From Saitoella complicata NRRL Y-17804 (taxonomy: Eukaryota > Ascomycota > Saitoellomycetes > Saitoellales > Saitoellaceae), in assembly GCF_001661265.1 (NCBI RefSeq), contig NW_017567017.1, positions 124,001 to 188,000 of the forward strand: a stretch of 64,000 bases of DNA, in the 5' to 3' direction. A program made the position numbers and the translations under genes. The notes under the pieces were generated by a model, which was given only the letters and a program-made list of their open reading frames with translations, did no database searches and was not told the DNA's origin. Shown here in pieces: positions 1 through 64,000 of the stretch. Each line of letters begins with the position of its first letter. Positions within the stretch are counted from its first letter, which is position 1.

Positions 1-1
1 A

Positions 2-1099
2 CGCGGGTTTCATGTTGCTCGTCCACATGCATCATCGTTCTCCGCGCATTCATTCTCGCAGAGTCCGATGTTTGACCACGGTGGGTATCTCGCACAGCGT
101 GCCGGGGGTTTTGGAACGCCTTTTACGCCAAATACGCCGTTTACGCCGGCGAATGCGGCGGGGGGTGGGGCGCCACAAGATTATTTCGGGAGTCCGACGT
201 TGGCGAGTGGGGATGGGAATCCTTTACACACCCCTGCCGTCGCGATTCCGTTGTCGAATCGTCGTGCGTCGGGGGGTACGGCCCGTCGTCCGAGCCTGTT
301 GAATCAAGTTACGTATGGGAATGGGATGGGGATGTCGCCGACTGGGCATTCGCCACCGGGATCGCGTCCGGGGTCCTACCCATATCCGGAGAGTGCTATC
401 GTCGAAGACGACGTCGCGAGCATGGTTGGTGTCCCGACCGGATTCTTGACGGGACCTATTAAAGGTGACGCGACCCAACAAGCCGAGAAGAGACGCAAAA
501 GACGTGAAAGTCACAACGCAGTCGAACGTCGCCGTCGCGACAACATCAACGAAAAAATCAAGGAACTCGCAAACCTTCTCCCCATGGAAGATGGCTCATT
601 CCCTAACGTCACCGGCGCCAGTGAACGCAGGAACTCCACCTCGGGCGGGGATGGCGAGGGCGGAGCCGGGGGCAACAAGAGGAGTCCCGGGGCGGAGGCA
701 AAGTTGGAGAAGGAGAGGACCAATAAGGGGATCGTGTTGAGTAAGAGTGTTGATCATATTCGGTATTTGAATGCCCGCTGCGCGGAACTTGAGGCGAGGA
801 ACCGCGAACTTGAGATGGTGCTTAGGGGAGGTGGTGGAAACCATACCGCCCTGTTGAATACCCAAGCAAACAATACGATGCCGGGGGTCAACACGCAAGG
901 TGTTCACCATGCGTTTAACTTTGCTTCTCCGTTTGGTGGGCAGCAAAACGCGAACTGTAACGGGAATGGAGGTGGTGGAGGGATGGTGGCGAAGATTAAA
1001 GAGGAGGGGAATCATGGGAGTGGACACGTCTCTGAAGATGAGTTCATGCCCCGTGGGTTCGGTGGTGGTGGTGGGACGAGGTTGATGGATGAGTCGTAA
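2..1099 (+). CDS. bHLH transcription factor, 5' end outside window
   Basis: Basic helix-loop-helix DNA-binding regulator, presumably nuclear. The basic region and helix 1 lie at about nt 490-585 and carry the E-box-contacting pattern SHNAVERRRRDNIN (His, Glu and Arg in the usual places); helix 2 is at about 725-830 and runs into a short heptad-like stretch. The loop between the helices is long (about 45 residues) and Gly/Ser/Glu-rich, as in several fungal bHLH proteins. The C-terminus is Gly/Asn-rich and disordered. The frame stays open from the first bases of the window through the Met at 68, so that Met need not be the start and the gene is probably cut at its 5' end. The family is certain; the exact orthologue is not, and I give no symbol. 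Confidence 0.85.
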   Translation, partial: RGFHVARPHASSFSAHSFSQSPMFDHGGYLAQRAGGFGTPFTPNTPFTPANAAGGGAPQDYFGSPTLASGDGNPLHTPAVAIPLSNRRASGGTARRPSLLNQVTYGNGMGMSPTGHSPPGSRPGSYPYPESAIVEDDVASMVGVPTGFLTGPIKGDATQQAEKRRKRRESHNAVERRRRDNINEKIKELANLLPMEDGSFPNVTGASERRNSTSGGDGEGGAGGNKRSPGAEAKLEKERTNKGIVLSKSVDHIRYLNARCAELEARNRELEMVLRGGGGNHTALLNTQANNTMPGVNTQGVHHAFNFASPFGGQQNANCNGNGGGGGMVAKIKEEGNHGSGHVSEDEFMPRGFGGGGGTRLMDES

Positions 1100-1783
1100 A
1101 TGGCTCTCTAGTCATCGAAGCTTTGAGGTGTCGAACTTGGAACGGTGACACTCGGTGCTTTGTTTTTCGGGGAGGTAGTGGAGTCGTGTAAGACGAGTGT
1201 GTAGGACTGTACTGGCTTATTCGGTATGGTTGTTTCTTTTGGCATGCTCTTTCGTTGTTCTGGTTCTCGGTCCGGGTTTCCGGCGTTTTTGTACTCCCTT
1301 TGGATTGGTGATGAGAAGTGAGTTGAAGTTTGGGATTTCACTTGGGCTCTCGCGGGAGAGAGGATGATGTGTACGATTAGGATGTAGTAATTCGCATTTG
1401 GTATTGTGCTTCATGATCCTGAGAGAAAGGACATATGCGCAGATCTTATTGTCCATTCTCCTTATCTATATATTGTAAGAATCGTGGGAAGCAGCAGACC
1501 GGTGGGGACGAAATAGAGCACGACTTTGGGAGATGGACTTACAAAAAGCACAAGAGGGACAAAGAGTATCAATAACCCATTAGGTATATCATCAGAAAGT
1601 TATCAAACTGTTTCGCACATCTAAACGTGACGGAACTCTATTAAACCCCCAAAACGAAGGAATAGATATCACTCAGATGGCCTAATGCTCATCCTCGCAA
1701 TTAACGAATATAAATCATAAAACACTCTCCAGTAGCCTATATTATCTCACACGCCCTCAAGTAAAGTCCTCGAAAGAGGACGT
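1100..1783. other. Convergent intergenic region
   Basis: 3' flanks of the bHLH gene and of the minus-strand wall protein gene. I see no coding region, RNA gene or repeat here. Confidence 0.6.
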
Positions 1784-4685
1784 TTAGATACGAGCGTAGC
1801 GGTAAGCCCTCCTCTGCACGCCGGTAGGGCTGGCAATGGTGCTGTTGAGGAAACCGGCGGAGGGGGACGCAACTGAAGTGGCGGAAGAAGAAGCCTCAGA
1901 GGAGGTGGAGATGGGGAGAATGGTAACGCCAGAAGCAGTAGACTCCGCGGTAGGGGCAGCGGTGGTAGAGTTGGCACTGCTGGACTCAACGGGCAAGCTC
2001 GTCTGAGTAGCCTCGGCGGGAGTGGCAGCAGATGTGCTGTTGGTACCGGTAGGAGCAGCGACCTCAGAGGAAGAAGAAGAGGAAGAAGCCTCCTCAGAAG
2101 CAGGGGCAGGCTGAAGAGAAACAGTGAAACAGTTACCCACCAAGGAAGCATCAGAAAAGTGGTTGAGGGTAACCACACCACCCGTGTTACAAGCCGCCAA
2201 AACCTGCCTCTCCTGGTTCAAGAAGAACTCAAGGACACCAGCCAACAACCTCCACAACCCACTCGGCGCGAGTTGACGACGCGAAATACCGGAAGCGGCA
2301 ACGAAGGGAGAGCCATCAGCGTCGGCGGTAGAGATGATGTTACCGTCGGAAACGAGGGCACCATCGTCGTTGATGGTGAAAGTGGAGGGGGAAGAGGTGT
2401 TCTCGAACGTCAAGACACCACCAACCAGGGTCAACACACCAGCGCCGTCAGCGGCCAAAGTGAATGGGGAGGCGATGGGGGAAGCGGTAGCAGCGGGGGA
2501 AGTGCCGTTGGAAGCGGAGGGAGTACCAGTGGGGGCAGCGGTGCTGTTACCAAGAGCGGAGGTAGCGGACGCAATGACGGAGCTGATAGAGGAAAGGATA
2601 CCAGTACCGTTGTTCGCAGATCCCGGGACGGAAGTGGGAGCAGCGGTGCCGTTACCAAGAGCGGAGGTAGCGGACGCAATGACGGAGCTGATAGAAGAAA
2701 GGATACCAGTACCGTTGTTCGCAGATCCCGGGACGGAAGTGGGAGCAGCGGTGCCGNNNNNNNNNNNNNNNNNNNNNNNNNNNNNNNNNNNNNNNNNNNN
2801 NNNNNNNNNNNNNNNNNNNNNNNNNNNNNNNNNNNNNNNNNNNNNNNNNNNNNNNNNNNNNNNNNNNNNNNNNNNNNNNNNNNNNNNNNNNNNNNNNNNN
2901 NNNNNNNNNNNNNNNNNNNNNNNNNNNNNNNNNNNNNNNNNNNNNNNNNNNNNNNNNNNNNNNNNNNNNNNNNNNNNNNNNNNNNNNNNNNNNNNNNNNN
3001 NNNNNNNNNNNNNNNNNNNNNNNNNNNNNNNNNNNNNNNNTCGCAGATCCCGGGACGGAAGTGGGAGCAGCGGTGCCGTTACCAAGAGCGGAGGTAGCGG
3101 ACGCAATGACGGAGCTGATAGAAGAAAGGATACCAGTACCGTTGTTCGCAGATCCCGGGACGGAAGTGGGAGCAGCGGTGCCGTTACCAAGAGCAGAAGT
3201 AATAGACTCGATGGGACCACCGGGGTTAATGGTAGTGCCGTTGATGTTGGTAACTCCGGTAGAGGTAGGGAGTGCACCAGCACCAGTAGCAGGAGTAGAA
3301 GAAGCAGTTCCGTTGTTGGGGAACGCAGAGGTGGAGGTGACACCAGTAGAGGAAGCACCAACACCGGAAGCGGTGGTAGAGGAGACAGCGGAAGAGGTGG
3401 TAGTCTCAGCAGTAGGGGGAACAGTAGTCAAAGTAACCACGAAACATCCCGTAGCAAGACGGCGTCCACGTCCGAAATGCCTCAAGGAGAACCTGGAAGC
3501 CCTAGACGCGGGACAGGCAGCCAAAACCTGGGTCTCGCCGTTGATAGCGAAGTTGAGAATCGTACCAATCAACCTCCAGAAACCAGCGATCAACCCAGAC
3601 TGACGTTTAGCCAAGAGGTTAAGGGAGCGACGAGCGAGCGCGGTGGTAGTAGTGAAAGCAGAGTTGTCGTCATTGGTTGTCGCGACGGTCTCGCCGGTAG
3701 AGAAGATCGTCAAAGCACCCGTATTGGCGTTGAGTCCAAACACAGTAGGAGCGGTGTTGTTCTCGAAAACCAAGGTACCATCTTCGGCGAGGATCAAGGT
3801 ACCGGCGTTGTCGGCATACAACGTCAACGGAGTTGCGGACGCAGCAGCGGAGGTAGTGACGGTCTCAGTGGTAATAGCGGAGACAGTCGACGTCGCAGTC
3901 GAAGTCACCGTGCTGGTGACAGTAGCGGTGGTCTCGTAGGTAATGAACGTAGGGGCGATCGTAACATCGATGGTAATATCGTTGTTAATGATGATCGTCG
4001 TGGGAGCAGGCACGTACGAGGTCACAGTGGTGGGAGCGACATACTCCGTAGTCCACGTCGTGGGGACCGGAGCCCAAGTCTCAGTCCAGACAGCGACGGA
4101 GGGGAAGGCGCCGACGATGACAGTCTTGTAGACAGTCACGGTGACGGGACCAGTCGGGGCGGCGGCCCAGGGGTAGACGTACTGGGTGGGGCAGGGGTAC
4201 TCCTGGGTCAGGGTTGTAGGAGCAGTGACAGTGACGGGCTCACCAACGACATCGTAGGTACCAGCGGCGGGGAGGGTGATAGTGATGGTCGTAGTCTCGA
4301 CACCACCGTAAGACGTAACCGGCTCGCCCTCAGAGTAGCGGGAAGCCTCGACGAGGACAGTGGGGTAGATGGTGGTAGTAGTCAAAGTCTGCTCACCACC
4401 GATAACGTAGGTCTCGGTGAGTGTGGTCAAGGACTGGTATGTGGTGGTCAAGCCCGTCTGAGCGGGAGCGACGGCACCACCGTTGGGAGCGGAGACGTTG
4501 GCGTAGGGAGCAGCGGGAAGGGTGGTAGCATTGTTGAGGGTACCGTTGGTGATGGTACCGTTGCTGAGAATAGTGCCGTTGGCAGCGACGACAGTACCAT
4601 TTGCGTAGACGGTAGCGTTGAAGGGAGCAGCGCTGACGGAGGCTCCGAAGAGACCAGCCGCGAGAGCGAGAGCAGCAGCGAGCAT
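1784..4685 (-). CDS. Secreted Ser/Thr-rich repeat protein with two related modules
   Basis: Starts with a clear signal peptide (hydrophobic Leu/Ala stretch ending near ASVSAAP), then an Asn-Gly-Thr-rich region with many N-glycosylation sequons, a Thr/Val/Tyr-rich region (residues about 70-270), a first module (nt about 3430-3835), a tandem array of 35-residue repeats interrupted by an N gap, and a second module (about 2104-2465). Both modules share the pattern WRL, a hydrophobic helix, QVLAAC, HF and a final CF.V.L, and in both a dibasic site (KRQ or RRQ) stands just before the helix. The tail is Ser/Ala/Thr-rich and ends in RYARI, without a GPI signal. The frame changes across the N run only because the gap was given an arbitrary length; I treat it as one gene. 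Likely a secreted or cell-wall protein; function not recognised. Confidence 0.75.
2545..3200 (-). repeat. 105-bp (35-residue) tandem repeat array
   Basis: Near-identical 105-bp units encode a Gly/Asn/Ser-rich segment with NGT sequons and the core PTSVPGSANNGTGILSS. Two full units lie left of the gap and about one and a half right of it; the rest is hidden in the gap. The outermost left unit diverges (GNSTAAPTGTPSAS). Such arrays usually vary in copy number between strains. Confidence 0.9.
2757..3040. other. Assembly gap inside tandem repeat (284 N)
   Basis: A run of 284 N. Aligning the flanks to the 105-bp unit gives a true missing length of 67 + 105k bases (67, 172, 277, 382...). The written length fits none of these, though 277 (k=2) is close. 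Confidence 0.95.
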
Positions 4686-6621
4686 TATCGTTCTTTTAAT
4701 CCGAGTTGACGAGTCGAAAGATCAAATATCTATAGCGATTGAGTGAGTAGTGTACGAGCGTATTGGTGATCGAAGGGTGTAGACGGGTAAGCGAAGGCGA
4801 GGGTATCAAATGTTCCTCTACCTTAAGGCTCTGAATGGAAGCCAGAAGGTATACTGCTGAGGAGAACCCAAAATAATCCGGGGGATAACAGCCAATCTTA
4901 TAGAGCCGGGGCCACCACCCATGGCTTTTCATTTGATCGCAACAACCCACCGGGTAATTCAGCTAACAGAAGTCATGGACGTATGAGGCTTGACGAATCC
5001 CTCCTCGGACAGCACGATGCATTATCCGGTTCTGGCCTTGATGCTGAACCTTGATATTGATCGAGCAAGGAAGGGGAGGGAGTAACTTGATCAGTCGGGT
5101 CCACTGAAATGCACAGACCACCATGGCAGCGCATGTGGAAGTGATATTCAGCCGCTGCGGTCGATCCGGTGCCTATCTCGGGTTGGCGCGATTGGCGTGC
5201 AGCGCTGCTTGGTCTGTGCGCGCGATTTGCCTGTTGACCCCAGAGCGTTAAAAATAGAAGCTGCTCCGAGGGCATGAATGCCAATCGCGTGAGATTGACT
5301 TTACCGAGCTTCACCGTGTCAGCACTCGGTGCAGACTTTTCTCGTTCTCCGGTCAAATCATCAGACTCTTGTGCTCGGACCGCTGCGCACGGGCCCCGAG
5401 CCTGAATCGCACCTCCGAACGCACAGACCTCGACCTCGACCTCCCTGAGCACATATCCGATCCAAACACCACATCTAATCTCATTCCTTCATGCACTATC
5501 GATATGTCCTCCGTAGTCCCTTCCCGTAGTTCCCACAAGCGTTCGGTTCGCGCGCAAATCGGAAATCGGACAACGGCCGCGGGCCCAGCCCCCATCGATA
5601 TCGGGGTGCACCGTCCACAACGGTGGTAACCACAGGCGTGAGATGGAGCGATTGGCTGCCGCCGGCGTCGCGATTGAGGAGATTACCTGTAATGCTTCCA
5701 GAACCTTGGTCAATTGCGAATTTGCCACATTGCGGTCGTGGTGATGGGTTATGGGGGCAGTACTGTCGACGTCGGCCGGACTTCTTGCTGGCCGCAGTCG
5801 TGCGTAGTCCGAGCCTAACGCAAACAAGCTCAACCCTCAACTTTTCGGATATGAGTGATTTACCTATACCACGCACACATGTGCAGCAACCTCCACGCGC
5901 ACACGCACACCCAGAGCCATGCCGCCCGGATCGGGGTAAAACAACGGTCAATCAATTGATAACACGATCATCTAGACATGATCCGGACGGGGTTTTGACA
6001 TAGAGGTGATCGAGAAGGTCTTGAGGCTCATCCCGACATGAACGCAAGAAGCGCTAACACAAAGCTTGCCCCAGCACCGGTAATCAGGGAAAGCGAAAGG
6101 AAGATGTGCACATCATCATGTCAGCGGCTTAAGGTTGTTGATATTCATGCACGAGAAGATTGCGGGTCTTGGCGCATGAAGGGACCATGCGCGAAAGGCG
6201 ATTAGCGAAATCGATGTAGTACGCAGCAGAGAGCAAAGGAGAGGGCAGGATGGAAGTGTCCGAGGGTGGTGGGATTGATTTGTAAGCATGGTGTGAGTTC
6301 AATTGACGTGGGTTCCGAGCCCTTGGTCCGTGCGAGAGGTTGATGATGGGGTTTGCGATTGATCCCGAGGCTGCCACCGAGGCAAATGTAATGAGAACCG
6401 CGGAGGTAAAGGTCAAGCCCGAGCATCGGTCGAGGTCGAGGTCGGCTGCGTTTCGATCGATTCGTCCATTTCCACAACTCATATCTTCGCTCCTTTTGTG
6501 TACAAGTAATCCACGCAAGCCACTCAACTCAATCGCAATCTCCACACCCAGTACCCGCATACACGTCCGCATACACCCCCAAACCCCTGCTCACACCATA
6601 ACTCTCCCAACATGACGTCTA
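4686..6621. other. Long non-coding stretch
   Basis: About 1.9 kb between the start of the wall-protein gene and the stop of the rhodanese gene. Only short, low-quality open frames occur on either strand. The part next to 4685 must hold the wall-gene promoter. No RNA gene or transposon was recognised. Confidence 0.5.
4897..4902 (-). promoter_or_regulatory. TATA-like box of the wall-protein gene
   Basis: TATAAG read on the minus strand, about 210 bp before the start codon at 4685. Its position suits a highly expressed wall-protein gene; transcription start not determined. Confidence 0.4.
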
Positions 6622-7077
6622 TCAAGCATTAACAACCTTCATCGCACCCTCCTCCCCAAACTCCTTCACCCAGCCCTTGACCCCCCCACTCAACACAAAA
6701 CTCTCACACTTCACCTCCTCCCCTCCCTCCCTCTCCTTCACCTCCTCCACCGCATCCCCAAACCACCCCGCAACCCTTGGCCCCCGTCCATTACTCGACC
6801 CACAATAGAACGCAACAACAGGAACCTCCTTGAACGCCTTAACCCACGTAAGGCGCGTTGGGTAGAATGATTGCGCGGGGATGTTGATGGAGGTTGGGAC
6901 GGCGTGGTCGAGGTAGTCGGTGCGGCGAACGTCGACGAGGAGGTAGTCGCGCCCCGGGACCTTTGTGGGGTCGTCGAGGTAGGTGGACTTGAAGTCGGCG
7001 GCGGAGATTGGGGTTGGGGTGCACTTGGGGGCAGGGAAGCTCTCGTGCCACGGCTTCTGGGACTGTTCGGTGGACAT
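6622..7077 (-). CDS. Rhodanese-fold phosphatase/arsenate reductase-like protein (Ych1/Ibp1/Acr2 type)
   Basis: A 151-residue single-domain rhodanese, the size of yeast Ych1 and fission yeast Ibp1. The active-site loop is CGSSNGR (Cys92 to Arg98), a C-x5-R signature typical of Cdc25-like phosphatases and Acr2-type arsenate reductases rather than of sulfurtransferases. The DVRRTDY motif (about residues 49-55) is the usual first rhodanese motif. I start at the Met before STEQSQ because the family begins there; the frame is open further upstream and includes an Arg-rich stretch that could be a longer mitochondrial form, but no support for it is seen. It faces RAD51 across a 368-bp divergent promoter. 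Whether it reduces arsenate or dephosphorylates proteins cannot be told from sequence. Confidence 0.85.
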   Translation of the reverse strand: MSTEQSQKPWHESFPAPKCTPTPISAADFKSTYLDDPTKVPGRDYLLVDVRRTDYLDHAVPTSINIPAQSFYPTRLTWVKAFKEVPVVAFYCGSSNGRGPRVAGWFGDAVEEVKEREGGEEVKCESFVLSGGVKGWVKEFGEEGAMKVVNA

Positions 7078-7445
7078 CGTGCGTCTGTGTAGAAAAGTAG
7101 ACCTCAAATGCGATTGAGGACGTAGAGCGGTCCTGAGTGTGGGGAGTATTGTGGTAACGTTGATTGCTGGTGTCGATCGCGATGTAACGTAGATCTTATA
7201 CGTGTCCCGAATTCGTGTGAGGCATTTGTGCGACGCAGGGATATCGATAAGGCAGGTGTGTCGACGTGCTTCGATGCACGCTCCTGCACCTCCCACAGCA
7301 CAGCACAGCACCGCGCATGTGTCTGGGCAAGACTCATACACGTACAAAAGTCGCCACCATCGCGTCTCCCGAAGAAACCCCCCCGCGAACCCACCGCCTC
7401 CCATCCCCTTCAACAGCAACCAAAAAGTTATCGTGAACCATACTC
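7078..7445. promoter_or_regulatory. Shared divergent promoter region
   Basis: 368 bp between the start codons of the rhodanese gene (minus) and RAD51 (plus). I find no perfect ACGCGT cell-cycle box and no strong TATA element. Confidence 0.5.
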
Positions 7446-8495
7446 ATGGCCGAAGAAGCACCTTCAGCATATCCCACCGGCTTGGCTCCCATGGAAACCT
7501 TCGAAGAAGAAGAGGACACGGCCGGCCCCACCCCCCTCTCCAGGCTGGAAGGCAACGGCATATCCGCCAGTGACATCAAGAAGATCATCGAAGGAGGCTA
7601 CAACACCGTCGAATCAGTCGCCTACACCCCCAAACGCACCCTCCTCGCCATCAAAGGTATCTCCGAAGCCAAAGCCGACAAAATCCTCGCGGAGGCGTCA
7701 AAAATGGTTCCCATGGGTTTCACAACCGCGACAGAGTACCATCAGCGCCGGAGCGAGTTGATTACGATTACGACGGGGAGTAAGCAGTTGGATACGTTGT
7801 TGCAGGGTGGGATTGAGACGGGGAGTCTTACGGAGATATTTGGGGAGTTTAGGACGGGCAAGAGTCAGATTTGTCATACGCTTGCTGTGACATGTCAGCT
7901 GCCTATTGATATGGGTGGTGGTGAGGGAAAGTGTCTGTATATCGACACCGAAGGGACGTTCCGTCCCATCCGTCTCCTCGCGGTGGCGGAACGGTACGGA
8001 CTTAACGGCGAGGAAGTCTTGGACAACGTTGCATATGCCCGCGCATACAACGCCGATCATCAGTTAACACTCCTCCAACAAGCCGCAACAATGATGTCCG
8101 AATCCCGCTTCTCCCTCCTCATCGTGGACTCCGCAACCTCCCTCTACCGCACCGATTTCTCCGGACGCGGTGAACTCTCCGCACGCCAAACCCACCTCGC
8201 AAAATTCCTCCGTCAACTCCAACGCCTCGCGGACGAATACGGGATCGCCGTCGTCATCACGAATCAAGTCGTTGCACAAGTCGATGGGATGGCGACGTTT
8301 AATCCTGATCCGAAGAAGCCGATTGGAGGGAATATTATTGCGCATGCGAGTACGACACGGTTGAGTTTGAGGAAGGGGAGGGGGGAGCAGAGGATTTGTA
8401 AGATTTATGATAGTCCGTGCTTACCGGAGAGTGAGGCCATTTTTGCGATTTTGAATGAGGGGATTGGAGATCCGAAGACGGATGTTGATGCTTGA
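7446..8495 (+). CDS. RAD51: RAD51 recombinase
   Basis: Forms the nucleoprotein filament on single-stranded DNA and carries out strand exchange in homologous recombination. The 349-residue frame has the N-terminal helix-hairpin-helix domain (about residues 30-85), Walker A GEFRTGKS (about 132-139), Walker B LLIVDS (about 223-228), the [12 protein letters not shown] segment and the loop-2 region [31 protein letters not shown] matches Rad51 rather than Dmc1, which has a different sequence after the Walker B strand. The gene has no intron. Its start is the first Met of the frame that gives the usual acidic N-terminus. Synonymous codons change style in blocks along the gene (see findings). Confidence 0.97.
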
Positions 8496-8926
8496 GCTTA
8501 GGGGGTGTATGCTCACCTAGGGTGGGTAATGTCTTTGGTGATGCGATCTGTTTATTCGAAAAGGTATCAATTGCTGCTATCTAAGGCATATACAGCGGGA
8601 CTTTGGCGGCGTTTGGGATTTGAATGTTGTTTTCGTGCTTCGTGCTTCGTTGTGGGCTGTGTTCCGATCCGGCTTTTCGGGACAGGACATTTACTATACT
8701 CCTTACTTCTTATACTCTGCAATCTACTTCACAACTCTGCCTTCTTCCAATACATAAATCCTCTCTTCAACTCCGTCGTCTCTTATCCTTATCAGCCCCC
8801 TGCTCAAGTGTGGCACGGCTGAATTTCTTTCGGTCCCTGGCAGGGCGTCCCATACAAAACCAGCTGCTGTCAATTCACCCGCGTCTGTTGACTTCATCAG
8901 TTCGATCCAGCATTCAATCCACACCA
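8496..8926 (+). other. Intergenic region between RAD51 and PUF6
   Basis: Holds the RAD51 3' end and the PUF6 leader. The PUF6 frame is open back to 8624, but there is no suitable ATG in that part and the translation looks like untranslated leader. Confidence 0.5.
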
Positions 8927-10822
8927 ATGGCTCCGAACGTATCGAATAAGCGCAAGTTCACCCCGGTCAAGGCGGAGACGGGCCCCAGCAAGAAGTACGT
9001 GAAGGGCGACAAGGCAAAGGAGCCTGTTGAGTCCGAGGAGGAGGAAGAGGTTGAGGAGGAGGAGGATGAGGAGATGGGGGAGGCTGTTTCGGATGATGGC
9101 GCGGCGGGGTGGGTCGATGAGGATGCGGAGGATGTCGAGATGGAGGATGGCGAGAACGGAGAGCAAAAGCCGCCCAAGGACCCGAATGCGTCAAGGGAAG
9201 CGCACAAGGCACAGAAAGTATTGGCAGCAGAGCGTAAAGCCAACAAACCCCACGCCGACACCATGACCGCCGCCAAGAAGATCTGGGAGAAACTCCGTCT
9301 CAAGAAGTTGCCCGTTGAGGAGAGGAAGGCGTTGGTTGATGAGATGCTCGAGTTGACTAGGAGGAATGTTACGGAGATCATTTTCAAGCATGATGCGAGT
9401 AGATTCATTCAAACCTGTCTGAAATACGGAAGCCAGGAGCAGAGACAGGCTTTTGCGGCGGCGTTGAAGGGGAGGTATGTCGAGATGTCGAAATCTTCGT
9501 ATGGAAAGTATACGGTAATTAAGTGTCTGCACTATGGCTCCGCTGCGACTCGTGCGGGGATCTTCTCGGAGTTCTATGGAAATGTGAGAAAGTTGATTAG
9601 GCACAAGGAGGCGGCCTATGTCCTCGAAGACGCATTCCGTGATTATGGAAACACTGCGCAGAAGAACGCCTTGTTGGAGGAGTTCTACGGACAGGAGTTT
9701 GCGGTTTTCAAGAGTGAGAAGAATGATGCAAAGACGTTGGCGGAGATCTTGAAGGCGAATCCGGAGAAGAAGGATTTGATTTTGAGAAATTTGGCGGAGT
9801 CGATTGTTGGGTCGTTGAAGAAGGGATCGATTGGTTTCACGATTATTCACAGAGCTTTGCATGATTATATGAACAACTGCAATGATGCGCAGTTTGCGGA
9901 TATGTTGGATAACATCAAGGAGAACATTGCGGAGGTTGTGCACACCAAGGACGGTTCTGACCTCGCGATGCTGTGTTTCGCCAAGGGAACCCCTAAAGAC
10001 AGGAAAGTTCTTGTTCGTGCCTTGAAGCCTTACGCGCACAAGTTGGCGATGGACGAGTACGGTTGCTTGGTATTCTGCGCCATCTTCGAGACTGTCGACG
10101 ATACCGTCTTGGTGAACAAGTCCTTGTTGAGCGAGTTGAAGCCTCACCTTCAGGAAATGATGATGCACAAGTACGGCCGTCGTGTCTTGCTCTACATCCT
10201 CTGCGGCTGCGACCCTCGCTACTTCTTCAAGGAGTCGACAAAGATGTTGGACGCCGTCAAGGAAATCCGTCAAACTACCTCGAAGAAGGATCCCGAAGTC
10301 CGTCGTCAGGAGCTTCTGAGTTTCATTTCGGAGCCGTTGTTGGAATTGATTGCGTCTAAGCCCACGAAGCTTGTCGAGGAGAGTTTGAGTTCGCAGGTTG
10401 TTACGGAGACGTTGTTGTTTGCGAACGGTGATAAGGGCGCAGCGTTGGATGCCATCCTCAACATCGCCAGGGAGTCACCGGTTGTGGATGTCATGCACCC
10501 CGTTAACTTCAACTACGCTTCCCGTGTGTACAAGACCCTCGTTTCGGGTGGACACTGGGATCCTAAGGAGAACAAGATCCATAAGGTTGAGCCTAGGCTT
10601 GAGTTTGAGTCTATGATGTTGCCGGTTGTCGAGAAGCACCTCGCTGACTGGGCTTCTTCGAATGGATCTTATGTCGTTATTGCGTTGTTGGAGACGTTGG
10701 AGGGGGAGGAGAGGGAGAGGTTGGTGAGGAAGTTGAGGTCTCACAAGGCGGCGATTCAGGCTGCGTCGAAGAAGGATAAGGTTAGTGGTGGTGTTAAGAA
10801 GATTCTGGAGGTTATTGCTTAA
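8927..10822 (+). CDS. PUF6: Pumilio-family ribosome biogenesis protein PUF6
   Basis: RNA-binding nucleolar protein of the Puf-A/PUF6 group, known for a role in 60S subunit biogenesis and, in yeast, in repression of ASH1 mRNA. The 631-residue product starts with a basic segment, then a strongly acidic stretch (about residues 35-90), then the divergent pumilio repeats, with recognisable helices around HDASRFIQTCLKYGS, SYGKYTVIKCLHYGS, HKEAAYVLEDAFRDYGN, KYGRRVLLYILCG and the C-terminal SNGSYVVIALLETLEG. Length agrees with the yeast protein (about 656). The start is the first ATG that precedes the basic N-terminus. No intron. The basic C-terminal tail (SKKDKVSGGVKK) suits a nucleolar protein. 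Confidence 0.95.
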   Translation: MAPNVSNKRKFTPVKAETGPSKKYVKGDKAKEPVESEEEEEVEEEEDEEMGEAVSDDGAAGWVDEDAEDVEMEDGENGEQKPPKDPNASREAHKAQKVLAAERKANKPHADTMTAAKKIWEKLRLKKLPVEERKALVDEMLELTRRNVTEIIFKHDASRFIQTCLKYGSQEQRQAFAAALKGRYVEMSKSSYGKYTVIKCLHYGSAATRAGIFSEFYGNVRKLIRHKEAAYVLEDAFRDYGNTAQKNALLEEFYGQEFAVFKSEKNDAKTLAEILKANPEKKDLILRNLAESIVGSLKKGSIGFTIIHRALHDYMNNCNDAQFADMLDNIKENIAEVVHTKDGSDLAMLCFAKGTPKDRKVLVRALKPYAHKLAMDEYGCLVFCAIFETVDDTVLVNKSLLSELKPHLQEMMMHKYGRRVLLYILCGCDPRYFFKESTKMLDAVKEIRQTTSKKDPEVRRQELLSFISEPLLELIASKPTKLVEESLSSQVVTETLLFANGDKGAALDAILNIARESPVVDVMHPVNFNYASRVYKTLVSGGHWDPKENKIHKVEPRLEFESMMLPVVEKHLADWASSNGSYVVIALLETLEGEERERLVRKLRSHKAAIQAASKKDKVSGGVKKILEVIA

Positions 10823-11067
10823 GATGAAAATGGGTGAGAGTGTGTGAGGGAACGAATTACCACATGGATAGGAGCATTACTATAGCATCCACAATCATCT
10901 GAATTACAAGATTATATACCCTAGCAAAATCCGAATGGCCATAAAACGAAAGACCGACCGCACACTAAGCAAAAAACCATCCTGTCAAAATGAGCGTATG
11001 GGGTATTAGATGAATGACAGTCAAAAAGGCAAAACGTCAACGTATCTCCCCTTCATCACTCCATTAC

Positions 11068-12194
11068 TCACGACGACTTCCTCAATGAGCTCAAAACAGT
11101 ACCGACATTCGTCATGCCTTCCAGTATACTCCTCCTCAAGCTCTGACGCTTCTTGCCGAGATACTTCCCAGACTCCACATCTCGCTGCACGAATTCAGAC
11201 CACTTCTCCTCGCGCTGCTCGTCTGAAGGGTTCGGAGTCAAGATAACAGAAGGTACATCGGTAACCACCACCTCAGGATTCGGCTCGTGAAACGGCAAAG
11301 ACTGAATAGCAGCCATGCCGTTAACGGTAGACGTAGGACCGGGCGCGGTGGCGGGGGGAACGGGCATCGGGGCAGTGGGAGTCGTAGGGGTCGTGGGAAT
11401 TTGTAGCGTAGAACGGCGAGGCCTGAGTACTCCTGTCTCTGCAACATTGGGGTCTTTATTCTTGAGGGTGGTGGTGGAATAATTCGGGTTGAGCGTGAGA
11501 CCTTTGGGTGCGGGAAGCTCATGTTCGGGTTCGGCGAGCACGACGGCAGAATCGTAGACCTGACTCATTGGACGGTTGACTTGAGAGTTCTGGCCAGAGG
11601 ACGTGGGCTTGATGGAAGAAGAGCTGGCGCCGCCGGCGGATACCGAGGGACGAGAGGGGAGGTGGAAACTGGAGATTGCAGGTGAGCTCAAAGGCGAGAA
11701 TTTAACCAAGGGTGGGAGGCGGGTGGAGCGTGGACTGTGCGGAATAGGACGAACGAATGAGCCGATGGAGCCGTTACTGTGACGGGGTTCGGCCAACGAA
11801 GAGCGTGGACTTTGATGGATCCCTGCCGTGATGCCGGCCTCGATTGCTCGGACGCCGAAGAGGTAGGAGGAGTCGGCTGTCCCTGGAGGCTTAGGACCAA
11901 GCTCAAGGTTGCCTAGAGCTTCGGCCACGGCAGAGGCGATAGCTTCCTTCTCTGCTTGCTCTCTAGCGGCCGCCTTGAGAGAGGGTCAGCATGTATTATT
12001 CAGTTCTCAGGGGCAACTGGACTCACCTTCTCATACTTCCTCAGATTTTGTCTATTCCTTATCACGCTGAACACCGAGACCAACAAAGTCGCACTTAAGA
12101 CAACGGCAAACAACTGTAGACCACGTTCAGCTTCTTCAACATCTGACAAAATCAACAGAAGGCTACCAGAGCAATCTGCTGCCACGCTTGCCAA
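11068..12194 (-). CDS. Small single-pass membrane protein, unknown function
   Basis: Two exons, 12194-12027 and 11973-11068; the 53-nt intron has GTGAGT at its 5' end, a CTGAC branch point and a CAAG 3' end, and joins in frame 0. The 357-residue product has one membrane segment (about residues 26-46, LQLFAVVLSATLLVSVFSVI), then a charged helix rich in Ala/Glu/Lys (residues 50-75), a conserved-looking segment YLFGVRAIEAGITAGIHQSP (about 96-115) and a long Ser/Pro/Thr-rich disordered tail that ends in a basic segment, GKYLGKKRQSLRRSILEG. I recall similar unnamed proteins in other filamentous ascomycetes but no assigned function. Convergent with PUF6. Confidence 0.8.
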
Positions 12195-12762
12195 CCGGTA
12201 ATAATCGACATTGATGCCTTTCTAAAGCTGTAGCTCGGACGAAGCTTAAAGGAGAAGCCGGGCAGGAAATAAGAGTAAAAGAAAAGAGAATGTGTGAGCC
12301 TCAAGCTTGAGCTGATAGGCTGTGTAAAGGAGTGAATGCTGCTCTCGAGTAAGAAAGCGAGGGTGAGCGGTGAAGTGACAGTAAGTGGGCGAAGAAGAAG
12401 TATTTAAAGCACAAAAGAGAACATTGGCGTAGGCGAAGCTTATTCAGCGATATATTGCTAGGGCAGGCAGTGACGATCGAAGTTTGGGCATGATCATCGC
12501 GTAGCCTTCCATCGCGCTGTTGGCAGTGTCGCACGGTTCACTTTCGGCAGACGTTGAGCTACACGGACCATGGGTACGTTTCACCTAACCAGCTTTCGCA
12601 CATGCAAGACTATTCGAGAACTCGATCAATAGTAATTAGTTTAGATCTTCGGTATTACTAGATTAAGCCAGCTGGAGCAGCACCGGCTGTTCGAATTGCC
12701 ATTGTCCTGGTGATGTCCCATCCTTCATTTCTATCGAACGGCATTCAGCTCGAGCTCGCGCA
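12195..12762. other. Intergenic region
   Basis: Between the start of the membrane-protein gene and the stop of NUP120. No feature recognised. Confidence 0.5.
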
Positions 12763-15700
12763 TCAAGCCCGGCTATCCTTGAAAACCTCCAAAGCCAGAA
12801 ACGTCTCCATCTTCGTCAATGCATCCTTGTACTCCTTCCGGATCTCATCCAGACTAAGAACCACCCTGATCATGCCCTCCATACTCCTCCCAATCTTAAT
12901 CTTCTTCTCAGTTTGCTCGTCACCACCTTTAACCCTATGCGTAAATATCCATGCATTATCAGGATCCACACAGCTCAACGCCGTAATGACGGACAAGTAA
13001 GCTTCCGTAATCTCGAGGTACTCAGCTCCTCGCCATGCCGCAACGTTCCTAAGCTGCTGTGCACATTCGTACATCGCGCTCGCAGCACCGCGGAAGTTGG
13101 AGTGACTTACACGCCAAGAGTACAGAATCTTGTGGTATTGCGGTTGTGCGCGGACATCAACCATGTTCTTCGCCTTCTGGGCAAGGATCGCGTCAACCTC
13201 ATCTAACAAACCAAAGAATGGGTACGAACACATCCGTTCCGCCATGTTCTGTTCACACATGCTCGGGATAAGCTCCTTCAAGGCATCTCTCTGTCTAGGT
13301 GCGCTTGATACGCGGGTCATGGCCGTGTAAGCCTCATCCCACATTCCGCCTGCAATGGCAGCCTTGAGCATCCTCTGCACAATTTCCTGTTCAAGGATCT
13401 CATCCGGCACCGGCAGGATTGTCAATCCAATCAAGGCCTTCTGACATGACTGTACCACCGCATCATGTTGCAACTTGTTCTCAAACAACGTCGCGACGTG
13501 CGCGTAGTAATACGGCATTCCGTTCCCAAAAGCATTATCACCCTCCACCAACAAATCCCCAACAATTCCCTCCTCCAAAAGATCAACGCTCCCTTCTTCA
13601 GAAGACTGAGCAACACCAACCGCACCCTTCGTGAACAGCCTCTCCGCCTCATCATACTTCTCCGCCTCGAGCAATACGCGACCACATACGTACACACCCC
13701 ACGCACTCTGCGGCAACCACCTCTGAAACCCAACAGCTTCCTCCACATGACCAGCAGTAACGAGCGCACTCGCAACCCGGATCGCGAACCTGTCAACATC
13801 CGCCACGGCCTTCAATTCACCTAATACCTTTTCAAACGCACCCGAGATATTCAAAACCTCAAGATCGACGTTGACAGCGCTGACCTTCTTCACCACCTCC
13901 AAGACAGTCTCATCGGCCTTGCCCTCACCGGTGAACGTATCAATCGCCTGCTTGAGGATACTATATCCCTTCCACAACCCCAACGCACGATCATAAATAG
14001 CGTCCACCCCATCAAAGTAATCCACCTCCTCTTCATTACAAGCCGAAAACACCGCCAGCAATAACACATCCAACAACACCTCCCACCGTGCCCTTACCAT
14101 CTCATTAACCCCACTCCTCAACAATGCCGCACCAACAATACTCAATTCACCCTGCGTCGCCGGGATTGGAAATTCTGTTCCGTGTAGTGCGTCGACGCAG
14201 AGCATGTCGAGGATTCGTGTTACGGCCTCATCCCCTTCCGAAACCGCATCCAGAATCTCGTGCACGGCATCCTTTGTCGCAACTCCCTCCCCACCACCGA
14301 CCCCACGTTCCCAAACCCCCCACACCCGGTCCTCGACCGAGAAATTCGGTAACTGTGAAGCGTCTTCAGTGAGTACCACAACCGTATCATCCACCCCCTC
14401 CTCCGAAATCCCTTGTCGCAGCACCCTAGCGGCTCTCAGGAGTTCAGCGACATCAGTAACCCTCTTGCTCCCCGACCTCGCAACCTCAACAGCCGTCTCC
14501 AATGCACTTGCACGCCTCACCAACCCAACCCTCTCAGCCCTCACAACCCAGATATCTCCCTCCTCGCCCACACCAAGACTCAGACCTTCGGTCCCAGCTC
14601 TTTCAAACTCTGCGCAAACCCTCGCGAACCGTCCCCATTCGAGTGCGAGATCCATCCGGTATTTCTCGTAGACGAGCTGTCCCGTTACGGTATCGGTCTC
14701 CAACACACAATTCGTACCAACCAACTTCATCGCCTGACTCCTTAAACTCCGCACCGTGGACTCTCCTAGCGTCGACACACTACTAAACGTAGAAGCACCC
14801 GAGGAAGCGGAGTTAGGACGGAAGTTCTCGGCGTAGATCGTTAGGGCGAAGTGCATCGCCGGGATACTGAATCGTCCCGCCATGAAGATCTTGTTCGCCC
14901 ACGACTCGGCGATATCGGCACTCGTTGACCCCTGTCCACCCTCGGTGGCGATTGAGCCGGCGCCTTCGAGTGGTTTCAAACTACTCTTGACGTCGCTGCC
15001 GACTGATTCCCATTTATTTTCGAAATCCGTACCACCCACAGCGCCGTGGGTTAGTGCGTTTGGTTCGATTGACATAGTCGCGGTTGGGTCGAGTACGAGA
15101 CGTTGGATGGAGGACGAGGTGTTGGACTTCCAGAGGGCCCAGATGGCGGTACGGCCTTTGTCCTCGCGGGTCATTACCAGATCGGCGAGGAGCCACACAG
15201 CTCCCCCCTCAGGCGCCCGAGCCTTGATGTCGGGATGAAGTGGAGCGAGGTCGGTAGGTGATGATGAGGGCGCACCGAACATTGTGAACGTACTGTCGAG
15301 CGAGGAGCCGGATGCTGCGATGACGTAAAACGCATACGGTCCCTTCGTGGCGGGAACGAGAGTGTAAACCTGTCGTGAAGGTCGTAGCACTTGATCCGTC
15401 GGCGTCGTCGGTCTGGCGTTATTCAAGGCGATGGTATGGATGAGGTGTCCCCGATCAAGCGACCACACCTTGAGCTTCGCGTCAATCGAGACAGTAAGGA
15501 GGATGTTGTGCTTCTGCACGACCTTCATGGAGCAGACGAGGTTAGATGGTATCCGCCCTCGTCCACCAAATGGGAGGAGACCCTTGATCGCGCTGCTGAT
15601 TCCCCAGTTGTCGGTGTAGATATTCTCGGTCCAGCCCTGGTTGACACGGTCAAGACGGAGTACGGAGCCGTTGTTGAGTGCGACGAGGACTGTACTTGCT

Positions 15701-16149
15701 GAGACTGATTGTAGGAAGAATGGCGCATGGAAGGTGAATGTTGGTGGGAAGTGTACATCGAACTCGCCAGTTGCGAGACGGAGGGTATAGATCAAGTTCG
15801 CGGCGGTGAGGATATGGAAGTATTTCGTATCAGGAGATGAGACGTCCAAAACCTCCGCCGGGAACTGTACGAGTGTGCTTCTGGTACTCTCACCCGATAG
15901 ATCAAGGGGTGCGAGGAGGAGTGTAGTTTGTTGTTTTACGCGCCATAACACCCGTCTCCCACCCTTCGCCGTAAACACACCTGATCTCTGGCTCAGATAG
16001 TCATACGCGTATTTCTCCTTTGGGTTTTCCCTTGTTGTCGGCGGAGGGGTGACGGGGACTGTGTCTTCGGGGTATGGGGGTGGGCTGAGAGTGTATGAGG
16101 GCGCTGTTGCGAGGAGATGTGAGGCGTGGAAAGAAGTTTCTGTGTACAT
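12763..16149 (-). CDS. NUP120: Nucleoporin Nup120/Nup160
   Basis: Scaffold subunit of the Y-shaped (Nup84/Nup107) complex of the nuclear pore. The 1128-residue product has the family's N-terminal beta-propeller (roughly residues 20-480), with the typical opening segment KYAYDYLSQRSGVFTAKGG and SFxWRV-like VLWRVKQQ, and a helical C-terminal half with alpha-solenoid repeats ending in DAWIFTHRVKGG and KEYKDALTKMETFLALE. The frame continues upstream but with no ATG, so the Met before YTETSFHASHL is the start. No intron in 3.4 kb. The gene is divergent from the unknown gene at 16556. Identification rests on overall pattern, not on a catalytic motif. Confidence 0.85.
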   Translation of the reverse strand: MYTETSFHASHLLATAPSYTLSPPPYPEDTVPVTPPPTTRENPKEKYAYDYLSQRSGVFTAKGGRRVLWRVKQQTTLLLAPLDLSGESTRSTLVQFPAEVLDVSSPDTKYFHILTAANLIYTLRLATGEFDVHFPPTFTFHAPFFLQSVSASTVLVALNNGSVLRLDRVNQGWTENIYTDNWGISSAIKGLLPFGGRGRIPSNLVCSMKVVQKHNILLTVSIDAKLKVWSLDRGHLIHTIALNNARPTTPTDQVLRPSRQVYTLVPATKGPYAFYVIAASGSSLDSTFTMFGAPSSSPTDLAPLHPDIKARAPEGGAVWLLADLVMTREDKGRTAIWALWKSNTSSSIQRLVLDPTATMSIEPNALTHGAVGGTDFENKWESVGSDVKSSLKPLEGAGSIATEGGQGSTSADIAESWANKIFMAGRFSIPAMHFALTIYAENFRPNSASSGASTFSSVSTLGESTVRSLRSQAMKLVGTNCVLETDTVTGQLVYEKYRMDLALEWGRFARVCAEFERAGTEGLSLGVGEEGDIWVVRAERVGLVRRASALETAVEVARSGSKRVTDVAELLRAARVLRQGISEEGVDDTVVVLTEDASQLPNFSVEDRVWGVWERGVGGGEGVATKDAVHEILDAVSEGDEAVTRILDMLCVDALHGTEFPIPATQGELSIVGAALLRSGVNEMVRARWEVLLDVLLLAVFSACNEEEVDYFDGVDAIYDRALGLWKGYSILKQAIDTFTGEGKADETVLEVVKKVSAVNVDLEVLNISGAFEKVLGELKAVADVDRFAIRVASALVTAGHVEEAVGFQRWLPQSAWGVYVCGRVLLEAEKYDEAERLFTKGAVGVAQSSEEGSVDLLEEGIVGDLLVEGDNAFGNGMPYYYAHVATLFENKLQHDAVVQSCQKALIGLTILPVPDEILEQEIVQRMLKAAIAGGMWDEAYTAMTRVSSAPRQRDALKELIPSMCEQNMAERMCSYPFFGLLDEVDAILAQKAKNMVDVRAQPQYHKILYSWRVSHSNFRGAASAMYECAQQLRNVAAWRGAEYLEITEAYLSVITALSCVDPDNAWIFTHRVKGGDEQTEKKIKIGRSMEGMIRVVLSLDEIRKEYKDALTKMETFLALEVFKDSRA

Positions 16150-16555
16150 GCTTGACTGCAATTGCTGACTGGATGGGATCGAAGTCAGGGTATCTTGTGA
16201 GCAATTTGTGTCGTCAATGGACCTTGAAGGTCTTTTTGTTTGTATGACCGTAGAGACCCGCGATTGCGGTGAGGCACGCCGTACACCTTGTGACCAGAAT
16301 TGATTACAAACATGGAATTGAACAATTAGACTCAAATTGATACTTAAAAGACGAATGGCCTCTTACCAGATGTTCGCTACTCTTTCCCTTCCAGCTGCAC
16401 CCCACTACACCACTGCCGTCGAGGGCGCCGCCCCCGGCCCAGTGCACGGCTGCACCATATCCGCTCATTCCGATCCCCAGACAGCGAACAACACCTCCAG
16501 TCCTTCTCGCTCTCCTTCTCATTCTCAGTAACCCTAGCATTCAATACCATCCTCG
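16150..16555. promoter_or_regulatory. Divergent promoter region, NUP120 and unknown gene
   Basis: 406 bp between two start codons on opposite strands. No specific element recognised. Confidence 0.4.
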
Positions 16556-17555
16556 ATGCCGCCCTTCATCAAAAACCCCTTCAAGCGCTCCACCCATCCC
16601 GAACCAGCCGCGCCCGCCGTGGTGCGCGAAGCTGTAAATGCGCCAACAGCAGCTGCTGTTGACGAGGAACTACTGAGTCCGGTACCGACGGGAGTTGAGA
16701 CGGCGAGTGGTCGGAGTTCCGTCGATGTCGCACGGATTGCGAGGGGAGAGAGGCTGGATAGGGAGTTATCCGATACCGCAATCGTTGGTGGAAAGGGGCC
16801 TGTACCGATAAGCGAGTCGAAGAAGGAGCAGGCGTTTAAACTAAACAGTACGTGCTCCCTCCCCTCCCGTCACGTCCTCGTCACCCTTCACAACGTTCGC
16901 GATACTAACATGGGGTGCGTGTGTAGCCTTCCAGAAAGACTCCGGGATATATCTACCCCCCTCACCCCCCGAAGCAACCCGAACAACCGGCTTCCTGTCC
17001 GCCCTCCGCCGCAAGAACCCCAGCACAACAACAACCTCCTCCCGCGACCGGAACGAGTCACCAACGAACCTCACACCCGCAGACGAGCAATTCGTCATCC
17101 CACGCGAGTCACTCGATGGTTATCGACGGTCATTTGATATTACGGCGAGTATGCCCGTTAACGTGGACAGGGATAGTGCGAGGGATGGGAGGAGGGGAAG
17201 TGGTATTCGGGCGAGTTTTGAGAGGTTTGGGGGTGGTACTGGACGTTTTTCCCTGGATTCTGCACGTTCAGCGACACCAGTAGCTACAGCACGTCAACCA
17301 AACGTCCCACCAACACTCGCCGAGCCAGTCTCCGCTTCGAACGAGCACACAGCACAAACCGTGGGAACAAAGAGCGACGAGTTCGAGGAGTTACCGTTGG
17401 ACGACGAACCCGTGACACCAGCAAAGAAGAAGACGGGCTTGTTTGGTTTAGGAGGAAGGTTTGGGCGCGAGAGTCGGGGGAGGAGGGGTGATCATGAGGA
17501 AATGGAGGTTGAGTTGGGGCCGGCTACGACGCCCGCGAAGGAGGTGGAGCTTTAG
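16556..17555 (+). CDS. Disordered protein with YLPPSPPE motif, unknown function
   Basis: Two exons, 16556-16847 and 16927-17555. The 79-nt intron has GTACGT, a perfect ACTAAC branch point and GTGTAG; it splits a Thr codon and gives a 306-residue product. Most of the protein is predicted disordered: a basic N-terminus (MPPFIKNPFKRS), an Ala/Val/Glu region, the motif KDSGIYLPPSPPE just after the splice, Ser/Thr/Arg-rich stretches, and a C-terminal segment with a Gly-rich basic patch (GLFGLGGRFGRESRGRRG) followed by acidic residues. I recall the DSG-YLPPSPPE motif from unnamed proteins of other Pezizomycotina. No enzymatic domain is visible. Confidence 0.7.
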
Positions 17556-18095
17556 AGGTAGGTGATGGAGTGATGGCTCGAGGGCGCATACATGAGCGAC
17601 GTTCGACATTTGTATCGAGTTTCATGGATTTGTGGGGAGATTGGGATGGTTAGGGTAATGGAGTGGGATGGTCGGTGCTTGGTATGCTTATTATGGGGTT
17701 TTCTTTATTTGATGCAATTGACCGCCGTGTATCATTCTGTTCGTTGGTGCCATCTTTTCCATGGCTACGTTTTCGAAAATCGATGTTCAAAGTTTTCGCA
17801 CGGTCTCGGATCTGGAGATGCGCCTCCGGGACCCGAGCTCCAACCCCCATACCCATATGCATGGCCATATGTACGTCAAGCAATTCCAACCCTTCCCCGA
17901 ACTCGCGGACCGTCCGTTCAGCAAGACCCGCTGTAAAAATCCAAGAGAGGTGGAAATTCGCACGCCATGACGTCCCACGTACGCATGCAAGTCCATGCAG
18001 TGCGCTGCACTCCAGACACCCCCGTATACACCTCCACACTGAACACTCTTTACCGTTCTGTATGACCCGACTTTGCAATTGATCGCGATCCCGGC
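17556..18095. other. Intergenic region
   Basis: 3' flank of the preceding gene and upstream region of the VPS9 protein gene. Several short frames, none with coding character. Confidence 0.5.
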
Positions 18096-21000
18096 ATGCC
18101 AAACCCAAATGCTTTCCTCAAAGCGCTACTAGAACCAGACCCAAAAGACAAACGCATCCGCGACCTCTTGGCACAATGCCAGAACCATCCCGGGCCCGGC
18201 GGCGTGGTGATCCTCTGCCCTGTCGCTGAGAGTCTCGCGGGGTGGGATAGAGAGAGTGGCTTAGAATGGGCGGCATTGATGACTGAGGAGTTTCTCGGTG
18301 TGTGTTGGCCGTGCCGGCTGTCCACGACAATTGCTGACAACGTGATACACAGCGAGTCATGTGTTGAGAGCATCGGCGTTACCACAGGGGAGTACCAGAC
18401 ACCGTCCACGACAATATACGACTCTTAATGGTCGTACGGTTATTATAAAGGAAGATCACGTGTACGGACATAAGGGTTTCCAGACTCTTCATCGGGCAAA
18501 GTTACTCTCGGACGACCTCATCCCATCCTCACCACATGGCCAATCGGCCTCCCTTCGGTCGACACCACCAGTCTTGGTGTACTATCTAGATAGACCATTG
18601 ATCGGATCACCCTCAGACTGGTCCGCCCGACCCTGGCGTCCCCGAAAACTCCGAACATTTACGACATTTGGTGAACTCCTCGACGCCTACCCCGCCATCT
18701 CTCGACAACTCGAACCAGGCCTCGTCACTCTCTTCAAACACTTCAACGACTTCCAACTCGAGAAACACCTAGACCACCCACCATCCGAGGGAGATAACGA
18801 AGACGAAGAAGACGCGTTGGTCCGCAAGGTCGAGGACGTGACGAATGCCGCCGTGGAGTTGTTTAAGGGCGTCGATGATGGTGCCGTATCGCAACTAGTT
18901 CACACGAGTTCGGTCACGGGTGAAGGGATCGAACGTCTCATCGAGAAATTCGTTTCGGAACGCGCGCATGATTATTTGTTTCTCCGACTTGCGCACCTCC
19001 ACCGCCACCAGGATCAGGCGTTGAGGGAGGCGATTGAGGCTGCGAGGGGGGTTGATGTGGGACAGGTTGGGGTACCGGTTGTCGATGGGGAGGTTAGGGC
19101 GCGGTTGGGGAGGGCGGTGGGGAGGTTTGATGGGATTAGGGCTGCGCGGACGGCGGTGGAGAAGTTGGAGATATTGGTGGATGTGCTGGTCATACTTACA
19201 CACGCACAACAACGAGATCCTCACACAGAGGCGGAGGTGAGTGAGAAACCAAGATTGGGCGCGCTCGTTTCGGCGGATTATTTGATTCCGTTGATGTTGT
19301 TGGTCGTGCTGAGGTGTAATGTTGACCATTTGGATACGACGCTCGCATATATGCGGAAATTCTCGTTGGGGGATACGGGGCATGGGGAGTGGGCGTACGC
19401 CCTAAGCACCCTCGAAGCTGTCTTTTTCTATATCCTCGAAAACAAGGACAAACTGGCGGGGGTGGGGAGGGTGAATGAGGAGTATTGGACGGCGGTGAGG
19501 GAGGGGAGGGTGGGGCGGTGGCGAGAGTCGTGGAATGATGGGGAGATTAGTTTGGAGAGCGTGGCGAGGAGTCAGAATGGGAGGGGTGAGAGTGCAGTGA
19601 TGCAGGCTGTCAAAGCTGGTTCAGAGGAGAGCCTGTCATCGTTGGCGGGGTGGGGGGAACTCGCTACGGGGTTCTGGGTGACGGATGTTGACGAGAGGGG
19701 GATGACGCCGCTAGCGGAAGCTGTACAGCGTGAAGAACCTGGACTCGTACGACTGATATTGTCGCGTATTCTCCCCCGTGCGACGAAGTCCGAGTTGAGA
19801 CGGTATCTGGCGTACGCGGATTTTACAAAGAGGACCGTTGCGCATTGTATCGTCAACATGCCTTGGCTCATCGACGAGGTAGGCGAGCTCTTGCCGTGGG
19901 GCGCGAGGGACCAGAATGGGCAGACGCCGTTGTATACGCTTTGTACAATGTATGACCATACTGAATACCGCACCATGGTCCTGTCTGCGATACGAGCTTT
20001 GCGGGCGAGTAAGGGGGGGAGGGAGGTGAGGCTGGTTGACCATAGGGATGGGGTGAAGGGGAATACTTTGCTCCACATCATCCGCGATGTGGATTGTTTG
20101 AGAGAGTTACTGAAGGCCGAGGGCGAGGTAAACGCCCCCAACGCGAAAAGCCTCCCCGCCCTCCTCAACTTCGCAAAAAACGGGCGTGTGGATCTCCTAC
20201 GAGTATTTTTCGAGAGTGAGAGGGTTGATCGGTGGGTGAGAGATAGGAAGGGGATGACGGTTGTGCATATGTGTGGGAGTATGGAGGTATTGGAGTTTTT
20301 GTGTGCGCGTGGGGAGATGGGGATGAGTGTTGATGTGAGGGATTGGAGGGGGGTTAGGCCTGTTGAGGTTTGTAAGGATGATGGGATGAGGGAGAGGTTT
20401 GATGGTAAGCGTCACTCCCCCTTCGTCTCGTTGAGTGCTAACGGGGATTTTGGGTACAGAGTTGTCATTATGGGCTAGGCCTGTCATACAGGAGCGGTGT
20501 ACCGCGATTCTTCGTGTCACGGTTCTGGAAGACGCGAGTGTGCGGTTCCTGATTAAGAGTGGTATCCCGAACGATTCTGCGTCGACGACGGCGGTGTGGC
20601 GATCCTATGGTGATTTCCAGTTTCTGCTCGATCGGTTACGGCAGGAGAATCCGGATTCGTGGTTTCCGGCGTTACCGAGGAATATCCCGAACCCGTGTCT
20701 CTTACCTTCGAAACCGTCACGGAGTTTGTTGAATATGCTTTCGTTGCATCTTACGGCCTTCTTACACGCACTTTTACGGCACTCGACACTCTGTTCGCAT
20801 GAGCTGTTGTGGGAATTCATACTCATTCCTGAGCTGCAGTATGGCTTAATCCTGGAACGCACAAAGGAGAATACGGCGGTAAGTAAAGAGGAGATTTGGG
20901 CGAATTGGACACCGGCAGAGGGGGAGGCGGAGTTAGGGGTCATTGAGACTTGGTATGAGCATTCGAGGGGGCAGATGGAGGAGTTGGAGGAGGGGTGGGA

Positions 21001-21920
21001 GCGGGTTGATGGGGGTCTGAGGAGGGTGTGGGAGGTGCGAAAACGTATGTCATATATTCATCCTGGTACTAGTCTTATAGCCTTTACTGACTGACTTCAT
21101 GACAGGAATATCGACTGCGACACGGATCGGTGCGAAGACTTTGGGTGGGTTGAGCGAGCTTGGGTTTTTGGGGAAGGATGGGCATATTGCGGCATTACAG
21201 CATATGGCGACTGAGTTGTCGAATGATGATTCTACGCCATACGATGATTTACTCGCCCTCCTCTCCTCCATAACCTCCACAAACACGGGTCTTCTCTCCG
21301 CGTTGACCCACCGCCCACGGCAGCTTTTGGATACAATCCGCACCGCCTCCTCCCTCGCCTCCCGCACCGAGGCAACTATCCGCCGAACCCCCCGTCTCCC
21401 ACTCTCCCTCTTCGGCACAATCCAAGACGAAACTCGACATCGACTCGAGATCAAAGTGAGAGAGGCACGACGCGAGGCGGGGAGAGCTGGGAGTGAGCTT
21501 GGGTTTGCGCATGCGCGGGTTGCGGGGGAGATGAGTTGTGTATGGAAGGAGAGGGGTGGGGAGGGGGTGGAGGGCTTGAAGGCGTTTGTCAGGGGAGTTG
21601 TTAGAGGCGAGAGGGCGAGGTTGAGGGGGATGAAGAAGGCTTTGGAGATGATTGGCGGGAGGACGGTTATGATGAAGGCAAGGGATAGTAATCCTACGAT
21701 TGAGTTTGAGCGGGAGGAAGGAGGGGAGCTGCTCATAGATTTGGATAAGGTTGTTGATGGAGATGGAGAGGCAAGTCCTGGCGACGTGGAGCTGGAGACG
21801 GCTCGGGGGTTTGCGGAGGAGGCACCGCACGTGGCTGATTCGTTCCCGGTCATGATCCCGAACGGGCACAACCATGATCCAGGAATGGCGACGTGGGCCC
21901 CGTGGAAGAGGTTGGAATGA
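18096..21920 (+). CDS. VRL1: VPS9-ankyrin-PX-BAR endosomal protein, Vrl1 type
   Basis: Four exons: 18096-18297, 18353-20404, 20460-21044, 21106-21920; introns of 55, 55 and 61 nt, all with CTGAC/CTAAC-like branch points and in-frame joins; product 1217 residues. Domain order: N-terminal region; VPS9 guanine-exchange domain for Rab5-type GTPases (about residues 320-440) with the ADYLIP Asp and GEWAYAL Tyr that mark active VPS9 domains; ankyrin repeats (about 470-745: ERGMTPLAEAV, NGQTPLYTL, KGNTLLHII, GMTVVHMC); a PX domain (about 752-880, with WRSYGDFQFLLDRL and PALP); and a long helical BAR-like C-terminus. Yeast Vrl1 combines these features and pairs with the SNX-BAR protein Vin1 in the endosomal VINE coat; human VARP is a relative. 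The PX and BAR assignments are by pattern and less sure than VPS9. Confidence 0.85.
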
Positions 21921-22129
21921 AGGATTGATCTCGCTTATGCATTTGGTCATACAATGGTTTTGGGATTTGTCTAGGGTAGGGTAGGAAAGGTATACGGCGT
22001 ATCAATATTTACAGGTAAGACTGACGGACAATGGTTCCTCCGTCGTCGCCTACAGCGGTTATTTCTGGGTGATGTGCATGAATGGCTTGGAAGTGTTCCG
22101 GTGCGGAGCGCGCTGGTCGGCAACATTCA

Positions 22130-22145
22130 CCCCCCCCCCCCCCCC
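22130..22145 (+). repeat. Homopolymer C16 tract
   Basis: Sixteen C in a row in the intergenic region. Homopolymers of this kind are copied and sequenced poorly, and both edges of the gap at 57295-57567 are also poly-C. Confidence 0.95.
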
Positions 22146-22472
22146 ATCTGCAGCAGTACGAGCAGTTCGAACATGCCAACAAGCTCGAATAGCCTGCTTC
22201 CACGGCTGTCACACCGGCTTCACCGCCCTGTTGAGCATGTCAAGTGAACCTCAACTGCCCCACTGATCGATATCAGCCGTCACTTCATAACCGACCGGGT
22301 GAATCGTCGGCTATAGAATCGGCGCCACCACCGCTCCCAGATCATGGCACCCACCGGCTGTTGTTTTGGGGTCCCCACATTCGAACCCCACACCGATCAA
22401 CATATGTAACCCGGGGGGGCAAGTCGTAGCGGAACTTAGAGTTCGTGGGTTCTACGAATGGGCATGGAGGGG

Positions 22473-22479
22473 TATATAA
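22473..22479 (+). promoter_or_regulatory. TATA box of the MFS gene
   Basis: TATATAA 64 bp before the start codon, a strong consensus at a plausible distance; suggests a regulated rather than constitutive gene. Confidence 0.6.
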
Positions 22480-22542
22480 GGCCGGCCTGCCCTGCCCTTG
22501 ATTGAGATCGCAAGGTCTAGGTGCTGTTCGTTGATCAGGAAA

Positions 22543-24081
22543 ATGGCCGACCGTGTTACCACCCAGCCCAACTTCGACGACTCCAAAGATGTCGTCGTAA
22601 TGCAAGAATACAGCGACCGCTCCTCCTCCCAGCACGAGTTCAAGTCCGGCACCAACGCCGCCCTCCTCTCCGCCGCCTCCCAATTCACCCCCGAAGAGCG
22701 GAAATCCATCGAAAAACGTCTCCTCCGCAAAGTCGACCTCCGTATGATGCCCCTCCTCGTCCTCATCTACATCCTCAACTACCTCGACCGCAACGGAATC
22801 GCGCAGGCTCGTCTCCAGGGATTGGAGAAGGATACCAAGTTGGTCGGGACGGATTATAATACGGTTATTTCGATCTTGTATGCTGGTTACATCTTGTGTC
22901 AGGTGCCGTCGAACCTGTTTTTGTCGAAGTCGAAGCCGTCGGTGTTTTTGCCGGCTTGTATGGTTGTTTGGGCGATTGTGAGTGGGTGTACGGCGGCTAC
23001 GCATAACTACACCGGTTTGGTTGTTGTGAGGTTCTTTTTAGGTATTGTTGAGGCACCGTTTTTCCCGGGTGCGTTGTACTTGTTGTCGTCGTGGTACACT
23101 CCTCGCGAACTCGGTCAGCGTACCGCACTCCTCTACTCTGGATCCCTTCTCTCGGGAGCCTTCGGTGGATTGATCTCGGCTGGTATCCTGAAGGGTATGC
23201 AAGGTGCCGGAGGGCTCGATGCCTGGCGCTGGTTGTTCATCATTGAGGGCTTGATGACCATCGTCGTCGCTGTCGTCGCTATCTTTATCTTGCCCGATTT
23301 CCCGGCGACCACGAAATGGCTCACCGAAGAAGAAAGGATCATCGCGCAATACCGTCTCATCGAGGCGAGCGGTGCAACCCCCGGTGTTCCCACCGAGGAC
23401 GTCGGTTTGTGGAAGGGATTCAGGATGGGGTTGAAGGATTACAAGATCTATGTCCTCATGCTCATCCAGACGGCCATCACAACCTCCGCCTGCTTCACAA
23501 ACTACTTCCCAACAATGGTCAAGACACTCGGCTATGACTCAACCCGTACCCTCCTCCTTACCGCCCCACCCTACCTCGCCGCCTTCTTCTCCACCTACCT
23601 CGTCTGTCGTCACGCCGACATCCACCGCGAACGGACAATCCATATCGTAATCCCAGTCCTCTTCGCGATCGCCGGGTACATCATCCTGCTCGCTACCCCC
23701 ACAACCTCAATCGCACCCCGTTACGTCGCCCTCTTCCTCATGACAGCAGGAATCTACCCCGCGTACAATAACGTCCTAACCTGGGTCTCCTCCTCCATTC
23801 CCGGACCACCAGCTAAACGCGCGACCGCCCTCGCCCTCGTGAACGGATTCTCGAATATCGCGAACTTGTACGGATCGTATTTGTTCCCGGCGCAGGATGG
23901 ACCGAAGTATACGATGGCGTGGATTGTGCTCGTGGTGTTTTCGGGGTTGGTTATTGGTGGGACATTGGCGATGAGGTGGTTGTTGAAGAGGGAGAATGTT
24001 AGGTTGGAGGAGAGGGAGGAGAGGGAGGGGTTGGCGTTTGAGGCGGAGAATGGGTTGAAGAGGTTTAGGTATATCTTGTAG
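22543..24081 (+). CDS. MFS transporter, Dal5/Tna1-like anion:cation symporter family
   Basis: A 512-residue, 12-helix transporter of the major facilitator superfamily, at the plasma membrane by family. The segment before helix 1 (RKVDLRMMPLLVLIYILNYL followed by DRNGIAQARLQGL) is the hallmark of the ACS family, which carries allantoate, nicotinate, pantothenate, biotin or similar organic anions. Further family features are the loop RFFLGIVEAPFFPGALYLLS, the Trp-rich WRWLFIIEGL at the end of helix 6, the cytoplasmic DFP...TKWLTEEER and a second half with YPAYNNVLTWVSS. No intron. The start is the ATG just downstream of the TATA box. The substrate cannot be read from sequence. Codon endings change style along the gene. 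Confidence 0.9.
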   Translation: MADRVTTQPNFDDSKDVVVMQEYSDRSSSQHEFKSGTNAALLSAASQFTPEERKSIEKRLLRKVDLRMMPLLVLIYILNYLDRNGIAQARLQGLEKDTKLVGTDYNTVISILYAGYILCQVPSNLFLSKSKPSVFLPACMVVWAIVSGCTAATHNYTGLVVVRFFLGIVEAPFFPGALYLLSSWYTPRELGQRTALLYSGSLLSGAFGGLISAGILKGMQGAGGLDAWRWLFIIEGLMTIVVAVVAIFILPDFPATTKWLTEEERIIAQYRLIEASGATPGVPTEDVGLWKGFRMGLKDYKIYVLMLIQTAITTSACFTNYFPTMVKTLGYDSTRTLLLTAPPYLAAFFSTYLVCRHADIHRERTIHIVIPVLFAIAGYIILLATPTTSIAPRYVALFLMTAGIYPAYNNVLTWVSSSIPGPPAKRATALALVNGFSNIANLYGSYLFPAQDGPKYTMAWIVLVVFSGLVIGGTLAMRWLLKRENVRLEEREEREGLAFEAENGLKRFRYIL

Positions 24082-24278
24082 GGTGTTTCGTTTGGCGTGG
24101 GAGGATCTTGAATTGCTGCTTACTTAATCTGGTTGAAGAGTATACTTAGTAATTGCTAACTAAAAGCTTTTTGGAACATGTCAGTCACAAAACCACCGCT
24201 TTATGAGCTCAGGAGATAACAGTCATATTCGTTCTTGTCATAACACACACCCCTTATCTCCTCTATCCTACTGTACAT

Positions 24279-25464
24279 TTACCTGCCTCCCGCACCAGCA
24301 CCAGCACCAGGCGCACCAGGCGCACCTCCAGCACCACTACCCATCAAATTCCTCGCCATATCCCTCATCTCCGGATCATTCATCAACTCCCCAATATTCG
24401 GCATCTGCCCATTCTGGAACTGAGACGCCATCTGCGCCATACGCGGGTTCGACAACAACGAATCAAGCGCGCCGGATTGCATCATGTTTTGAGCCATTTG
24501 GGCGATCATGGGGTTTTGCATCATGGAGGAGAGGTCGGGCATGCCGCCGCCGGAGCTGCCGCCGCCGAGGGCGCCCATGAGGGAGGAGAGGTCGGGCATG
24601 CCACCAGCGCCAGCACCGGCACCGGCACCGGCAGCAGGGGTGGAGCGTTCGGCGGGGGAGGAGGAGGAGGAAGCTTCGGCTTCGTCTTCCTCAACGCGCT
24701 TTTTGGCGGTTTCGTACCCCTTCTTCATCACCTCACTAGACGGATCAACCTCGACACCCCTCCTATAAGCCTCCATCGCGCCCTTCGCATCACCCGCCGC
24801 GAACTTTGCGTGGCCGAGACGCGACCACCCTTTTCCGTACTTGGGGTCGATGTCGACGGCGGTCTGAGCGTCGGCCGCGGCGAGGTCTTGTTGGCCGGAT
24901 TGGGAGTAGGCTGCGGCGCGGTTGGAGAGGTAGATGGGGTTTGAGGGTGTGAGGGTGAGGGCCTCGGTGTAGAGGGAGATTGCGGTGGGGTAGTCACGGC
25001 GGGACATGGCGGCGTTACCTTGGGACTTGAGGTCCTCGGCCTTGGCCTTGTCCTCGTCGGAGGGGCCGGTGGGGCCGGAGGTGGAGGGAATGGATTGGGA
25101 GCCCTGGGACTTTGGTTAATTTGTCAAGTACGGAAACTAACCTCACAAAATTACCATCTTCTCGCGGGTCTTCTCGTACACAGAAAAGATCTGCATCAGC
25201 TTCTGGTTTCCCATGCCGATGGTGGAGCGCTGAGTCTCGTCGGATGCGTCAATTCCGAAAACGTCGGAGATACACTGAACTGTTGCGCAGAACCGTCAGC
25301 ATGCATCCTGCGTTATTTTCACATTCAAGCATACCGGCGACCTCAATGGAGTCCTTGTCATCAGCGGTAACGGTACCGTCGTTCATCGCATCCTGAAGGA
25401 AGTCAATGATGCCGAAAGCGAGGCGGCGCTTGGCAGGGTCAGACTTGGTGCTCTGAGCAGCCAT
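24279..25464 (-). CDS. SGT2: Small glutamine-rich TPR co-chaperone SGT2/SGTA
   Basis: Three exons, 25464-25335, 25279-25155 and 25109-24279; introns of 55 and 45 nt. The 361-residue product has the N-terminal dimerisation domain (about residues 10-85, with FGIIDFLQDAMNDGTVTADD and QCISDVFGID) that docks to Get4/Get5, three TPRs (about 105-220; AISLYTEALTLTPSNPIYLS, GWSRLGHAKFAAGD) that bind Hsp70/Hsp90 tails, and a C-terminal Met/Gln/Asn-rich domain (NPMIAQMAQNMMQSG, NPRMAQMASQF) that holds tail-anchored membrane proteins. Role: hands tail-anchored proteins to the GET pathway. The start is uncertain: an upstream ATG at 25505-25503 directly abuts GTAAGC and could be spliced to an AG 12 nt inside this frame. 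The last intron has an alternative AG 6 nt further on. Confidence 0.9.
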
Positions 25465-25932
25465 TAGTAGCTGTCTGTATGACTTGAGCAGGGTGAATGC
25501 TTACCATGATAGTTGGTGTTTGGATGAATGCTCGCCGGTTCGCCCAGCTTCCACCGCGGCGTTTAGTGAGGTACCGCGCATGGCTGAGCGTGGGAGCCCC
25601 GAAACTTCTCGGCCGGCACTCGTCCTGTGCGAGCTTGTCCTTCACCCGCTGTCTTCCCTGGCTATTGCTCGGTCCAGTGCAACGCTGCTGGGACGTCTGT
25701 CAAGCGCGCACTGAAAACTAGTCTGCACTCAGCGGTAGTCCCGGCGTACGTCTGCTTCGTGTGCAGAAGTCGCATGCTGAAGTTGAAGGCCCCATTCTCC
25801 GTAATCTACAGTCCGTTGCTTGCACGTCGTATCACCAGTCATTCACCACCATTCATCCGAGTCTCCGATTCGGTCTCCGTTCGTTCCTACTCATTGTACA
25901 AGCGGCTCCGCGGCTCGAGCTCGTCTCCACAA
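25465..25932. promoter_or_regulatory. Divergent promoter region, SGT2 and TRL1
   Basis: 468 bp between two divergent start codons. Contains the possible SGT2 leader exon and intron described with that gene. Confidence 0.4.
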
Positions 25933-28431
25933 ATGTCTACGATTTCGCCTATTCCGGCTCCACCAGGAGAGGTGGGTAGTGTATGATAAAATCCAAACCA
26001 TTTAGCAGCTAATGGGTCTCACAGTCTGCTCACGATCTCATTACTCGCCTTGATCACTTCGCGGAGACCAAAGCCAAGCTTAATGGCGACAAACGTCCAA
26101 CAGTCAAGCGCACAATGTTCAACCTCCCTTCCCTTCCTCACCCCATCAAATCCTGGAAGTTCGACGAGTGGTCGTATGGAAAGGAGAACAAGCCGCTCCC
26201 TACGAATGCCAGAGGACTGTTCTCGACGAAGGATGTTGTGAATGGGAAGGAAGTCATTGTGGCAAGGGGTTATGACAAGTTTTTCAATGTAGGGGAGGTT
26301 AAAAGGACACAGGTATACAAACATTCTCGGATGTTTCGTCGACATGGGCTAATGTTGTATACAGTGGAACTGGCTGGAATCGAACACCAAGGGTCCTTAC
26401 ACCCTCACTCTCAAGGAGAACGGATGTATCATCTTCATGTCGGCGTTACCTCCCACCACACGTGACGGAAAGCCCACAATTCTTGTGACTTCCAAACACT
26501 CCCTCGGAACCCGTGAAGAGATCAACATCTCGCATGCACAGAAGGGCGAAGAATGGCTTGAGAGGCACCTGAAGAGTGTCGGGAAGACCAAGGAGCAGTT
26601 TGCTGTGGAGTTGAGGAGGTTGAATGCCACGGCCGTCGCAGAGTTATGTGACGACTCCTTCGAAGAACACATCTTGGCATACCCACCTGAGCGCTCCGGA
26701 CTCTACCTCCACGGTCTCAACCTCAACACCCCAATCTTCGCAACCTGGAGTATGGAAGATGTCGCAACCTTCGCTCAAACCTGGGGCATGAAAAAGGTCG
26801 AATACCTCCGCAAACCCGACGTCACCTCCCTCCGCACCTTCCTCGAAGAAGCCGCCGAGACTGGTTCTTGGAACGGGATTGACGTGGAAGGATTCGTTGT
26901 CCGCTGCAAAGCTCGCGAATCGGATCAGGTGGAGTACTGGGAAGACTTTTTCTTCAAGTACAAGTTCGACGAGCCGTACTTGATGTACAGGCAGTGGAGG
27001 GAGGTTACGAAGGCGATCATTGCGGGGAGGGAGCCGAAGTATAACAAGCACAAGGCGATTACTGCGCGGTACATCTCCTGGACGAAGGACTACCTGAAGA
27101 AGAACCCGAAGGTCGCAGAGGATTACAAGAACAACCATGGGATTATTGCGATGCGGGATGCGTTTATTGCGGCACAGGGGATGAGTGGAGCAGAGATGGC
27201 GAACGCTATGCGTGATGCGGTTGAGGAGAAGAGTGCTGGAGAGAGAAAGGGCCCATTGGTGTTGGTCCCTGTTTCGTCGATTGGGAGTGGGAAAACTACG
27301 ATTGGGTTGTGTTTGGGGAAATTGTTTGGATGGGGACATGCGCAGAACGATAACAATAACCGCCGGAAGGGTCGTGCGATGGCATTTGCGCAGATGATTG
27401 TGGATGAGGCGAAGGTGAAGAAGGTGGTGTTTGCGGATAGGAATAATTCGGCGCGTGTTGATCGGAAGCAGTTGGTTGGGGATATTTTGAGTTTGATGCC
27501 GGATGCGAGGTTCGTTGCGTTGCAGTACGTGCACGAGTTCGAGGGGATGAGTGTTCAGGAGTCGCACAAGAAGATTTTGGATGTGACAGCGGCGAGGGTC
27601 TTTGCTCGTGGCGACAATCATCAGGCGATCCAAGCTGCATCTGACAGTCGCGAAAATGTCATGAATATTATGAAGGAGTTCCTCCATCGATTCGAGAGTG
27701 TGGACATGGGTTGTCAGGAAGGTGATGATGAGTTTGAGGCATTGGTTGATTTGGACGTGGCCGCCGATACGAAGACGAACTTGAAGAAGGTTATCCAGGA
27801 CCTCATGGAGTATGATTTGACTATCATCCCTCGCATGCCGGATGGGAAGGAGATGGATGCGGCGATTAAGTGGGCGTTGGAGGAGTACTCACCCACCAAC
27901 AAGAAGATTGTCAAAGCGCCCAAGCCGAAACCGGTCAAGTACTATGGCGCATTCATCAAGGACGACATCCCTCGCATCATCGAAAACGTCATTGAGGCAC
28001 AACCCGAGAGTGTGCGTCACTTCTGGGAACACATGAAGAAGAACAAGCGAGTCCAGGACGCATTCCACATCACCCTCATCCACACCAACTCCTCCAAAAC
28101 CCACTCCAACATGTGGAAATGGTACACCGAAGCCGCCGCCAGATCCTCCAACGGAATCATCAAAACTGTTGACGTTCACCTCGACACTTTGGTTTGGAAT
28201 GAGCGTGTTATGGCTATTATTGTGAGGATTCATCAAGATGCGGGGTTGGAGTATGTTAATAAGGTTTTGCATGTCACGATTGGGACAGCGGAGGAGAAGA
28301 TTAGGCCGGTGGAGGCAAACATGCTGTTGGAGGAGAGGGTGTGTGGACATAGGACGGAGGCGATGCAGGAGATTGATTTGAAGCCCATGAATATGAAGGT
28401 GAGGGCGGAGGTTAAAGGAGCGAGTTTCTGA
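25933..28431 (+). CDS. TRL1: tRNA ligase, fungal tripartite type
   Basis: Joins tRNA halves after intron removal and, in fungi, HAC1-type mRNA in the unfolded protein response. Exons 25933-25971, 26025-26312 and 26365-28431; introns of 53 and 52 nt, both phase 0; 797 residues. The ligase domain (about 60-400) has the nucleotidyl-acceptor lysine in KENGC (Lys126) and EGFVVRCK further on. The polynucleotide kinase has the P-loop SSIGSGKTT (about 413). The C-terminal cyclic phosphodiesterase has the two H-x-T motifs, HITLIH (about 676) and HVTIGT (about 743). All active-site motifs are present, so the enzyme looks intact. It is divergent from SGT2 and convergent with the esterase-like gene. Confidence 0.96.
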
Positions 28432-28635
28432 AAGGTTGAGGTGACGTGACGGTGCCAGGTGCCATGTGGAGAGGTATAGCATAACATAGCATGTTTATTC
28501 CCAAGCGTATGTAAGCCGGTGTATGATATCCTAGAAAGTCTAAAGAAACGCTTCGCTTCTAACTCCTGCCGATATACCGATCCGAACCCCAAAATGCGTG
28601 CGTGGATCTTTCCTCCCACGATCACATATGACTGG

Positions 28636-29937
28636 CTACCTTCCACCCCAAGCAAGACCCTCCTGATGACACTCCCCCCACCCCTTCGAACTCCTTTTCA
28701 AATACTCCAACAACATATTCCCCCACAACCAACTCGCCGCCCCCTTCGCCGGATGCGTTTGATCCATATACAACATCGTCAACGCACTCAAACACCTCCC
28801 CCACTCAAAAACCTCGCTTCCCTCCTTACTCGCCACAAACCTCGAAACACGATCAATCTCGTACAGATTCGCGTCCTTTGCGTCAGAGTCGCGGTGGGTT
28901 GTTATCGTGCGGTAGAGGAGGGGGAGGTCGGGGCCGAAGGAGAGGTGGAGATGTTGCAAAAGTTTGCGGAGGCGGGAGGTCGTGAAGCGAAGTTCTTCCC
29001 AGCACATTTGGCGGGTGCGGGAGGCGAGGGGGGAAGGCTTGCCGCCGGTTGATTTCGCGTGGGCTTCACCTGATTCCCACATCATGCGTTGGTCCCATAA
29101 TCCACTCTGCCACATCACTAAATCCGGGATTCCGTTCGGTCCACGGATTCCTGGAGTGGAGTCGGTGGATGGGACATCGGTTTTTGACCAGAGCTGTTCC
29201 CAGCGTTCTTCGAATGGGATGAGTTTCATGTTTGGCATCCACCACCAGTCTGGGCGGGAGGTATAGGTGCCTGGGAAATGCCAGTGGGTGATAGTTAGGT
29301 TGAAGGATGGGATGTGGCATGTCGCTGTCGTGTGTCGTTCTGGTTCGGTCATGCTGCTCCCTAGTTCCTCGCAGAAGAACTGGGTCATGAAGCGGTCGAC
29401 GCTGTCTCCAACGAGCACCACACGTCGGTCCCATAGCCAGGAAAGGACGCCGTGGTCTTTGAGGGGTGCGAAATCGCTGGTTTTTGTGGATTGAATCGCG
29501 GAACGACGAATCTCATTTTCGGATTTGACGAGTTGCATCCATTGCTTGGGGGTTGTGGGCGCGGTGAGGAACTCCTCTTCGACTTCACCGCGTGTGAAGA
29601 ATACGTCTTTGCCGTCGATGGGTGGGTATGACGATACCGGTAGACTCTCCACGTGGAGTAGTTGGTCCGTGAACGGGATCCATTGTGTTTGGTTGTAGTT
29701 CGAGTGGGAGTCGGGTATGTAGAGATATCCTGGTGCTCTATACGGGTCGAAACAGCGGTCTTTGTCGGCGTGGTCGTGGTGTGGTGGTGGTGGACCGAGC
29801 GGGTCGGAGCCGAAAGGTACGGCCCAGCGCTTTGTTGGTGGAAGGGATTCCTGGTAGAGATAACAAGAGGCGAGAAGGAGGGTGCAGAAAGTAACGGCGA
29901 TGATTCCCGTGCGTTTGTAGGTGGTGGAGAGGGTCAT
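28636..29937 (-). CDS. GDSL/SGNH-like (PC-esterase type) type II membrane protein
   Basis: A 433-residue protein with a short cytoplasmic N-terminus and one membrane anchor (about residues 10-28, TGIIAVTFCTLLLASCYLY), so its catalytic part should face the lumen or outside. The block VVLVGDSVDRFMTQFFCEEL holds the GDS nucleophile motif and the C-terminal MDQTHP holds a D-x-x-H pair; this pairing is the hallmark of the GDSL/SGNH-like acyl-esterase (PC-esterase) group, which includes O-acetyltransferases of plant and fungal glycans. The start is the first ATG; the frame is open upstream but lacks an ATG. Substrate unknown; a role in modifying secreted glycans is inference. It flanks the mobile-element island. 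Confidence 0.75.
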   Translation of the reverse strand: MTLSTTYKRTGIIAVTFCTLLLASCYLYQESLPPTKRWAVPFGSDPLGPPPPHHDHADKDRCFDPYRAPGYLYIPDSHSNYNQTQWIPFTDQLLHVESLPVSSYPPIDGKDVFFTRGEVEEEFLTAPTTPKQWMQLVKSENEIRRSAIQSTKTSDFAPLKDHGVLSWLWDRRVVLVGDSVDRFMTQFFCEELGSSMTEPERHTTATCHIPSFNLTITHWHFPGTYTSRPDWWWMPNMKLIPFEERWEQLWSKTDVPSTDSTPGIRGPNGIPDLVMWQSGLWDQRMMWESGEAHAKSTGGKPSPLASRTRQMCWEELRFTTSRLRKLLQHLHLSFGPDLPLLYRTITTHRDSDAKDANLYEIDRVSRFVASKEGSEVFEWGRCLSALTMLYMDQTHPAKGAASWLWGNMLLEYLKRSSKGWGECHQEGLAWGGR

Positions 29938-30473
29938 GGTCCTTACGTAGACTTTTGCTTTCGCGAAATGAGTTTTGAAATCGCGGTCGACCCGGAGCCC
30001 TTGAATCAGATTACCCGTGCGCAAACGAGTGTTAATTCAGGTGGAATGACGAGTGCCAAGCTGTCAATATTACTCTATCGCCTTGGCTACTTGGTACTTG
30101 ATCTTGCTCTTGAACAGCAACTGTTTTGATTCAGATGGAAGGGGGTAGTCAAAATTGTGCAAAAAGTAATTGCTTGATTTTTAATCGCTCGGTTGCCATG
30201 GCACTCTGCATAAACATCGATTATTTTTACGAGATGCTCGAGCAGAGTCGTGAACATAATGGCTTAAAAGATAATGGCCTGCGGACGAGCAGATGCGCCC
30301 AATTAGGAAATTTTTGCAGATATCACTCAGGGTCTGCGCATGATCTGCGTAGCTGCCTCGAGGGAGACTCACCACCATGGATATTCACGTGACATTCCCA
30401 AGTGCCTTGAAAGAGCCTCTAACGACAACTGCGCGACGCAATTATTCGTTATCGACAGTCCAAAGAGGCTGAA
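29938..30473. other. Left flank of mobile-element island
   Basis: AT-richer stretch between the esterase-like gene and the transposase remnant. It may include the Harbinger terminus, but I could not fix terminal inverted repeats by eye. Confidence 0.4.
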
Positions 30474-30530
30474 TTGCCGTCTAGCCCACCGTCGATCTCG
30501 GACCATTTCAATAGCTTAGAAAATGCTGCT

Positions 30531-32274
30531 ATGGAACAACTGGACTTCGACGGATGCTCGCCCTCTTCAGCTTCATTGATTTTTACGGCCTCGACACCAT
30601 CAACGCAGTCATCCTCGCGCTCCGGAGCACCCAGACGAATCACCAATTGGGAACTTTATTTGCAAACCATGGGAACCCACGATTCCGAGGATGAAGATTA
30701 CCGGGTGCTTGGAATCATCGAAAACAATCGATATATCTCTGCACGCGAACCATTGGCAAAGTCCCGACATTTCATTGAAGAGGTTCTCAACGGGTATGAT
30801 GACGAAGGGTTCAAGACCTACTACCAAATGAATCGAGAAGATTTTCATTTTGTCCTCGGTTTCATCGAGACCAACCCGGTGTTCTACAACAACAATGCTT
30901 GTGAACAAGCATCAGTAAGGTATCAGCTGGCTTTATCCTCTTTCGATTCCGCGCCCAAGGTTCTACTAGTTCATCATTATTAAAAACGGCTGACTTGTTT
31001 GGAATCGGTAAGGGCACCCTAACCGTGTTCACTCGACGTGGAAAATGCTTTATCATCGTTATACGCAGATTACGTCAATTGACCGAACCCCAACGAGAGG
31101 GAGACTATTGCGATAAGGGACGAGGAATCCAGCGCAGGGTTGTTTGAGGGAGTAGTCGGTATGGTTGAAAGGACCTTGTTTCCCTTCGCCCGGATGCCAA
31201 AACTCAAGAAACGCCGACGTCTGGACTACCTCTGCCAGCGCAAAAAGCAGGTAGGTCACTCCATAGAACCTTATCAAGCATTTAACGGCTTAGTCATGGT
31301 GTTCAGTTCAGCCTTCATGTCATGAACCGAAGAACCACGTCGAGTTTCGCGATCTACTCGAGACTCGATTTGTCTCGGGTTGCCATGAACTGAAGAAATA
31401 CTTCGAGTTGTCTCGGGTCCTACCATGGCTCATCTCATCTTCACTCCTCTCGTTTGAGATCTTGCTCTCGGCGCCACCGAGCTAACTAAATGTGGAACGC
31501 CACCGAGCAAGGGTCTAGACCCTCGTCCGAAAAACTGTATATAAGGAAAGGCCCTATGCCTTCCTTTAGAGCTTCACTGGTTAACTCAATAAATTCGTCT
31601 CTCTATTCGAATAAGTAATTCAGTCATCTCGGCACACCTCGTCTAACTCGTCAGATCTCGTCCCGAAGTACTTGCAGTATCCTTTCTCGTCTCGACCGCA
31701 TTACACTTCAGGCAACCATTGTTTGTGATGATCAGCGTTTTATAAGACAATTTAATTGCTCTCTACCTGGTCCCCAGCATGGTCAACTGCCTACAAGGAC
31801 ATACTGCTGCAACTAGACCCAGACGCAAACATTTGGTTCCACCCAATACATGCTTGCGGATCAGCATACAGCAATACCATGTCAGTTGTCACTGCCTTCA
31901 AGCAGGATCAAGGATACACAGCCCAGAAAGCTGGATTCAACCGTGAAGTTTCCCATATAAGGGTCACGGTCAAGCGTATCATTAGAGTGCTGCAGGCTTG
32001 ATTCAGGTCGTTGCAGTGCCTTCCCATGACCGTTTCTGAAGGAACCAATGAAGGCTTGTTTTGATGGATAGCACCTTGCATTGTCATGGCCAACGTACTC
32101 AATCTCCACGGATCCACGAACATCGACAAAGCATGGTTGGTAAACATGCACCCCAAGGGAGATCATCCTGATGATATACGCACGCATTTCGATCAAAACG
32201 GCACTCGAGCGCGCCATCAGATGCGCTGTACCGAGCTTTTTTGCAAATACTGTGAGGATATCGAGACTTTTTAA
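30531..32274 (+). pseudogene. Harbinger transposase remnant
   Basis: Successive segments match HARBI1-type transposases in order: NREDFHFVLGFIETNPVFY and SVRYQLAL, then after a frame change KTADLFGIGKGTLTVFTRR (helix-turn-helix-like region), then GMVERTLFPFARMPK near 31160 (the first catalytic block, normally with Asp where Glu is read), a possible short intron after 31254, then the inserted solo LTR, and beyond it VCDDQRFIRQFNCSLPG, followed by SAYSNTMSVVTAFKQ and KAGFNREVSHIRVTVKRII near 31870-31990 (third catalytic block). Stops follow near 32000 and 32065. The second-block Asp is within CDD. The gene is dead in this copy. Confidence 0.8.
31318..31705 (+). mobile_element. Solo LTR of an LTR retrotransposon
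   Basis: 388-bp sequence beginning TGTCATGA and ending CATTACA, flanked on both sides by the same 5 bp, CTTCA (31313-31317 and 31706-31710), a perfect target-site duplication. It has a TATA element near 31538 and AATAAA at 31588-31593, as expected for an LTR promoter and polyadenylation region. No internal retroelement coding sequence remains, so this is a solo LTR. It sits inside the Harbinger transposase, hence is younger than that insertion; the perfect duplication suggests moderate age at most. Superfamily (Copia or Gypsy) not decided. Confidence 0.88.
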
Positions 32275-32516
32275 ACGAGGGTTGGGAATTAAGCATGCCA
32301 CTGAGCGCATGGGAAATGAACACACTATATGCAGTATTTACACTTCTTTTCCAATCCTCTATCGTCGATTTACCTATTTACAGCAGTCTAAGAATTCACC
32401 GATGAAACACAGACAAATCAATCATCTCTGTACTCCTCGACGACCATGGGAAACCCCTCCGGACAGGAATAATTTATCGGGCATGGGGTCTTATCCATGG
32501 CGAATGGAAGGAGACT

Positions 32517-33726
32517 CTAAGGCTCATAGTCCGAGGATATCTCGAGGCAATCATCGTCATAAATCGCTTCCATGGAGTTCTGCATGGGCGCAACCTTGGT
32601 TTTCCCTGCCATTGTCGATAGGCCTAAGGAGTAAATATAATCTGCACGAGTGATGCCTTGTTCATGTAACTTGAGCTCTGAATACATCTGAAGCTGCTTC
32701 ATCCTAAACTCATGCTCCTTCTCTATGTGCAGAGAAATGGTCTTGCCCTTGGTCTCTGATCCCGTGGCTGCCCAACGGGACCTGTATTTTTTCGTCTCTC
32801 TTTCGAGTGAAGCAATGTAAGCTTGTTGCTTCATGCGGCGCAGAGATGCGGCTGTTTCCTTCTGCTCCAAGAAATTTTTCACTACATTACGACTTTTATG
32901 GGTTGGACCATGGCAGGTTTCTTGGCACTGCCTTTGGGCTGGGGAGTGGATGCATTGCGTTTCCGAGTGATATTGACTGGTTGGGAACCATTCTGGCTGC
33001 CTGAATTATCCTTGGAGCTTTCACCCGAGGCACCGTCTTGTTATTTTCTGCGCCAGTACCGGTACCGCCCTGGGAGTTGGGAATCACTGTAAACCCTGTC
33101 GAAGTGATGCCACTGAGAGGCGTGACCTTGGGTCGAGTTCCAAAGATTGTCTTGAATTCAGCCTATCAAGGACAGATCTCGATACATTGTTCAATAAGGG
33201 TTTGATGCTCGGTGTCACCTGAACCAGTCGTGTCTTCATGCGCATAAGCCTTTGGGAACTGAGTAGCGAAGTGCTGGATACGATTTTTAACCTTAGGGGC
33301 ATCCAAACCCATACCCACCAAGTCAGTTCCCAGCCATTTCTTGATGATCTGATTGTGACAAGAGTTGTAAGCCTCGTGGTCACAAATGTAGCATTCAGCG
33401 AGCTTGTTTTCCCCATGGACCTTCCATCTGATGCGTCCCAAGGCTGGGCTGGCTGGTATGCCTGGCCTTGGTATGTTGATCAAGGGCGGGAGTATGGGTT
33501 GGGGTAGGGAAACAGGGTTCCTGGCCGCTGCACGTAAAGTGAGGGTGCCAGTGTAAGCGGACCACCATAATTGGTCATAGGGACCGGTAATCCGGTCGAA
33601 AACCTGTCTAGATTCATTGGCTTGTTGGCCTTGATACGCGTCAAGGTTTGGAGTTGCGGCTTTATGCACGGTGGACTGTGCATGCAGCACTTCAAGCCTG
33701 CTGGATGTGCTCAAAGCGTCACCCAT
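32517..33726 (-). pseudogene. Harbinger-associated Myb/SANT-like DNA-binding protein remnant
   Basis: Read on the minus strand, starts at a real ATG at 33726. The N-terminal part has Pro/Ala-rich sequence, then a trihelix-like domain (RIRWKVHGENKLAECYICDH, IIKKWLGTDLVGMGLDAPKV, KNRIQHFATQFPKAYAHE) of the type that helps Harbinger transposases bind DNA. The frame is lost after IEQCIEICP near 33166; a Thr/Gly/Pro-rich middle part follows in another frame (about 33087-32896), and the C-terminus (MKNFLEQKETAASLRRMKQQ, a coiled coil, ending ISSDYEP) in a third. Thus at least two frame changes. It lies opposite the transposase, 3' end to 3' end. Confidence 0.7.
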
Positions 33727-34319
33727 GCATCTGCTACATTCACCCTCTCAGCGGAGTTCGTCGCAATGTCAACTACATGCAGCAAGACTGCTGGGCAATT
33801 GCTGTTGTCGAGCCTGGTTTTACGGTCACCATTGAAAGGCCTCCCATTTCTGACTCAGTCTTCAAGGACTTTCAGGAAGCATTTCAGCGAGCGGATATAC
33901 CGGCTAGCACACCTGATTCCCGCCCCAGCTCAGCAGGGTATCCAATGCTGCCTACTCTGCTGTCTGCTGACATGGTGCATCTTTTTAGTCAAGGCACCCC
34001 AGCCCCCAACCTCATGAGAGGCTCAAGCCCTCTTATGGGACCAGCAGCAGACGATCTGGACGGATTCCTGGAGTTTGTGCGGGAGCATTCGCCTGCCTAC
34101 ACCAACTTCGACATCCATGTTGCCCGGCAGGGCGTGATTGACAATGGCCTACGCCTCGAGGACCTCAAGCGCTGCCCCAGGAAGGATATTGGAGTGATCA
34201 AGATGGGATCGCTGATCACAATGCAAGAATTCTGGCCTAGATGGAAGACTGCCCAGCAAAATATGCATGCTTGGAAGCGGACGCTTGAACCGCCAGTTTT
34301 TAAGGCCGCGGGCGACTGA
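33705..34319 (+). CDS. Element-associated protein with SAM-like C-terminal domain
   Basis: An intact frame of 204 residues from the first ATG, whose 5' end overlaps the 5' end of the minus-strand Myb-like gene by 22 bp. The middle is Pro/Ser-rich; the C-terminal part (LDGFLEFVREHS, DIHVARQGVIDNGLRLEDLK, IGVIKMGSLITMQEFWPRWK) resembles the short SAM-like helical domain found at the end of several fungal transposon proteins. Because it stays open while its neighbours are broken, it may be younger, under selection, or intact by chance. It could instead be a host gene fragment. Function unknown. Confidence 0.5.
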   Translation: MCSKRHPCICYIHPLSGVRRNVNYMQQDCWAIAVVEPGFTVTIERPPISDSVFKDFQEAFQRADIPASTPDSRPSSAGYPMLPTLLSADMVHLFSQGTPAPNLMRGSSPLMGPAADDLDGFLEFVREHSPAYTNFDIHVARQGVIDNGLRLEDLKRCPRKDIGVIKMGSLITMQEFWPRWKTAQQNMHAWKRTLEPPVFKAAGD

Positions 34320-34952
34320 AAGTTTGATAGATGCCTCATCGTATATAGGCAGATGAGCAGCCTCGACCAGGTGTGATAGGAAACAGAGACGAGTGAGGTC
34401 ATTGTTTGGTGTCATGATGCAAACGTGCGCTCGTGGGTATGGCCGGCCACGGCGATGATATGATAGAAACCGTCGGTGGCCCTCGAATCCGGAGCTGCTG
34501 AGCATTTCCCTCGATTGGAATCGGCGATGACGGAAAGAGAAGATGCGGACGAGGCAGCTGCCTGATGTACCGCCCTTTCACACTGCGGCGCATGTCGTGC
34601 CGCAGCTCAAAGGCCCCACGCCGTAGCCCTACAGCGCATCTTGTGTCTCGGCGCACAACAGAGATTCGTGGTTCAACACAAGCATTGCCCCGCAGCTTTC
34701 ATCCATAGTGTCATGCCAGCTGCGGTCGGGTCACCAAGCACTCATGTCTGCATTAACTCGATTCATTAGCGATAATAACTTAAACCTTTAGGATAGTGCG
34801 AATACTAGTACTCCTTCCCATCACCAACGCCATGGCCTAGCGCCCAATTCATGTAGACGTTCCAGCGTCTGTATCATAATAACCGTACACTCTCCAAAAA
34901 CCGCACCTTATACGCCTTTCAAAAGTACTCAGCCGCTCGCTAACGCACAGGC
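34320..34952. other. Right flank of mobile-element island
   Basis: Non-coding stretch up to the stop of the next gene; probably contains the right Harbinger terminus. No confident terminal repeat. Confidence 0.4.
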
Positions 34953-36410
34953 TTAGTACATATCACTCTGATCAAACGCATTCGTCATCCCCTCCCTCCC
35001 TCCAGGTCCCTGTACCGCACTCGACCCCTTCCTCGCCCCAAACAAACTTCCCATCCCAACAGCCCCAATCGCCTTCTCCTTCAACCTCTCCACAATTCCC
35101 GGTCCCTTCCCCAATCCAGACCGATTAACTTCCAACTGCGCATACTCCCCCAACCTCACCGGGAAGATATCCAAGAAACTCGTTCTCTTGTGGTATCTGG
35201 CCAGTTTGACGGCGATACGCCATTCAGTCACGGAGAGTTCTGCACGGAGGATGATGTCGAGTTCGTAGTGGGTTAGGGATTCCATTCCGGTGTGGGTTGA
35301 GAGGGAGGAGTGGCAATCGTCGATGAGGGAGAGGTAGGCGGAGGTTGAGTGGTCGAGGATGTAAGGGGAGCGGGTTGCGGGGGAGTGGAAGAGGTGGTGC
35401 ATGAGTTGGTCCATGCACGTATGGCAGAGGGCTGTGTGGGGAACGGGGCTGACAATCGGGGGGTGGGTTGAGGAGGAGTCGTGGGGGCGGCGAGGGGGGA
35501 TGAGGAGGTGGAGGATGTTGACCAACTCCTCACGGTAAGAAATCAAAGATGCAATCTTGTTCTCAGAAGACTTCGCAAGGCGCTTTTTGATGTTGCGGGC
35601 GAAGACGTCGGGAAGGGGACGAGATGCCAAGGCTCCACCGGAGGACTTGCTCATGGCACCAGACTTGAGAGCTGCGCGCTCGTCACGCTCCTGTCTCCAC
35701 TTGCGCTGCTCCTCCCTTTGCTTGCTTCTCTCCAGAGCCTCGGCCTGAGCGGTCGCGATACGGGTCTGCTCGGCTTGGGCACGGAGGGCGAGTTCCTCTT
35801 CGTAAGCGGTAGAACCTGTAGAAACCGGCGACTCATGCGCGGTCCTGAAGGTCTGGACGATGGGGCGGCCGTCGGGTCCAGTAGTCAAAGCGGTCTGGGT
35901 AGGTGCGCCGACGGGCTCGGCAAGACGAAGTGCGGCGGGAGCTGGGTGCTCGTAGACCTTCTCAGAGGGGAATTCGCCGGGGACGGTGGAAGTGGATGGC
36001 GTGTAATTGTGTCTACGTCCACCGCGACCAGCACTCGTTCCAGGAGCAACACCGTACGGCTCAGGCCCACGTCCCTCATTATGATTCTTTGCACTCCCCG
36101 TATCAGCCCTCCCCGTCGCCTTCGAATACTCATCATGTCCATCTCCCTCTCCCCTCTGCCCAAGCGAAGCCCCGATATCATGCGGCTTCATCTCCACCTC
36201 CGTCTCATCATCCTCGTTGAATGCACCAGTAAAACCAAGTGCGGTCTTGACGAGCTTGACGGCATTTGAGGTATGTTTTGCGGCGTGTTCGACTTGGCGG
36301 CGTTCTTCGTGTTCGCGGGTTTTCTGTTGTTCTACGAGACGCCAGAGACAAGAGCAGGGCTCTTGGATGATAGGGCGAGGCGGGACGACGAGGTGCTTTG
36401 TTTTGTACAT
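34953..36410 (-). CDS. Unknown protein with central coiled coil
   Basis: A 485-residue intronless frame with an ATG start. The N-terminal third is hydrophilic (HEERRQVEHAAKH, VKLVKTALGF, then acidic and Gly/Arg-rich). A charged helical segment at about residues 200-245 (Ala/Gln/Glu/Arg-rich, AQAEALERSKQREEQRKWRQ) is likely coiled coil. The C-terminal half looks globular: NIKKRLAKSSENKIASLISY, REELVNILHLLIPPRRPHDS, HTALCHTCMDQLMHHLFHSP, then LTHYELDIILRAELSVTEWR and KLARYHKRTSFLDIFPVRLG. I do not recognise a domain. Real coding is supported by length, amino-acid composition and the same block-wise codon pattern as other genes. Next to the transposon island. Confidence 0.65.
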   Translation of the reverse strand: MYKTKHLVVPPRPIIQEPCSCLWRLVEQQKTREHEERRQVEHAAKHTSNAVKLVKTALGFTGAFNEDDETEVEMKPHDIGASLGQRGEGDGHDEYSKATGRADTGSAKNHNEGRGPEPYGVAPGTSAGRGGRRHNYTPSTSTVPGEFPSEKVYEHPAPAALRLAEPVGAPTQTALTTGPDGRPIVQTFRTAHESPVSTGSTAYEEELALRAQAEQTRIATAQAEALERSKQREEQRKWRQERDERAALKSGAMSKSSGGALASRPLPDVFARNIKKRLAKSSENKIASLISYREELVNILHLLIPPRRPHDSSSTHPPIVSPVPHTALCHTCMDQLMHHLFHSPATRSPYILDHSTSAYLSLIDDCHSSLSTHTGMESLTHYELDIILRAELSVTEWRIAVKLARYHKRTSFLDIFPVRLGEYAQLEVNRSGLGKGPGIVERLKEKAIGAVGMGSLFGARKGSSAVQGPGGREGMTNAFDQSDMY

Positions 36411-36771
36411 GTTGATGGGATGTATGCTACAAGGACGAAGGGGAGGGGGGGTCTGTTCTCTTTTAACGTTGGATTGAGTTCAGCCTCTGATGAATGTGGA
36501 TGGTGATGTCATCGATAACGGTGCCAAGTTGGGCTTAAGCGTGCGGGGCTGGTTGTTGGCCAAGTTGAGCACAGACGGGGTAGGCGAAGCTGTAGCTTAA
36601 CGGCCATGTTTTCTTGAGTAATTTCCAGTCAACATTCTGTCTTCTGCCTATCGGCGTCACGTGCCCAACGCGGCGGTCTGTCGTACGCTGCACCTCGACG
36701 CGTCTCCCGAAGCTCAAGTGTCGCAACCTTAATTCGCCCTCGACATACACCACCACCACCCCAACGTGAGA
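36411..36771. promoter_or_regulatory. Divergent promoter region
   Basis: 361 bp between the unknown minus-strand gene and the PHD protein gene. No specific element recognised. Confidence 0.4.
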
Positions 36772-39102
36772 ATGTCTGTCTCCTCCCTATCTCCACCGCC
36801 GGACGACATCTCAATATCCTCCCACTCAACCTCCATATCAACCCCCAAACCACCGGTACCCTTACTTGCAGCTCGGGCCGCAACACCATCTGTTACCGAT
36901 TTACCTTCGTTACGGCAATCATGGAAATACGCCGCGATCAATCAGTTCGTGTTTATGTTTTGGGATGCGCTAAAGGTTCCAGAGTATGAGCCTGAGGAAT
37001 TGGAGCTTGCGTTGCTTGCGGAGGAGGATGCGGTTGATGGGTTGTGTATGAAGTTACGATTGACGCTGGTAAAGGCCATCTCCTCAAACCGCGGAATCAC
37101 GGAATCAAACGTCGACGAATTCGTTAATCGTCAATGGGAACGCCGTCGCCCCCACCAACCCTCACCTTACCGCCCTCCCCCTACCGAAGACGAAAAGGAA
37201 ACTGGCGCAGAGCCGGCCACGGAGCTGAGAACGTGGATGGAGCTTAGTTTGGATGAGAAGCTGGATGTGCTGTGGAGGTTGTGTGAGTTCCAGATGGATA
37301 ATCCAGAGAGGTTTAGGGAGAGGATGGGTGCGGGGATGAGTGAGCAGGAACAGTTGGGGTGGAGAATTGATCCGATTGGGTTTGATTATTTGGGGTGGAG
37401 TTATTACCTTCTCGACGATAACCGGCTTTACCGCCGATACGAACATGTACCTGACGACGAGGAGAAAGCACCGAAGAAGAAGACACCGGCGAGAGCGACG
37501 CGGAAGAGAAAGCGTGGGGCCGTGGTTGAGGAAGCCGAGGAGGAGAAGGAGCCAAAAGAGAAGATTGAGTATGGCAAATGGGAATGCATCTGCACCACCA
37601 TCGACGAGTGGCAATCCTTCACCGACTCCCTCGCCCCCTCTCTTTCCGACCCCAACACCTCCGCTCTCCACACCCACCTCACAACCAACGTCCTCCCCCA
37701 GCTTCACCTCGACGCCGAAGCTCGCGCCCGTGAAGCCGCTGCTAAACTCAAAGAACAACAGAAGTTCGAAGCCTTGAATACGAGAAAGCGGTCGTCACGT
37801 CTTGAGGCTAGGGAGGCGGAGGAGAGGGAGAGGATGGAGAAGGAGAGGGAGGAGAGGAGGAGACGGGAATTGGTCGAGGAGGCAGAGAGAAAGACGAGGG
37901 GGGTTAAGGATGGGGGCGAGAGGAGGATGACGAGGGAGGAGAGGTTGAGAGAGAGGGAAATGAGGGCCTTGGGCATTGAGATGAGTAAACAAAATACGCC
38001 GGCTACTTCCGAGCCTCCCAAGTCCTCACCCAAGAAGGAACCAGAGCAGGAGAAGGAGGAGACCTGGTTGTTTGATTGTCCCCCCTGCGGCACATACGGC
38101 TACAACCTCGATGACGGCGAAATGCAGATTTGCTGTGAGCGGTGTGATCGGTGGTCGCATATTAAGTGTGTCTCTGACGTCAAAGAGAGGGAGGAATTGA
38201 TCAAGAGAAATGATGAGGGGACGTTGGAGGGTGTTGTTTTTGTTTGTGAAAGGTGTAAGGCCAAGGAGGGTGGGCAGGTGAAGGAGGAGATGAAGGCGAC
38301 GCCTACGCCTACACCTACTCCTATGCCGGGGCCGGGGCCGAGTGCGTACAATCCGTACAACCCGTCTCCGACACCAGCGCAACAGGCTCAACAAAGACCG
38401 CCGGTTATGGCCCCACAGCAGCAGCCGATGATGGTGAACCCCAACACCAATGCCACGCCCTACGCTGCAGCAGCTGGCATGCGAGGCCCGCCCCTGGGGA
38501 CATTCGGAGGTCCTGCGATGCCCATGGTACAACAACAACAACAACAGCATGCGCAGCAGCAGTTGCAGACCCAACCTCCTCAGCGGAAAGGGCAGTATCC
38601 ACCTGAAATGGCGTACCCCCAGCAACAATGCCAGATACCCGTTCAGGGACAGTGGCCCCCGCCGGCTACGCAGCCGCAACCACGTGCACATACTCCGGGA
38701 ACACCGGTACAACAAGGACAAGGACAGTGGGCACAGGGCGTGCCGCAGCAGCCGCAGCAGCAGAGATGGCAAAGTCCGGGTGCGATGCAGTCGGGGTGGA
38801 GGGTACCCGTTGGGATTGCGGCACAGCCTCAGGCGCAAGCTCAGGGAATGACTCAGCAGGGATATACGCTGCAGGGGCAGTTTGGGGGACTGGTGCCTGT
38901 ACAAGGTCAGAGGGTGAACGGGGGTTATCCTCAGCAGGGGCAAGTTGTGAGGGGTGGACATCCGGTGTATGGATCCGCACAGGGACAGGTGAACGGAGTA
39001 TATGGAGGTGTGCCGCTGCCTCAGCAGCAACAGGGTTATTATCCACCACCCCAAGGACGAGGGCAGCAGTATCAGGGTGGCTATCCACCACAACAAAGAT
39101 AG
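36772..39102 (+). CDS. Chromatin protein with DDT/WHIM-like region and PHD finger
   Basis: A 776-residue nuclear protein. Residues about 48-130 resemble a DDT domain (AAINQFVFMFWDALKVPEYE) and about 155-222 a WHIM motif (SLDEKLDVLWRLCEFQ; IDPIGFDYLGWSYYLLDDNR). This order is seen in the partner subunits of ISWI-type remodellers (ACF1/BAZ, RSF1, CECR2). A long charged coiled coil rich in Glu/Arg covers about 310-410. The PHD finger (about 435-500) begins CPPCGTYGYNLDDGEMQICC and continues with CERCDRWSHIKC and a last CERC, complete in zinc ligands. The C-terminus (from about 506) is Gln/Pro-rich and low in complexity. No intron. It probably reads histone marks as part of a remodeller; that is inference from architecture. 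Confidence 0.85.
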   Translation: MSVSSLSPPPDDISISSHSTSISTPKPPVPLLAARAATPSVTDLPSLRQSWKYAAINQFVFMFWDALKVPEYEPEELELALLAEEDAVDGLCMKLRLTLVKAISSNRGITESNVDEFVNRQWERRRPHQPSPYRPPPTEDEKETGAEPATELRTWMELSLDEKLDVLWRLCEFQMDNPERFRERMGAGMSEQEQLGWRIDPIGFDYLGWSYYLLDDNRLYRRYEHVPDDEEKAPKKKTPARATRKRKRGAVVEEAEEEKEPKEKIEYGKWECICTTIDEWQSFTDSLAPSLSDPNTSALHTHLTTNVLPQLHLDAEARAREAAAKLKEQQKFEALNTRKRSSRLEAREAEERERMEKEREERRRRELVEEAERKTRGVKDGGERRMTREERLREREMRALGIEMSKQNTPATSEPPKSSPKKEPEQEKEETWLFDCPPCGTYGYNLDDGEMQICCERCDRWSHIKCVSDVKEREELIKRNDEGTLEGVVFVCERCKAKEGGQVKEEMKATPTPTPTPMPGPGPSAYNPYNPSPTPAQQAQQRPPVMAPQQQPMMVNPNTNATPYAAAAGMRGPPLGTFGGPAMPMVQQQQQQHAQQQLQTQPPQRKGQYPPEMAYPQQQCQIPVQGQWPPPATQPQPRAHTPGTPVQQGQGQWAQGVPQQPQQQRWQSPGAMQSGWRVPVGIAAQPQAQAQGMTQQGYTLQGQFGGLVPVQGQRVNGGYPQQGQVVRGGHPVYGSAQGQVNGVYGGVPLPQQQQGYYPPPQGRGQQYQGGYPPQQR

Positions 39103-39114
39103 ACTTAGTCTAGC

Positions 39115-39942
39115 TTACTCGTCCAGTTCAGGCTCCTCATTCATCGCCTCCACCGGTATACCACCTGCCGAAATCCTAATCTTCTCTTTCAATTCGTTTA
39201 TCGCAATCACCACCTCCTTCTCCCACGTCACCCCATCATACGCCACACCGTTGGCCTCTAATAACCTCTCCCAGCGGTCTTCAACAATAGCGTGAACGAG
39301 GTCGTGGTCTTGGAGTTTGTGGAGGAGGTCCCAACGCTTTTGGAGGGTTCTGCGTTTGTTTCTTATCATCATTGTGAGGCGGATGGGCTGTGGACGGAAG
39401 GGGGGGCGGATGAAGAGAAAGTGCGGGGAGGCTAGGGCGAGGGTTGATTTTCCGGCCCATCTTGGGTTTTTCCACCATTCGACTTTGGGCTTTTTTATTG
39501 GTGGGGGTGGTGGGAGTAGTAGAGGTGTTGGGGGTGGGAGTCTTTCTTCGGAGATTTTGCATCTGACTTGTTCGAGGGCTGTTGAGTCTCCTTCTGTTGC
39601 TTTTCGGAGGGTTGATTCCCACTGCGGGTTCCGTTAGAATCATGTCTGAGGGATGCGGTTTGGATAACGACGTACCTCATGTGCCTCTGCAAGAAACCCC
39701 CGTACTTTCTGCGCACTCCAATCCCCCTTCCTCTTCTTAAAAATCTGCCGTATCTGTTTCCGACACCGCCATGACCACTTCGGCACTGCATTCCCATACT
39801 GTATATATGGTTCTGGGTCGAACCCGAGTGGTAGGACGTGATCGAGGTTCTGGGCATGGAGGAGTAGTGTGCGGTAGAGCTGTATGACTGGTATGCGATG
39901 CTCTGTGTAGTAGACGAAGGGTTTTCGAGGGAAGATGGACAT
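39115..39942 (-). CDS. LYR-motif protein, probably mitochondrial
   Basis: Two exons, 39942-39676 and 39621-39115; 54-nt intron with GTACGT, CTAAC branch point and CGCAG; 257 residues. The N-terminus has the LYR signature (VIQLYRTLLLHAQNL, residues about 19-33) followed by basic helices (WRCRKQIRQIFKKRKGDWSA), as in mitochondrial LYRM proteins, which act as small assembly factors or subunits of respiratory complexes and the mitoribosome. A Pro-rich linker follows (LPPPTPLLLPPPPPIKKP), then a basic segment (MMIRNKRRTLQKRWDLLHKL) and an acidic tail. It is longer than classic LYRM proteins. The stop lies only 12 bp from the stop of the PHD gene. Exact role unknown. Confidence 0.75.
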
Positions 39943-40176
39943 TCTCACGGGTGGTGGAGGTTTGGTTCCATATTAAGGGGCGATGCGATCCGGAGATACG
40001 TGAGGTACGAGGCACGGTGCAGCTCTTCCGTCCACGGCCAGCAGCAGAACGCGTCCCACTGCACCGTGCGCGTCTTCCGCGTCTTCTTGTATCGTACACA
40101 AAACAAAACAAACAACACCCCCGACACCGACTCCAGCCCCTTCGACAAGCCTGAGGACGGCATACACTCTGTCTAA

Positions 40177-40188
40177 ATGTCACGGTAA
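40177..40188 (+). promoter_or_regulatory. Three-codon upstream ORF abutting DNA2
   Basis: ATG TCA CGG TAA, whose stop codon ends at the base just before the DNA2 ATG. If it lies in the leader it would force leaky scanning or reinitiation at DNA2. Confidence 0.5.
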
Positions 40189-43100
40189 ATGTCCAGACGG
40201 CCGACAAAGTCCTTCTTTGACGCGGATCACGGAAAGAAACCGGCATACTACCCGCGCAAGAACGGATACTACCAGAATCAGAACCACGGCCAGTACGCGA
40301 ACTATCCTCATTATAACACAGTTCAGCAGCAGCCGGATTTGCAGAAGAGGGTGTTTACGGGTGTTCAGATATCGAAGAATACGATGAACAAGCTCCAGAG
40401 CTTCGCCTTCCAGAAACCTGCTGCCCCTGGCGGAGCCGAGAGTGCGGAGGATAAAAGACCGCCATCGTCGAAGAGGAAGGCTGATGAGATGGATACGACG
40501 TCTGATAAGCCTATGCAACCACCTCAGACACCGGCACCGACGCGTTTCAACTTGTCACAGCTTGTTAACTCGACGCCGTTGAAGGATCGCCTCCCGGATA
40601 CGGGTGAGACGCCGGACAATGAAGCAAAGATTGGGTGGAAAATGTCGCCGGTACTGAAGGCTGCGGATCTGAAGGATATTAGTGCTCAGGACCTGCGGGA
40701 TTTTTTGGGCACGGGCGAAAAGGGGCATGGCTCAGTCACGGAAAGTCCCAACCCCGCCGAAGAACTATGGAACCGCTACGATTCCCAACGACCCGCAAAC
40801 TCCGTCATTCCCGCCCTCGACCTCTCCTCACCACCAACGCCTGCCCGTGCCATCCCTCGGCCTCTCCGCCGCACCGGTCTTCACCGCTCACGGAGCCTCA
40901 ATACAGTCACTGGCGAAGATCTAGGCGGAAGTGCACCGAAGCGAAGACGAATTCAAACGTTTGATACACCGGAGGGAAGAGAAGGGCCGTTAGGTAGGGT
41001 TGCGGGGTTGGTGGAGAAGGTGAAGCAGAGTCAGTTGAGGAAGAGTATGAGTGAGATGAGTCCGTTGAGGGAGATGTTGAACAACGCGTCGATTAACTCA
41101 CCTGCTGCTGGGCCGGCACATCCGCTTCAGCAGGAGCATCGGGCGGGGAATGGGGAAGGTGATGAGAGTATGGGCATGGATGAGGATGATGAGTTTGGTG
41201 ATTTGGAGCTGGGTGAGGAGGAGATGGCTATTCTTGCGAACGTGGAGTTTGCTGCTACGCAGAAGATGGCACAGCAATCTCAGCGTCAAGGTCAAGGTCA
41301 AGCACAGACGACTGATGACGCCAGTGACTATATGCCCTCGAGTCCATTGGCGAAGATGAGTCAACGGATGGCGATATCGCCGAAGAAACAGCAGCAGATA
41401 CAGCAGGCGATTGGCGATAGAACTCGTCCGCCGCCGCCAAATCCGCAAAGTGAGGATTATGGGAGTGATATGGATATGGATTTCGAAGCGGAACTGCAGA
41501 AGTACGACACTCCAACTGGACAGGCGGCACCACAAGGAGCAGCTCCCTCAGGCCCTACCGGCGCACCAGCAAACCTTACACAAGATGATGTGGAGGCATT
41601 GATGGACGGAGTTGACTTCGATGAATGGGACGAGGGCGTCAGCGAGATCCTCGACCAAAAGGTCCGATCTGCTACTTGATCTCTCCACCGCTAGCGTACA
41701 AAAACTGACATGATGCTTAGTAGCTAAAGAAAAGTGTTCGACGCTCAATCATTAGCAGATACCTCGTCAAAGCCATCGAAGAAGGTCCATGTGTCGTCAA
41801 CGGGTTTACAAGATGCGAGAAGATCTTGACGGTGCAAGAGGATGGACATGGGTCTAATTCTGATAGTCAACACATGCGAACGGTGAGGTTGAGGGAGGAC
41901 TGGTGGGTTACACCGGTGAGGGAGGGGGATTATGTGCATGTCGTTGGGAGGTTTGATGAGTGCGGGGAGTGTGTGGTTGATAATGCGGATAACCTCATCA
42001 TTCTGCATCCGGATTATCTCGTTTCGGCGACTGTCGTTGCGGATTCGTTTCAGTGTATGCGGAGAGCGATATTGCAGGATCGTGTCAAGGCTACTGGGGA
42101 GACGACGAAGGCTTTGGTGTACGGGAGCGTCATACACGAACTATTCCAGGAAGCCTTGAGCCGGAATGACTTCTCGGAGAAGTTCCTGTTTGAGACGATT
42201 GAGGGGCTTATTGTGAGGCATATGGAGCAGTTGTTCTTGATTGATGAGCCGCCGGAGGTGGCGAGGGTGTATTTGCAGGAAAAGTGTCGGTTGATTCAGG
42301 GCTGGGCACAGACGTATATGGCGCCGGAACCGAAGACGTATTCGCATGTTACGGATCATCGAGCAAAGGACGACAAGAAGCCGCGGGTGTGCATCAACAA
42401 GGTTTTGGATATCGAGGAACATATCTGGAGTCCTAGGTATGGATTGAAAGGTAACATCGACGCTACAGTACAGATTGGGATCGAGCAACATGGTGAGAAG
42501 CGGAAGACGTTGACAGTGCCGTTCGAGTTGAAGACGGGGAAGAACTCGAAGGTGACGAGTCACCGCGCGCAGACGATGTTGTATACGCTCATGATGTCTG
42601 ATCGGTATGATATTGATGTCTTGTCCGGTTTGCTGTGTTATGTCGAGGGTAACGAGATGATCCGTGTTCCTGCTGTACGGAATGAGGTTCGTGGTCTCAT
42701 TATTGGCCGTAATGAACTTGCGGGGTTCATTAAGGACCGGGAAGCATTGCCTGCGCCGATCAAGAATGAACATGCTTGTAAGAGGTGTTACGCGAATGAA
42801 TCTTGTTTAGTCTATCTCAAGGCGGATGAGGATTACACTGCTTCGATGAGTGGACTGGGCGAGTGGTTCGACGAGAAGACAGGGCATATCACGCCGAAGC
42901 AGGCTGAGTTCTTCAAGCATTGGGATCGATTGCTCACGCAAGAGGAAGGTGACATGTTTCGTTTTCGGAAGGAGTTGTGGAGTATGGTCGGTTCGGAACG
43001 TGAGAAGGTCGGTAGGGCTTTTGCTGGGTGTATCATCGTCCCTGGAAGCTTGGAGATCAGCTCGGAGGCTGAGAAGATTAACCGGTATACGTACCGCTTT

Positions 43101-45113
43101 ATCAAGAAGCCCGGGTTGCCGGGATCCACTCAGGCTCAGAATGACTATGTCAACTTTTCATTCTTGAATTCGCAGATTAACGAAGGTGAACCCATCGTTA
43201 TCTCGGACGAGAAGGGACATTTTGCTTTGGCGAATGGGTATGTTACGGAGTTGAGGCCGAATATGATCACTGTGGCTGTCGATCGAAGATTGCATCACGC
43301 CAGGACACGACAGCCGGGATTCCACGAGACTGATAATCAGACATTTGCTGGGATTTTGGAGGTCACGAAATCAGACCCTCAGTTCCGCCCTGCCAGTATA
43401 TCCCTTGGTGGCGTGAGTCAGGATGAATCCAACACCTACCGTATCGATCGTGATGAGTTCAAGAACGGAATGGCGTTGGTGCGCAACAACTTGGTTCGGC
43501 TCATGTCTATCGACGGTGATGAGAAGCGACGCCAGTTGATCGTGGATCTTGCCGAGCCAAGGTTTGAACCAAGATCGACGCAGTATCCACCTCGTCCCAG
43601 TCAAAGTACACTCAACGTCGATCAGCTGAGGGCTATTGAAAGGGTCATGATGGCTAACGATTATGCCTTGGTGTTGGGTATGCCTGGCACAGGAAAGACC
43701 ACCACGATCGCTCATATCATCCGCGCTCTCACAGCTCAAGGCAAGAGCATCCTGCTGACGAGTTACACTCACACGGCTGTTGACAACATCCTGCTTAAGA
43801 TCAAGGATGATGGGTTGAACATATTGAGGTTAGGCGGCAGCGCCAAGGTGCATCCTGATGTCAAGCAGTTCACGGCGGGTGCAGCTAAGGCCACAACGTT
43901 CATGGAGCTTAATCGGTTGTATAACGAGCCGAACATTGTTGCAACGACCTGTTTGTCGATTAACCACTCCCTGTTCGCTAAGAGAACCTTCGATTACTGT
44001 ATCGTTGACGAAGCATCGCAGATCACTCTACCTGTCTGTGTCGGGCCTTTGCGGTTCGCCAGCAAGTTCATCCTGGTTGGGGATCATCACCAGCTTCCAC
44101 CACTTGTTCGCAACACTGATGCATTGAAGGGTGGTCTGGATGTGAGTTTGTTTCAGCTTTTGACGGATGCTCATCCTCAAGCTGTGGTGAACTTAGAGCA
44201 TCAGTACCGCATGAACGAGGATATCATGTTGCTCAGTAACACGCTTGTATACGATGGTAGGCTTAAGTGCGGTACGGAGTCTGTCGCGAAGCGGAGGTTA
44301 AAGGTGCCCGACCTGAGTAGGTTGGTTCTGGCTCACGCAAGTGACGCGACCTGTACTGTTTTAAGATGCTGGCTTCGAGACCTATTGGACGACACTTATA
44401 CGGCAGTCTTCGCCAACACCGACCAGATTCCGGCTGTGGAACAGAAGAAGGGTGACCGTATCACGAACGAGGCTGAAGCGCTACTTATTAAACAAACCAT
44501 CGACGGTCTCGTCGCCTCTGGTGTGCCGGAAACGAAGATCGGTGTGATCTCTGTCTACCGCAGTCAACTCAAGATCATCTCGAATCATTTACGCGACAGG
44601 CCCGAAGTTGAGATCCACACTGCCGACAAGTTCCAAGGCCGCGACAAGGAGTGCGTCATCATCTCTCTGGTTCGTGCCAACGAGGAGCAGAACGTCGGTG
44701 ACCTGCTCAAGGACAAACGTCGAATCAACGTTGCCTTCACCCGAGCCAAGTCGAAGCTCATCGTCTTTGGCTCGAGGAAGACGCTGCAAAGCACGGACCT
44801 GCTTCGGGAGTTCTTTGATATCATGGACCAGAAGAACTGGGTATACAACCTCCCTCCGGAGGCTCACCTCTTGCACTCTGACATCAATGTCAAGCCGCAG
44901 AGTTCTCCTACTGCATTGATCACGCCGAAGAAGGAGAACGTGCCGATCAAGAAGGAGGAGAAATCCGGTAATAGGAAGTCGAGTGTGAAGAAAGAGAAGC
45001 CAGTCAAGATCAAGAAGGAGGGGGAGAAGAAAGTAAACCGAGCGAAGGGAGAAGTGGTGTTAAAGGATAGGCCACTGCTACAGAATATCGCGAATGAGTA
45101 TGTGGGGCTATAA
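40189..45113 (+). CDS. DNA2: DNA replication ATP-dependent helicase/nuclease DNA2
   Basis: Removes long 5' flaps during Okazaki-fragment maturation and resects double-strand breaks. Exons 40189-41661 and 41724-45113; 1620 residues, close to other fungal Dna2. The N-terminal third is disordered and includes QxxF-like and acidic segments. The RecB-type nuclease shows YGSVIHELFQEAL (about 623) and FELKTGK (about 757); Fe-S cluster cysteines are in FQCMRRAILQ and CKRCYANESC. The superfamily 1 helicase has Walker A GMPGTGKTT (about 1142), IVDEASQITLP, GDHHQLPPLVRN, TADKFQGRDKECVIISLVR and RRINVAFTRAKSK. A Lys-rich tail follows. The 62-nt intron uses an unusual donor, GTCCGA, but has CTGAC and TAG and is needed to join the two frames. 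Confidence 0.93.
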
Positions 45114-45288
45114 CGGTTTAGAATGGATTCCATGGCAATAGGGCGGTTTTAGGCGTTCTTTTGACGTATTTATCTGATCAAACTTCATGAATCGAACTAT
45201 ATTCCGAAACCCATGGTGCCTAAATGAGGCAATATCCTGATGAAGATCCCTACATCGCGCCTGGACGTGGATATTCTCCATGATCAGC

Positions 45289-46009
45289 CTAGAAGAAATC
45301 CTCCCCTCCGTCGTCTTCAAGTCCATCGCCGTACTCTTCTCCGTTATCGAAGTAGTTCTCTCCGTAATCATTGTCATCATCATCCCCAAAGTCATCTTCC
45401 ATATCATCCGCCTCCTCCTCGACTTCATCCTCCCCTTCCCCATCATCATTCGTCGATCTCATCATAGGCGCCAGCGTCTGATCCAAGAACGTCTCCATAT
45501 CCAACTTCTTCACCTTCTTCCTCGCTCCACCCGCGCCCGTAAACGCCGAGTGCAGCTCCGCCGGGAAATATGTCGGATCTAGAATTTGCGGTTGTGGTAA
45601 ACTCGTCAACACTTGTCGTTCTGGTCGATTTTGTAGGTGGACTTTGTATCTATCTGAATATCGCTCGATACCGTCTTCGTCTGTGGTCGAGGTGAGGAGG
45701 GCTTCTTGTTGCTGTTTCTCGGTGGCTTTGATGGTGATGTAAAATGCGGATTCTTCTTTGATTTGGACGGCGAGATCGGTTGCGAATTTTGCTGCTAATC
45801 GTTCGTTTTCTGTTGGGTCTGTCTGTTGTGGGACGTGTGTTTTCTAAGCGCACGTCCGGTTAGCGAGCGATCCGGAGCCAGAAGAGGCAAAAATCACGTA
45901 CAGGGAATAGTTCCATTGCAGAAACATCTCGTTCCCACATTCCATTCGACCATCCCTGGAAACCACGAGCTCCTCCTCGTCCTCGGCCACGAAAACCGCC
46001 TCGTGACAT
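45289..46009 (-). CDS. RPC31: RNA polymerase III subunit RPC7/Rpc31
   Basis: Subunit of the initiation-specific RPC82-RPC34-RPC31 subcomplex of RNA polymerase III. Exons 46009-45902 and 45843-45289; 58-nt intron with GTACGT, CTAAC and CTTAG, phase 0; 220 residues. It begins with the Gly/Arg-rich RGRGRGGARGFQG segment, then ELFP just before the splice, the conserved region around DEDGIERYSDRY, then PTYFPAEL (about residue 120) and a C-terminal very acidic tail (Asp/Glu with Tyr and Asn, containing DYGENYFDNGEEYGDG), the hallmark of Rpc31. The stretch in the middle (KFATDLAVQIKEESAFYITI) corresponds to the part that inserts in the polymerase cleft. Convergent with DNA2 (175 bp apart). Confidence 0.88.
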
Positions 46010-46278
46010 GGTTATATGACTGATTTAGATTGGGAAAAGGCTGGATGCGTTTGCAGAGCGTGGAGGATATTGGCTTTCGAGTTTGGAGCCGTAAATGATT
46101 GAATGTGAGGGTTCTGAAGGTGACTATGGTTCGTACGAGCTCATACACGCGACCCAGTAAAAGCTGGAGCTAGTCCCTTGGCGGGTGCCTGGTCGGCCCC
46201 AGTATGTCTGATATATTTGGTACTCTGATCTTTTAAAGTTTAAGAAACGTCTTTCTCCTGGCCTTGGACTCCAAGGCT

Positions 46279-47205
46279 TTACTGGCCGTACTTCTTCACC
46301 AGGTCCTCCGCCGCTCGTTTCGCGCTCATCGCGTACCCTCCATCGCCAAACATCACGGCATGGTTGAGCTGGTGGTACATCTCATACAGCTTTATCCGGT
46401 CAGCCTTCTCCTCAGGTCGTAAGTCTTCTTCTGTACTCCCTAACTCCTCGCGTACGGCTTTGTAGTTGGCCCAAAAATTGCTGTTCCAACCCGACGCGGG
46501 GAACATGCTCATGATTCCTCTCTCGAACTCAGCGTGGGAGTATGAGGCTGAGGAGTCGAAAATGTAGTTTGCGGATGCGTTTCCGGACCATAAGTCTCCA
46601 TGGACTAAGGCCGGTTTAATTTTGTCGTCCAATGGCACCAATAACCGTGGGATCACCTTCTCCACGAGCGCAGTCTTCAGCGACTCTGACATGGAACTCG
46701 AAGGAAGTTGATCCAGTAGTGGCTGAATCCGGTGAACCCTGTAACACTCCGACCACGTATCACACCACGTATTCGACTGCTTCGTCTCACCACAATGCGT
46801 CGGAACCTCAAACCCAAACTTCCCGTTCGGCGACGTCGTGCTATGCAGCTTCGCCAACTTCCTCGCGAACTCCGCCGAGCCTGGGCTCCCGTTTGTATCG
46901 ATAAACGAGGTAACCAAAAACCATTGTGTCTTCGCTTCATCCCAGGCGCCGAACGCGATTGGTTCCGGGCAGAAGTCGGGGACTGCGTTCCAGATTGCGC
47001 GGAGGGAAGCGTATTCGCCGCGGACGAGGGATTGATGGCGGTCGACTTTGATAAAGAAGTGGGTTTCCGTGTCGTTGGCAGAGGTGTCAGAGCAGATCAG
47101 CTGTAAGATCTGAGAGAAGGAGGAGCCGCCGTGGGAGGATAAGGTGAGCGGTTTGAGGTGCGAGGGGAGGGCGGATGCGAGCGTTTCGGGAATGTCGGAA
47201 GGCAT
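46279..47205 (-). CDS. Fructosamine/ketosamine-3-kinase family protein
   Basis: Cytosolic kinase that phosphorylates protein-bound ketosamines at the sugar C3, leading to deglycation. The 308-residue length is that of the family. Seen are the Gly/Ser-rich N-terminal loop (SSHGGSSFSQI), the ATP-site lysine in HFFIKVDR, the catalytic HGDLWSGN (about residue 205), and a metal-binding Asp in YIFDSS, followed by HAEFERGIMSMF. All are typical of fructosamine kinases. The start is the Met opening PSDIPETLASALP; the upstream frame lacks family similarity. No intron. It lies 242 bp behind the MFS gene on the same strand; no operon-like link is implied. Confidence 0.9.
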   Translation of the reverse strand: MPSDIPETLASALPSHLKPLTLSSHGGSSFSQILQLICSDTSANDTETHFFIKVDRHQSLVRGEYASLRAIWNAVPDFCPEPIAFGAWDEAKTQWFLVTSFIDTNGSPGSAEFARKLAKLHSTTSPNGKFGFEVPTHCGETKQSNTWCDTWSECYRVHRIQPLLDQLPSSSMSESLKTALVEKVIPRLLVPLDDKIKPALVHGDLWSGNASANYIFDSSASYSHAEFERGIMSMFPASGWNSNFWANYKAVREELGSTEEDLRPEEKADRIKLYEMYHQLNHAVMFGDGGYAMSAKRAAEDLVKKYGQ

Positions 47206-47447
47206 TGGAGATCTTTGCGGTACTGATCCGAGCGTCAATTGATGGTAGTGATCCGGATATGTGATTTTTCGAAGTAAGTGCAAGCTGAGATTTCCTGAAG
47301 GTGTGAGCGTCGAAATAAAGTTCAGAGTACGAGGGATTGTGCGGGAGCCCTTGCAGTCTGCAGAATGACGTGAACTGACCGTGGGAGAAAATGATGAGGA
47401 AGCAAAATGTGAACCCGACATGCAAAAGAAACCGATTCTATTGAAGC

Positions 47448-48916
47448 TCAGTCTGTCCTCCACTTCCCCCACCTTGCCGGCACATTGATCCAACAGATCT
47501 CCATCGCACCCAACAACGCCAGCACAACAGCAACAACGCTACCAACTCCCTTCTTCCCGGCAATAGCACCCGCAATGAACGGAAACGCCGCTCCTCCCGC
47601 ACCACCAATAGCCGCACAAAACCCTACCGCAGCAATATGCGACCTCCTCGGAATAATCTTCGTCGCAAGCGAAATGGCAACCGGAAACAGTGGTCCCAAG
47701 AAGAATCCAACAAGAGACACGAAGACAGCGGAAGAGATTTTGGAAGGGATGAGCCAGAAGAGGAGGTGGAGGGCGATCGCGAAGGCGATGTAGGCTGTCG
47801 CTGCGAGCTTCTCGCCGATGATGGAGGTCGGGTAGCCGAGTGCAAAACGGCCGGCGGTTAGGCCTAGCCAGAAGCCGGTTGCTACCCAGGATGAGGAGGA
47901 TGCCGAGGCGTGGCGTTGTTCGAGCATGTAGGAGACGATCCAGCCGCCCAACGAGACCTCGGCGCCGACGTAGAGGAGGAGGTAAGTCGCGAGGATGGGC
48001 ACGACCGGGTAGCGAAGGGTTTGTAGAAGACCGGCAGTGTGCTCCATCGAGGCTATTTGCGTATCCTGAGTTGGCGTCCGTGCCTTCCGTTCATCCCAAA
48101 ACGCAACAACAAACAGCATATTCAACAACACCGTCAACCCCAACATCACAAAAAAATAATCATACCACACCAACCTTAAACTCACCCTTGTCGCAACAAT
48201 CGGCCCAATCGCTGCACCGCCACCATAACACCCATGCAGCATCCCCAACAAACTCATCGATCCCTTCATTTGTCCGATGAATGCGTTATACATCGCATCC
48301 TGCACCCCACAGGAGAACCCGATCAACACGTACGCTGCGATGAGGAGTGGAAGAGGTGGACCCCAGCACATGAGGGCGTAAGCGAGGTGCATGAGGAGGA
48401 GGGTTGGGGTTACGGTGCGGAAGGTTGTGTGGAGGCGTTTGTGCATGAGGGGGGAGAAGAGGCCGGCGAGAACGAAGCCGATGAATTGCGTTAGGAAGAT
48501 GAAGCTGACGGGGGTGGGGCCAACTTCGTAGTGCTTCTGGATCTGTTTAAAATTGTCAGCAAGACCGGTATGGGAACTGAAGAGTGTGAGATACGTACGA
48601 AGGGGATTAGGGCTCCCATCGCACCATCATTCATCCCAAACACCAAGAATGCAAAGAAGCAAACTCCCATCTTGAACCACCTCCACTTGATCACCACCTC
48701 TTCCTCGCCTGCCTCAACCACAGCTCCATTCAAAGCCACAATACCGCCCTCCTCCTCGTGTACGCTCGGAGTCCTTGTGTGCGACTCAGTCTGCGGAGCG
48801 GAACTGACGGTCTCGGTGATATGACGTTTGTTGATGTGGCCCTGCTTGTAGTCGTTGGAGGGACGGTACGCAGACTCGATCTTTGCTAGCTCAATCGGGG
48901 ATTGGGAGGTATCCAT
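47448..48916 (-). CDS. MFS transporter, BSC6/fucose-permease-like
   Basis: Two exons, 48916-48599 and 48542-47448; 56-nt intron with GTACGT and AACAG, phase 0; 470 residues. The N-terminal about 80 residues are cytoplasmic and hydrophilic (Glu/Ser/Thr), followed by about 12 membrane helices, starting with FKMGVCFFAFLVFGMNDGAM (the GMNDGAxGALIP signature of this MFS group) and including GFSCGVQDAMYNAFIGQMKG, MLHGCYGGGAAIGPIVAT and a C-terminal VGFCAAIGGAGGAAFPFIAG. In other fungi such proteins are often named after yeast Bsc6 or bacterial fucose permease. Substrate unknown. The gene's upstream region contains a marked palindrome (see 49275). Confidence 0.85.
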
Positions 48917-49574
48917 CTTGTAGGCCTTTGAGTGTGGCCGTCACGATCATGCTCACTTTTCCCATTGCTGGAGGGATGCTCGGCCGTATTATAGAGAAGC
49001 TTGAGGGGATGAGTCAATTGCTTGATATGAATTCGTCATGAGCACGTCGCAACCATGCTGAAAGAATCCATACCGGCTGAAATTCGGCGTAATAGTTTCG
49101 CGGGTAAAGGCTTATCGGCAAGCAGAAGCGCAGCCGAAACGCGTGGGGAACCGCTGAAACGAGTGGTTTGAAGATGCATTGGAGGAGTACATATCTATAT
49201 ATAGGAACGGCATCGACGATTGATTGGATCTGGGTTTACTCACTTATCCAAGGTTAAGGTTACCGAGGGTGGATCCGAGAATTGCGCCGCGCCGGCGCGG
49301 AGTCTCGGCATGAGCGTGGGAGCCCCGTGCCCGCCATCGCCGCTGATACATTACAGTATACAGAGTAAGTGCAAAATAGTGTGGAAGGGCCATAGGGGGT
49401 GAGATTGAGTCTGGCATTTCCGCAGCAGAATAGTTTAATATGAATCTCTATTTAATCTAAATCTCATGGACCAAGTCTCTCATTTGGGGTGGACGCTGAT
49501 CACACGGTCCTGTCGGGCGGTTTCTCGAGCGAGTGTACATCATTTTTGTCTATGGTGTCTATTATAGATATAGT
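48917..49574. other. Intergenic region with palindrome
   Basis: Upstream region of the MFS gene and 3' flank of ArsH. TATA-like sequences near 48985 (minus) and 49196; nothing coding. Confidence 0.4.
49275..49308. promoter_or_regulatory. Bipartite GC-rich palindrome
   Basis: A perfect 14-bp palindrome, CCGCGCCGGCGCGG (49287-49300), inside outer arms CCGAGA (49275-49280) and TCTCGG (49303-49308) that are also inverse to each other. CCG...CGG ends are typical of Zn2Cys6 regulator sites; a hairpin in RNA is also possible. Confidence 0.45.
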
Positions 49575-50582
49575 TTACGCCTTGGTCACCTGCGCATTCG
49601 ACTCAACCTTCTCAACCTCCTTCTCCCCCGCCGTCCTAACACTACTCTCCTCCCCCTTCCTCCTCTCCTTCTCCTCCTGACTCAACAACCGTCCCTCCTT
49701 CTTCTTCTCCTCCCTCTCACTATACCGATCAACAAGCATCTCCCCCTTCCCCCTCAACAACGCTCCAAACCGATACAATTCCTCACAAACATCGACGACG
49801 CGATCACGGAGCGACGAGGGCTTGAGACGGTCGGAGGGGGTGAACTCGGTCCAGGCTTTGGGTATAGATGATTGGTTTGGGATTGTGACCATGCGCATCC
49901 AGCGGCCGAGGATGCGGAGGGCGTTGACGGTGTTGAAGGATTGGGAGCCGCCGTTGACTTGGGCGATGGCGAGGGTTCTGCCCTGTGTTGGCCTCACACT
50001 TCCCAAACTTAAGGGGAGCCAGTCGATTTGGTTTTTGAAGACAGCGGTGAGGATACCGTGTTGTTCCGGACAAACCCACACTTGACTTTCACTCCATACA
50101 CTCAACTCCCTCAACTCCTGTACCTTCGCGTGCTTTTCTGTCTCCGGGTTATCATCCTTTATAGGGAGGCCCGCGGGGTTGAAGACACGGACTTCTGCGC
50201 CGAGGTGGGTGAGGATTCGGGCGAATTCGTAGGCGGTTAGGCGGGAGTAGGAGCGGGTTCGGAGGGAGCCGTAGAGGACGAGGACTTTCAAAGGTTTGTC
50301 GCCGAGGAGTTCCTGTCCGAGTTCTTTTGCTTGGGTGAGGTCAAGGTCGGAGACCCAGTCGGGTTCGGTGGATTCTGTGAGTTTGAGGTAAGGTTTGTAG
50401 TCTACCTCTGGCAGCCGAACGCCGTTCGTGGCAGGGGTCGGGGTGGTCGTGGTGATGGTCGACATGGTTCTGGTAGGAAGGCGGGTAAGTCTGGAGGTGG
50501 CGACGAGAGCTGGCCTGGGTGTTATAAGAAGCGTAGCAGGTCTGATTAGTCGTGTGAGTTGAAGAACACGAGCAACGACCAT
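49575..50582 (-). CDS. arsH: NADPH-dependent FMN reductase, ArsH type
   Basis: Flavoprotein of the ArsH group, known to oxidise methylated or aromatic trivalent arsenicals and to reduce quinones with NADPH. The 335-residue frame has the flavodoxin-like FMN loop [14 protein letters not shown], followed by PERHG-equivalent [40 protein letters not shown] and [20 protein letters not shown], all hallmarks of ArsH. The C-terminal 60 residues are a charged low-complexity tail absent from bacterial ArsH. The first ATG adds 39 residues rich in Arg/Leu/Thr without acids, resembling a mitochondrial presequence; a second Met at 50465 would give a cytosolic form. No other ars genes sit beside it. Confidence 0.9.
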
Positions 50583-50910
50583 TCCCTTCGAGGACTTGAG
50601 AATTAATTCAGCAACCGGAGTCTGCGCGGGAAGTTACAGCTGCCTTTATTACAAGCACTCGGCAAACCCGTAGACTGCCCAATTCGGGATGCTTTCCTGC
50701 CACGAAAAAGGCAGAGACTACCCAAATTCATGATACACTTCCAAATGAAAAAAGGGATGGTTTCTCCCTTTTTGCCAAAAATTGATCTTCAGAATCCAAG
50801 GCTGGCATGCAAGGTTATGCTTCCTCGATGCACAGCCGCAGCAGCCGACGATGCACGTGAACGCGATGCCTCCAACTCACCTCCAACAATCGCAATTCCA
50901 TTCAAACACA
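50583..50910. promoter_or_regulatory. Divergent promoter region, ArsH and PRP46
   Basis: 328 bp between start codons. ATGs in frame with PRP46 occur upstream of its start (for example in the frame open from 50782) but lack family similarity. Confidence 0.4.
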
Positions 50911-52426
50911 ATGGCCGATACCCAATCCCAACCACCAATGCCATCACCAGAGTCTCACGCCAAACTCCTTCTCCGCCGCTCCGCAAAACGCACCCGTGCC
51001 CTCTTCGCCGAATCAGACTCCTCCTCAGCACCAACCCAGGCACTACCCTCTATTACGGAGGATCCGGCAATAAAAGCACGGATCACATCGAAGTTGAGGG
51101 CAGAGTATGAGCATGTACGGGAGTTACCGGCACATATCGCCGCGAAGCAGCCTGGGGCGAAGAAGAAGGTTGTAAAGAAAGCCAAGAGTGCAACGGTGGA
51201 GGATGGCGATGATGAGGGTACGATGAAGATGATCGAGGGAATCCCAACAAGAGAAGATGGAGATCAAACTCAGGCTCTCACCATCCGTGCGCCTGGTGCT
51301 TCTGGTGCTGGAGCAGCAGGAGTGGGGGGAAGAAGAATACCGGCTGGCGCACAGCACGGGTTGATTAGACGGTCGCACGTACAACCGATCAAACCAGAAT
51401 GGCATGCGCCGTGGAAGTTGATGAAGGTGATTAGTGGGCATTTGGGGTGGGTCCGGTGTGTCGCTGTCGAGCCTGGAAACCAGTGGTTCGCGACTGGAGC
51501 TGGTGATCGGACGATCAAGGTTGGTCCACGCCTCCTATCCCCCATTCAACAAATTACTAACAAACCTGTAGATTTGGGACCTCGCATCAGGCAACCTAAA
51601 GGTGACGTTGACCGGCCACATCTCCACCGTCCGCGGCCTCGCCGTCTCCCCCCGCCACCCCTACCTCTTCTCCTGCGCCGAAGACAAACAGATCAAATGC
51701 TGGGACCTAGAACAAAACAAAGTAATCCGGCATTACCACGGCCACCTTTCCGGAATATATTCCCTCGCTCTCCACCCCACCCTCGACGTCCTCGTCACCG
51801 CGGGAAGAGATAGTGTGGCGAGGGTGTGGGATATGCGGACCAGGCAGAATGTGATGACGTTGGGGGGACATACGGGGACGATTAGTGATGTGAAGTGTCA
51901 GGAAAGTGACCCGCAGGTGTTGACGGGGAGTATGGATAGCACGGTCAGGCTTTGGGATTTGGTTGCAGGTAAGGCGATGAACGTTTTAACGCACCACAAA
52001 AAGAGCGTACGCGCTCTCGCTGTACACCCGACGGAATGGACCTTCGCCTCCGGAAGCGGCGATAACATCAAACAATGGAAATGCCCCGAAGGCGCATTCA
52101 TGCAGAACTTCGAGGGTCATAACGCAATCATAAACACCTTGTCAGTCAACACCGACAACGTTCTCTTCTCGGGCGCGGATAACGGGTCGATGAGTTTCTG
52201 GGATTGGAAGAGTGGGCATAGGTTCCAGACGATGCAGACCGTCGTGCAGCCGGGGAGTTTGGAGAGTGAGGCGGGGGTGTTTGCGAGTACGTTCGATAGG
52301 AGTGGGTTGAGGTTGGTTACGTGTGAGGCGGATAAGAGTATTAAGATATGGGGGGAGGATAGGAATGCGACGCCGGATACTCATCCTTTGGAGTGGAAGC
52401 CGACGCTGGCGAGGAGGAAGTTTTAG
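50911..52426 (+). CDS. PRP46: Pre-mRNA-splicing factor PRP46 (PLRG1), WD40
   Basis: Member of the Prp19-associated (NTC) complex of the spliceosome. Exons 50911-51519 and 51572-52426; 52-nt intron with GTTGGT, a perfect TACTAAC branch point and TGTAG; 487 residues. The N-terminal about 170 residues include the family start ([17 protein letters not shown]) and [35 protein letters not shown] opens the beta-propeller. Seven WD repeats follow, with WD ends such as [28 protein letters not shown] and FWDWKSG. The last residues KPTLARRKF are typical of Prp46. The start was chosen by the family N-terminus. Confidence 0.95.
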
Positions 52427-52648
52427 AGAGCAAACTGGGGTTTGGATGAGGGTGATGAGAAAGGGGAGAAGAAGGTGGAGATTATGAAGGGGGTATCCCA
52501 AGATCGCACAATATAAAAAAAAATATACCAAACCATCTCCTTCCAAATGATCACCAATCAAATTAAACCAAATAAAACCGGGCTTTAACCGATGTGTCGA
52601 GCGCCCCAGCACCGAAAATGCGAATTACTTCCAACCGGTATCGTCAAT

Positions 52649-53530
52649 TTACATGACGAGAGCACCACCAGCAATGACAGCAACACCCATCCCCAACAAC
52701 GCAGCCCCAGACATCTTCACATTCGAGACACCGGCACCAGTAGACGCCACAGCACTTCCCGAAGCAGAAGCAGCAGCGGCGGATCCAGATCCAGAGGCAG
52801 AAGCGGCAGCACGACTACACCATGATGTTAGCGTGAGAAATACGAACGATAATGGGACTCGCACGAGATGGACGAAGCTGCACTCCTCATACTCGAGGTA
52901 GCAGAACCGGAAGCAGAAGAAGCGACGGCAGCGGCTGCACTTGAGGAGGAAGAGGCATCGACTGACCTAGCAGATGAGGCACTCGCGCTCCCGGAGGCAG
53001 CAGCACTGGTAGACGAAGCGGAGGCAGAAGTGGAAGAAGCACTCGCAGTGGCACTGGTGCTTGACGCAGCCGCCGAAGAACTCTCCGCAGCCGCCGCCTC
53101 AACGATATCAAACTGTCCACTCTGGGCATAGATCTGTTCCGGCTTCCCCAGTGCCACGAAGTTGACCTGCACGGTCTCCCCAGTATGCAAGTTCCCACTA
53201 ACGGTGTAACTTCCATCACTCGTGCTCACGTCGGAAGCGAGAAGGGAGGAGTAGGAGGGGGAGGAGGGAGGAGTAGGAGGGGGAGGAGGTCATGTCGACG
53301 AGGTAGATGTCGAAGGTTGAGGGGTCGGTGGAGACGGATGTCCAGGTGATTGCGGTGGAGGAGTTAGCGGCAGAGGACCAGACTGTGTATTGGTTGGGGG
53401 AGGTGACCATGATGGCTGTAAGTTGACTATGTCAGCCTTTGCAATTACCTGTAGGTCGTGACAAATACGACTCACCTTGAGCCGTCAAGGCAGAGACCAG
53501 AGCAGCGAGCGTGTAGAGAGTAGTCTTCAT
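52649..53530 (-). CDS. GPI-anchored Ser-rich wall protein, Kre9/Knh type, frame broken by duplication
   Basis: Exons 53530-53476, 53415-52865 and 52814-52649; introns of 60 nt (GTGAGT...TACAG) and 50 nt (GTGCGA, CTAAC, GTGTAG). Exon 1 encodes a signal peptide (LYTLAALVSALTAQ). The second exon begins with an Ig-like Kre9/Knh1 domain (MVTSPNQYTVWSSAANSSTA, GSYTVSGNLHTGETVQVNFV), then a long Ser/Ala region for O-mannosylation; exon 3 ends in a GPI signal (Gly/Ala helix, ALLGMGVAVIAGGALVM). Frame is lost at a perfect 22-bp tandem duplication (53244-53287); with a single copy the frame runs through. This could be a real inactivating change or an assembly error. Role: cell-wall glucan organisation by family. 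Confidence 0.8.
53244..53287. repeat. 22-bp perfect tandem duplication in coding sequence
   Basis: Two identical copies, 53244-53265 and 53266-53287, purine-rich on the plus strand. 22 is not a multiple of 3, so the second copy shifts the reading frame of the Kre9/Knh-like gene. Confidence 0.95.
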
Positions 53531-54297
53531 GCTTGTCTATATTGTGTTGTAACGAGTGTAGCGTCTGTAGAAGTGGGTATCTTCAGAGAACGACGTTGTT
53601 CGACTTGATCCTTCCTCCACAACCAGCTGGGCCCACAAGCAATATATACCCGTCTCCGCACATAAGCGGTAAGCTGATACCAAGAATAGCCCACTAGGAA
53701 GCTTCTACAGCTTCGTAGAGTATTTCTAACAGCCATTGACGGTGGTGGTTCGACATAAAGCGTTGTGGGTGTAGTGAAACGCGTAAAGGGGGTCGTGCGA
53801 CGCGATGTTCAGCGCAGGAAAGTGAAGCCGTCTTGAATGGGAGATTGTGTGTAATATGGACAAATGGGGAAGCTTGGTATCGGATCATGCCTGTATAAAT
53901 AGCAATTAGAAGGCGGGAGGAGTAGGGTAGATGTGAAGGCGGAGCAGCTTTCAACTCATGAAAAGACGAGCAAATGTTAATGGCATGCAGTTGCAGACGA
54001 CGAAGGAGTGGAAGACATATTGGACAAGACATAAGGAGCAAAACAAGACTCTGATTCAAAACGGCAAACAACCTCAAGTATGCTCTGAACGAACTCACTC
54101 CCTTCAAATAAAGCAAAAAGCAACAAAAAGGCACAATTTTTATAGATACGATCCCCCTTCCATTCCCCTCAGGAACACTCCGTGTATCCCATCCTCTTCA
54201 CAAACATGTCATAGTAGCAACACACATCCAATGACTTTTCTTCTAAGCCACTTGCAAATACAGGTTCGTTATGCTTCACCCATAAAGGCAAGACAGC
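53531..54297. other. Intergenic region
   Basis: Upstream region of the GPI-protein gene and 3' flank of the bZIP gene. No feature recognised. Confidence 0.5.
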
Positions 54298-55200
54298 TTA
54301 CTCATTCCATCCAAGGCCAATAGCCCTGGCTCTCCACATCTCAACCTCAGCCCTCAAATCCCGGATCGTACCCTCGAGTCCCTCAATCTTCTCCAACTTC
54401 CTCTGTCTAGACCTCCGTGCCGCCTCCGTGTTCTTCGCGCGCTTGGCCTCGATCGGGTCCAGGCTGTCCACCGGCAAGGGAGGAAGCTCGGCCGTGCGGC
54501 GGCGCTTGTAGGATGGGAGGTCGAACTTGGAGTCTTCGAGGTCCATGGAGGGGGAAGGGGAGGATGGGATGGAAGAGGTGGAGGTGGAGGTTGAGTCGCG
54601 CTTCAAGGAAGGGCGGGAGGCGGGGGTGAAGGAGGGCTTGGTTGTCATGAGGGGGGAGATGACTTCCGGCTTCACGAAGACTTCTTCCTGGGGTTGCTCA
54701 CCCACGACCATAGGTGGTGGCAGCGCGGGTGCCGCCATGGCGGGAGGAGGGGGGGCAGTCACAAGCGCTTGCGGCGGCATGCAGAACGCTTCTGCGGCAG
54801 CAGGTGCGGACTTGACAACCTCCTCCTCAGGGAAAAGGGAACCTTCCCATCCCCACGCACCATCGTTCTCAAGATCGAAGAGCGGCATGGCGCCCGCGGC
54901 GGGGGTAGCCAACAACGCCAATTCATCCTCAATAGGAGACTCGAAGGAGGAGTGGTAGGAGAGTGCAGGCGTAAAGTCCGGGAAAGCCGGTTGAGCCGGG
55001 GTGGAGAAGTCGTGGTAGGAGGTATCGATGAAGGGAGAGGCAAAAGATGGGACTGTATGCGTGTAAGACGGGTGCCCAGTAGGTCCGTAAGACGGCAATG
55101 CAGTACCTTGCGGAGTGTGTGCAGACATGTTCTTCAACTGGAAATCCAGCGCGAACTCCTTCGGAGACGCGGTAGACTGGATATCACGCAACGAAACCAT
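54298..55200 (-). CDS. bZIP activator of amino-acid biosynthesis, GCN4/CPC1 type
   Basis: A 300-residue nuclear activator. The C-terminal bZIP begins DPIEAKRAKNTEAARRSRQR, with the N-x-x-A-A-x-x-S/C-R core, and continues LEKIEGLEGTIRDLRAEVEMW; the short zipper and its place at the extreme C-terminus match Gcn4/Cpc1, the general amino-acid control factor. An acidic/aromatic activation region lies in the middle (FDLENDGAWGWEGSLFPEEE, about residues 112-131), and Pro/Ser-rich stretches surround it. The true start is the Met before VSLRDIQSTA; the frame upstream has no ATG. Its leader carries two short upstream ORFs, as in GCN4, cpc-1 and cpcA, which supports both the assignment and translational control by eIF2alpha phosphorylation. 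No intron in the coding part. Confidence 0.85.
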   Translation of the reverse strand: MVSLRDIQSTASPKEFALDFQLKNMSAHTPQGTALPSYGPTGHPSYTHTVPSFASPFIDTSYHDFSTPAQPAFPDFTPALSYHSSFESPIEDELALLATPAAGAMPLFDLENDGAWGWEGSLFPEEEVVKSAPAAAEAFCMPPQALVTAPPPPAMAAPALPPPMVVGEQPQEEVFVKPEVISPLMTTKPSFTPASRPSLKRDSTSTSTSSIPSSPSPSMDLEDSKFDLPSYKRRRTAELPPLPVDSLDPIEAKRAKNTEAARRSRQRKLEKIEGLEGTIRDLRAEVEMWRARAIGLGWNE

Positions 55201-55312
55201 ATTGATTTTCGGTGTTGTTGATACAGGTGTATTCAAAATAGACGCGGTAGACGATAAACGACGATCGATTGACGATGGTTGAGTAGTAGTAGTGGTAGTG
55301 GTAGTAAAGGCT

Positions 55313-55399
55313 CTAACGACGGGGTCGACGAGGCGTTGGCGATATGCGGGTGGTTTGTTTGGTTGTAGCAGATCGGGTCGAGGGTTGTTGGAACGACAT
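55313..55399 (-). promoter_or_regulatory. Upstream ORF 2 of the GCN4/CPC1-type gene
   Basis: 28 codons plus stop (begins MSFQQPSTRS, ends RRPRR), ending 112 nt before the main ATG. Longer inhibitory uORFs stand in this place in cpc-1 and cpcA. Confidence 0.7.
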
Positions 55400-55495
55400 G
55401 GTTGAGTAGAGTTGGGGTTCTGATCCGTAGGACAGATAGACGTTTTGTTTGTTATCGGTATTGTAATTTGTATCGGATTTGCTCGTGCAACAGAT

Positions 55496-55507
55496 TTAGA
55501 AGGCCAT
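55496..55507 (-). promoter_or_regulatory. Upstream ORF 1 of the GCN4/CPC1-type gene
   Basis: ATG GCC TTC TAA, a three-codon uORF like GCN4 uORF1, lying 96 nt before uORF2. Short first uORFs permit reinitiation. Confidence 0.7.
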
Positions 55508-56729
55508 CTCGACTGTATGTAATCGAAAAAATGACTTCTGGTGTTTTGTGCGTTTGGGGTTGTTGGACGGCAGAAAGGGGGGACCGGAGCGTTTAAGTAG
55601 GTGGTGGTGCCTGCCAGCGCGGAAATTTTGGGGGGCCTGGGTCGATTGCTGTGTACCGGTAAGGGCTGGACGCGCGAATCAGCGTGAAAGCTGCGATGAG
55701 ATTGATCCGTGTGGCTCGGGACAGCTGTTAAAGGACGGGCGGATCAGACCAGGTTGCGTTTCGATTTATAGAGAAATTACTCCTCGGGACACGGCCTCTC
55801 TATTATCGGCCTTGATCGCAGGAGTCTGCCCGGCTGGTGACAACCAGCACTTCTAGAGAAGCCCCTGTTTCTACCGAGGCAGACAACGTAGCTTGAAGGC
55901 GATGTAGCGCTCTGTAACAATCTGATTACAAACAACCAGACCTCTGGACTTCCCAGCTGCTGCAGTGGGATCAGCGGTCGATTAGAGACTGGAGGGTTGT
56001 TTCCTTGGTCTGCTGCCTCGGAAGCGTTGCAAGCCCGGCGCCGGCTTTCGTGGATGAGACAAACCCGCGCGCCTCCTCTCATGCCAAGGGAAAGTACAGC
56101 CGGTATCTCTCCTCCTCAACAGTTGCAACTTAAGGGACGGTGATTAAAATAGCTACAGCTGTGTAAGCGAACACGATAGCGACGTGTCCTCATGAATTGC
56201 AAACGTTGCTCGTCTGCTTCCGTCGCACTCCTTACGTATATCATCATGAAACGACCCAGCATGATAAATGAACGGGGCCGACCTCGGTTACGAGTCTCCG
56301 CATCTTACATAATCCACACAATTGCAATTGACGTGTTTTGTATCGTTGTGTACACGTGTGGGTAAAGCCCTTGCATTGCGATGGCCATTGCTCGGGGACG
56401 GTGCTGCAACGGGGTCCCGGAGCCGACCTCGAATGGTTTGTCCCCGAGCACAGGACGCCGCTTCCTCGAAGACAAACGTAACCAAGCGCGTAACAATGCT
56501 CAAACAATTGACCACTCAAACTCGCGTGCTCTCTCCCCTTCGTAACGTCCCTCTCTTCTCACGTCGGGCTCCTCAGTTTATCCGTTCCCACGGGATATGC
56601 ACCACCATGCAAAACCTGCGCAGTCGCGCTCCCAGCCAGAACTCCCCGATAACGACTCGCAGACACAATTGCTCCCCGCCTCTCAACCCTCCTTCACCAG
56701 CGCATACACCCCCTACAACCACACACACA
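55508..56729. other. Long divergent intergenic region
   Basis: 1.2 kb between the bZIP leader and CAF40, promoters for both. The CAF40 frame is open from about 56322 and has further in-frame ATGs (for example before [10 protein letters not shown]). No TGACTCA site recognised by eye. Confidence 0.5.
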
Positions 56730-58210
56730 ATGCAGTCGTCCTTCCCCACTAACCACTCTCCCTTCGCTCCCCTCCCCCAACCCGGTGCCTCAGACCCTTG
56801 GTCGTCAGCCTTGAACATCCCCTCCCAACCCTCTCAACGCGCAACAGAGCCTACAGGCCCTCCGCCTCCGCCGAGTGACGACAACCAGAAAATCTATGCC
56901 TGGATCGTGGATTTGATGGTTGCGGGACGGACTCAGACCGCGGCGGCGTCTGCGGATGGGGCTACGGCACGAGAACAGGCGTTGTTGGAGTTGAGTAAGA
57001 AGAGGGAGCAGTATGAGGATTTGGCACTGATTTTGTGGCATTCGTTTGGTATGCTACTCTATTCATTCTCTCATATGTTGTTGTGTAGGCAGTGACTGAC
57101 TGGAGGGCGTTACAGGTGTTATGACGAGTTTGTTGCAGGAGATCGTGAGCGTGTATCCGCTTCTCAGCCCACCAGCATTGACGGCACACGCGAGTAACAG
57201 AGTATGCAATGCCTTGGCATTACTCCAATGTGTCGCCTCCCACAACGAGACCCGAGGTCTCTTCCTAAACGGTAACAAACATCTCCCCCCCCCCNNNNNN
57301 NNNNNNNNNNNNNNNNNNNNNNNNNNNNNNNNNNNNNNNNNNNNNNNNNNNNNNNNNNNNNNNNNNNNNNNNNNNNNNNNNNNNNNNNNNNNNNNNNNNN
57401 NNNNNNNNNNNNNNNNNNNNNNNNNNNNNNNNNNNNNNNNNNNNNNNNNNNNNNNNNNNNNNNNNNNNNNNNNNNNNNNNNNNNNNNNNNNNNNNNNNNN
57501 NNNNNNNNNNNNNNNNNNNNNNNNNNNNNNNNNNNNNNNNNNNNNNNNNNNNNNNNNNNNNNNNNNNCCCCCCCCGTTTCATACCGTCGACTGACGTGTT
57601 GTGTATTTACAGCCCACATCCCCCTCTTCCTCTACCCCTTCCTCAACACAACCTCCAAATCCCGCCCTTTCGAATACCTCCGCCTAACCTCCCTCGGCGT
57701 AATCGGCGCCCTCGTCAAAAATGACTCAACCTCCGTCATCAACTTCCTCCTCTCCACCGAAATCATCCCACTCTGTCTCCGCATCATGGAAACTGGGTCA
57801 GAGCTGAGTAAGACTGTGGCGATCTTCATCGTGCAAAAGATTTTGTTGGATGATTTAGGGTTGGCGTATATTTGCCAGACGTATGAGAGGTTTTATGCGG
57901 TGGGGACTGTGTTGGGGAATATGGTACAGAGTTTGGTGGAGCAGCAGGCGGTTAGGTTGTTGAAGCATGTTGTGAGGTGTTACTTGAGGTTGAGTGATAA
58001 CCCGAGGTATGCCACCGTCAATCGTGAAACGTGAAAGATTTGTGTGATTGGAGAGCTGACTTTTTTTGTAGAGCACGAGAGGCGTTGAGACAGTGTTTGC
58101 CGGAGCCGTTGAGGGACGCAACGTTTAGCCAGGTTTTGGCGGGGGATACGGGGACGAAGAGGTGTTTGGCGCAGTTGTTGGTGAATTTGTCGGATAATGT
58201 CGTTGGGTGA
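56730..58210 (+). CDS. CAF40: CCR4-NOT subunit CAF40/Rcd1 (CNOT9)
   Basis: Armadillo-repeat subunit of the CCR4-NOT deadenylase that binds GIGYF/TNRC6-type partners and nucleic acid. Exons 56730-57048, 57116-57271, 57613-58006, 58072-58210; about 335 residues. Family segments in order: [143 protein letters not shown] and ARALR-like [24 protein letters not shown]. The N-terminal Pro-rich extension is species-specific and its start uncertain. The third intron contains the poly-C-bordered assembly gap, so its length is unknown but the coding sequence is complete. Confidence 0.95.
57295..57567. other. Assembly gap inside CAF40 intron (273 N)
   Basis: Both edges are runs of C, so the gap most likely covers a long poly-C tract; the true intron may be much shorter than written. 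Confidence 0.9.
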
Positions 58211-58790
58211 GCACGGCGTTGTTATCCCAGAAGGACAGGGACCGACGGGTGAAACTCGACAGAGGACTGATGTGAAATCTGACGGCAGTTAGAGGGGATG
58301 AAAAGGACTTGTACGATGGAGAAGAGTATACGTAAATTATATTGCATGACAGGGCCGAGGAACGATCAGGCGGTGAAGTGTTCGCGTGGGCAGAAGTTTG
58401 GATTTTGGAGAAGCATATGAAAGGAAAGAGCGCATGGGTTACGCGTATGAGCAATTGCTTTTAGATACCTTACATTATTCAATTTTCAAATCTGTAATCA
58501 CCCTCATGCTCCGCGGCACCTTAAGTCGGATAGGCGCACATGCACCGGGGGCATCTGATATCGACGTACGGTATCGGTCGAGTGACCTCGAAAGCGGCCC
58601 CGGGATTCCCTATCTACACACGCACCCCACCCAAATTAATACGAGGATACGATGCGACCGCTTAGAGTTACCGGGACCGGGAGGGGTCATATGCTCATTG
58701 CTTATCCGATCGGCTCTTGAAGACAGGGTATAAAGAGGTTAGGATAGCCTCATCTGCTCCTTCTTGTTCAACAATTGAAGTCTCGAATTA
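58211..58790. other. Intergenic region
   Basis: 3' flank of CAF40 and promoter of the amine oxidase gene; only the TATA box is recognised. Confidence 0.5.
58729..58734 (+). promoter_or_regulatory. TATA box of the amine oxidase gene
   Basis: TATAAA 57 bp before the start codon. A GATA-type core is read about 25 bp upstream on the minus strand, compatible with nitrogen control but weak as evidence. Confidence 0.5.
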
Positions 58791-60937
58791 ATGCCTTCTA
58801 AGGACGTTGTCGCGATGCACCCACTTGGTATGTGGGAATGATCAGGGTGTTGCTCAGGGAGTTGCTAATGGTTCATCCACATAGATCCTCTCTCGGTTTC
58901 CGAGATTCCGTTCGTTGCGGATTTGCTTCGTCAGCATACACCCCTTGATCTTTGCTTCAACACGATCACGCTCCATGAACCCGCAAAAACTGAGCTCCTA
59001 GCCTATTTCGAATCCACCGGACCCAAACCGGATCGTAAAGCATTGGTCATCGCTCTCGAGAAAGGTACTCCCCAGGTTCACGAGGCCATTGTCAACATCA
59101 CCACTTCCACTGTCGAAAAATTCGCTTATCGACCGGGAATGTGTCCCACGATCTCACTTGAGGACCTGGAAATGGTCGAGAGTATCGTGAGGAGTGATCC
59201 GGGGGTAATTGAGCAGTGTAAAATTTTGGGCGTGGAGGACATGAGTAAGGTCTATTGTGATGCATGGACGATTGGATTTGATAAGAGGTGGGGGGCGAAG
59301 AGGAGGATGCAGCAGGCGTTAATGTACTATAGGGTACGCACAGAAGTTTCTCTTGTTCTTACGGAATGGGCTAACCTGGTGTACAGGAGTCTCCGATGGA
59401 TAACCAGTACGCTCACCCGCTTGACTTCTGTCCCATCGTCGACACGGATGCGCAAAAAGTCATCGAGATTGATATCCGCAGCGTCAATGGCGAGCGTACT
59501 CCTATCCCGAACAAACAATACAACTACCTCCCCGAATTCGTCGCAGAGACTTATCGCCCCGACCTCAAACCCATCAACATCACCCAACCCGAAGGCGTCT
59601 CCTTTCAGATGAACGGAAACGAAGTCGAGTGGACTGGGTTCAAGTTCCACATTGGCTTCAATGCGCGTGAGGGGATTGTGTTGAGTAATATCCGATATGC
59701 GGATCCGCAGGAGGGAGGGAAGGATCGCTCGATGTTTTATCGATTGTCGATTGCGGAGATGGTTGTGCCGTATGGTGAGCCTTCTGCGCCGCATCATAGA
59801 AAACATGCGTTTGATGTCGGAGAGTATGGGATGGGAGCCATGACGAACTCGCTTAAGCTTGGGTGTGACTGTAAGGGCTCGATTCACTACCTCGATGGAG
59901 TGTACTCCAACCGTCGTGGTGAAGCGGTCGTCATTCCGCAGGCGATCTGTATCCATGAAGAGGATGCCGGGATCCTGTTCAAGCACACGGATTTCCGTGA
60001 TGGAAAGTGTGTCGTGGCAAGGAACCGAAAGTTGGTTGTTAGCCAGGTCTTCACGGCTGCGAACTATGAGTACTGCATCTACTGGAACTTCTTCCTTGAT
60101 GGTACGATTCAGGTGGAGCTTAAGCTTACCGGTATGCTCAACACATACTGCCTACACCCAACGGAGGAAGCTGCACCTTGGGGTACTGAGGTCGGTGAGC
60201 GTATCACGGCGCATAACCACCAGCATATCTTCTGTCTACGCATCGACCCACAGGTCGATGGCGTGAACAATTCGGTTATGCAGTCTGATGCCATGCCTTC
60301 TCCTCACCCTGCTGGATCCGAGGAGAATCCTTACGGAAACGCATTCTTCTGCCAGAAGACTGTGTTGAAGACCACGGCGGAAGCAGCCTGCGACTATAAT
60401 CACGAGACGAGCCGTACGTGGGATATTGTGAATCCGTCTAAGATGCATCCGACTGCGAAGAAGCCCGTTGCTTACAAGATCGTGTCGCGGGAGTCTCCGC
60501 GTTTGTTGGCGCAGCCTGGGAGTCTTGTGTGGAATCGTGCTGGGTTCGCGAGACATACCTTTTGGGTCACTCCCTACAAGGACGATCAACTTTATCCCGC
60601 TGGTCGTTATGTGCCGCAAACGTCTGGTTTGGAGGACGATCTCGAGGGCAATTTCAATATCATTACATGGACCAAGGAGGCGGCGAACATTGAGAATACT
60701 GATGTTGTGTGCTGGTTGAACTTCGGTTTGACGCACTTCCCACGAGCGGAGGACTTCCCGGTCATGCCGACGGAGCCTGTCAGCATCCTGTTGCGACCGA
60801 CGAACTTCTTCAAACAGAATCCGGCGTTGGATATCAGGCCTTTGCAGGCTCAGGGCGAGAGTCAGTATGCTTTTGAGAACGGGAAGGAAAACGGAAATGG
60901 CGAGGTCACGGAGGCGATGAAGAAGTGTTGCGTGTGA
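58791..60937 (+). CDS. Copper-containing primary amine oxidase
   Basis: Oxidises primary amines to aldehydes with release of ammonia and hydrogen peroxide, a step in using amines as nitrogen source. Exons 58791-58827, 58885-59333, 59387-60937; introns of 57 and 53 nt; 678 residues, the size of fungal enzymes. Seen are the catalytic base Asp in HYLDGVYSNRRG, the topaquinone site TAANYEYCIYW (the Tyr after Asn becomes TPQ), the copper histidines in HNHQHIFCLRID and the later GFARHTFWVTPY. N-terminal D2/D3-type domains precede the barrel. The C-terminus is EAMKKCCV, not a peroxisomal SKL-type signal. All active-site residues are present. Confidence 0.95.
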
Positions 60938-61113
60938 CATAGGTCCAGAGGTTGGATTTGATAATACTTTATGACCTGTTAGTACCAGATATACCCCAAA
61001 TGATATATTCCCCATATTCCCACGTTCGAGCTTAGTAACCGCTTACCTATCCGAAAAAGGAAAGTCTACGTTACCGGCACCGGCGTACTCCGCACAACCA
61101 CCAAAACACCACG

Positions 61114-62154
61114 ATGGGCAAGCAGCAGCGACTTAAGATTATCCCAAGACGCAGTGCAGCGAGAGGACATGTCGACCATGGCTGGATCAAGGCTTACTAC
61201 TCTTTTTCATTTGCGGAGTATACCGACAAGAAGCATACACAGTGGGGTCCGTTGCGGGTGATCAATGAGGACCGGATATCGAAGGGTAGAGGGTTTCCAG
61301 AGCATGAGCATGACGACTTCGAGGTATAGTGCCCACGCCGACTGTTTCTATTCACAATGCTGACGCCCAACGTTTTCAGATCTGGACGTATCTCATGAAG
61401 GGCGAGCTGACACACCGGGATAACCTGGGTCATGTCGAAACAATTGGCCCGGGTGGCATTCAGTGTAAGAGAATGCGGCTCTATAGATGAATACCGAACT
61501 CACGCTTTCTTACAGATACAAGTGCCGGTACAGGCATTCGCCATTCTGAGGTCAACGATAACAAGAAGAAGGACTGTCATCTTCTTCAGATATGGTACGT
61601 TTTACCCTTCCTACCCGTTCGCTGCAGGCCCCTTCTAACGGCGGTCGTGTAGGGCAAAACCTGCAATCTCTGGTCTCAAGCCAACGTACTACACCCGAAC
61701 ACACACCCCCACCTCAAAGACTTCGGTCCTAAAGCCCATCGTCCTACCCCACGCATCTTTTCCACCGAACACAACACACGAGACAACCGTTGCAGGTTCA
61801 GACACAGCCAAATCAGACGCGCCGATCCCAATTCACCAGGATCTGGCAATGTACGCTTGCATCCTTCCACCCGGAGAAACTGTAACACACACCTTCGGCT
61901 CGTTTGGAGGGAAGTGTAACAACAAGAGGAAAGGGCACATTCAGATCGCACAATCAAGCGGATATGTACCACCGAACGAAGAGGTGAAGAACGGTGCTAA
62001 GATCCTGCTGAATGGGGAGGTCGAGCTTGGGGAAGGAGATACCGCATACATCGACGGGGCAGTGCCGGGAATGGAGATCACCATCCAGAATGTGGGAGAG
62101 AAAGGCGGCAAGAAAGCAGAATTTATCTGGTTTGACATGACTGCAGATTCATGA
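61114..62154 (+). CDS. Pirin family protein
   Basis: Bicupin protein; relatives act as nuclear iron-dependent cofactors or as quercetin dioxygenases. Exons 61114-61323, 61380-61464, 61516-61594, 61653-62154; introns of 56, 51 and 58 nt; 291 residues. The N-terminal cupin has the metal-binding pair PEHEHDDFEIWTYLMKGELT followed by HRDNLG and the H-x-E in GTGIRHSEVN, matching the four metal ligands of pirin. The segment WGPLRVINEDRISKGRGFPE is also typical. The C-terminal cupin (YACILPPGETVTHTF, GDTAYIDGAVPGMEITIQN) is less conserved. This gene has the most introns per length in the window. Function in fungi is poorly known. Confidence 0.9.
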
Positions 62155-62340
62155 AGAGCCCAAGAACGTTGGTCATATAGAATGAATTAAGGAAAATGGT
62201 ATCAAAACTAGCTAAAAACACAGGGAAACTTTTCCAAAAGACCAAAAAGTGCATTGCGTCTAAGAAATATGCTGCACCGTTGTTCATCGTTCATATCATA
62301 CAATCTCGTCAAAGACAGTTGTCCTGATCCTTTCACTACT

Positions 62341-64000
62341 TTAAGCTCTGTCCCCGTTCGAGGGGGTGATGTCCTTGGCACCAAAGTAGTCGGTTCCCTT
62401 AGGTCCCTCGGAACCCTCTGGCTTCTTCTTCAGGTGGAGGACGAAGGGCTGGTAGTGGTCGTCCTCATCTTCTGCACCAGGCATATTGAAGCCCTCGTAG
62501 TCATCCGTGTTAAGAGCCTGCATAGTCTCCTGCATGGATCCGAGGTCACCGGGGGTCATGAGACCACTGCGAGGCGAAGCTGGAACAGACATCGGAGGCG
62601 GCAACTTTGTCCGGTGAACCAAGTCAAAGGCATCACCGTCCTCGCCGTCGAATGCGTGAGGGTATGCGCGGGTCAAGGACAAGACACGAGCCTTGGTGTA
62701 CTCAATACCCAATTTCTTCCAGTCCAAGAAAGGAGACAAGCGTTCCGTTCGGTTACGGAGGGTGATACGCTCGCGACGGGTCTTCTTAGTGTAGTCGAAC
62801 ATGCAAGAAGACAACTGATCCACAGACTCATCGACAGACTTCATGCGGCGGTCGACAATGTAAATACCAGAGTCTTGAGGACGCTCGAGGAGCTCATCCA
62901 TGTAACAACCGAAACCGGAGAGGTTAGTGGTAATGGAAGGAACACCCATAACGGTACACTCAGCAGGAGTGTATCCCCAAGGCTCGTAGTAAGAGGCGAA
63001 GACACCCAAGTGACATCCGCGGACGAAATCGTCATAGTCGAGTGGCAAGATGGGATTATTTGAGTTCAAGAACTCAGGGTGGAAGACAATCTTCACACGA
63101 TCGCTGGAGTCATTGAACAACTGCAACCTCCTGATCTGGTTCAAGATAGGGTCGTCCTGGTCGTTCTCCATGTTATGAGTGACAACCGCAGGAAGGGTAG
63201 TTCTCTTCAATGCGAAGACACGACGCTTCAACAAGACCTTCTCCTGAGGAGTCATGAGGCTGGAGGCATCGGGAACCTCAGTACCGGGCACACCAATGTA
63301 ACGAGCAGCGTGTTCGAACATGCGCTGACCGATAGATGCCTGGATTTGTGCGACGGTGTCCTGAAGGGACTTCATGACAGCCTGACCCTTGAGGGACTCA
63401 ACAGTGTAGGAGTGAGTCTTGGCAGGCATGATGATGAAAGCAACGATGGTCATATCAGACTGAGCCTCCTTCATCTTCTCGTTCAAACGGGCCAAGGACT
63501 CGATGAACATATCCACACCCTTATTACGGTACTCATAACGTCCAGCAGTGAAGAAATACAGAGTCTTTTCCAAATCGAAGTCGTAGTGTCCGTAGAAGTG
63601 CCCACGAACGAACTCGTTGATCTTGGTCTTCGCCATAGCGTGGAGATTCTGGAACTCGTGCATAGCCTGGAATTTGACAACGTTAAGACCGTTGGGCAAG
63701 ACACCATCGGGCTTGCGCTTGAGAAGGTGTTCGGATTCGTAAGCGGTGATGTGAGAGACGGTGGTGAAGACGTCAGCAGAGTGCGTGGCGGCGCGCTCGA
63801 CGCAGTATCTGTGGTAGATACCACGCTTTCCAGCCTCGTGATCGACGTCGAAGTATTGGAGGTTATTGTAGAAGTCGACGGAGCCAGCGCAAAGGTAACG
63901 ACCGAGGAGAGTGGCGTGGGTGGTGAAGATGGTGGTAACATCAATGTGACGCTTACGGCAGAGTGGAAGTGCGACACCGGCAAGCCATTCGTGGAAGTGG
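62341..64000 (-). CDS. GSY1: Glycogen synthase, N-terminal part outside window
   Basis: GT3-family enzyme that extends glycogen from UDP-glucose. The frame runs off the right end of the window; the first residues seen are [16 protein letters not shown]. Motifs: [40 protein letters not shown], the E-x7-E nucleotide-sugar motif in [19 protein letters not shown], and the arginine cluster [20 protein letters not shown] that senses glucose-6-phosphate. The C-terminal tail has Ser/Pro sites ([13 protein letters not shown]) like those phosphorylated in Gsy2 to inactivate it, then an acidic stretch. No intron in the part seen. Convergent with the pirin gene. Confidence 0.97.

What the first reader, a model, noticed from the sequence alone, without database searches (positions are those of the whole stretch)
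7446..52426. Block mosaic of synonymous codon endings (A/C-ending versus G/T-ending) within single exons
Within uninterrupted exons the third positions are mostly A or C for about 100-400 bp, then mostly G or T, then back. RAD51: A/C-ending about 7446-7720, G/T-ending 7740-7900, A/C-ending 8090-8260, G/T-ending 8280-8490. The same alternation is visible in TRL1 (26690-26880, 26990-27480, 27950-28160, 28200-28420), the PHD gene (37080-37200 then 37210-37400), PRP46 (51640-51800, 51810-51970), the Vrl1-type gene (18640-18790 then 19020-19180) and, read on the minus strand, NUP120 and ArsH. Splitting by amino (A/C) versus keto (G/T) bases is not explained by tRNA sharing, which pairs C with T. 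A patchy, strand-asymmetric mutational or repair process, or an unknown constraint on DNA/RNA, could cause it.
Basis: partly seen in the sequence, partly recalled or inferred. Interest (0 to 1): 0.7.

Follow-up and report, generated by a model that had tools for sequence, protein, structure and literature searches.

The report
Exon-phased mosaic of synonymous codon endings
In this yeast-like fungus the silent third letters of codons switch between A/C and G/T in blocks of about 100-400 bases that tend to follow where genes and exons begin and end, which looks more like the trace of a strand-flipping process tied to transcription than a feature of the proteins or of tRNA use.

Summary
All 14 blocks given with coordinates are 77-92% pure in the stated direction. 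Run counts fall below synonymous shuffles (z<-2) in 20 of 25 window ORFs and in 72 of 96 ORFs from 314 kb of the genome. Twenty E. coli genes show no such autocorrelation. C/T-ending and A/G-ending two-fold codons switch together, in 21 of 21 codon boxes; amino acids drift too, but along G versus C rather than the full amino/keto axis.

The blocks are phased to gene anatomy. On average genes start A/C and end G/T over the last ~60 codons. Predicted introns sit at a G/T-to-A/C switch (31 of 39; 17 of 17 in a second set, 6 of them shared). A/C-to-G/T steps outnumber the reverse, more weakly also far from ORF ends.

The gene-end part is known: opposite 5'/3' GC skews in unicellular fungi (McLean & Tirosh 2011). 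Distance to the stop explains only 6% of block variance. My nine literature searches showed no paper on repeated, intron-phased units. Best reading: a transcription-coupled, strand-switching substitution bias reset at introns; internal resets may mark lost introns or pause sites. Avoidance of local mRNA folding is the main rival. The mechanism is unproven.

The parts
7446..7720 (+). RAD51, A/C-ending block
   Evidence: 17 of 87 degenerate codons G/T-ending
7740..7900 (+). RAD51, G/T-ending block
   Evidence: 48 of 53
8090..8260 (+). RAD51, second A/C-ending block
   Evidence: 6 of 54
8280..8490 (+). RAD51, terminal G/T-ending block up to the stop codon
   Evidence: 62 of 69
18640..18790 (+). 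VPS9/ankyrin gene, A/C-ending block
   Evidence: 8 of 50
19020..19180 (+). VPS9/ankyrin gene, G/T-ending block
   Evidence: 49 of 53
26690..26880 (+). TRL1 tRNA ligase, A/C-ending block
   Evidence: 11 of 58
26990..27480 (+). TRL1, G/T-ending block
   Evidence: 122 of 154
27950..28160 (+). TRL1, A/C-ending block
   Evidence: 12 of 64
28200..28420 (+). TRL1, terminal G/T-ending block
   Evidence: 59 of 68
37080..37200 (+). PHD gene, A/C-ending block
   Evidence: 9 of 39
37210..37400 (+). PHD gene, G/T-ending block
   Evidence: 49 of 55
51400..51519 (+). PRP46, last 40 codons before the intron, G/T-ending
   Evidence: 27 of 35
51520..51571 (+). PRP46 intron as placed by me (GTTGGT...ACTAAC...TAG); core C-rich and nearly G-free, so in this gene the switch falls at the 5' splice site
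   Evidence: intron core A8 C14 G1 T7; flanking exons read ...DRTIK | IWDLASGN
51572..51691 (+). PRP46, first 40 codons after the intron, A/C-ending
   Evidence: 6 of 39 G/T-ending
51640..51800 (+). PRP46, A/C-ending block of the finding
   Evidence: 6 of 52
51810..51970 (+). PRP46, G/T-ending block
   Evidence: 41 of 48
52170..52426 (+). PRP46, terminal G/T-ending block (not in the finding)
   Evidence: 70 of 78
12766..16362 (-). NUP120, block mosaic
   Evidence: run z=-6.2; Pfam Nup120 domains
49578..50633 (-). ArsH-like NADPH-dependent FMN reductase, block mosaic
   Evidence: run z=-7.4, longest run 35; PF03358

Best explanation
Each transcribed unit carries a strand-specific substitution bias that flips sign along it. 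Near the transcript start, and again after an intron, the coding strand keeps C and A; further downstream, up to the next intron or the transcript end, it keeps T and G. One asymmetry is enough: on the strand that is more exposed or less repaired, C goes to T more often, by roughly 2.6-fold either way (my estimate, the square root of the ~6.7-fold odds shift at two-fold codons). Seen on the coding strand this gives T and G when that strand is exposed and A and C when the template strand is. I infer that the exposed strand depends on the stage of the RNA polymerase II cycle and that splicing resets the stage. In genes with few introns the repeated A/C-then-G/T units are then resets at internal pause sites or relics of lost introns. 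Shown here: the blocks, the axis at synonymous sites, average phasing to starts, ends and introns, the preferred direction of the steps, and weakness or absence in the most codon-biased ORFs. Inferred: mutation rather than selection, polymerase stage as the cause, and what the internal resets are.
For: C/T-ending and A/G-ending two-fold codons covary over ~100 bp, and 21 of 21 codon boxes shift. K-versus-M log-odds shifts are alike for two-fold C/T (1.6-2.0) and A/G (1.7-2.5) by following base. Four-fold compositions of the two block types are close to complements, e.g. Thr A.20 C.56 G.15 T.09 versus A.12 C.14 G.55 T.20. Leu TTG/CTG at the first position shifts and 18 of 25 amino-to-keto replacement pairs rise in K blocks, so it is not only a codon effect. 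Phasing: last 60 codons +0.31 to +0.41, then -0.11 at 80-100 codons before the stop. Untranslated flanks take part: -0.16 to -0.31 over the 80 bp before 28 A/C-starting ORFs, and +0.18 for ~40 bp after 58 G/T-ending ORFs, against +0.09 and +0.02 after 36 others. Introns: 39 predicted, upstream +0.215, downstream -0.179, P=7e-5, 31 of 39 in this direction; 17 of 17 in a set chosen without third positions, 6 of them shared with the first. 241 GTRNGT words inside exons show no such switch. Direction: 72 A/C-to-G/T versus 24 reverse steps over all ORFs, 21 versus 12 internally; step skewness stays positive >=120 codons from ORF starts and >=130 from stops (P 0.016, 0.002 and 0 of 500 reversals for w=20, 30, 40). 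The seven ORFs with the strongest C/G codon preference have autocorrelations of -0.02 to 0.036, against about 0.10 in ordinary bins.
Against: In strict noncoding DNA the K/M autocorrelation is only about one eighth of that at third positions (0.016 versus 0.132 at 12-30 bp), which a neutral regional process would not give unless it acts only on transcripts. The 9 of 18 high-confidence introns that follow G/T exons do not continue that bias (-0.03+-0.06), and the regression of intron composition on both flanks has too little power. At codon positions 1-2 the drift is G versus C, not amino/keto: T/A does not follow (r=-0.075), within-class pairs also move (6 of 26 positive, mean -0.20), and K>R, N>S and E>G go against the keto direction. 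T versus A at four-fold sites depends on neighbours (log-odds shift 0.02 to 1.54) and A/G shifts range down to 1.14. Excess change on the template strand, needed for the A/C blocks, has no cause that I know. No hexamer clearly marks internal boundaries. Over all 96 ORFs codon bias and block strength correlate only weakly (rho -0.13, P=0.20). No related genome, expression, R-loop or mutation data were available.
Confidence: 0.43

Rival explanations
1. Selection against local mRNA folding. Where third positions are all A/C, or all G/T, a stretch cannot pair well with itself, so selection would split mRNAs into domains; splice signals, start and poly(A) region would fix the sign at exon ends.
For: Native 90-nt windows are less stable than whole-gene synonymous shuffles by 1.9+-0.2 kcal/mol (54 of 60 genes), while 20 E. 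coli genes are more stable than theirs (-0.82; 2 of 20 less stable); an earlier run gave 1.69, 67 of 80. Shuffles that keep the K/M class of every site still differ by 0.67+-0.10 (60 of 80), and shuffles within 40-codon bins by 0.29+-0.08 (43 of 60).
Against: Shuffling synonyms only within 20-codon bins removes the difference (0.07+-0.06, 32 of 60), so nothing beyond local composition is seen; E. coli gives -0.52 in that test, and no fungal baseline was available. Folding is nearly symmetric under reversal, yet A/C-to-G/T and reverse steps differ in number and step skewness. A C-rich intron next to a G-rich exon end, as in PRP46, would promote pairing. The most codon-biased ORFs lack blocks.
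Confidence: 0.2
2. A strand-symmetric DNA process centred on the A/C-to-G/T steps: the A/C-left, G/T-right unit reads the same on both strands, as at a replication origin or at a fixed Okazaki junction or nucleosome dyad.
For: Near-complementary composition of the two block types; A/C-to-G/T steps look sharper than the reverse (roughly 10 versus 15 or more codons, read off simulated profiles); a hidden Markov model finds 67 direct A/C-to-G/T and 0.3 reverse transitions.
Against: No peak at one nucleosome repeat; zero crossing ~150 bp and minimum at about 210-300 bp. Phasing to introns and transcript ends and weakness in noncoding DNA point to transcription. No hexamer clearly marks boundaries.
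Confidence: 0.15
3. Opposite 5'/3' gene-end skews alone (the published fungal pattern), with internal blocks being noise.
For: Gene starts A/C, gene ends G/T on average.
Against: Distance to the stop explains 6% of the variance of 30-codon means (about 8% after sampling variance; distance to the start was not fitted); autocorrelation in 83 segments >=120 codons from the ORF start and >=130 from the stop is 0.100 over 1-10 codons against 0.129 overall.
Confidence: 0.07
4. Codon-level cause: tRNA reuse, wobble class or translation speed.
For: A/C versus G/T endings would be Watson-Crick versus wobble reading for G34/U34 tRNAs (recalled).
Against: Codon-biased genes use C-ending two-fold Y and G-ending two-fold R codons (EF2-like: 0.86 and 0.99), so each block type mixes a favoured and an unfavoured ending; Leu first positions, amino acids and untranslated flanks follow the blocks.
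Confidence: 0.03

Closest known systems
[quoted passage not shown] parts 1-3 of 4 of the text read, and a word search)
   Same: C-biased gene 5' ends, G-biased 3' ends, extension into flanks, effect on amino acids along G versus C.
   Different: There one gradient per gene in averages, flat A/T skew, and no intron phasing (the word search finds 'intron' once, in a remark on higher eukaryotes). Here several units per gene, phased to introns, with T/A following G/C at synonymous sites; distance to the stop explains 6% of variance.
C>G skew at transcription starts in plants and fungi (Fujimori et al. 2005, PMC555766; passages seen)
   Same: C-rich transcript starts.
   Different: Concerns the start region; nothing on blocks inside genes in the passages seen.
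Transcription-coupled and splicing-coupled strand asymmetries in eukaryotic genomes (Touchon et al. 2004; seen only as a reference, text not held)
   Same: By its title, skews tied to transcription and splicing.
   Different: Could not be read, so the difference is not established; this is the paper most likely to bear on novelty.

Membership tests
Opposite 5'/3' GC skew of unicellular fungi | C-bias on the coding strand at gene 5' ends | tested here: met
   GC skew -0.07 to -0.17 in 20-bp windows from -80 to +159 around the first ATG of the ORFs, except -0.007 in the first 20 bases, which hold the ATG (the last window, 140-159, is -0.068); K3 -0.13 in the first 20 codons
Opposite 5'/3' GC skew of unicellular fungi | G-bias at gene 3' ends | tested here: met
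   GC skew +0.20 to +0.375 over the last 180 bp
Opposite 5'/3' GC skew of unicellular fungi | extends into untranslated flanks | tested here: met
   +0.26 and +0.24 in the 40 bp after the stop; K-M -0.16 to -0.31 in the 80 bp before 28 A/C-starting ORFs
Opposite 5'/3' GC skew of unicellular fungi | intermediate skew in mid-gene, one gradient per gene | tested here: not met
   mid-gene averages are near zero, but internal segments of single genes keep strong block autocorrelation (0.100)
Opposite 5'/3' GC skew of unicellular fungi | A/T skew flat along genes | tested here: inconclusive
   no clear trend in the all-base average, but T/A at third positions follows the blocks, r=0.376
Codon autocorrelation by tRNA reuse (recalled) | codons read by one tRNA cluster; effect confined to codons | tested here: not met
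   C/T pairs split across block types; Leu first positions, amino acids and flanks also shift; no tRNA gene set was examined
Nucleosome-phased asymmetry | period of one nucleosome repeat | tested here: not met
   autocorrelation crosses zero at ~150 bp, minimum about 210-300 bp, no peak near 165 bp; no nucleosome map available
Transcription-coupled mutation | strand-biased new mutations in transcribed DNA | not testable with these tools
   no mutation, polymorphism or relative-genome data

The most novel reading that the evidence does not exclude
Every exon, present or ancestral, is an independent skew unit, A/C at its start and G/T at its end, so the internal G/T-to-A/C zones in intron-less genes are fossils of lost introns: a genome's former exon structure is written in its silent sites, and splicing resets a strand-switching mutational regime.
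Probability: 0.2. Interest if true: 0.85.

Novelty: new variant of a known kind. Interest (0 to 1): 0.62.

Why it matters
Synonymous sites are widely treated as neutral or as tuned for translation. Here they carry a strong signal (two-fold codons shift about 7-fold in odds between the two block types) that on average follows transcript and exon anatomy. If mutational, it is a sequence-only record of how strand exposure or repair changes along a transcript and at splice sites, and it could bias dN/dS, codon-usage and gene-finding methods. If internal resets mark lost introns, it makes intron loss readable within one genome. If selective, it would be unusually strong selection on mRNA folding in ordinary genes.

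Tried and rejected
Chance: rejected by shuffles and by 20 E. coli genes. Plain GC3 variation: the S/W covariance at four-fold sites is a quarter or less of the K/M one at distances up to 23 codons; R/Y also varies, at about 60%, as G-versus-C change implies. Replicative strand: K3 differs little between + and - ORFs (0.54/0.49, 0.54/0.54, 0.53/0.50). Sequence motif at the boundaries: 2965 hexamers with at least 25 occurrences, largest |z| 4.4 with z spread 1.19; GTRNGT neutral. Base-level selection on folding: not seen once composition is kept in 20-codon bins. Long antisense ORFs looked like dual coding; I take them as a by-product of composition, without a dedicated test. My first ORF list picked some antisense ORFs; re-chose 4 of 96, and the ORF statistics used the uncorrected lists (one of the seven most codon-biased ORFs is among those replaced). 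The first intron test (35 introns) was misleading because introns lie where the sign switches. The 150-intron list probably holds many false positives; only its 18 strict members were used. The rotated-block folding control (native less stable in 48 of 80 genes, difference 0.34+-0.18) was confounded by lower G+C in the control.

Species: recalled as Saitoella complicata from genome size, G+C and the ITS; supported only by a table listing 14.14 Mb and 35 for it (PMC4392786, one passage) against 14.12 Mb in 34 contigs here. No call names the genome.

Literature: nine paper searches listed no paper on repeated, intron-phased blocks of this kind. The searches matched 4 to 61 papers each, of which at most 20 were listed, and most papers were seen only as titles and openings of abstracts; subscription journals are largely missing. 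This is the whole basis of the novelty statement.
Full report
What was checked. The finding says that synonymous third positions alternate in blocks between A/C (M) and G/T (K). I scored every degenerate codon as M or K. All 14 intervals with coordinates hold as described: M blocks have 11-23% K and K blocks 79-92% K. In the window 20 of 25 ORFs of at least 250 aa have fewer runs than synonymous shuffles at z<-2, 12 of 25 at z<-4, RAD51 at z=-9.7. I then read 314 kb in all, about 2% of the 14.1 Mb genome: the window with 80 kb around it, 120 kb of contig 1 and 50 kb of contig 2. Of 96 ORFs of at least 300 aa, 72 have z<-2 and 39 z<-4. Twenty E. coli genes give an autocorrelation of about 0.003 against 0.129 here over 1-10 codons.

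The axis. In the window ORFs C-versus-T at two-fold Y codons and G-versus-A at two-fold R codons covary across tens of codons nearly as strongly as each does with itself; at four-fold sites the K/M covariance is at least four times the S/W one at distances up to 23 codons, and R/Y varies at about 60% of it. In 21 of 21 codon boxes the K fraction is higher in K than in M blocks. The log-odds shift is about 1.9 for both transition pairs; by neighbouring base it ranges from 1.1 to 2.5, and T-versus-A at four-fold sites depends strongly on neighbours, 0.02 to 1.54. At four-fold sites the two block types are close to complements: for threonine A.20 C.56 G.15 T.09 in M blocks and A.12 C.14 G.55 T.20 in K blocks. 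Leucine TTG/CTG follows (T-first 0.81 in K, 0.43 in M). Amino acids follow too: E, K, G, V, M rise in K blocks and H, T, S, P, I rise in M blocks; 18 of 25 amino-to-keto replacement pairs rise in K blocks, but within-class A>C and G>T pairs also move (6 of 26 positive, mean -0.20) and T/A at positions 1-2 does not follow (r=-0.075). So at positions 1-2 the drift is G versus C, and only the synonymous sites show the full amino/keto axis. Either way the signal is not confined to codon choice.

Phasing. Averaged from the stop codon backwards in steps of 20 codons, the K-M score is +0.35, +0.41, +0.31, +0.08, -0.11, -0.08, +0.05; from the first ATG it is -0.13, -0.12, -0.05. The G-over-C skew runs about 40 bp past the stop and fades. 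Upstream of 28 ORFs that start A/C-ending the flank is M for about 80 bp; after 58 ORFs that end G/T the flank is K for about 40 bp. Thirty-nine predicted short introns have upstream exons at +0.215 and downstream exons at -0.179 (t=4.45, P=7e-5; 31 of 39 in this direction; random exonic positions differ by -0.027 on average with sd 0.41). A second set of 17 introns, chosen by splice motifs and coding potential at codon positions 1 and 2 only, shows the contrast in 17 of 17 (0.51+-0.08); 6 of the 17 are shared with the first set and 11 are new. In the window PRP46 is a clear case: 27 of 35 K before the intron at 51520-51571, 6 of 39 K after it, and an intron core with 14 C and 1 G. GTRNGT words lying inside exons (241) show no such switch, so it belongs to introns, not to the motif.

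Direction. A three-state hidden Markov model fitted emissions of 0.20, 0.51 and 0.80 and found 67 direct M-to-K transitions against 0.3 direct K-to-M; a fitted model can exaggerate such a contrast, so I rely on the model-free tests. With a 30-codon step filter there are 72 M-to-K against 24 K-to-M steps at threshold 32 (40 against 15 at 36; 158 against 104 at 24). In 83 internal segments the numbers are 21 against 12 (9 against 7 at 36; 67 against 51 at 24). Step skewness exceeds random gene reversal overall and internally (P 0.016, 0.002, and 0 of 500 for w=20, 30, 40 internally). M-to-K steps look sharper, roughly 10 codons, than K-to-M, 15 or more, by comparison with simulated profiles; this is a rough reading. 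The last detected M-to-K step lies 45-111 codons before the stop in 26 of the 48 ORFs that have one.

What limits it. The seven ORFs with the strongest C/G codon preference have autocorrelations of -0.02 to 0.036, against about 0.10 for ordinary ones, and an EF2-like gene (C at 0.86 of two-fold Y codons, G at 0.99 of two-fold R codons) has 0.007; one of the seven is probably an antisense ORF, and over all 96 ORFs the rank correlation is weak and not significant (rho -0.13, P=0.20). Strict noncoding DNA has about one eighth of the third-position autocorrelation. Of 18 high-confidence introns, the 9 after K exons have a core at -0.03+-0.06 and the 9 before M exons at -0.12+-0.06; the regression in the second set is too weak to decide whether introns follow their neighbours.

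Explanation. The near-complementary composition, effect in all contexts at the two transition pairs, drift of amino acids, extension into untranslated flanks and weakness under strong codon selection suit a substitution bias acting on DNA strands during transcription. One strand-biased process such as C-to-T change, switching its favoured strand along each unit, gives the shifts at two-fold codons and the G/C and T/A skews at four-fold sites. Phasing to transcript starts, transcript ends and introns ties the switch to the transcription cycle. The weak noncoding signal, the G-versus-C rather than keto drift at positions 1-2, and the lack of a known reason for template-strand excess near starts are real difficulties. 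Avoidance of local mRNA folding is the main rival: native mRNAs are less structured than whole-gene shuffles (54 of 60) and slightly less than 40-codon-bin shuffles (43 of 60), but not than 20-codon-bin shuffles (32 of 60), and it does not by itself predict a direction. A replication- or nucleosome-like dyad process would fit the symmetry but not the phasing to introns.

Known and new. McLean and Tirosh (PMC3315797, parts 1-3 of 4 read) showed C-biased 5' ends and G-biased 3' ends across unicellular fungi and proposed mutational and adaptive models; Fujimori et al. (PMC555766, passages) showed C-rich starts. Gene starts and ends here belong to that pattern. Distance to the stop explains 6% of block variance, so most of the mosaic is not covered by it. 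Repeated units, phasing to introns, directional steps and the amino/keto axis at synonymous sites are the additions; nine capped literature searches did not list a paper describing them, and one possibly relevant paper (Touchon et al. 2004) could not be read. I therefore call it a new variant of a known kind.

Limits. Gene models are ORF-based, introns are predicted, no relative genome was available, and the sample is three stretches of one genome. The species name is recalled, with a size match only.

Noticed in passing
window 26644-27888 (-), 9191-10474 (-); L028, L034: Very long antisense ORFs opposite real genes, in some fetched elongation-factor loci longer than the sense frame found; probably a by-product of composition and codon use, but able to mislead ORF-based annotation.
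   Followed up: partly
L027 (G000:C17:4-1525): An rDNA ITS region lies at the very end of contig C17, followed by coding sequence with a visible C-rich to G-rich switch; the 5.8S/ITS looks ascomycete-like (recall).
   Followed up: partly
genome locus L034: An EF2-like gene uses C at 0.86 of two-fold Y codons and G at 0.99 of two-fold R codons, a sign of translational selection in this fungus.
   Followed up: partly
window 1-64000: 557 N bases lie inside the window; ORFs are cut there.
   Followed up: no
C26 stretch around the window (G000:C26:64001-208000): The + strand is slightly K-rich whatever the gene orientation (K3 0.54 on + ORFs, 0.49 on - ORFs), a hint of a weak regional strand bias.
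   Followed up: no
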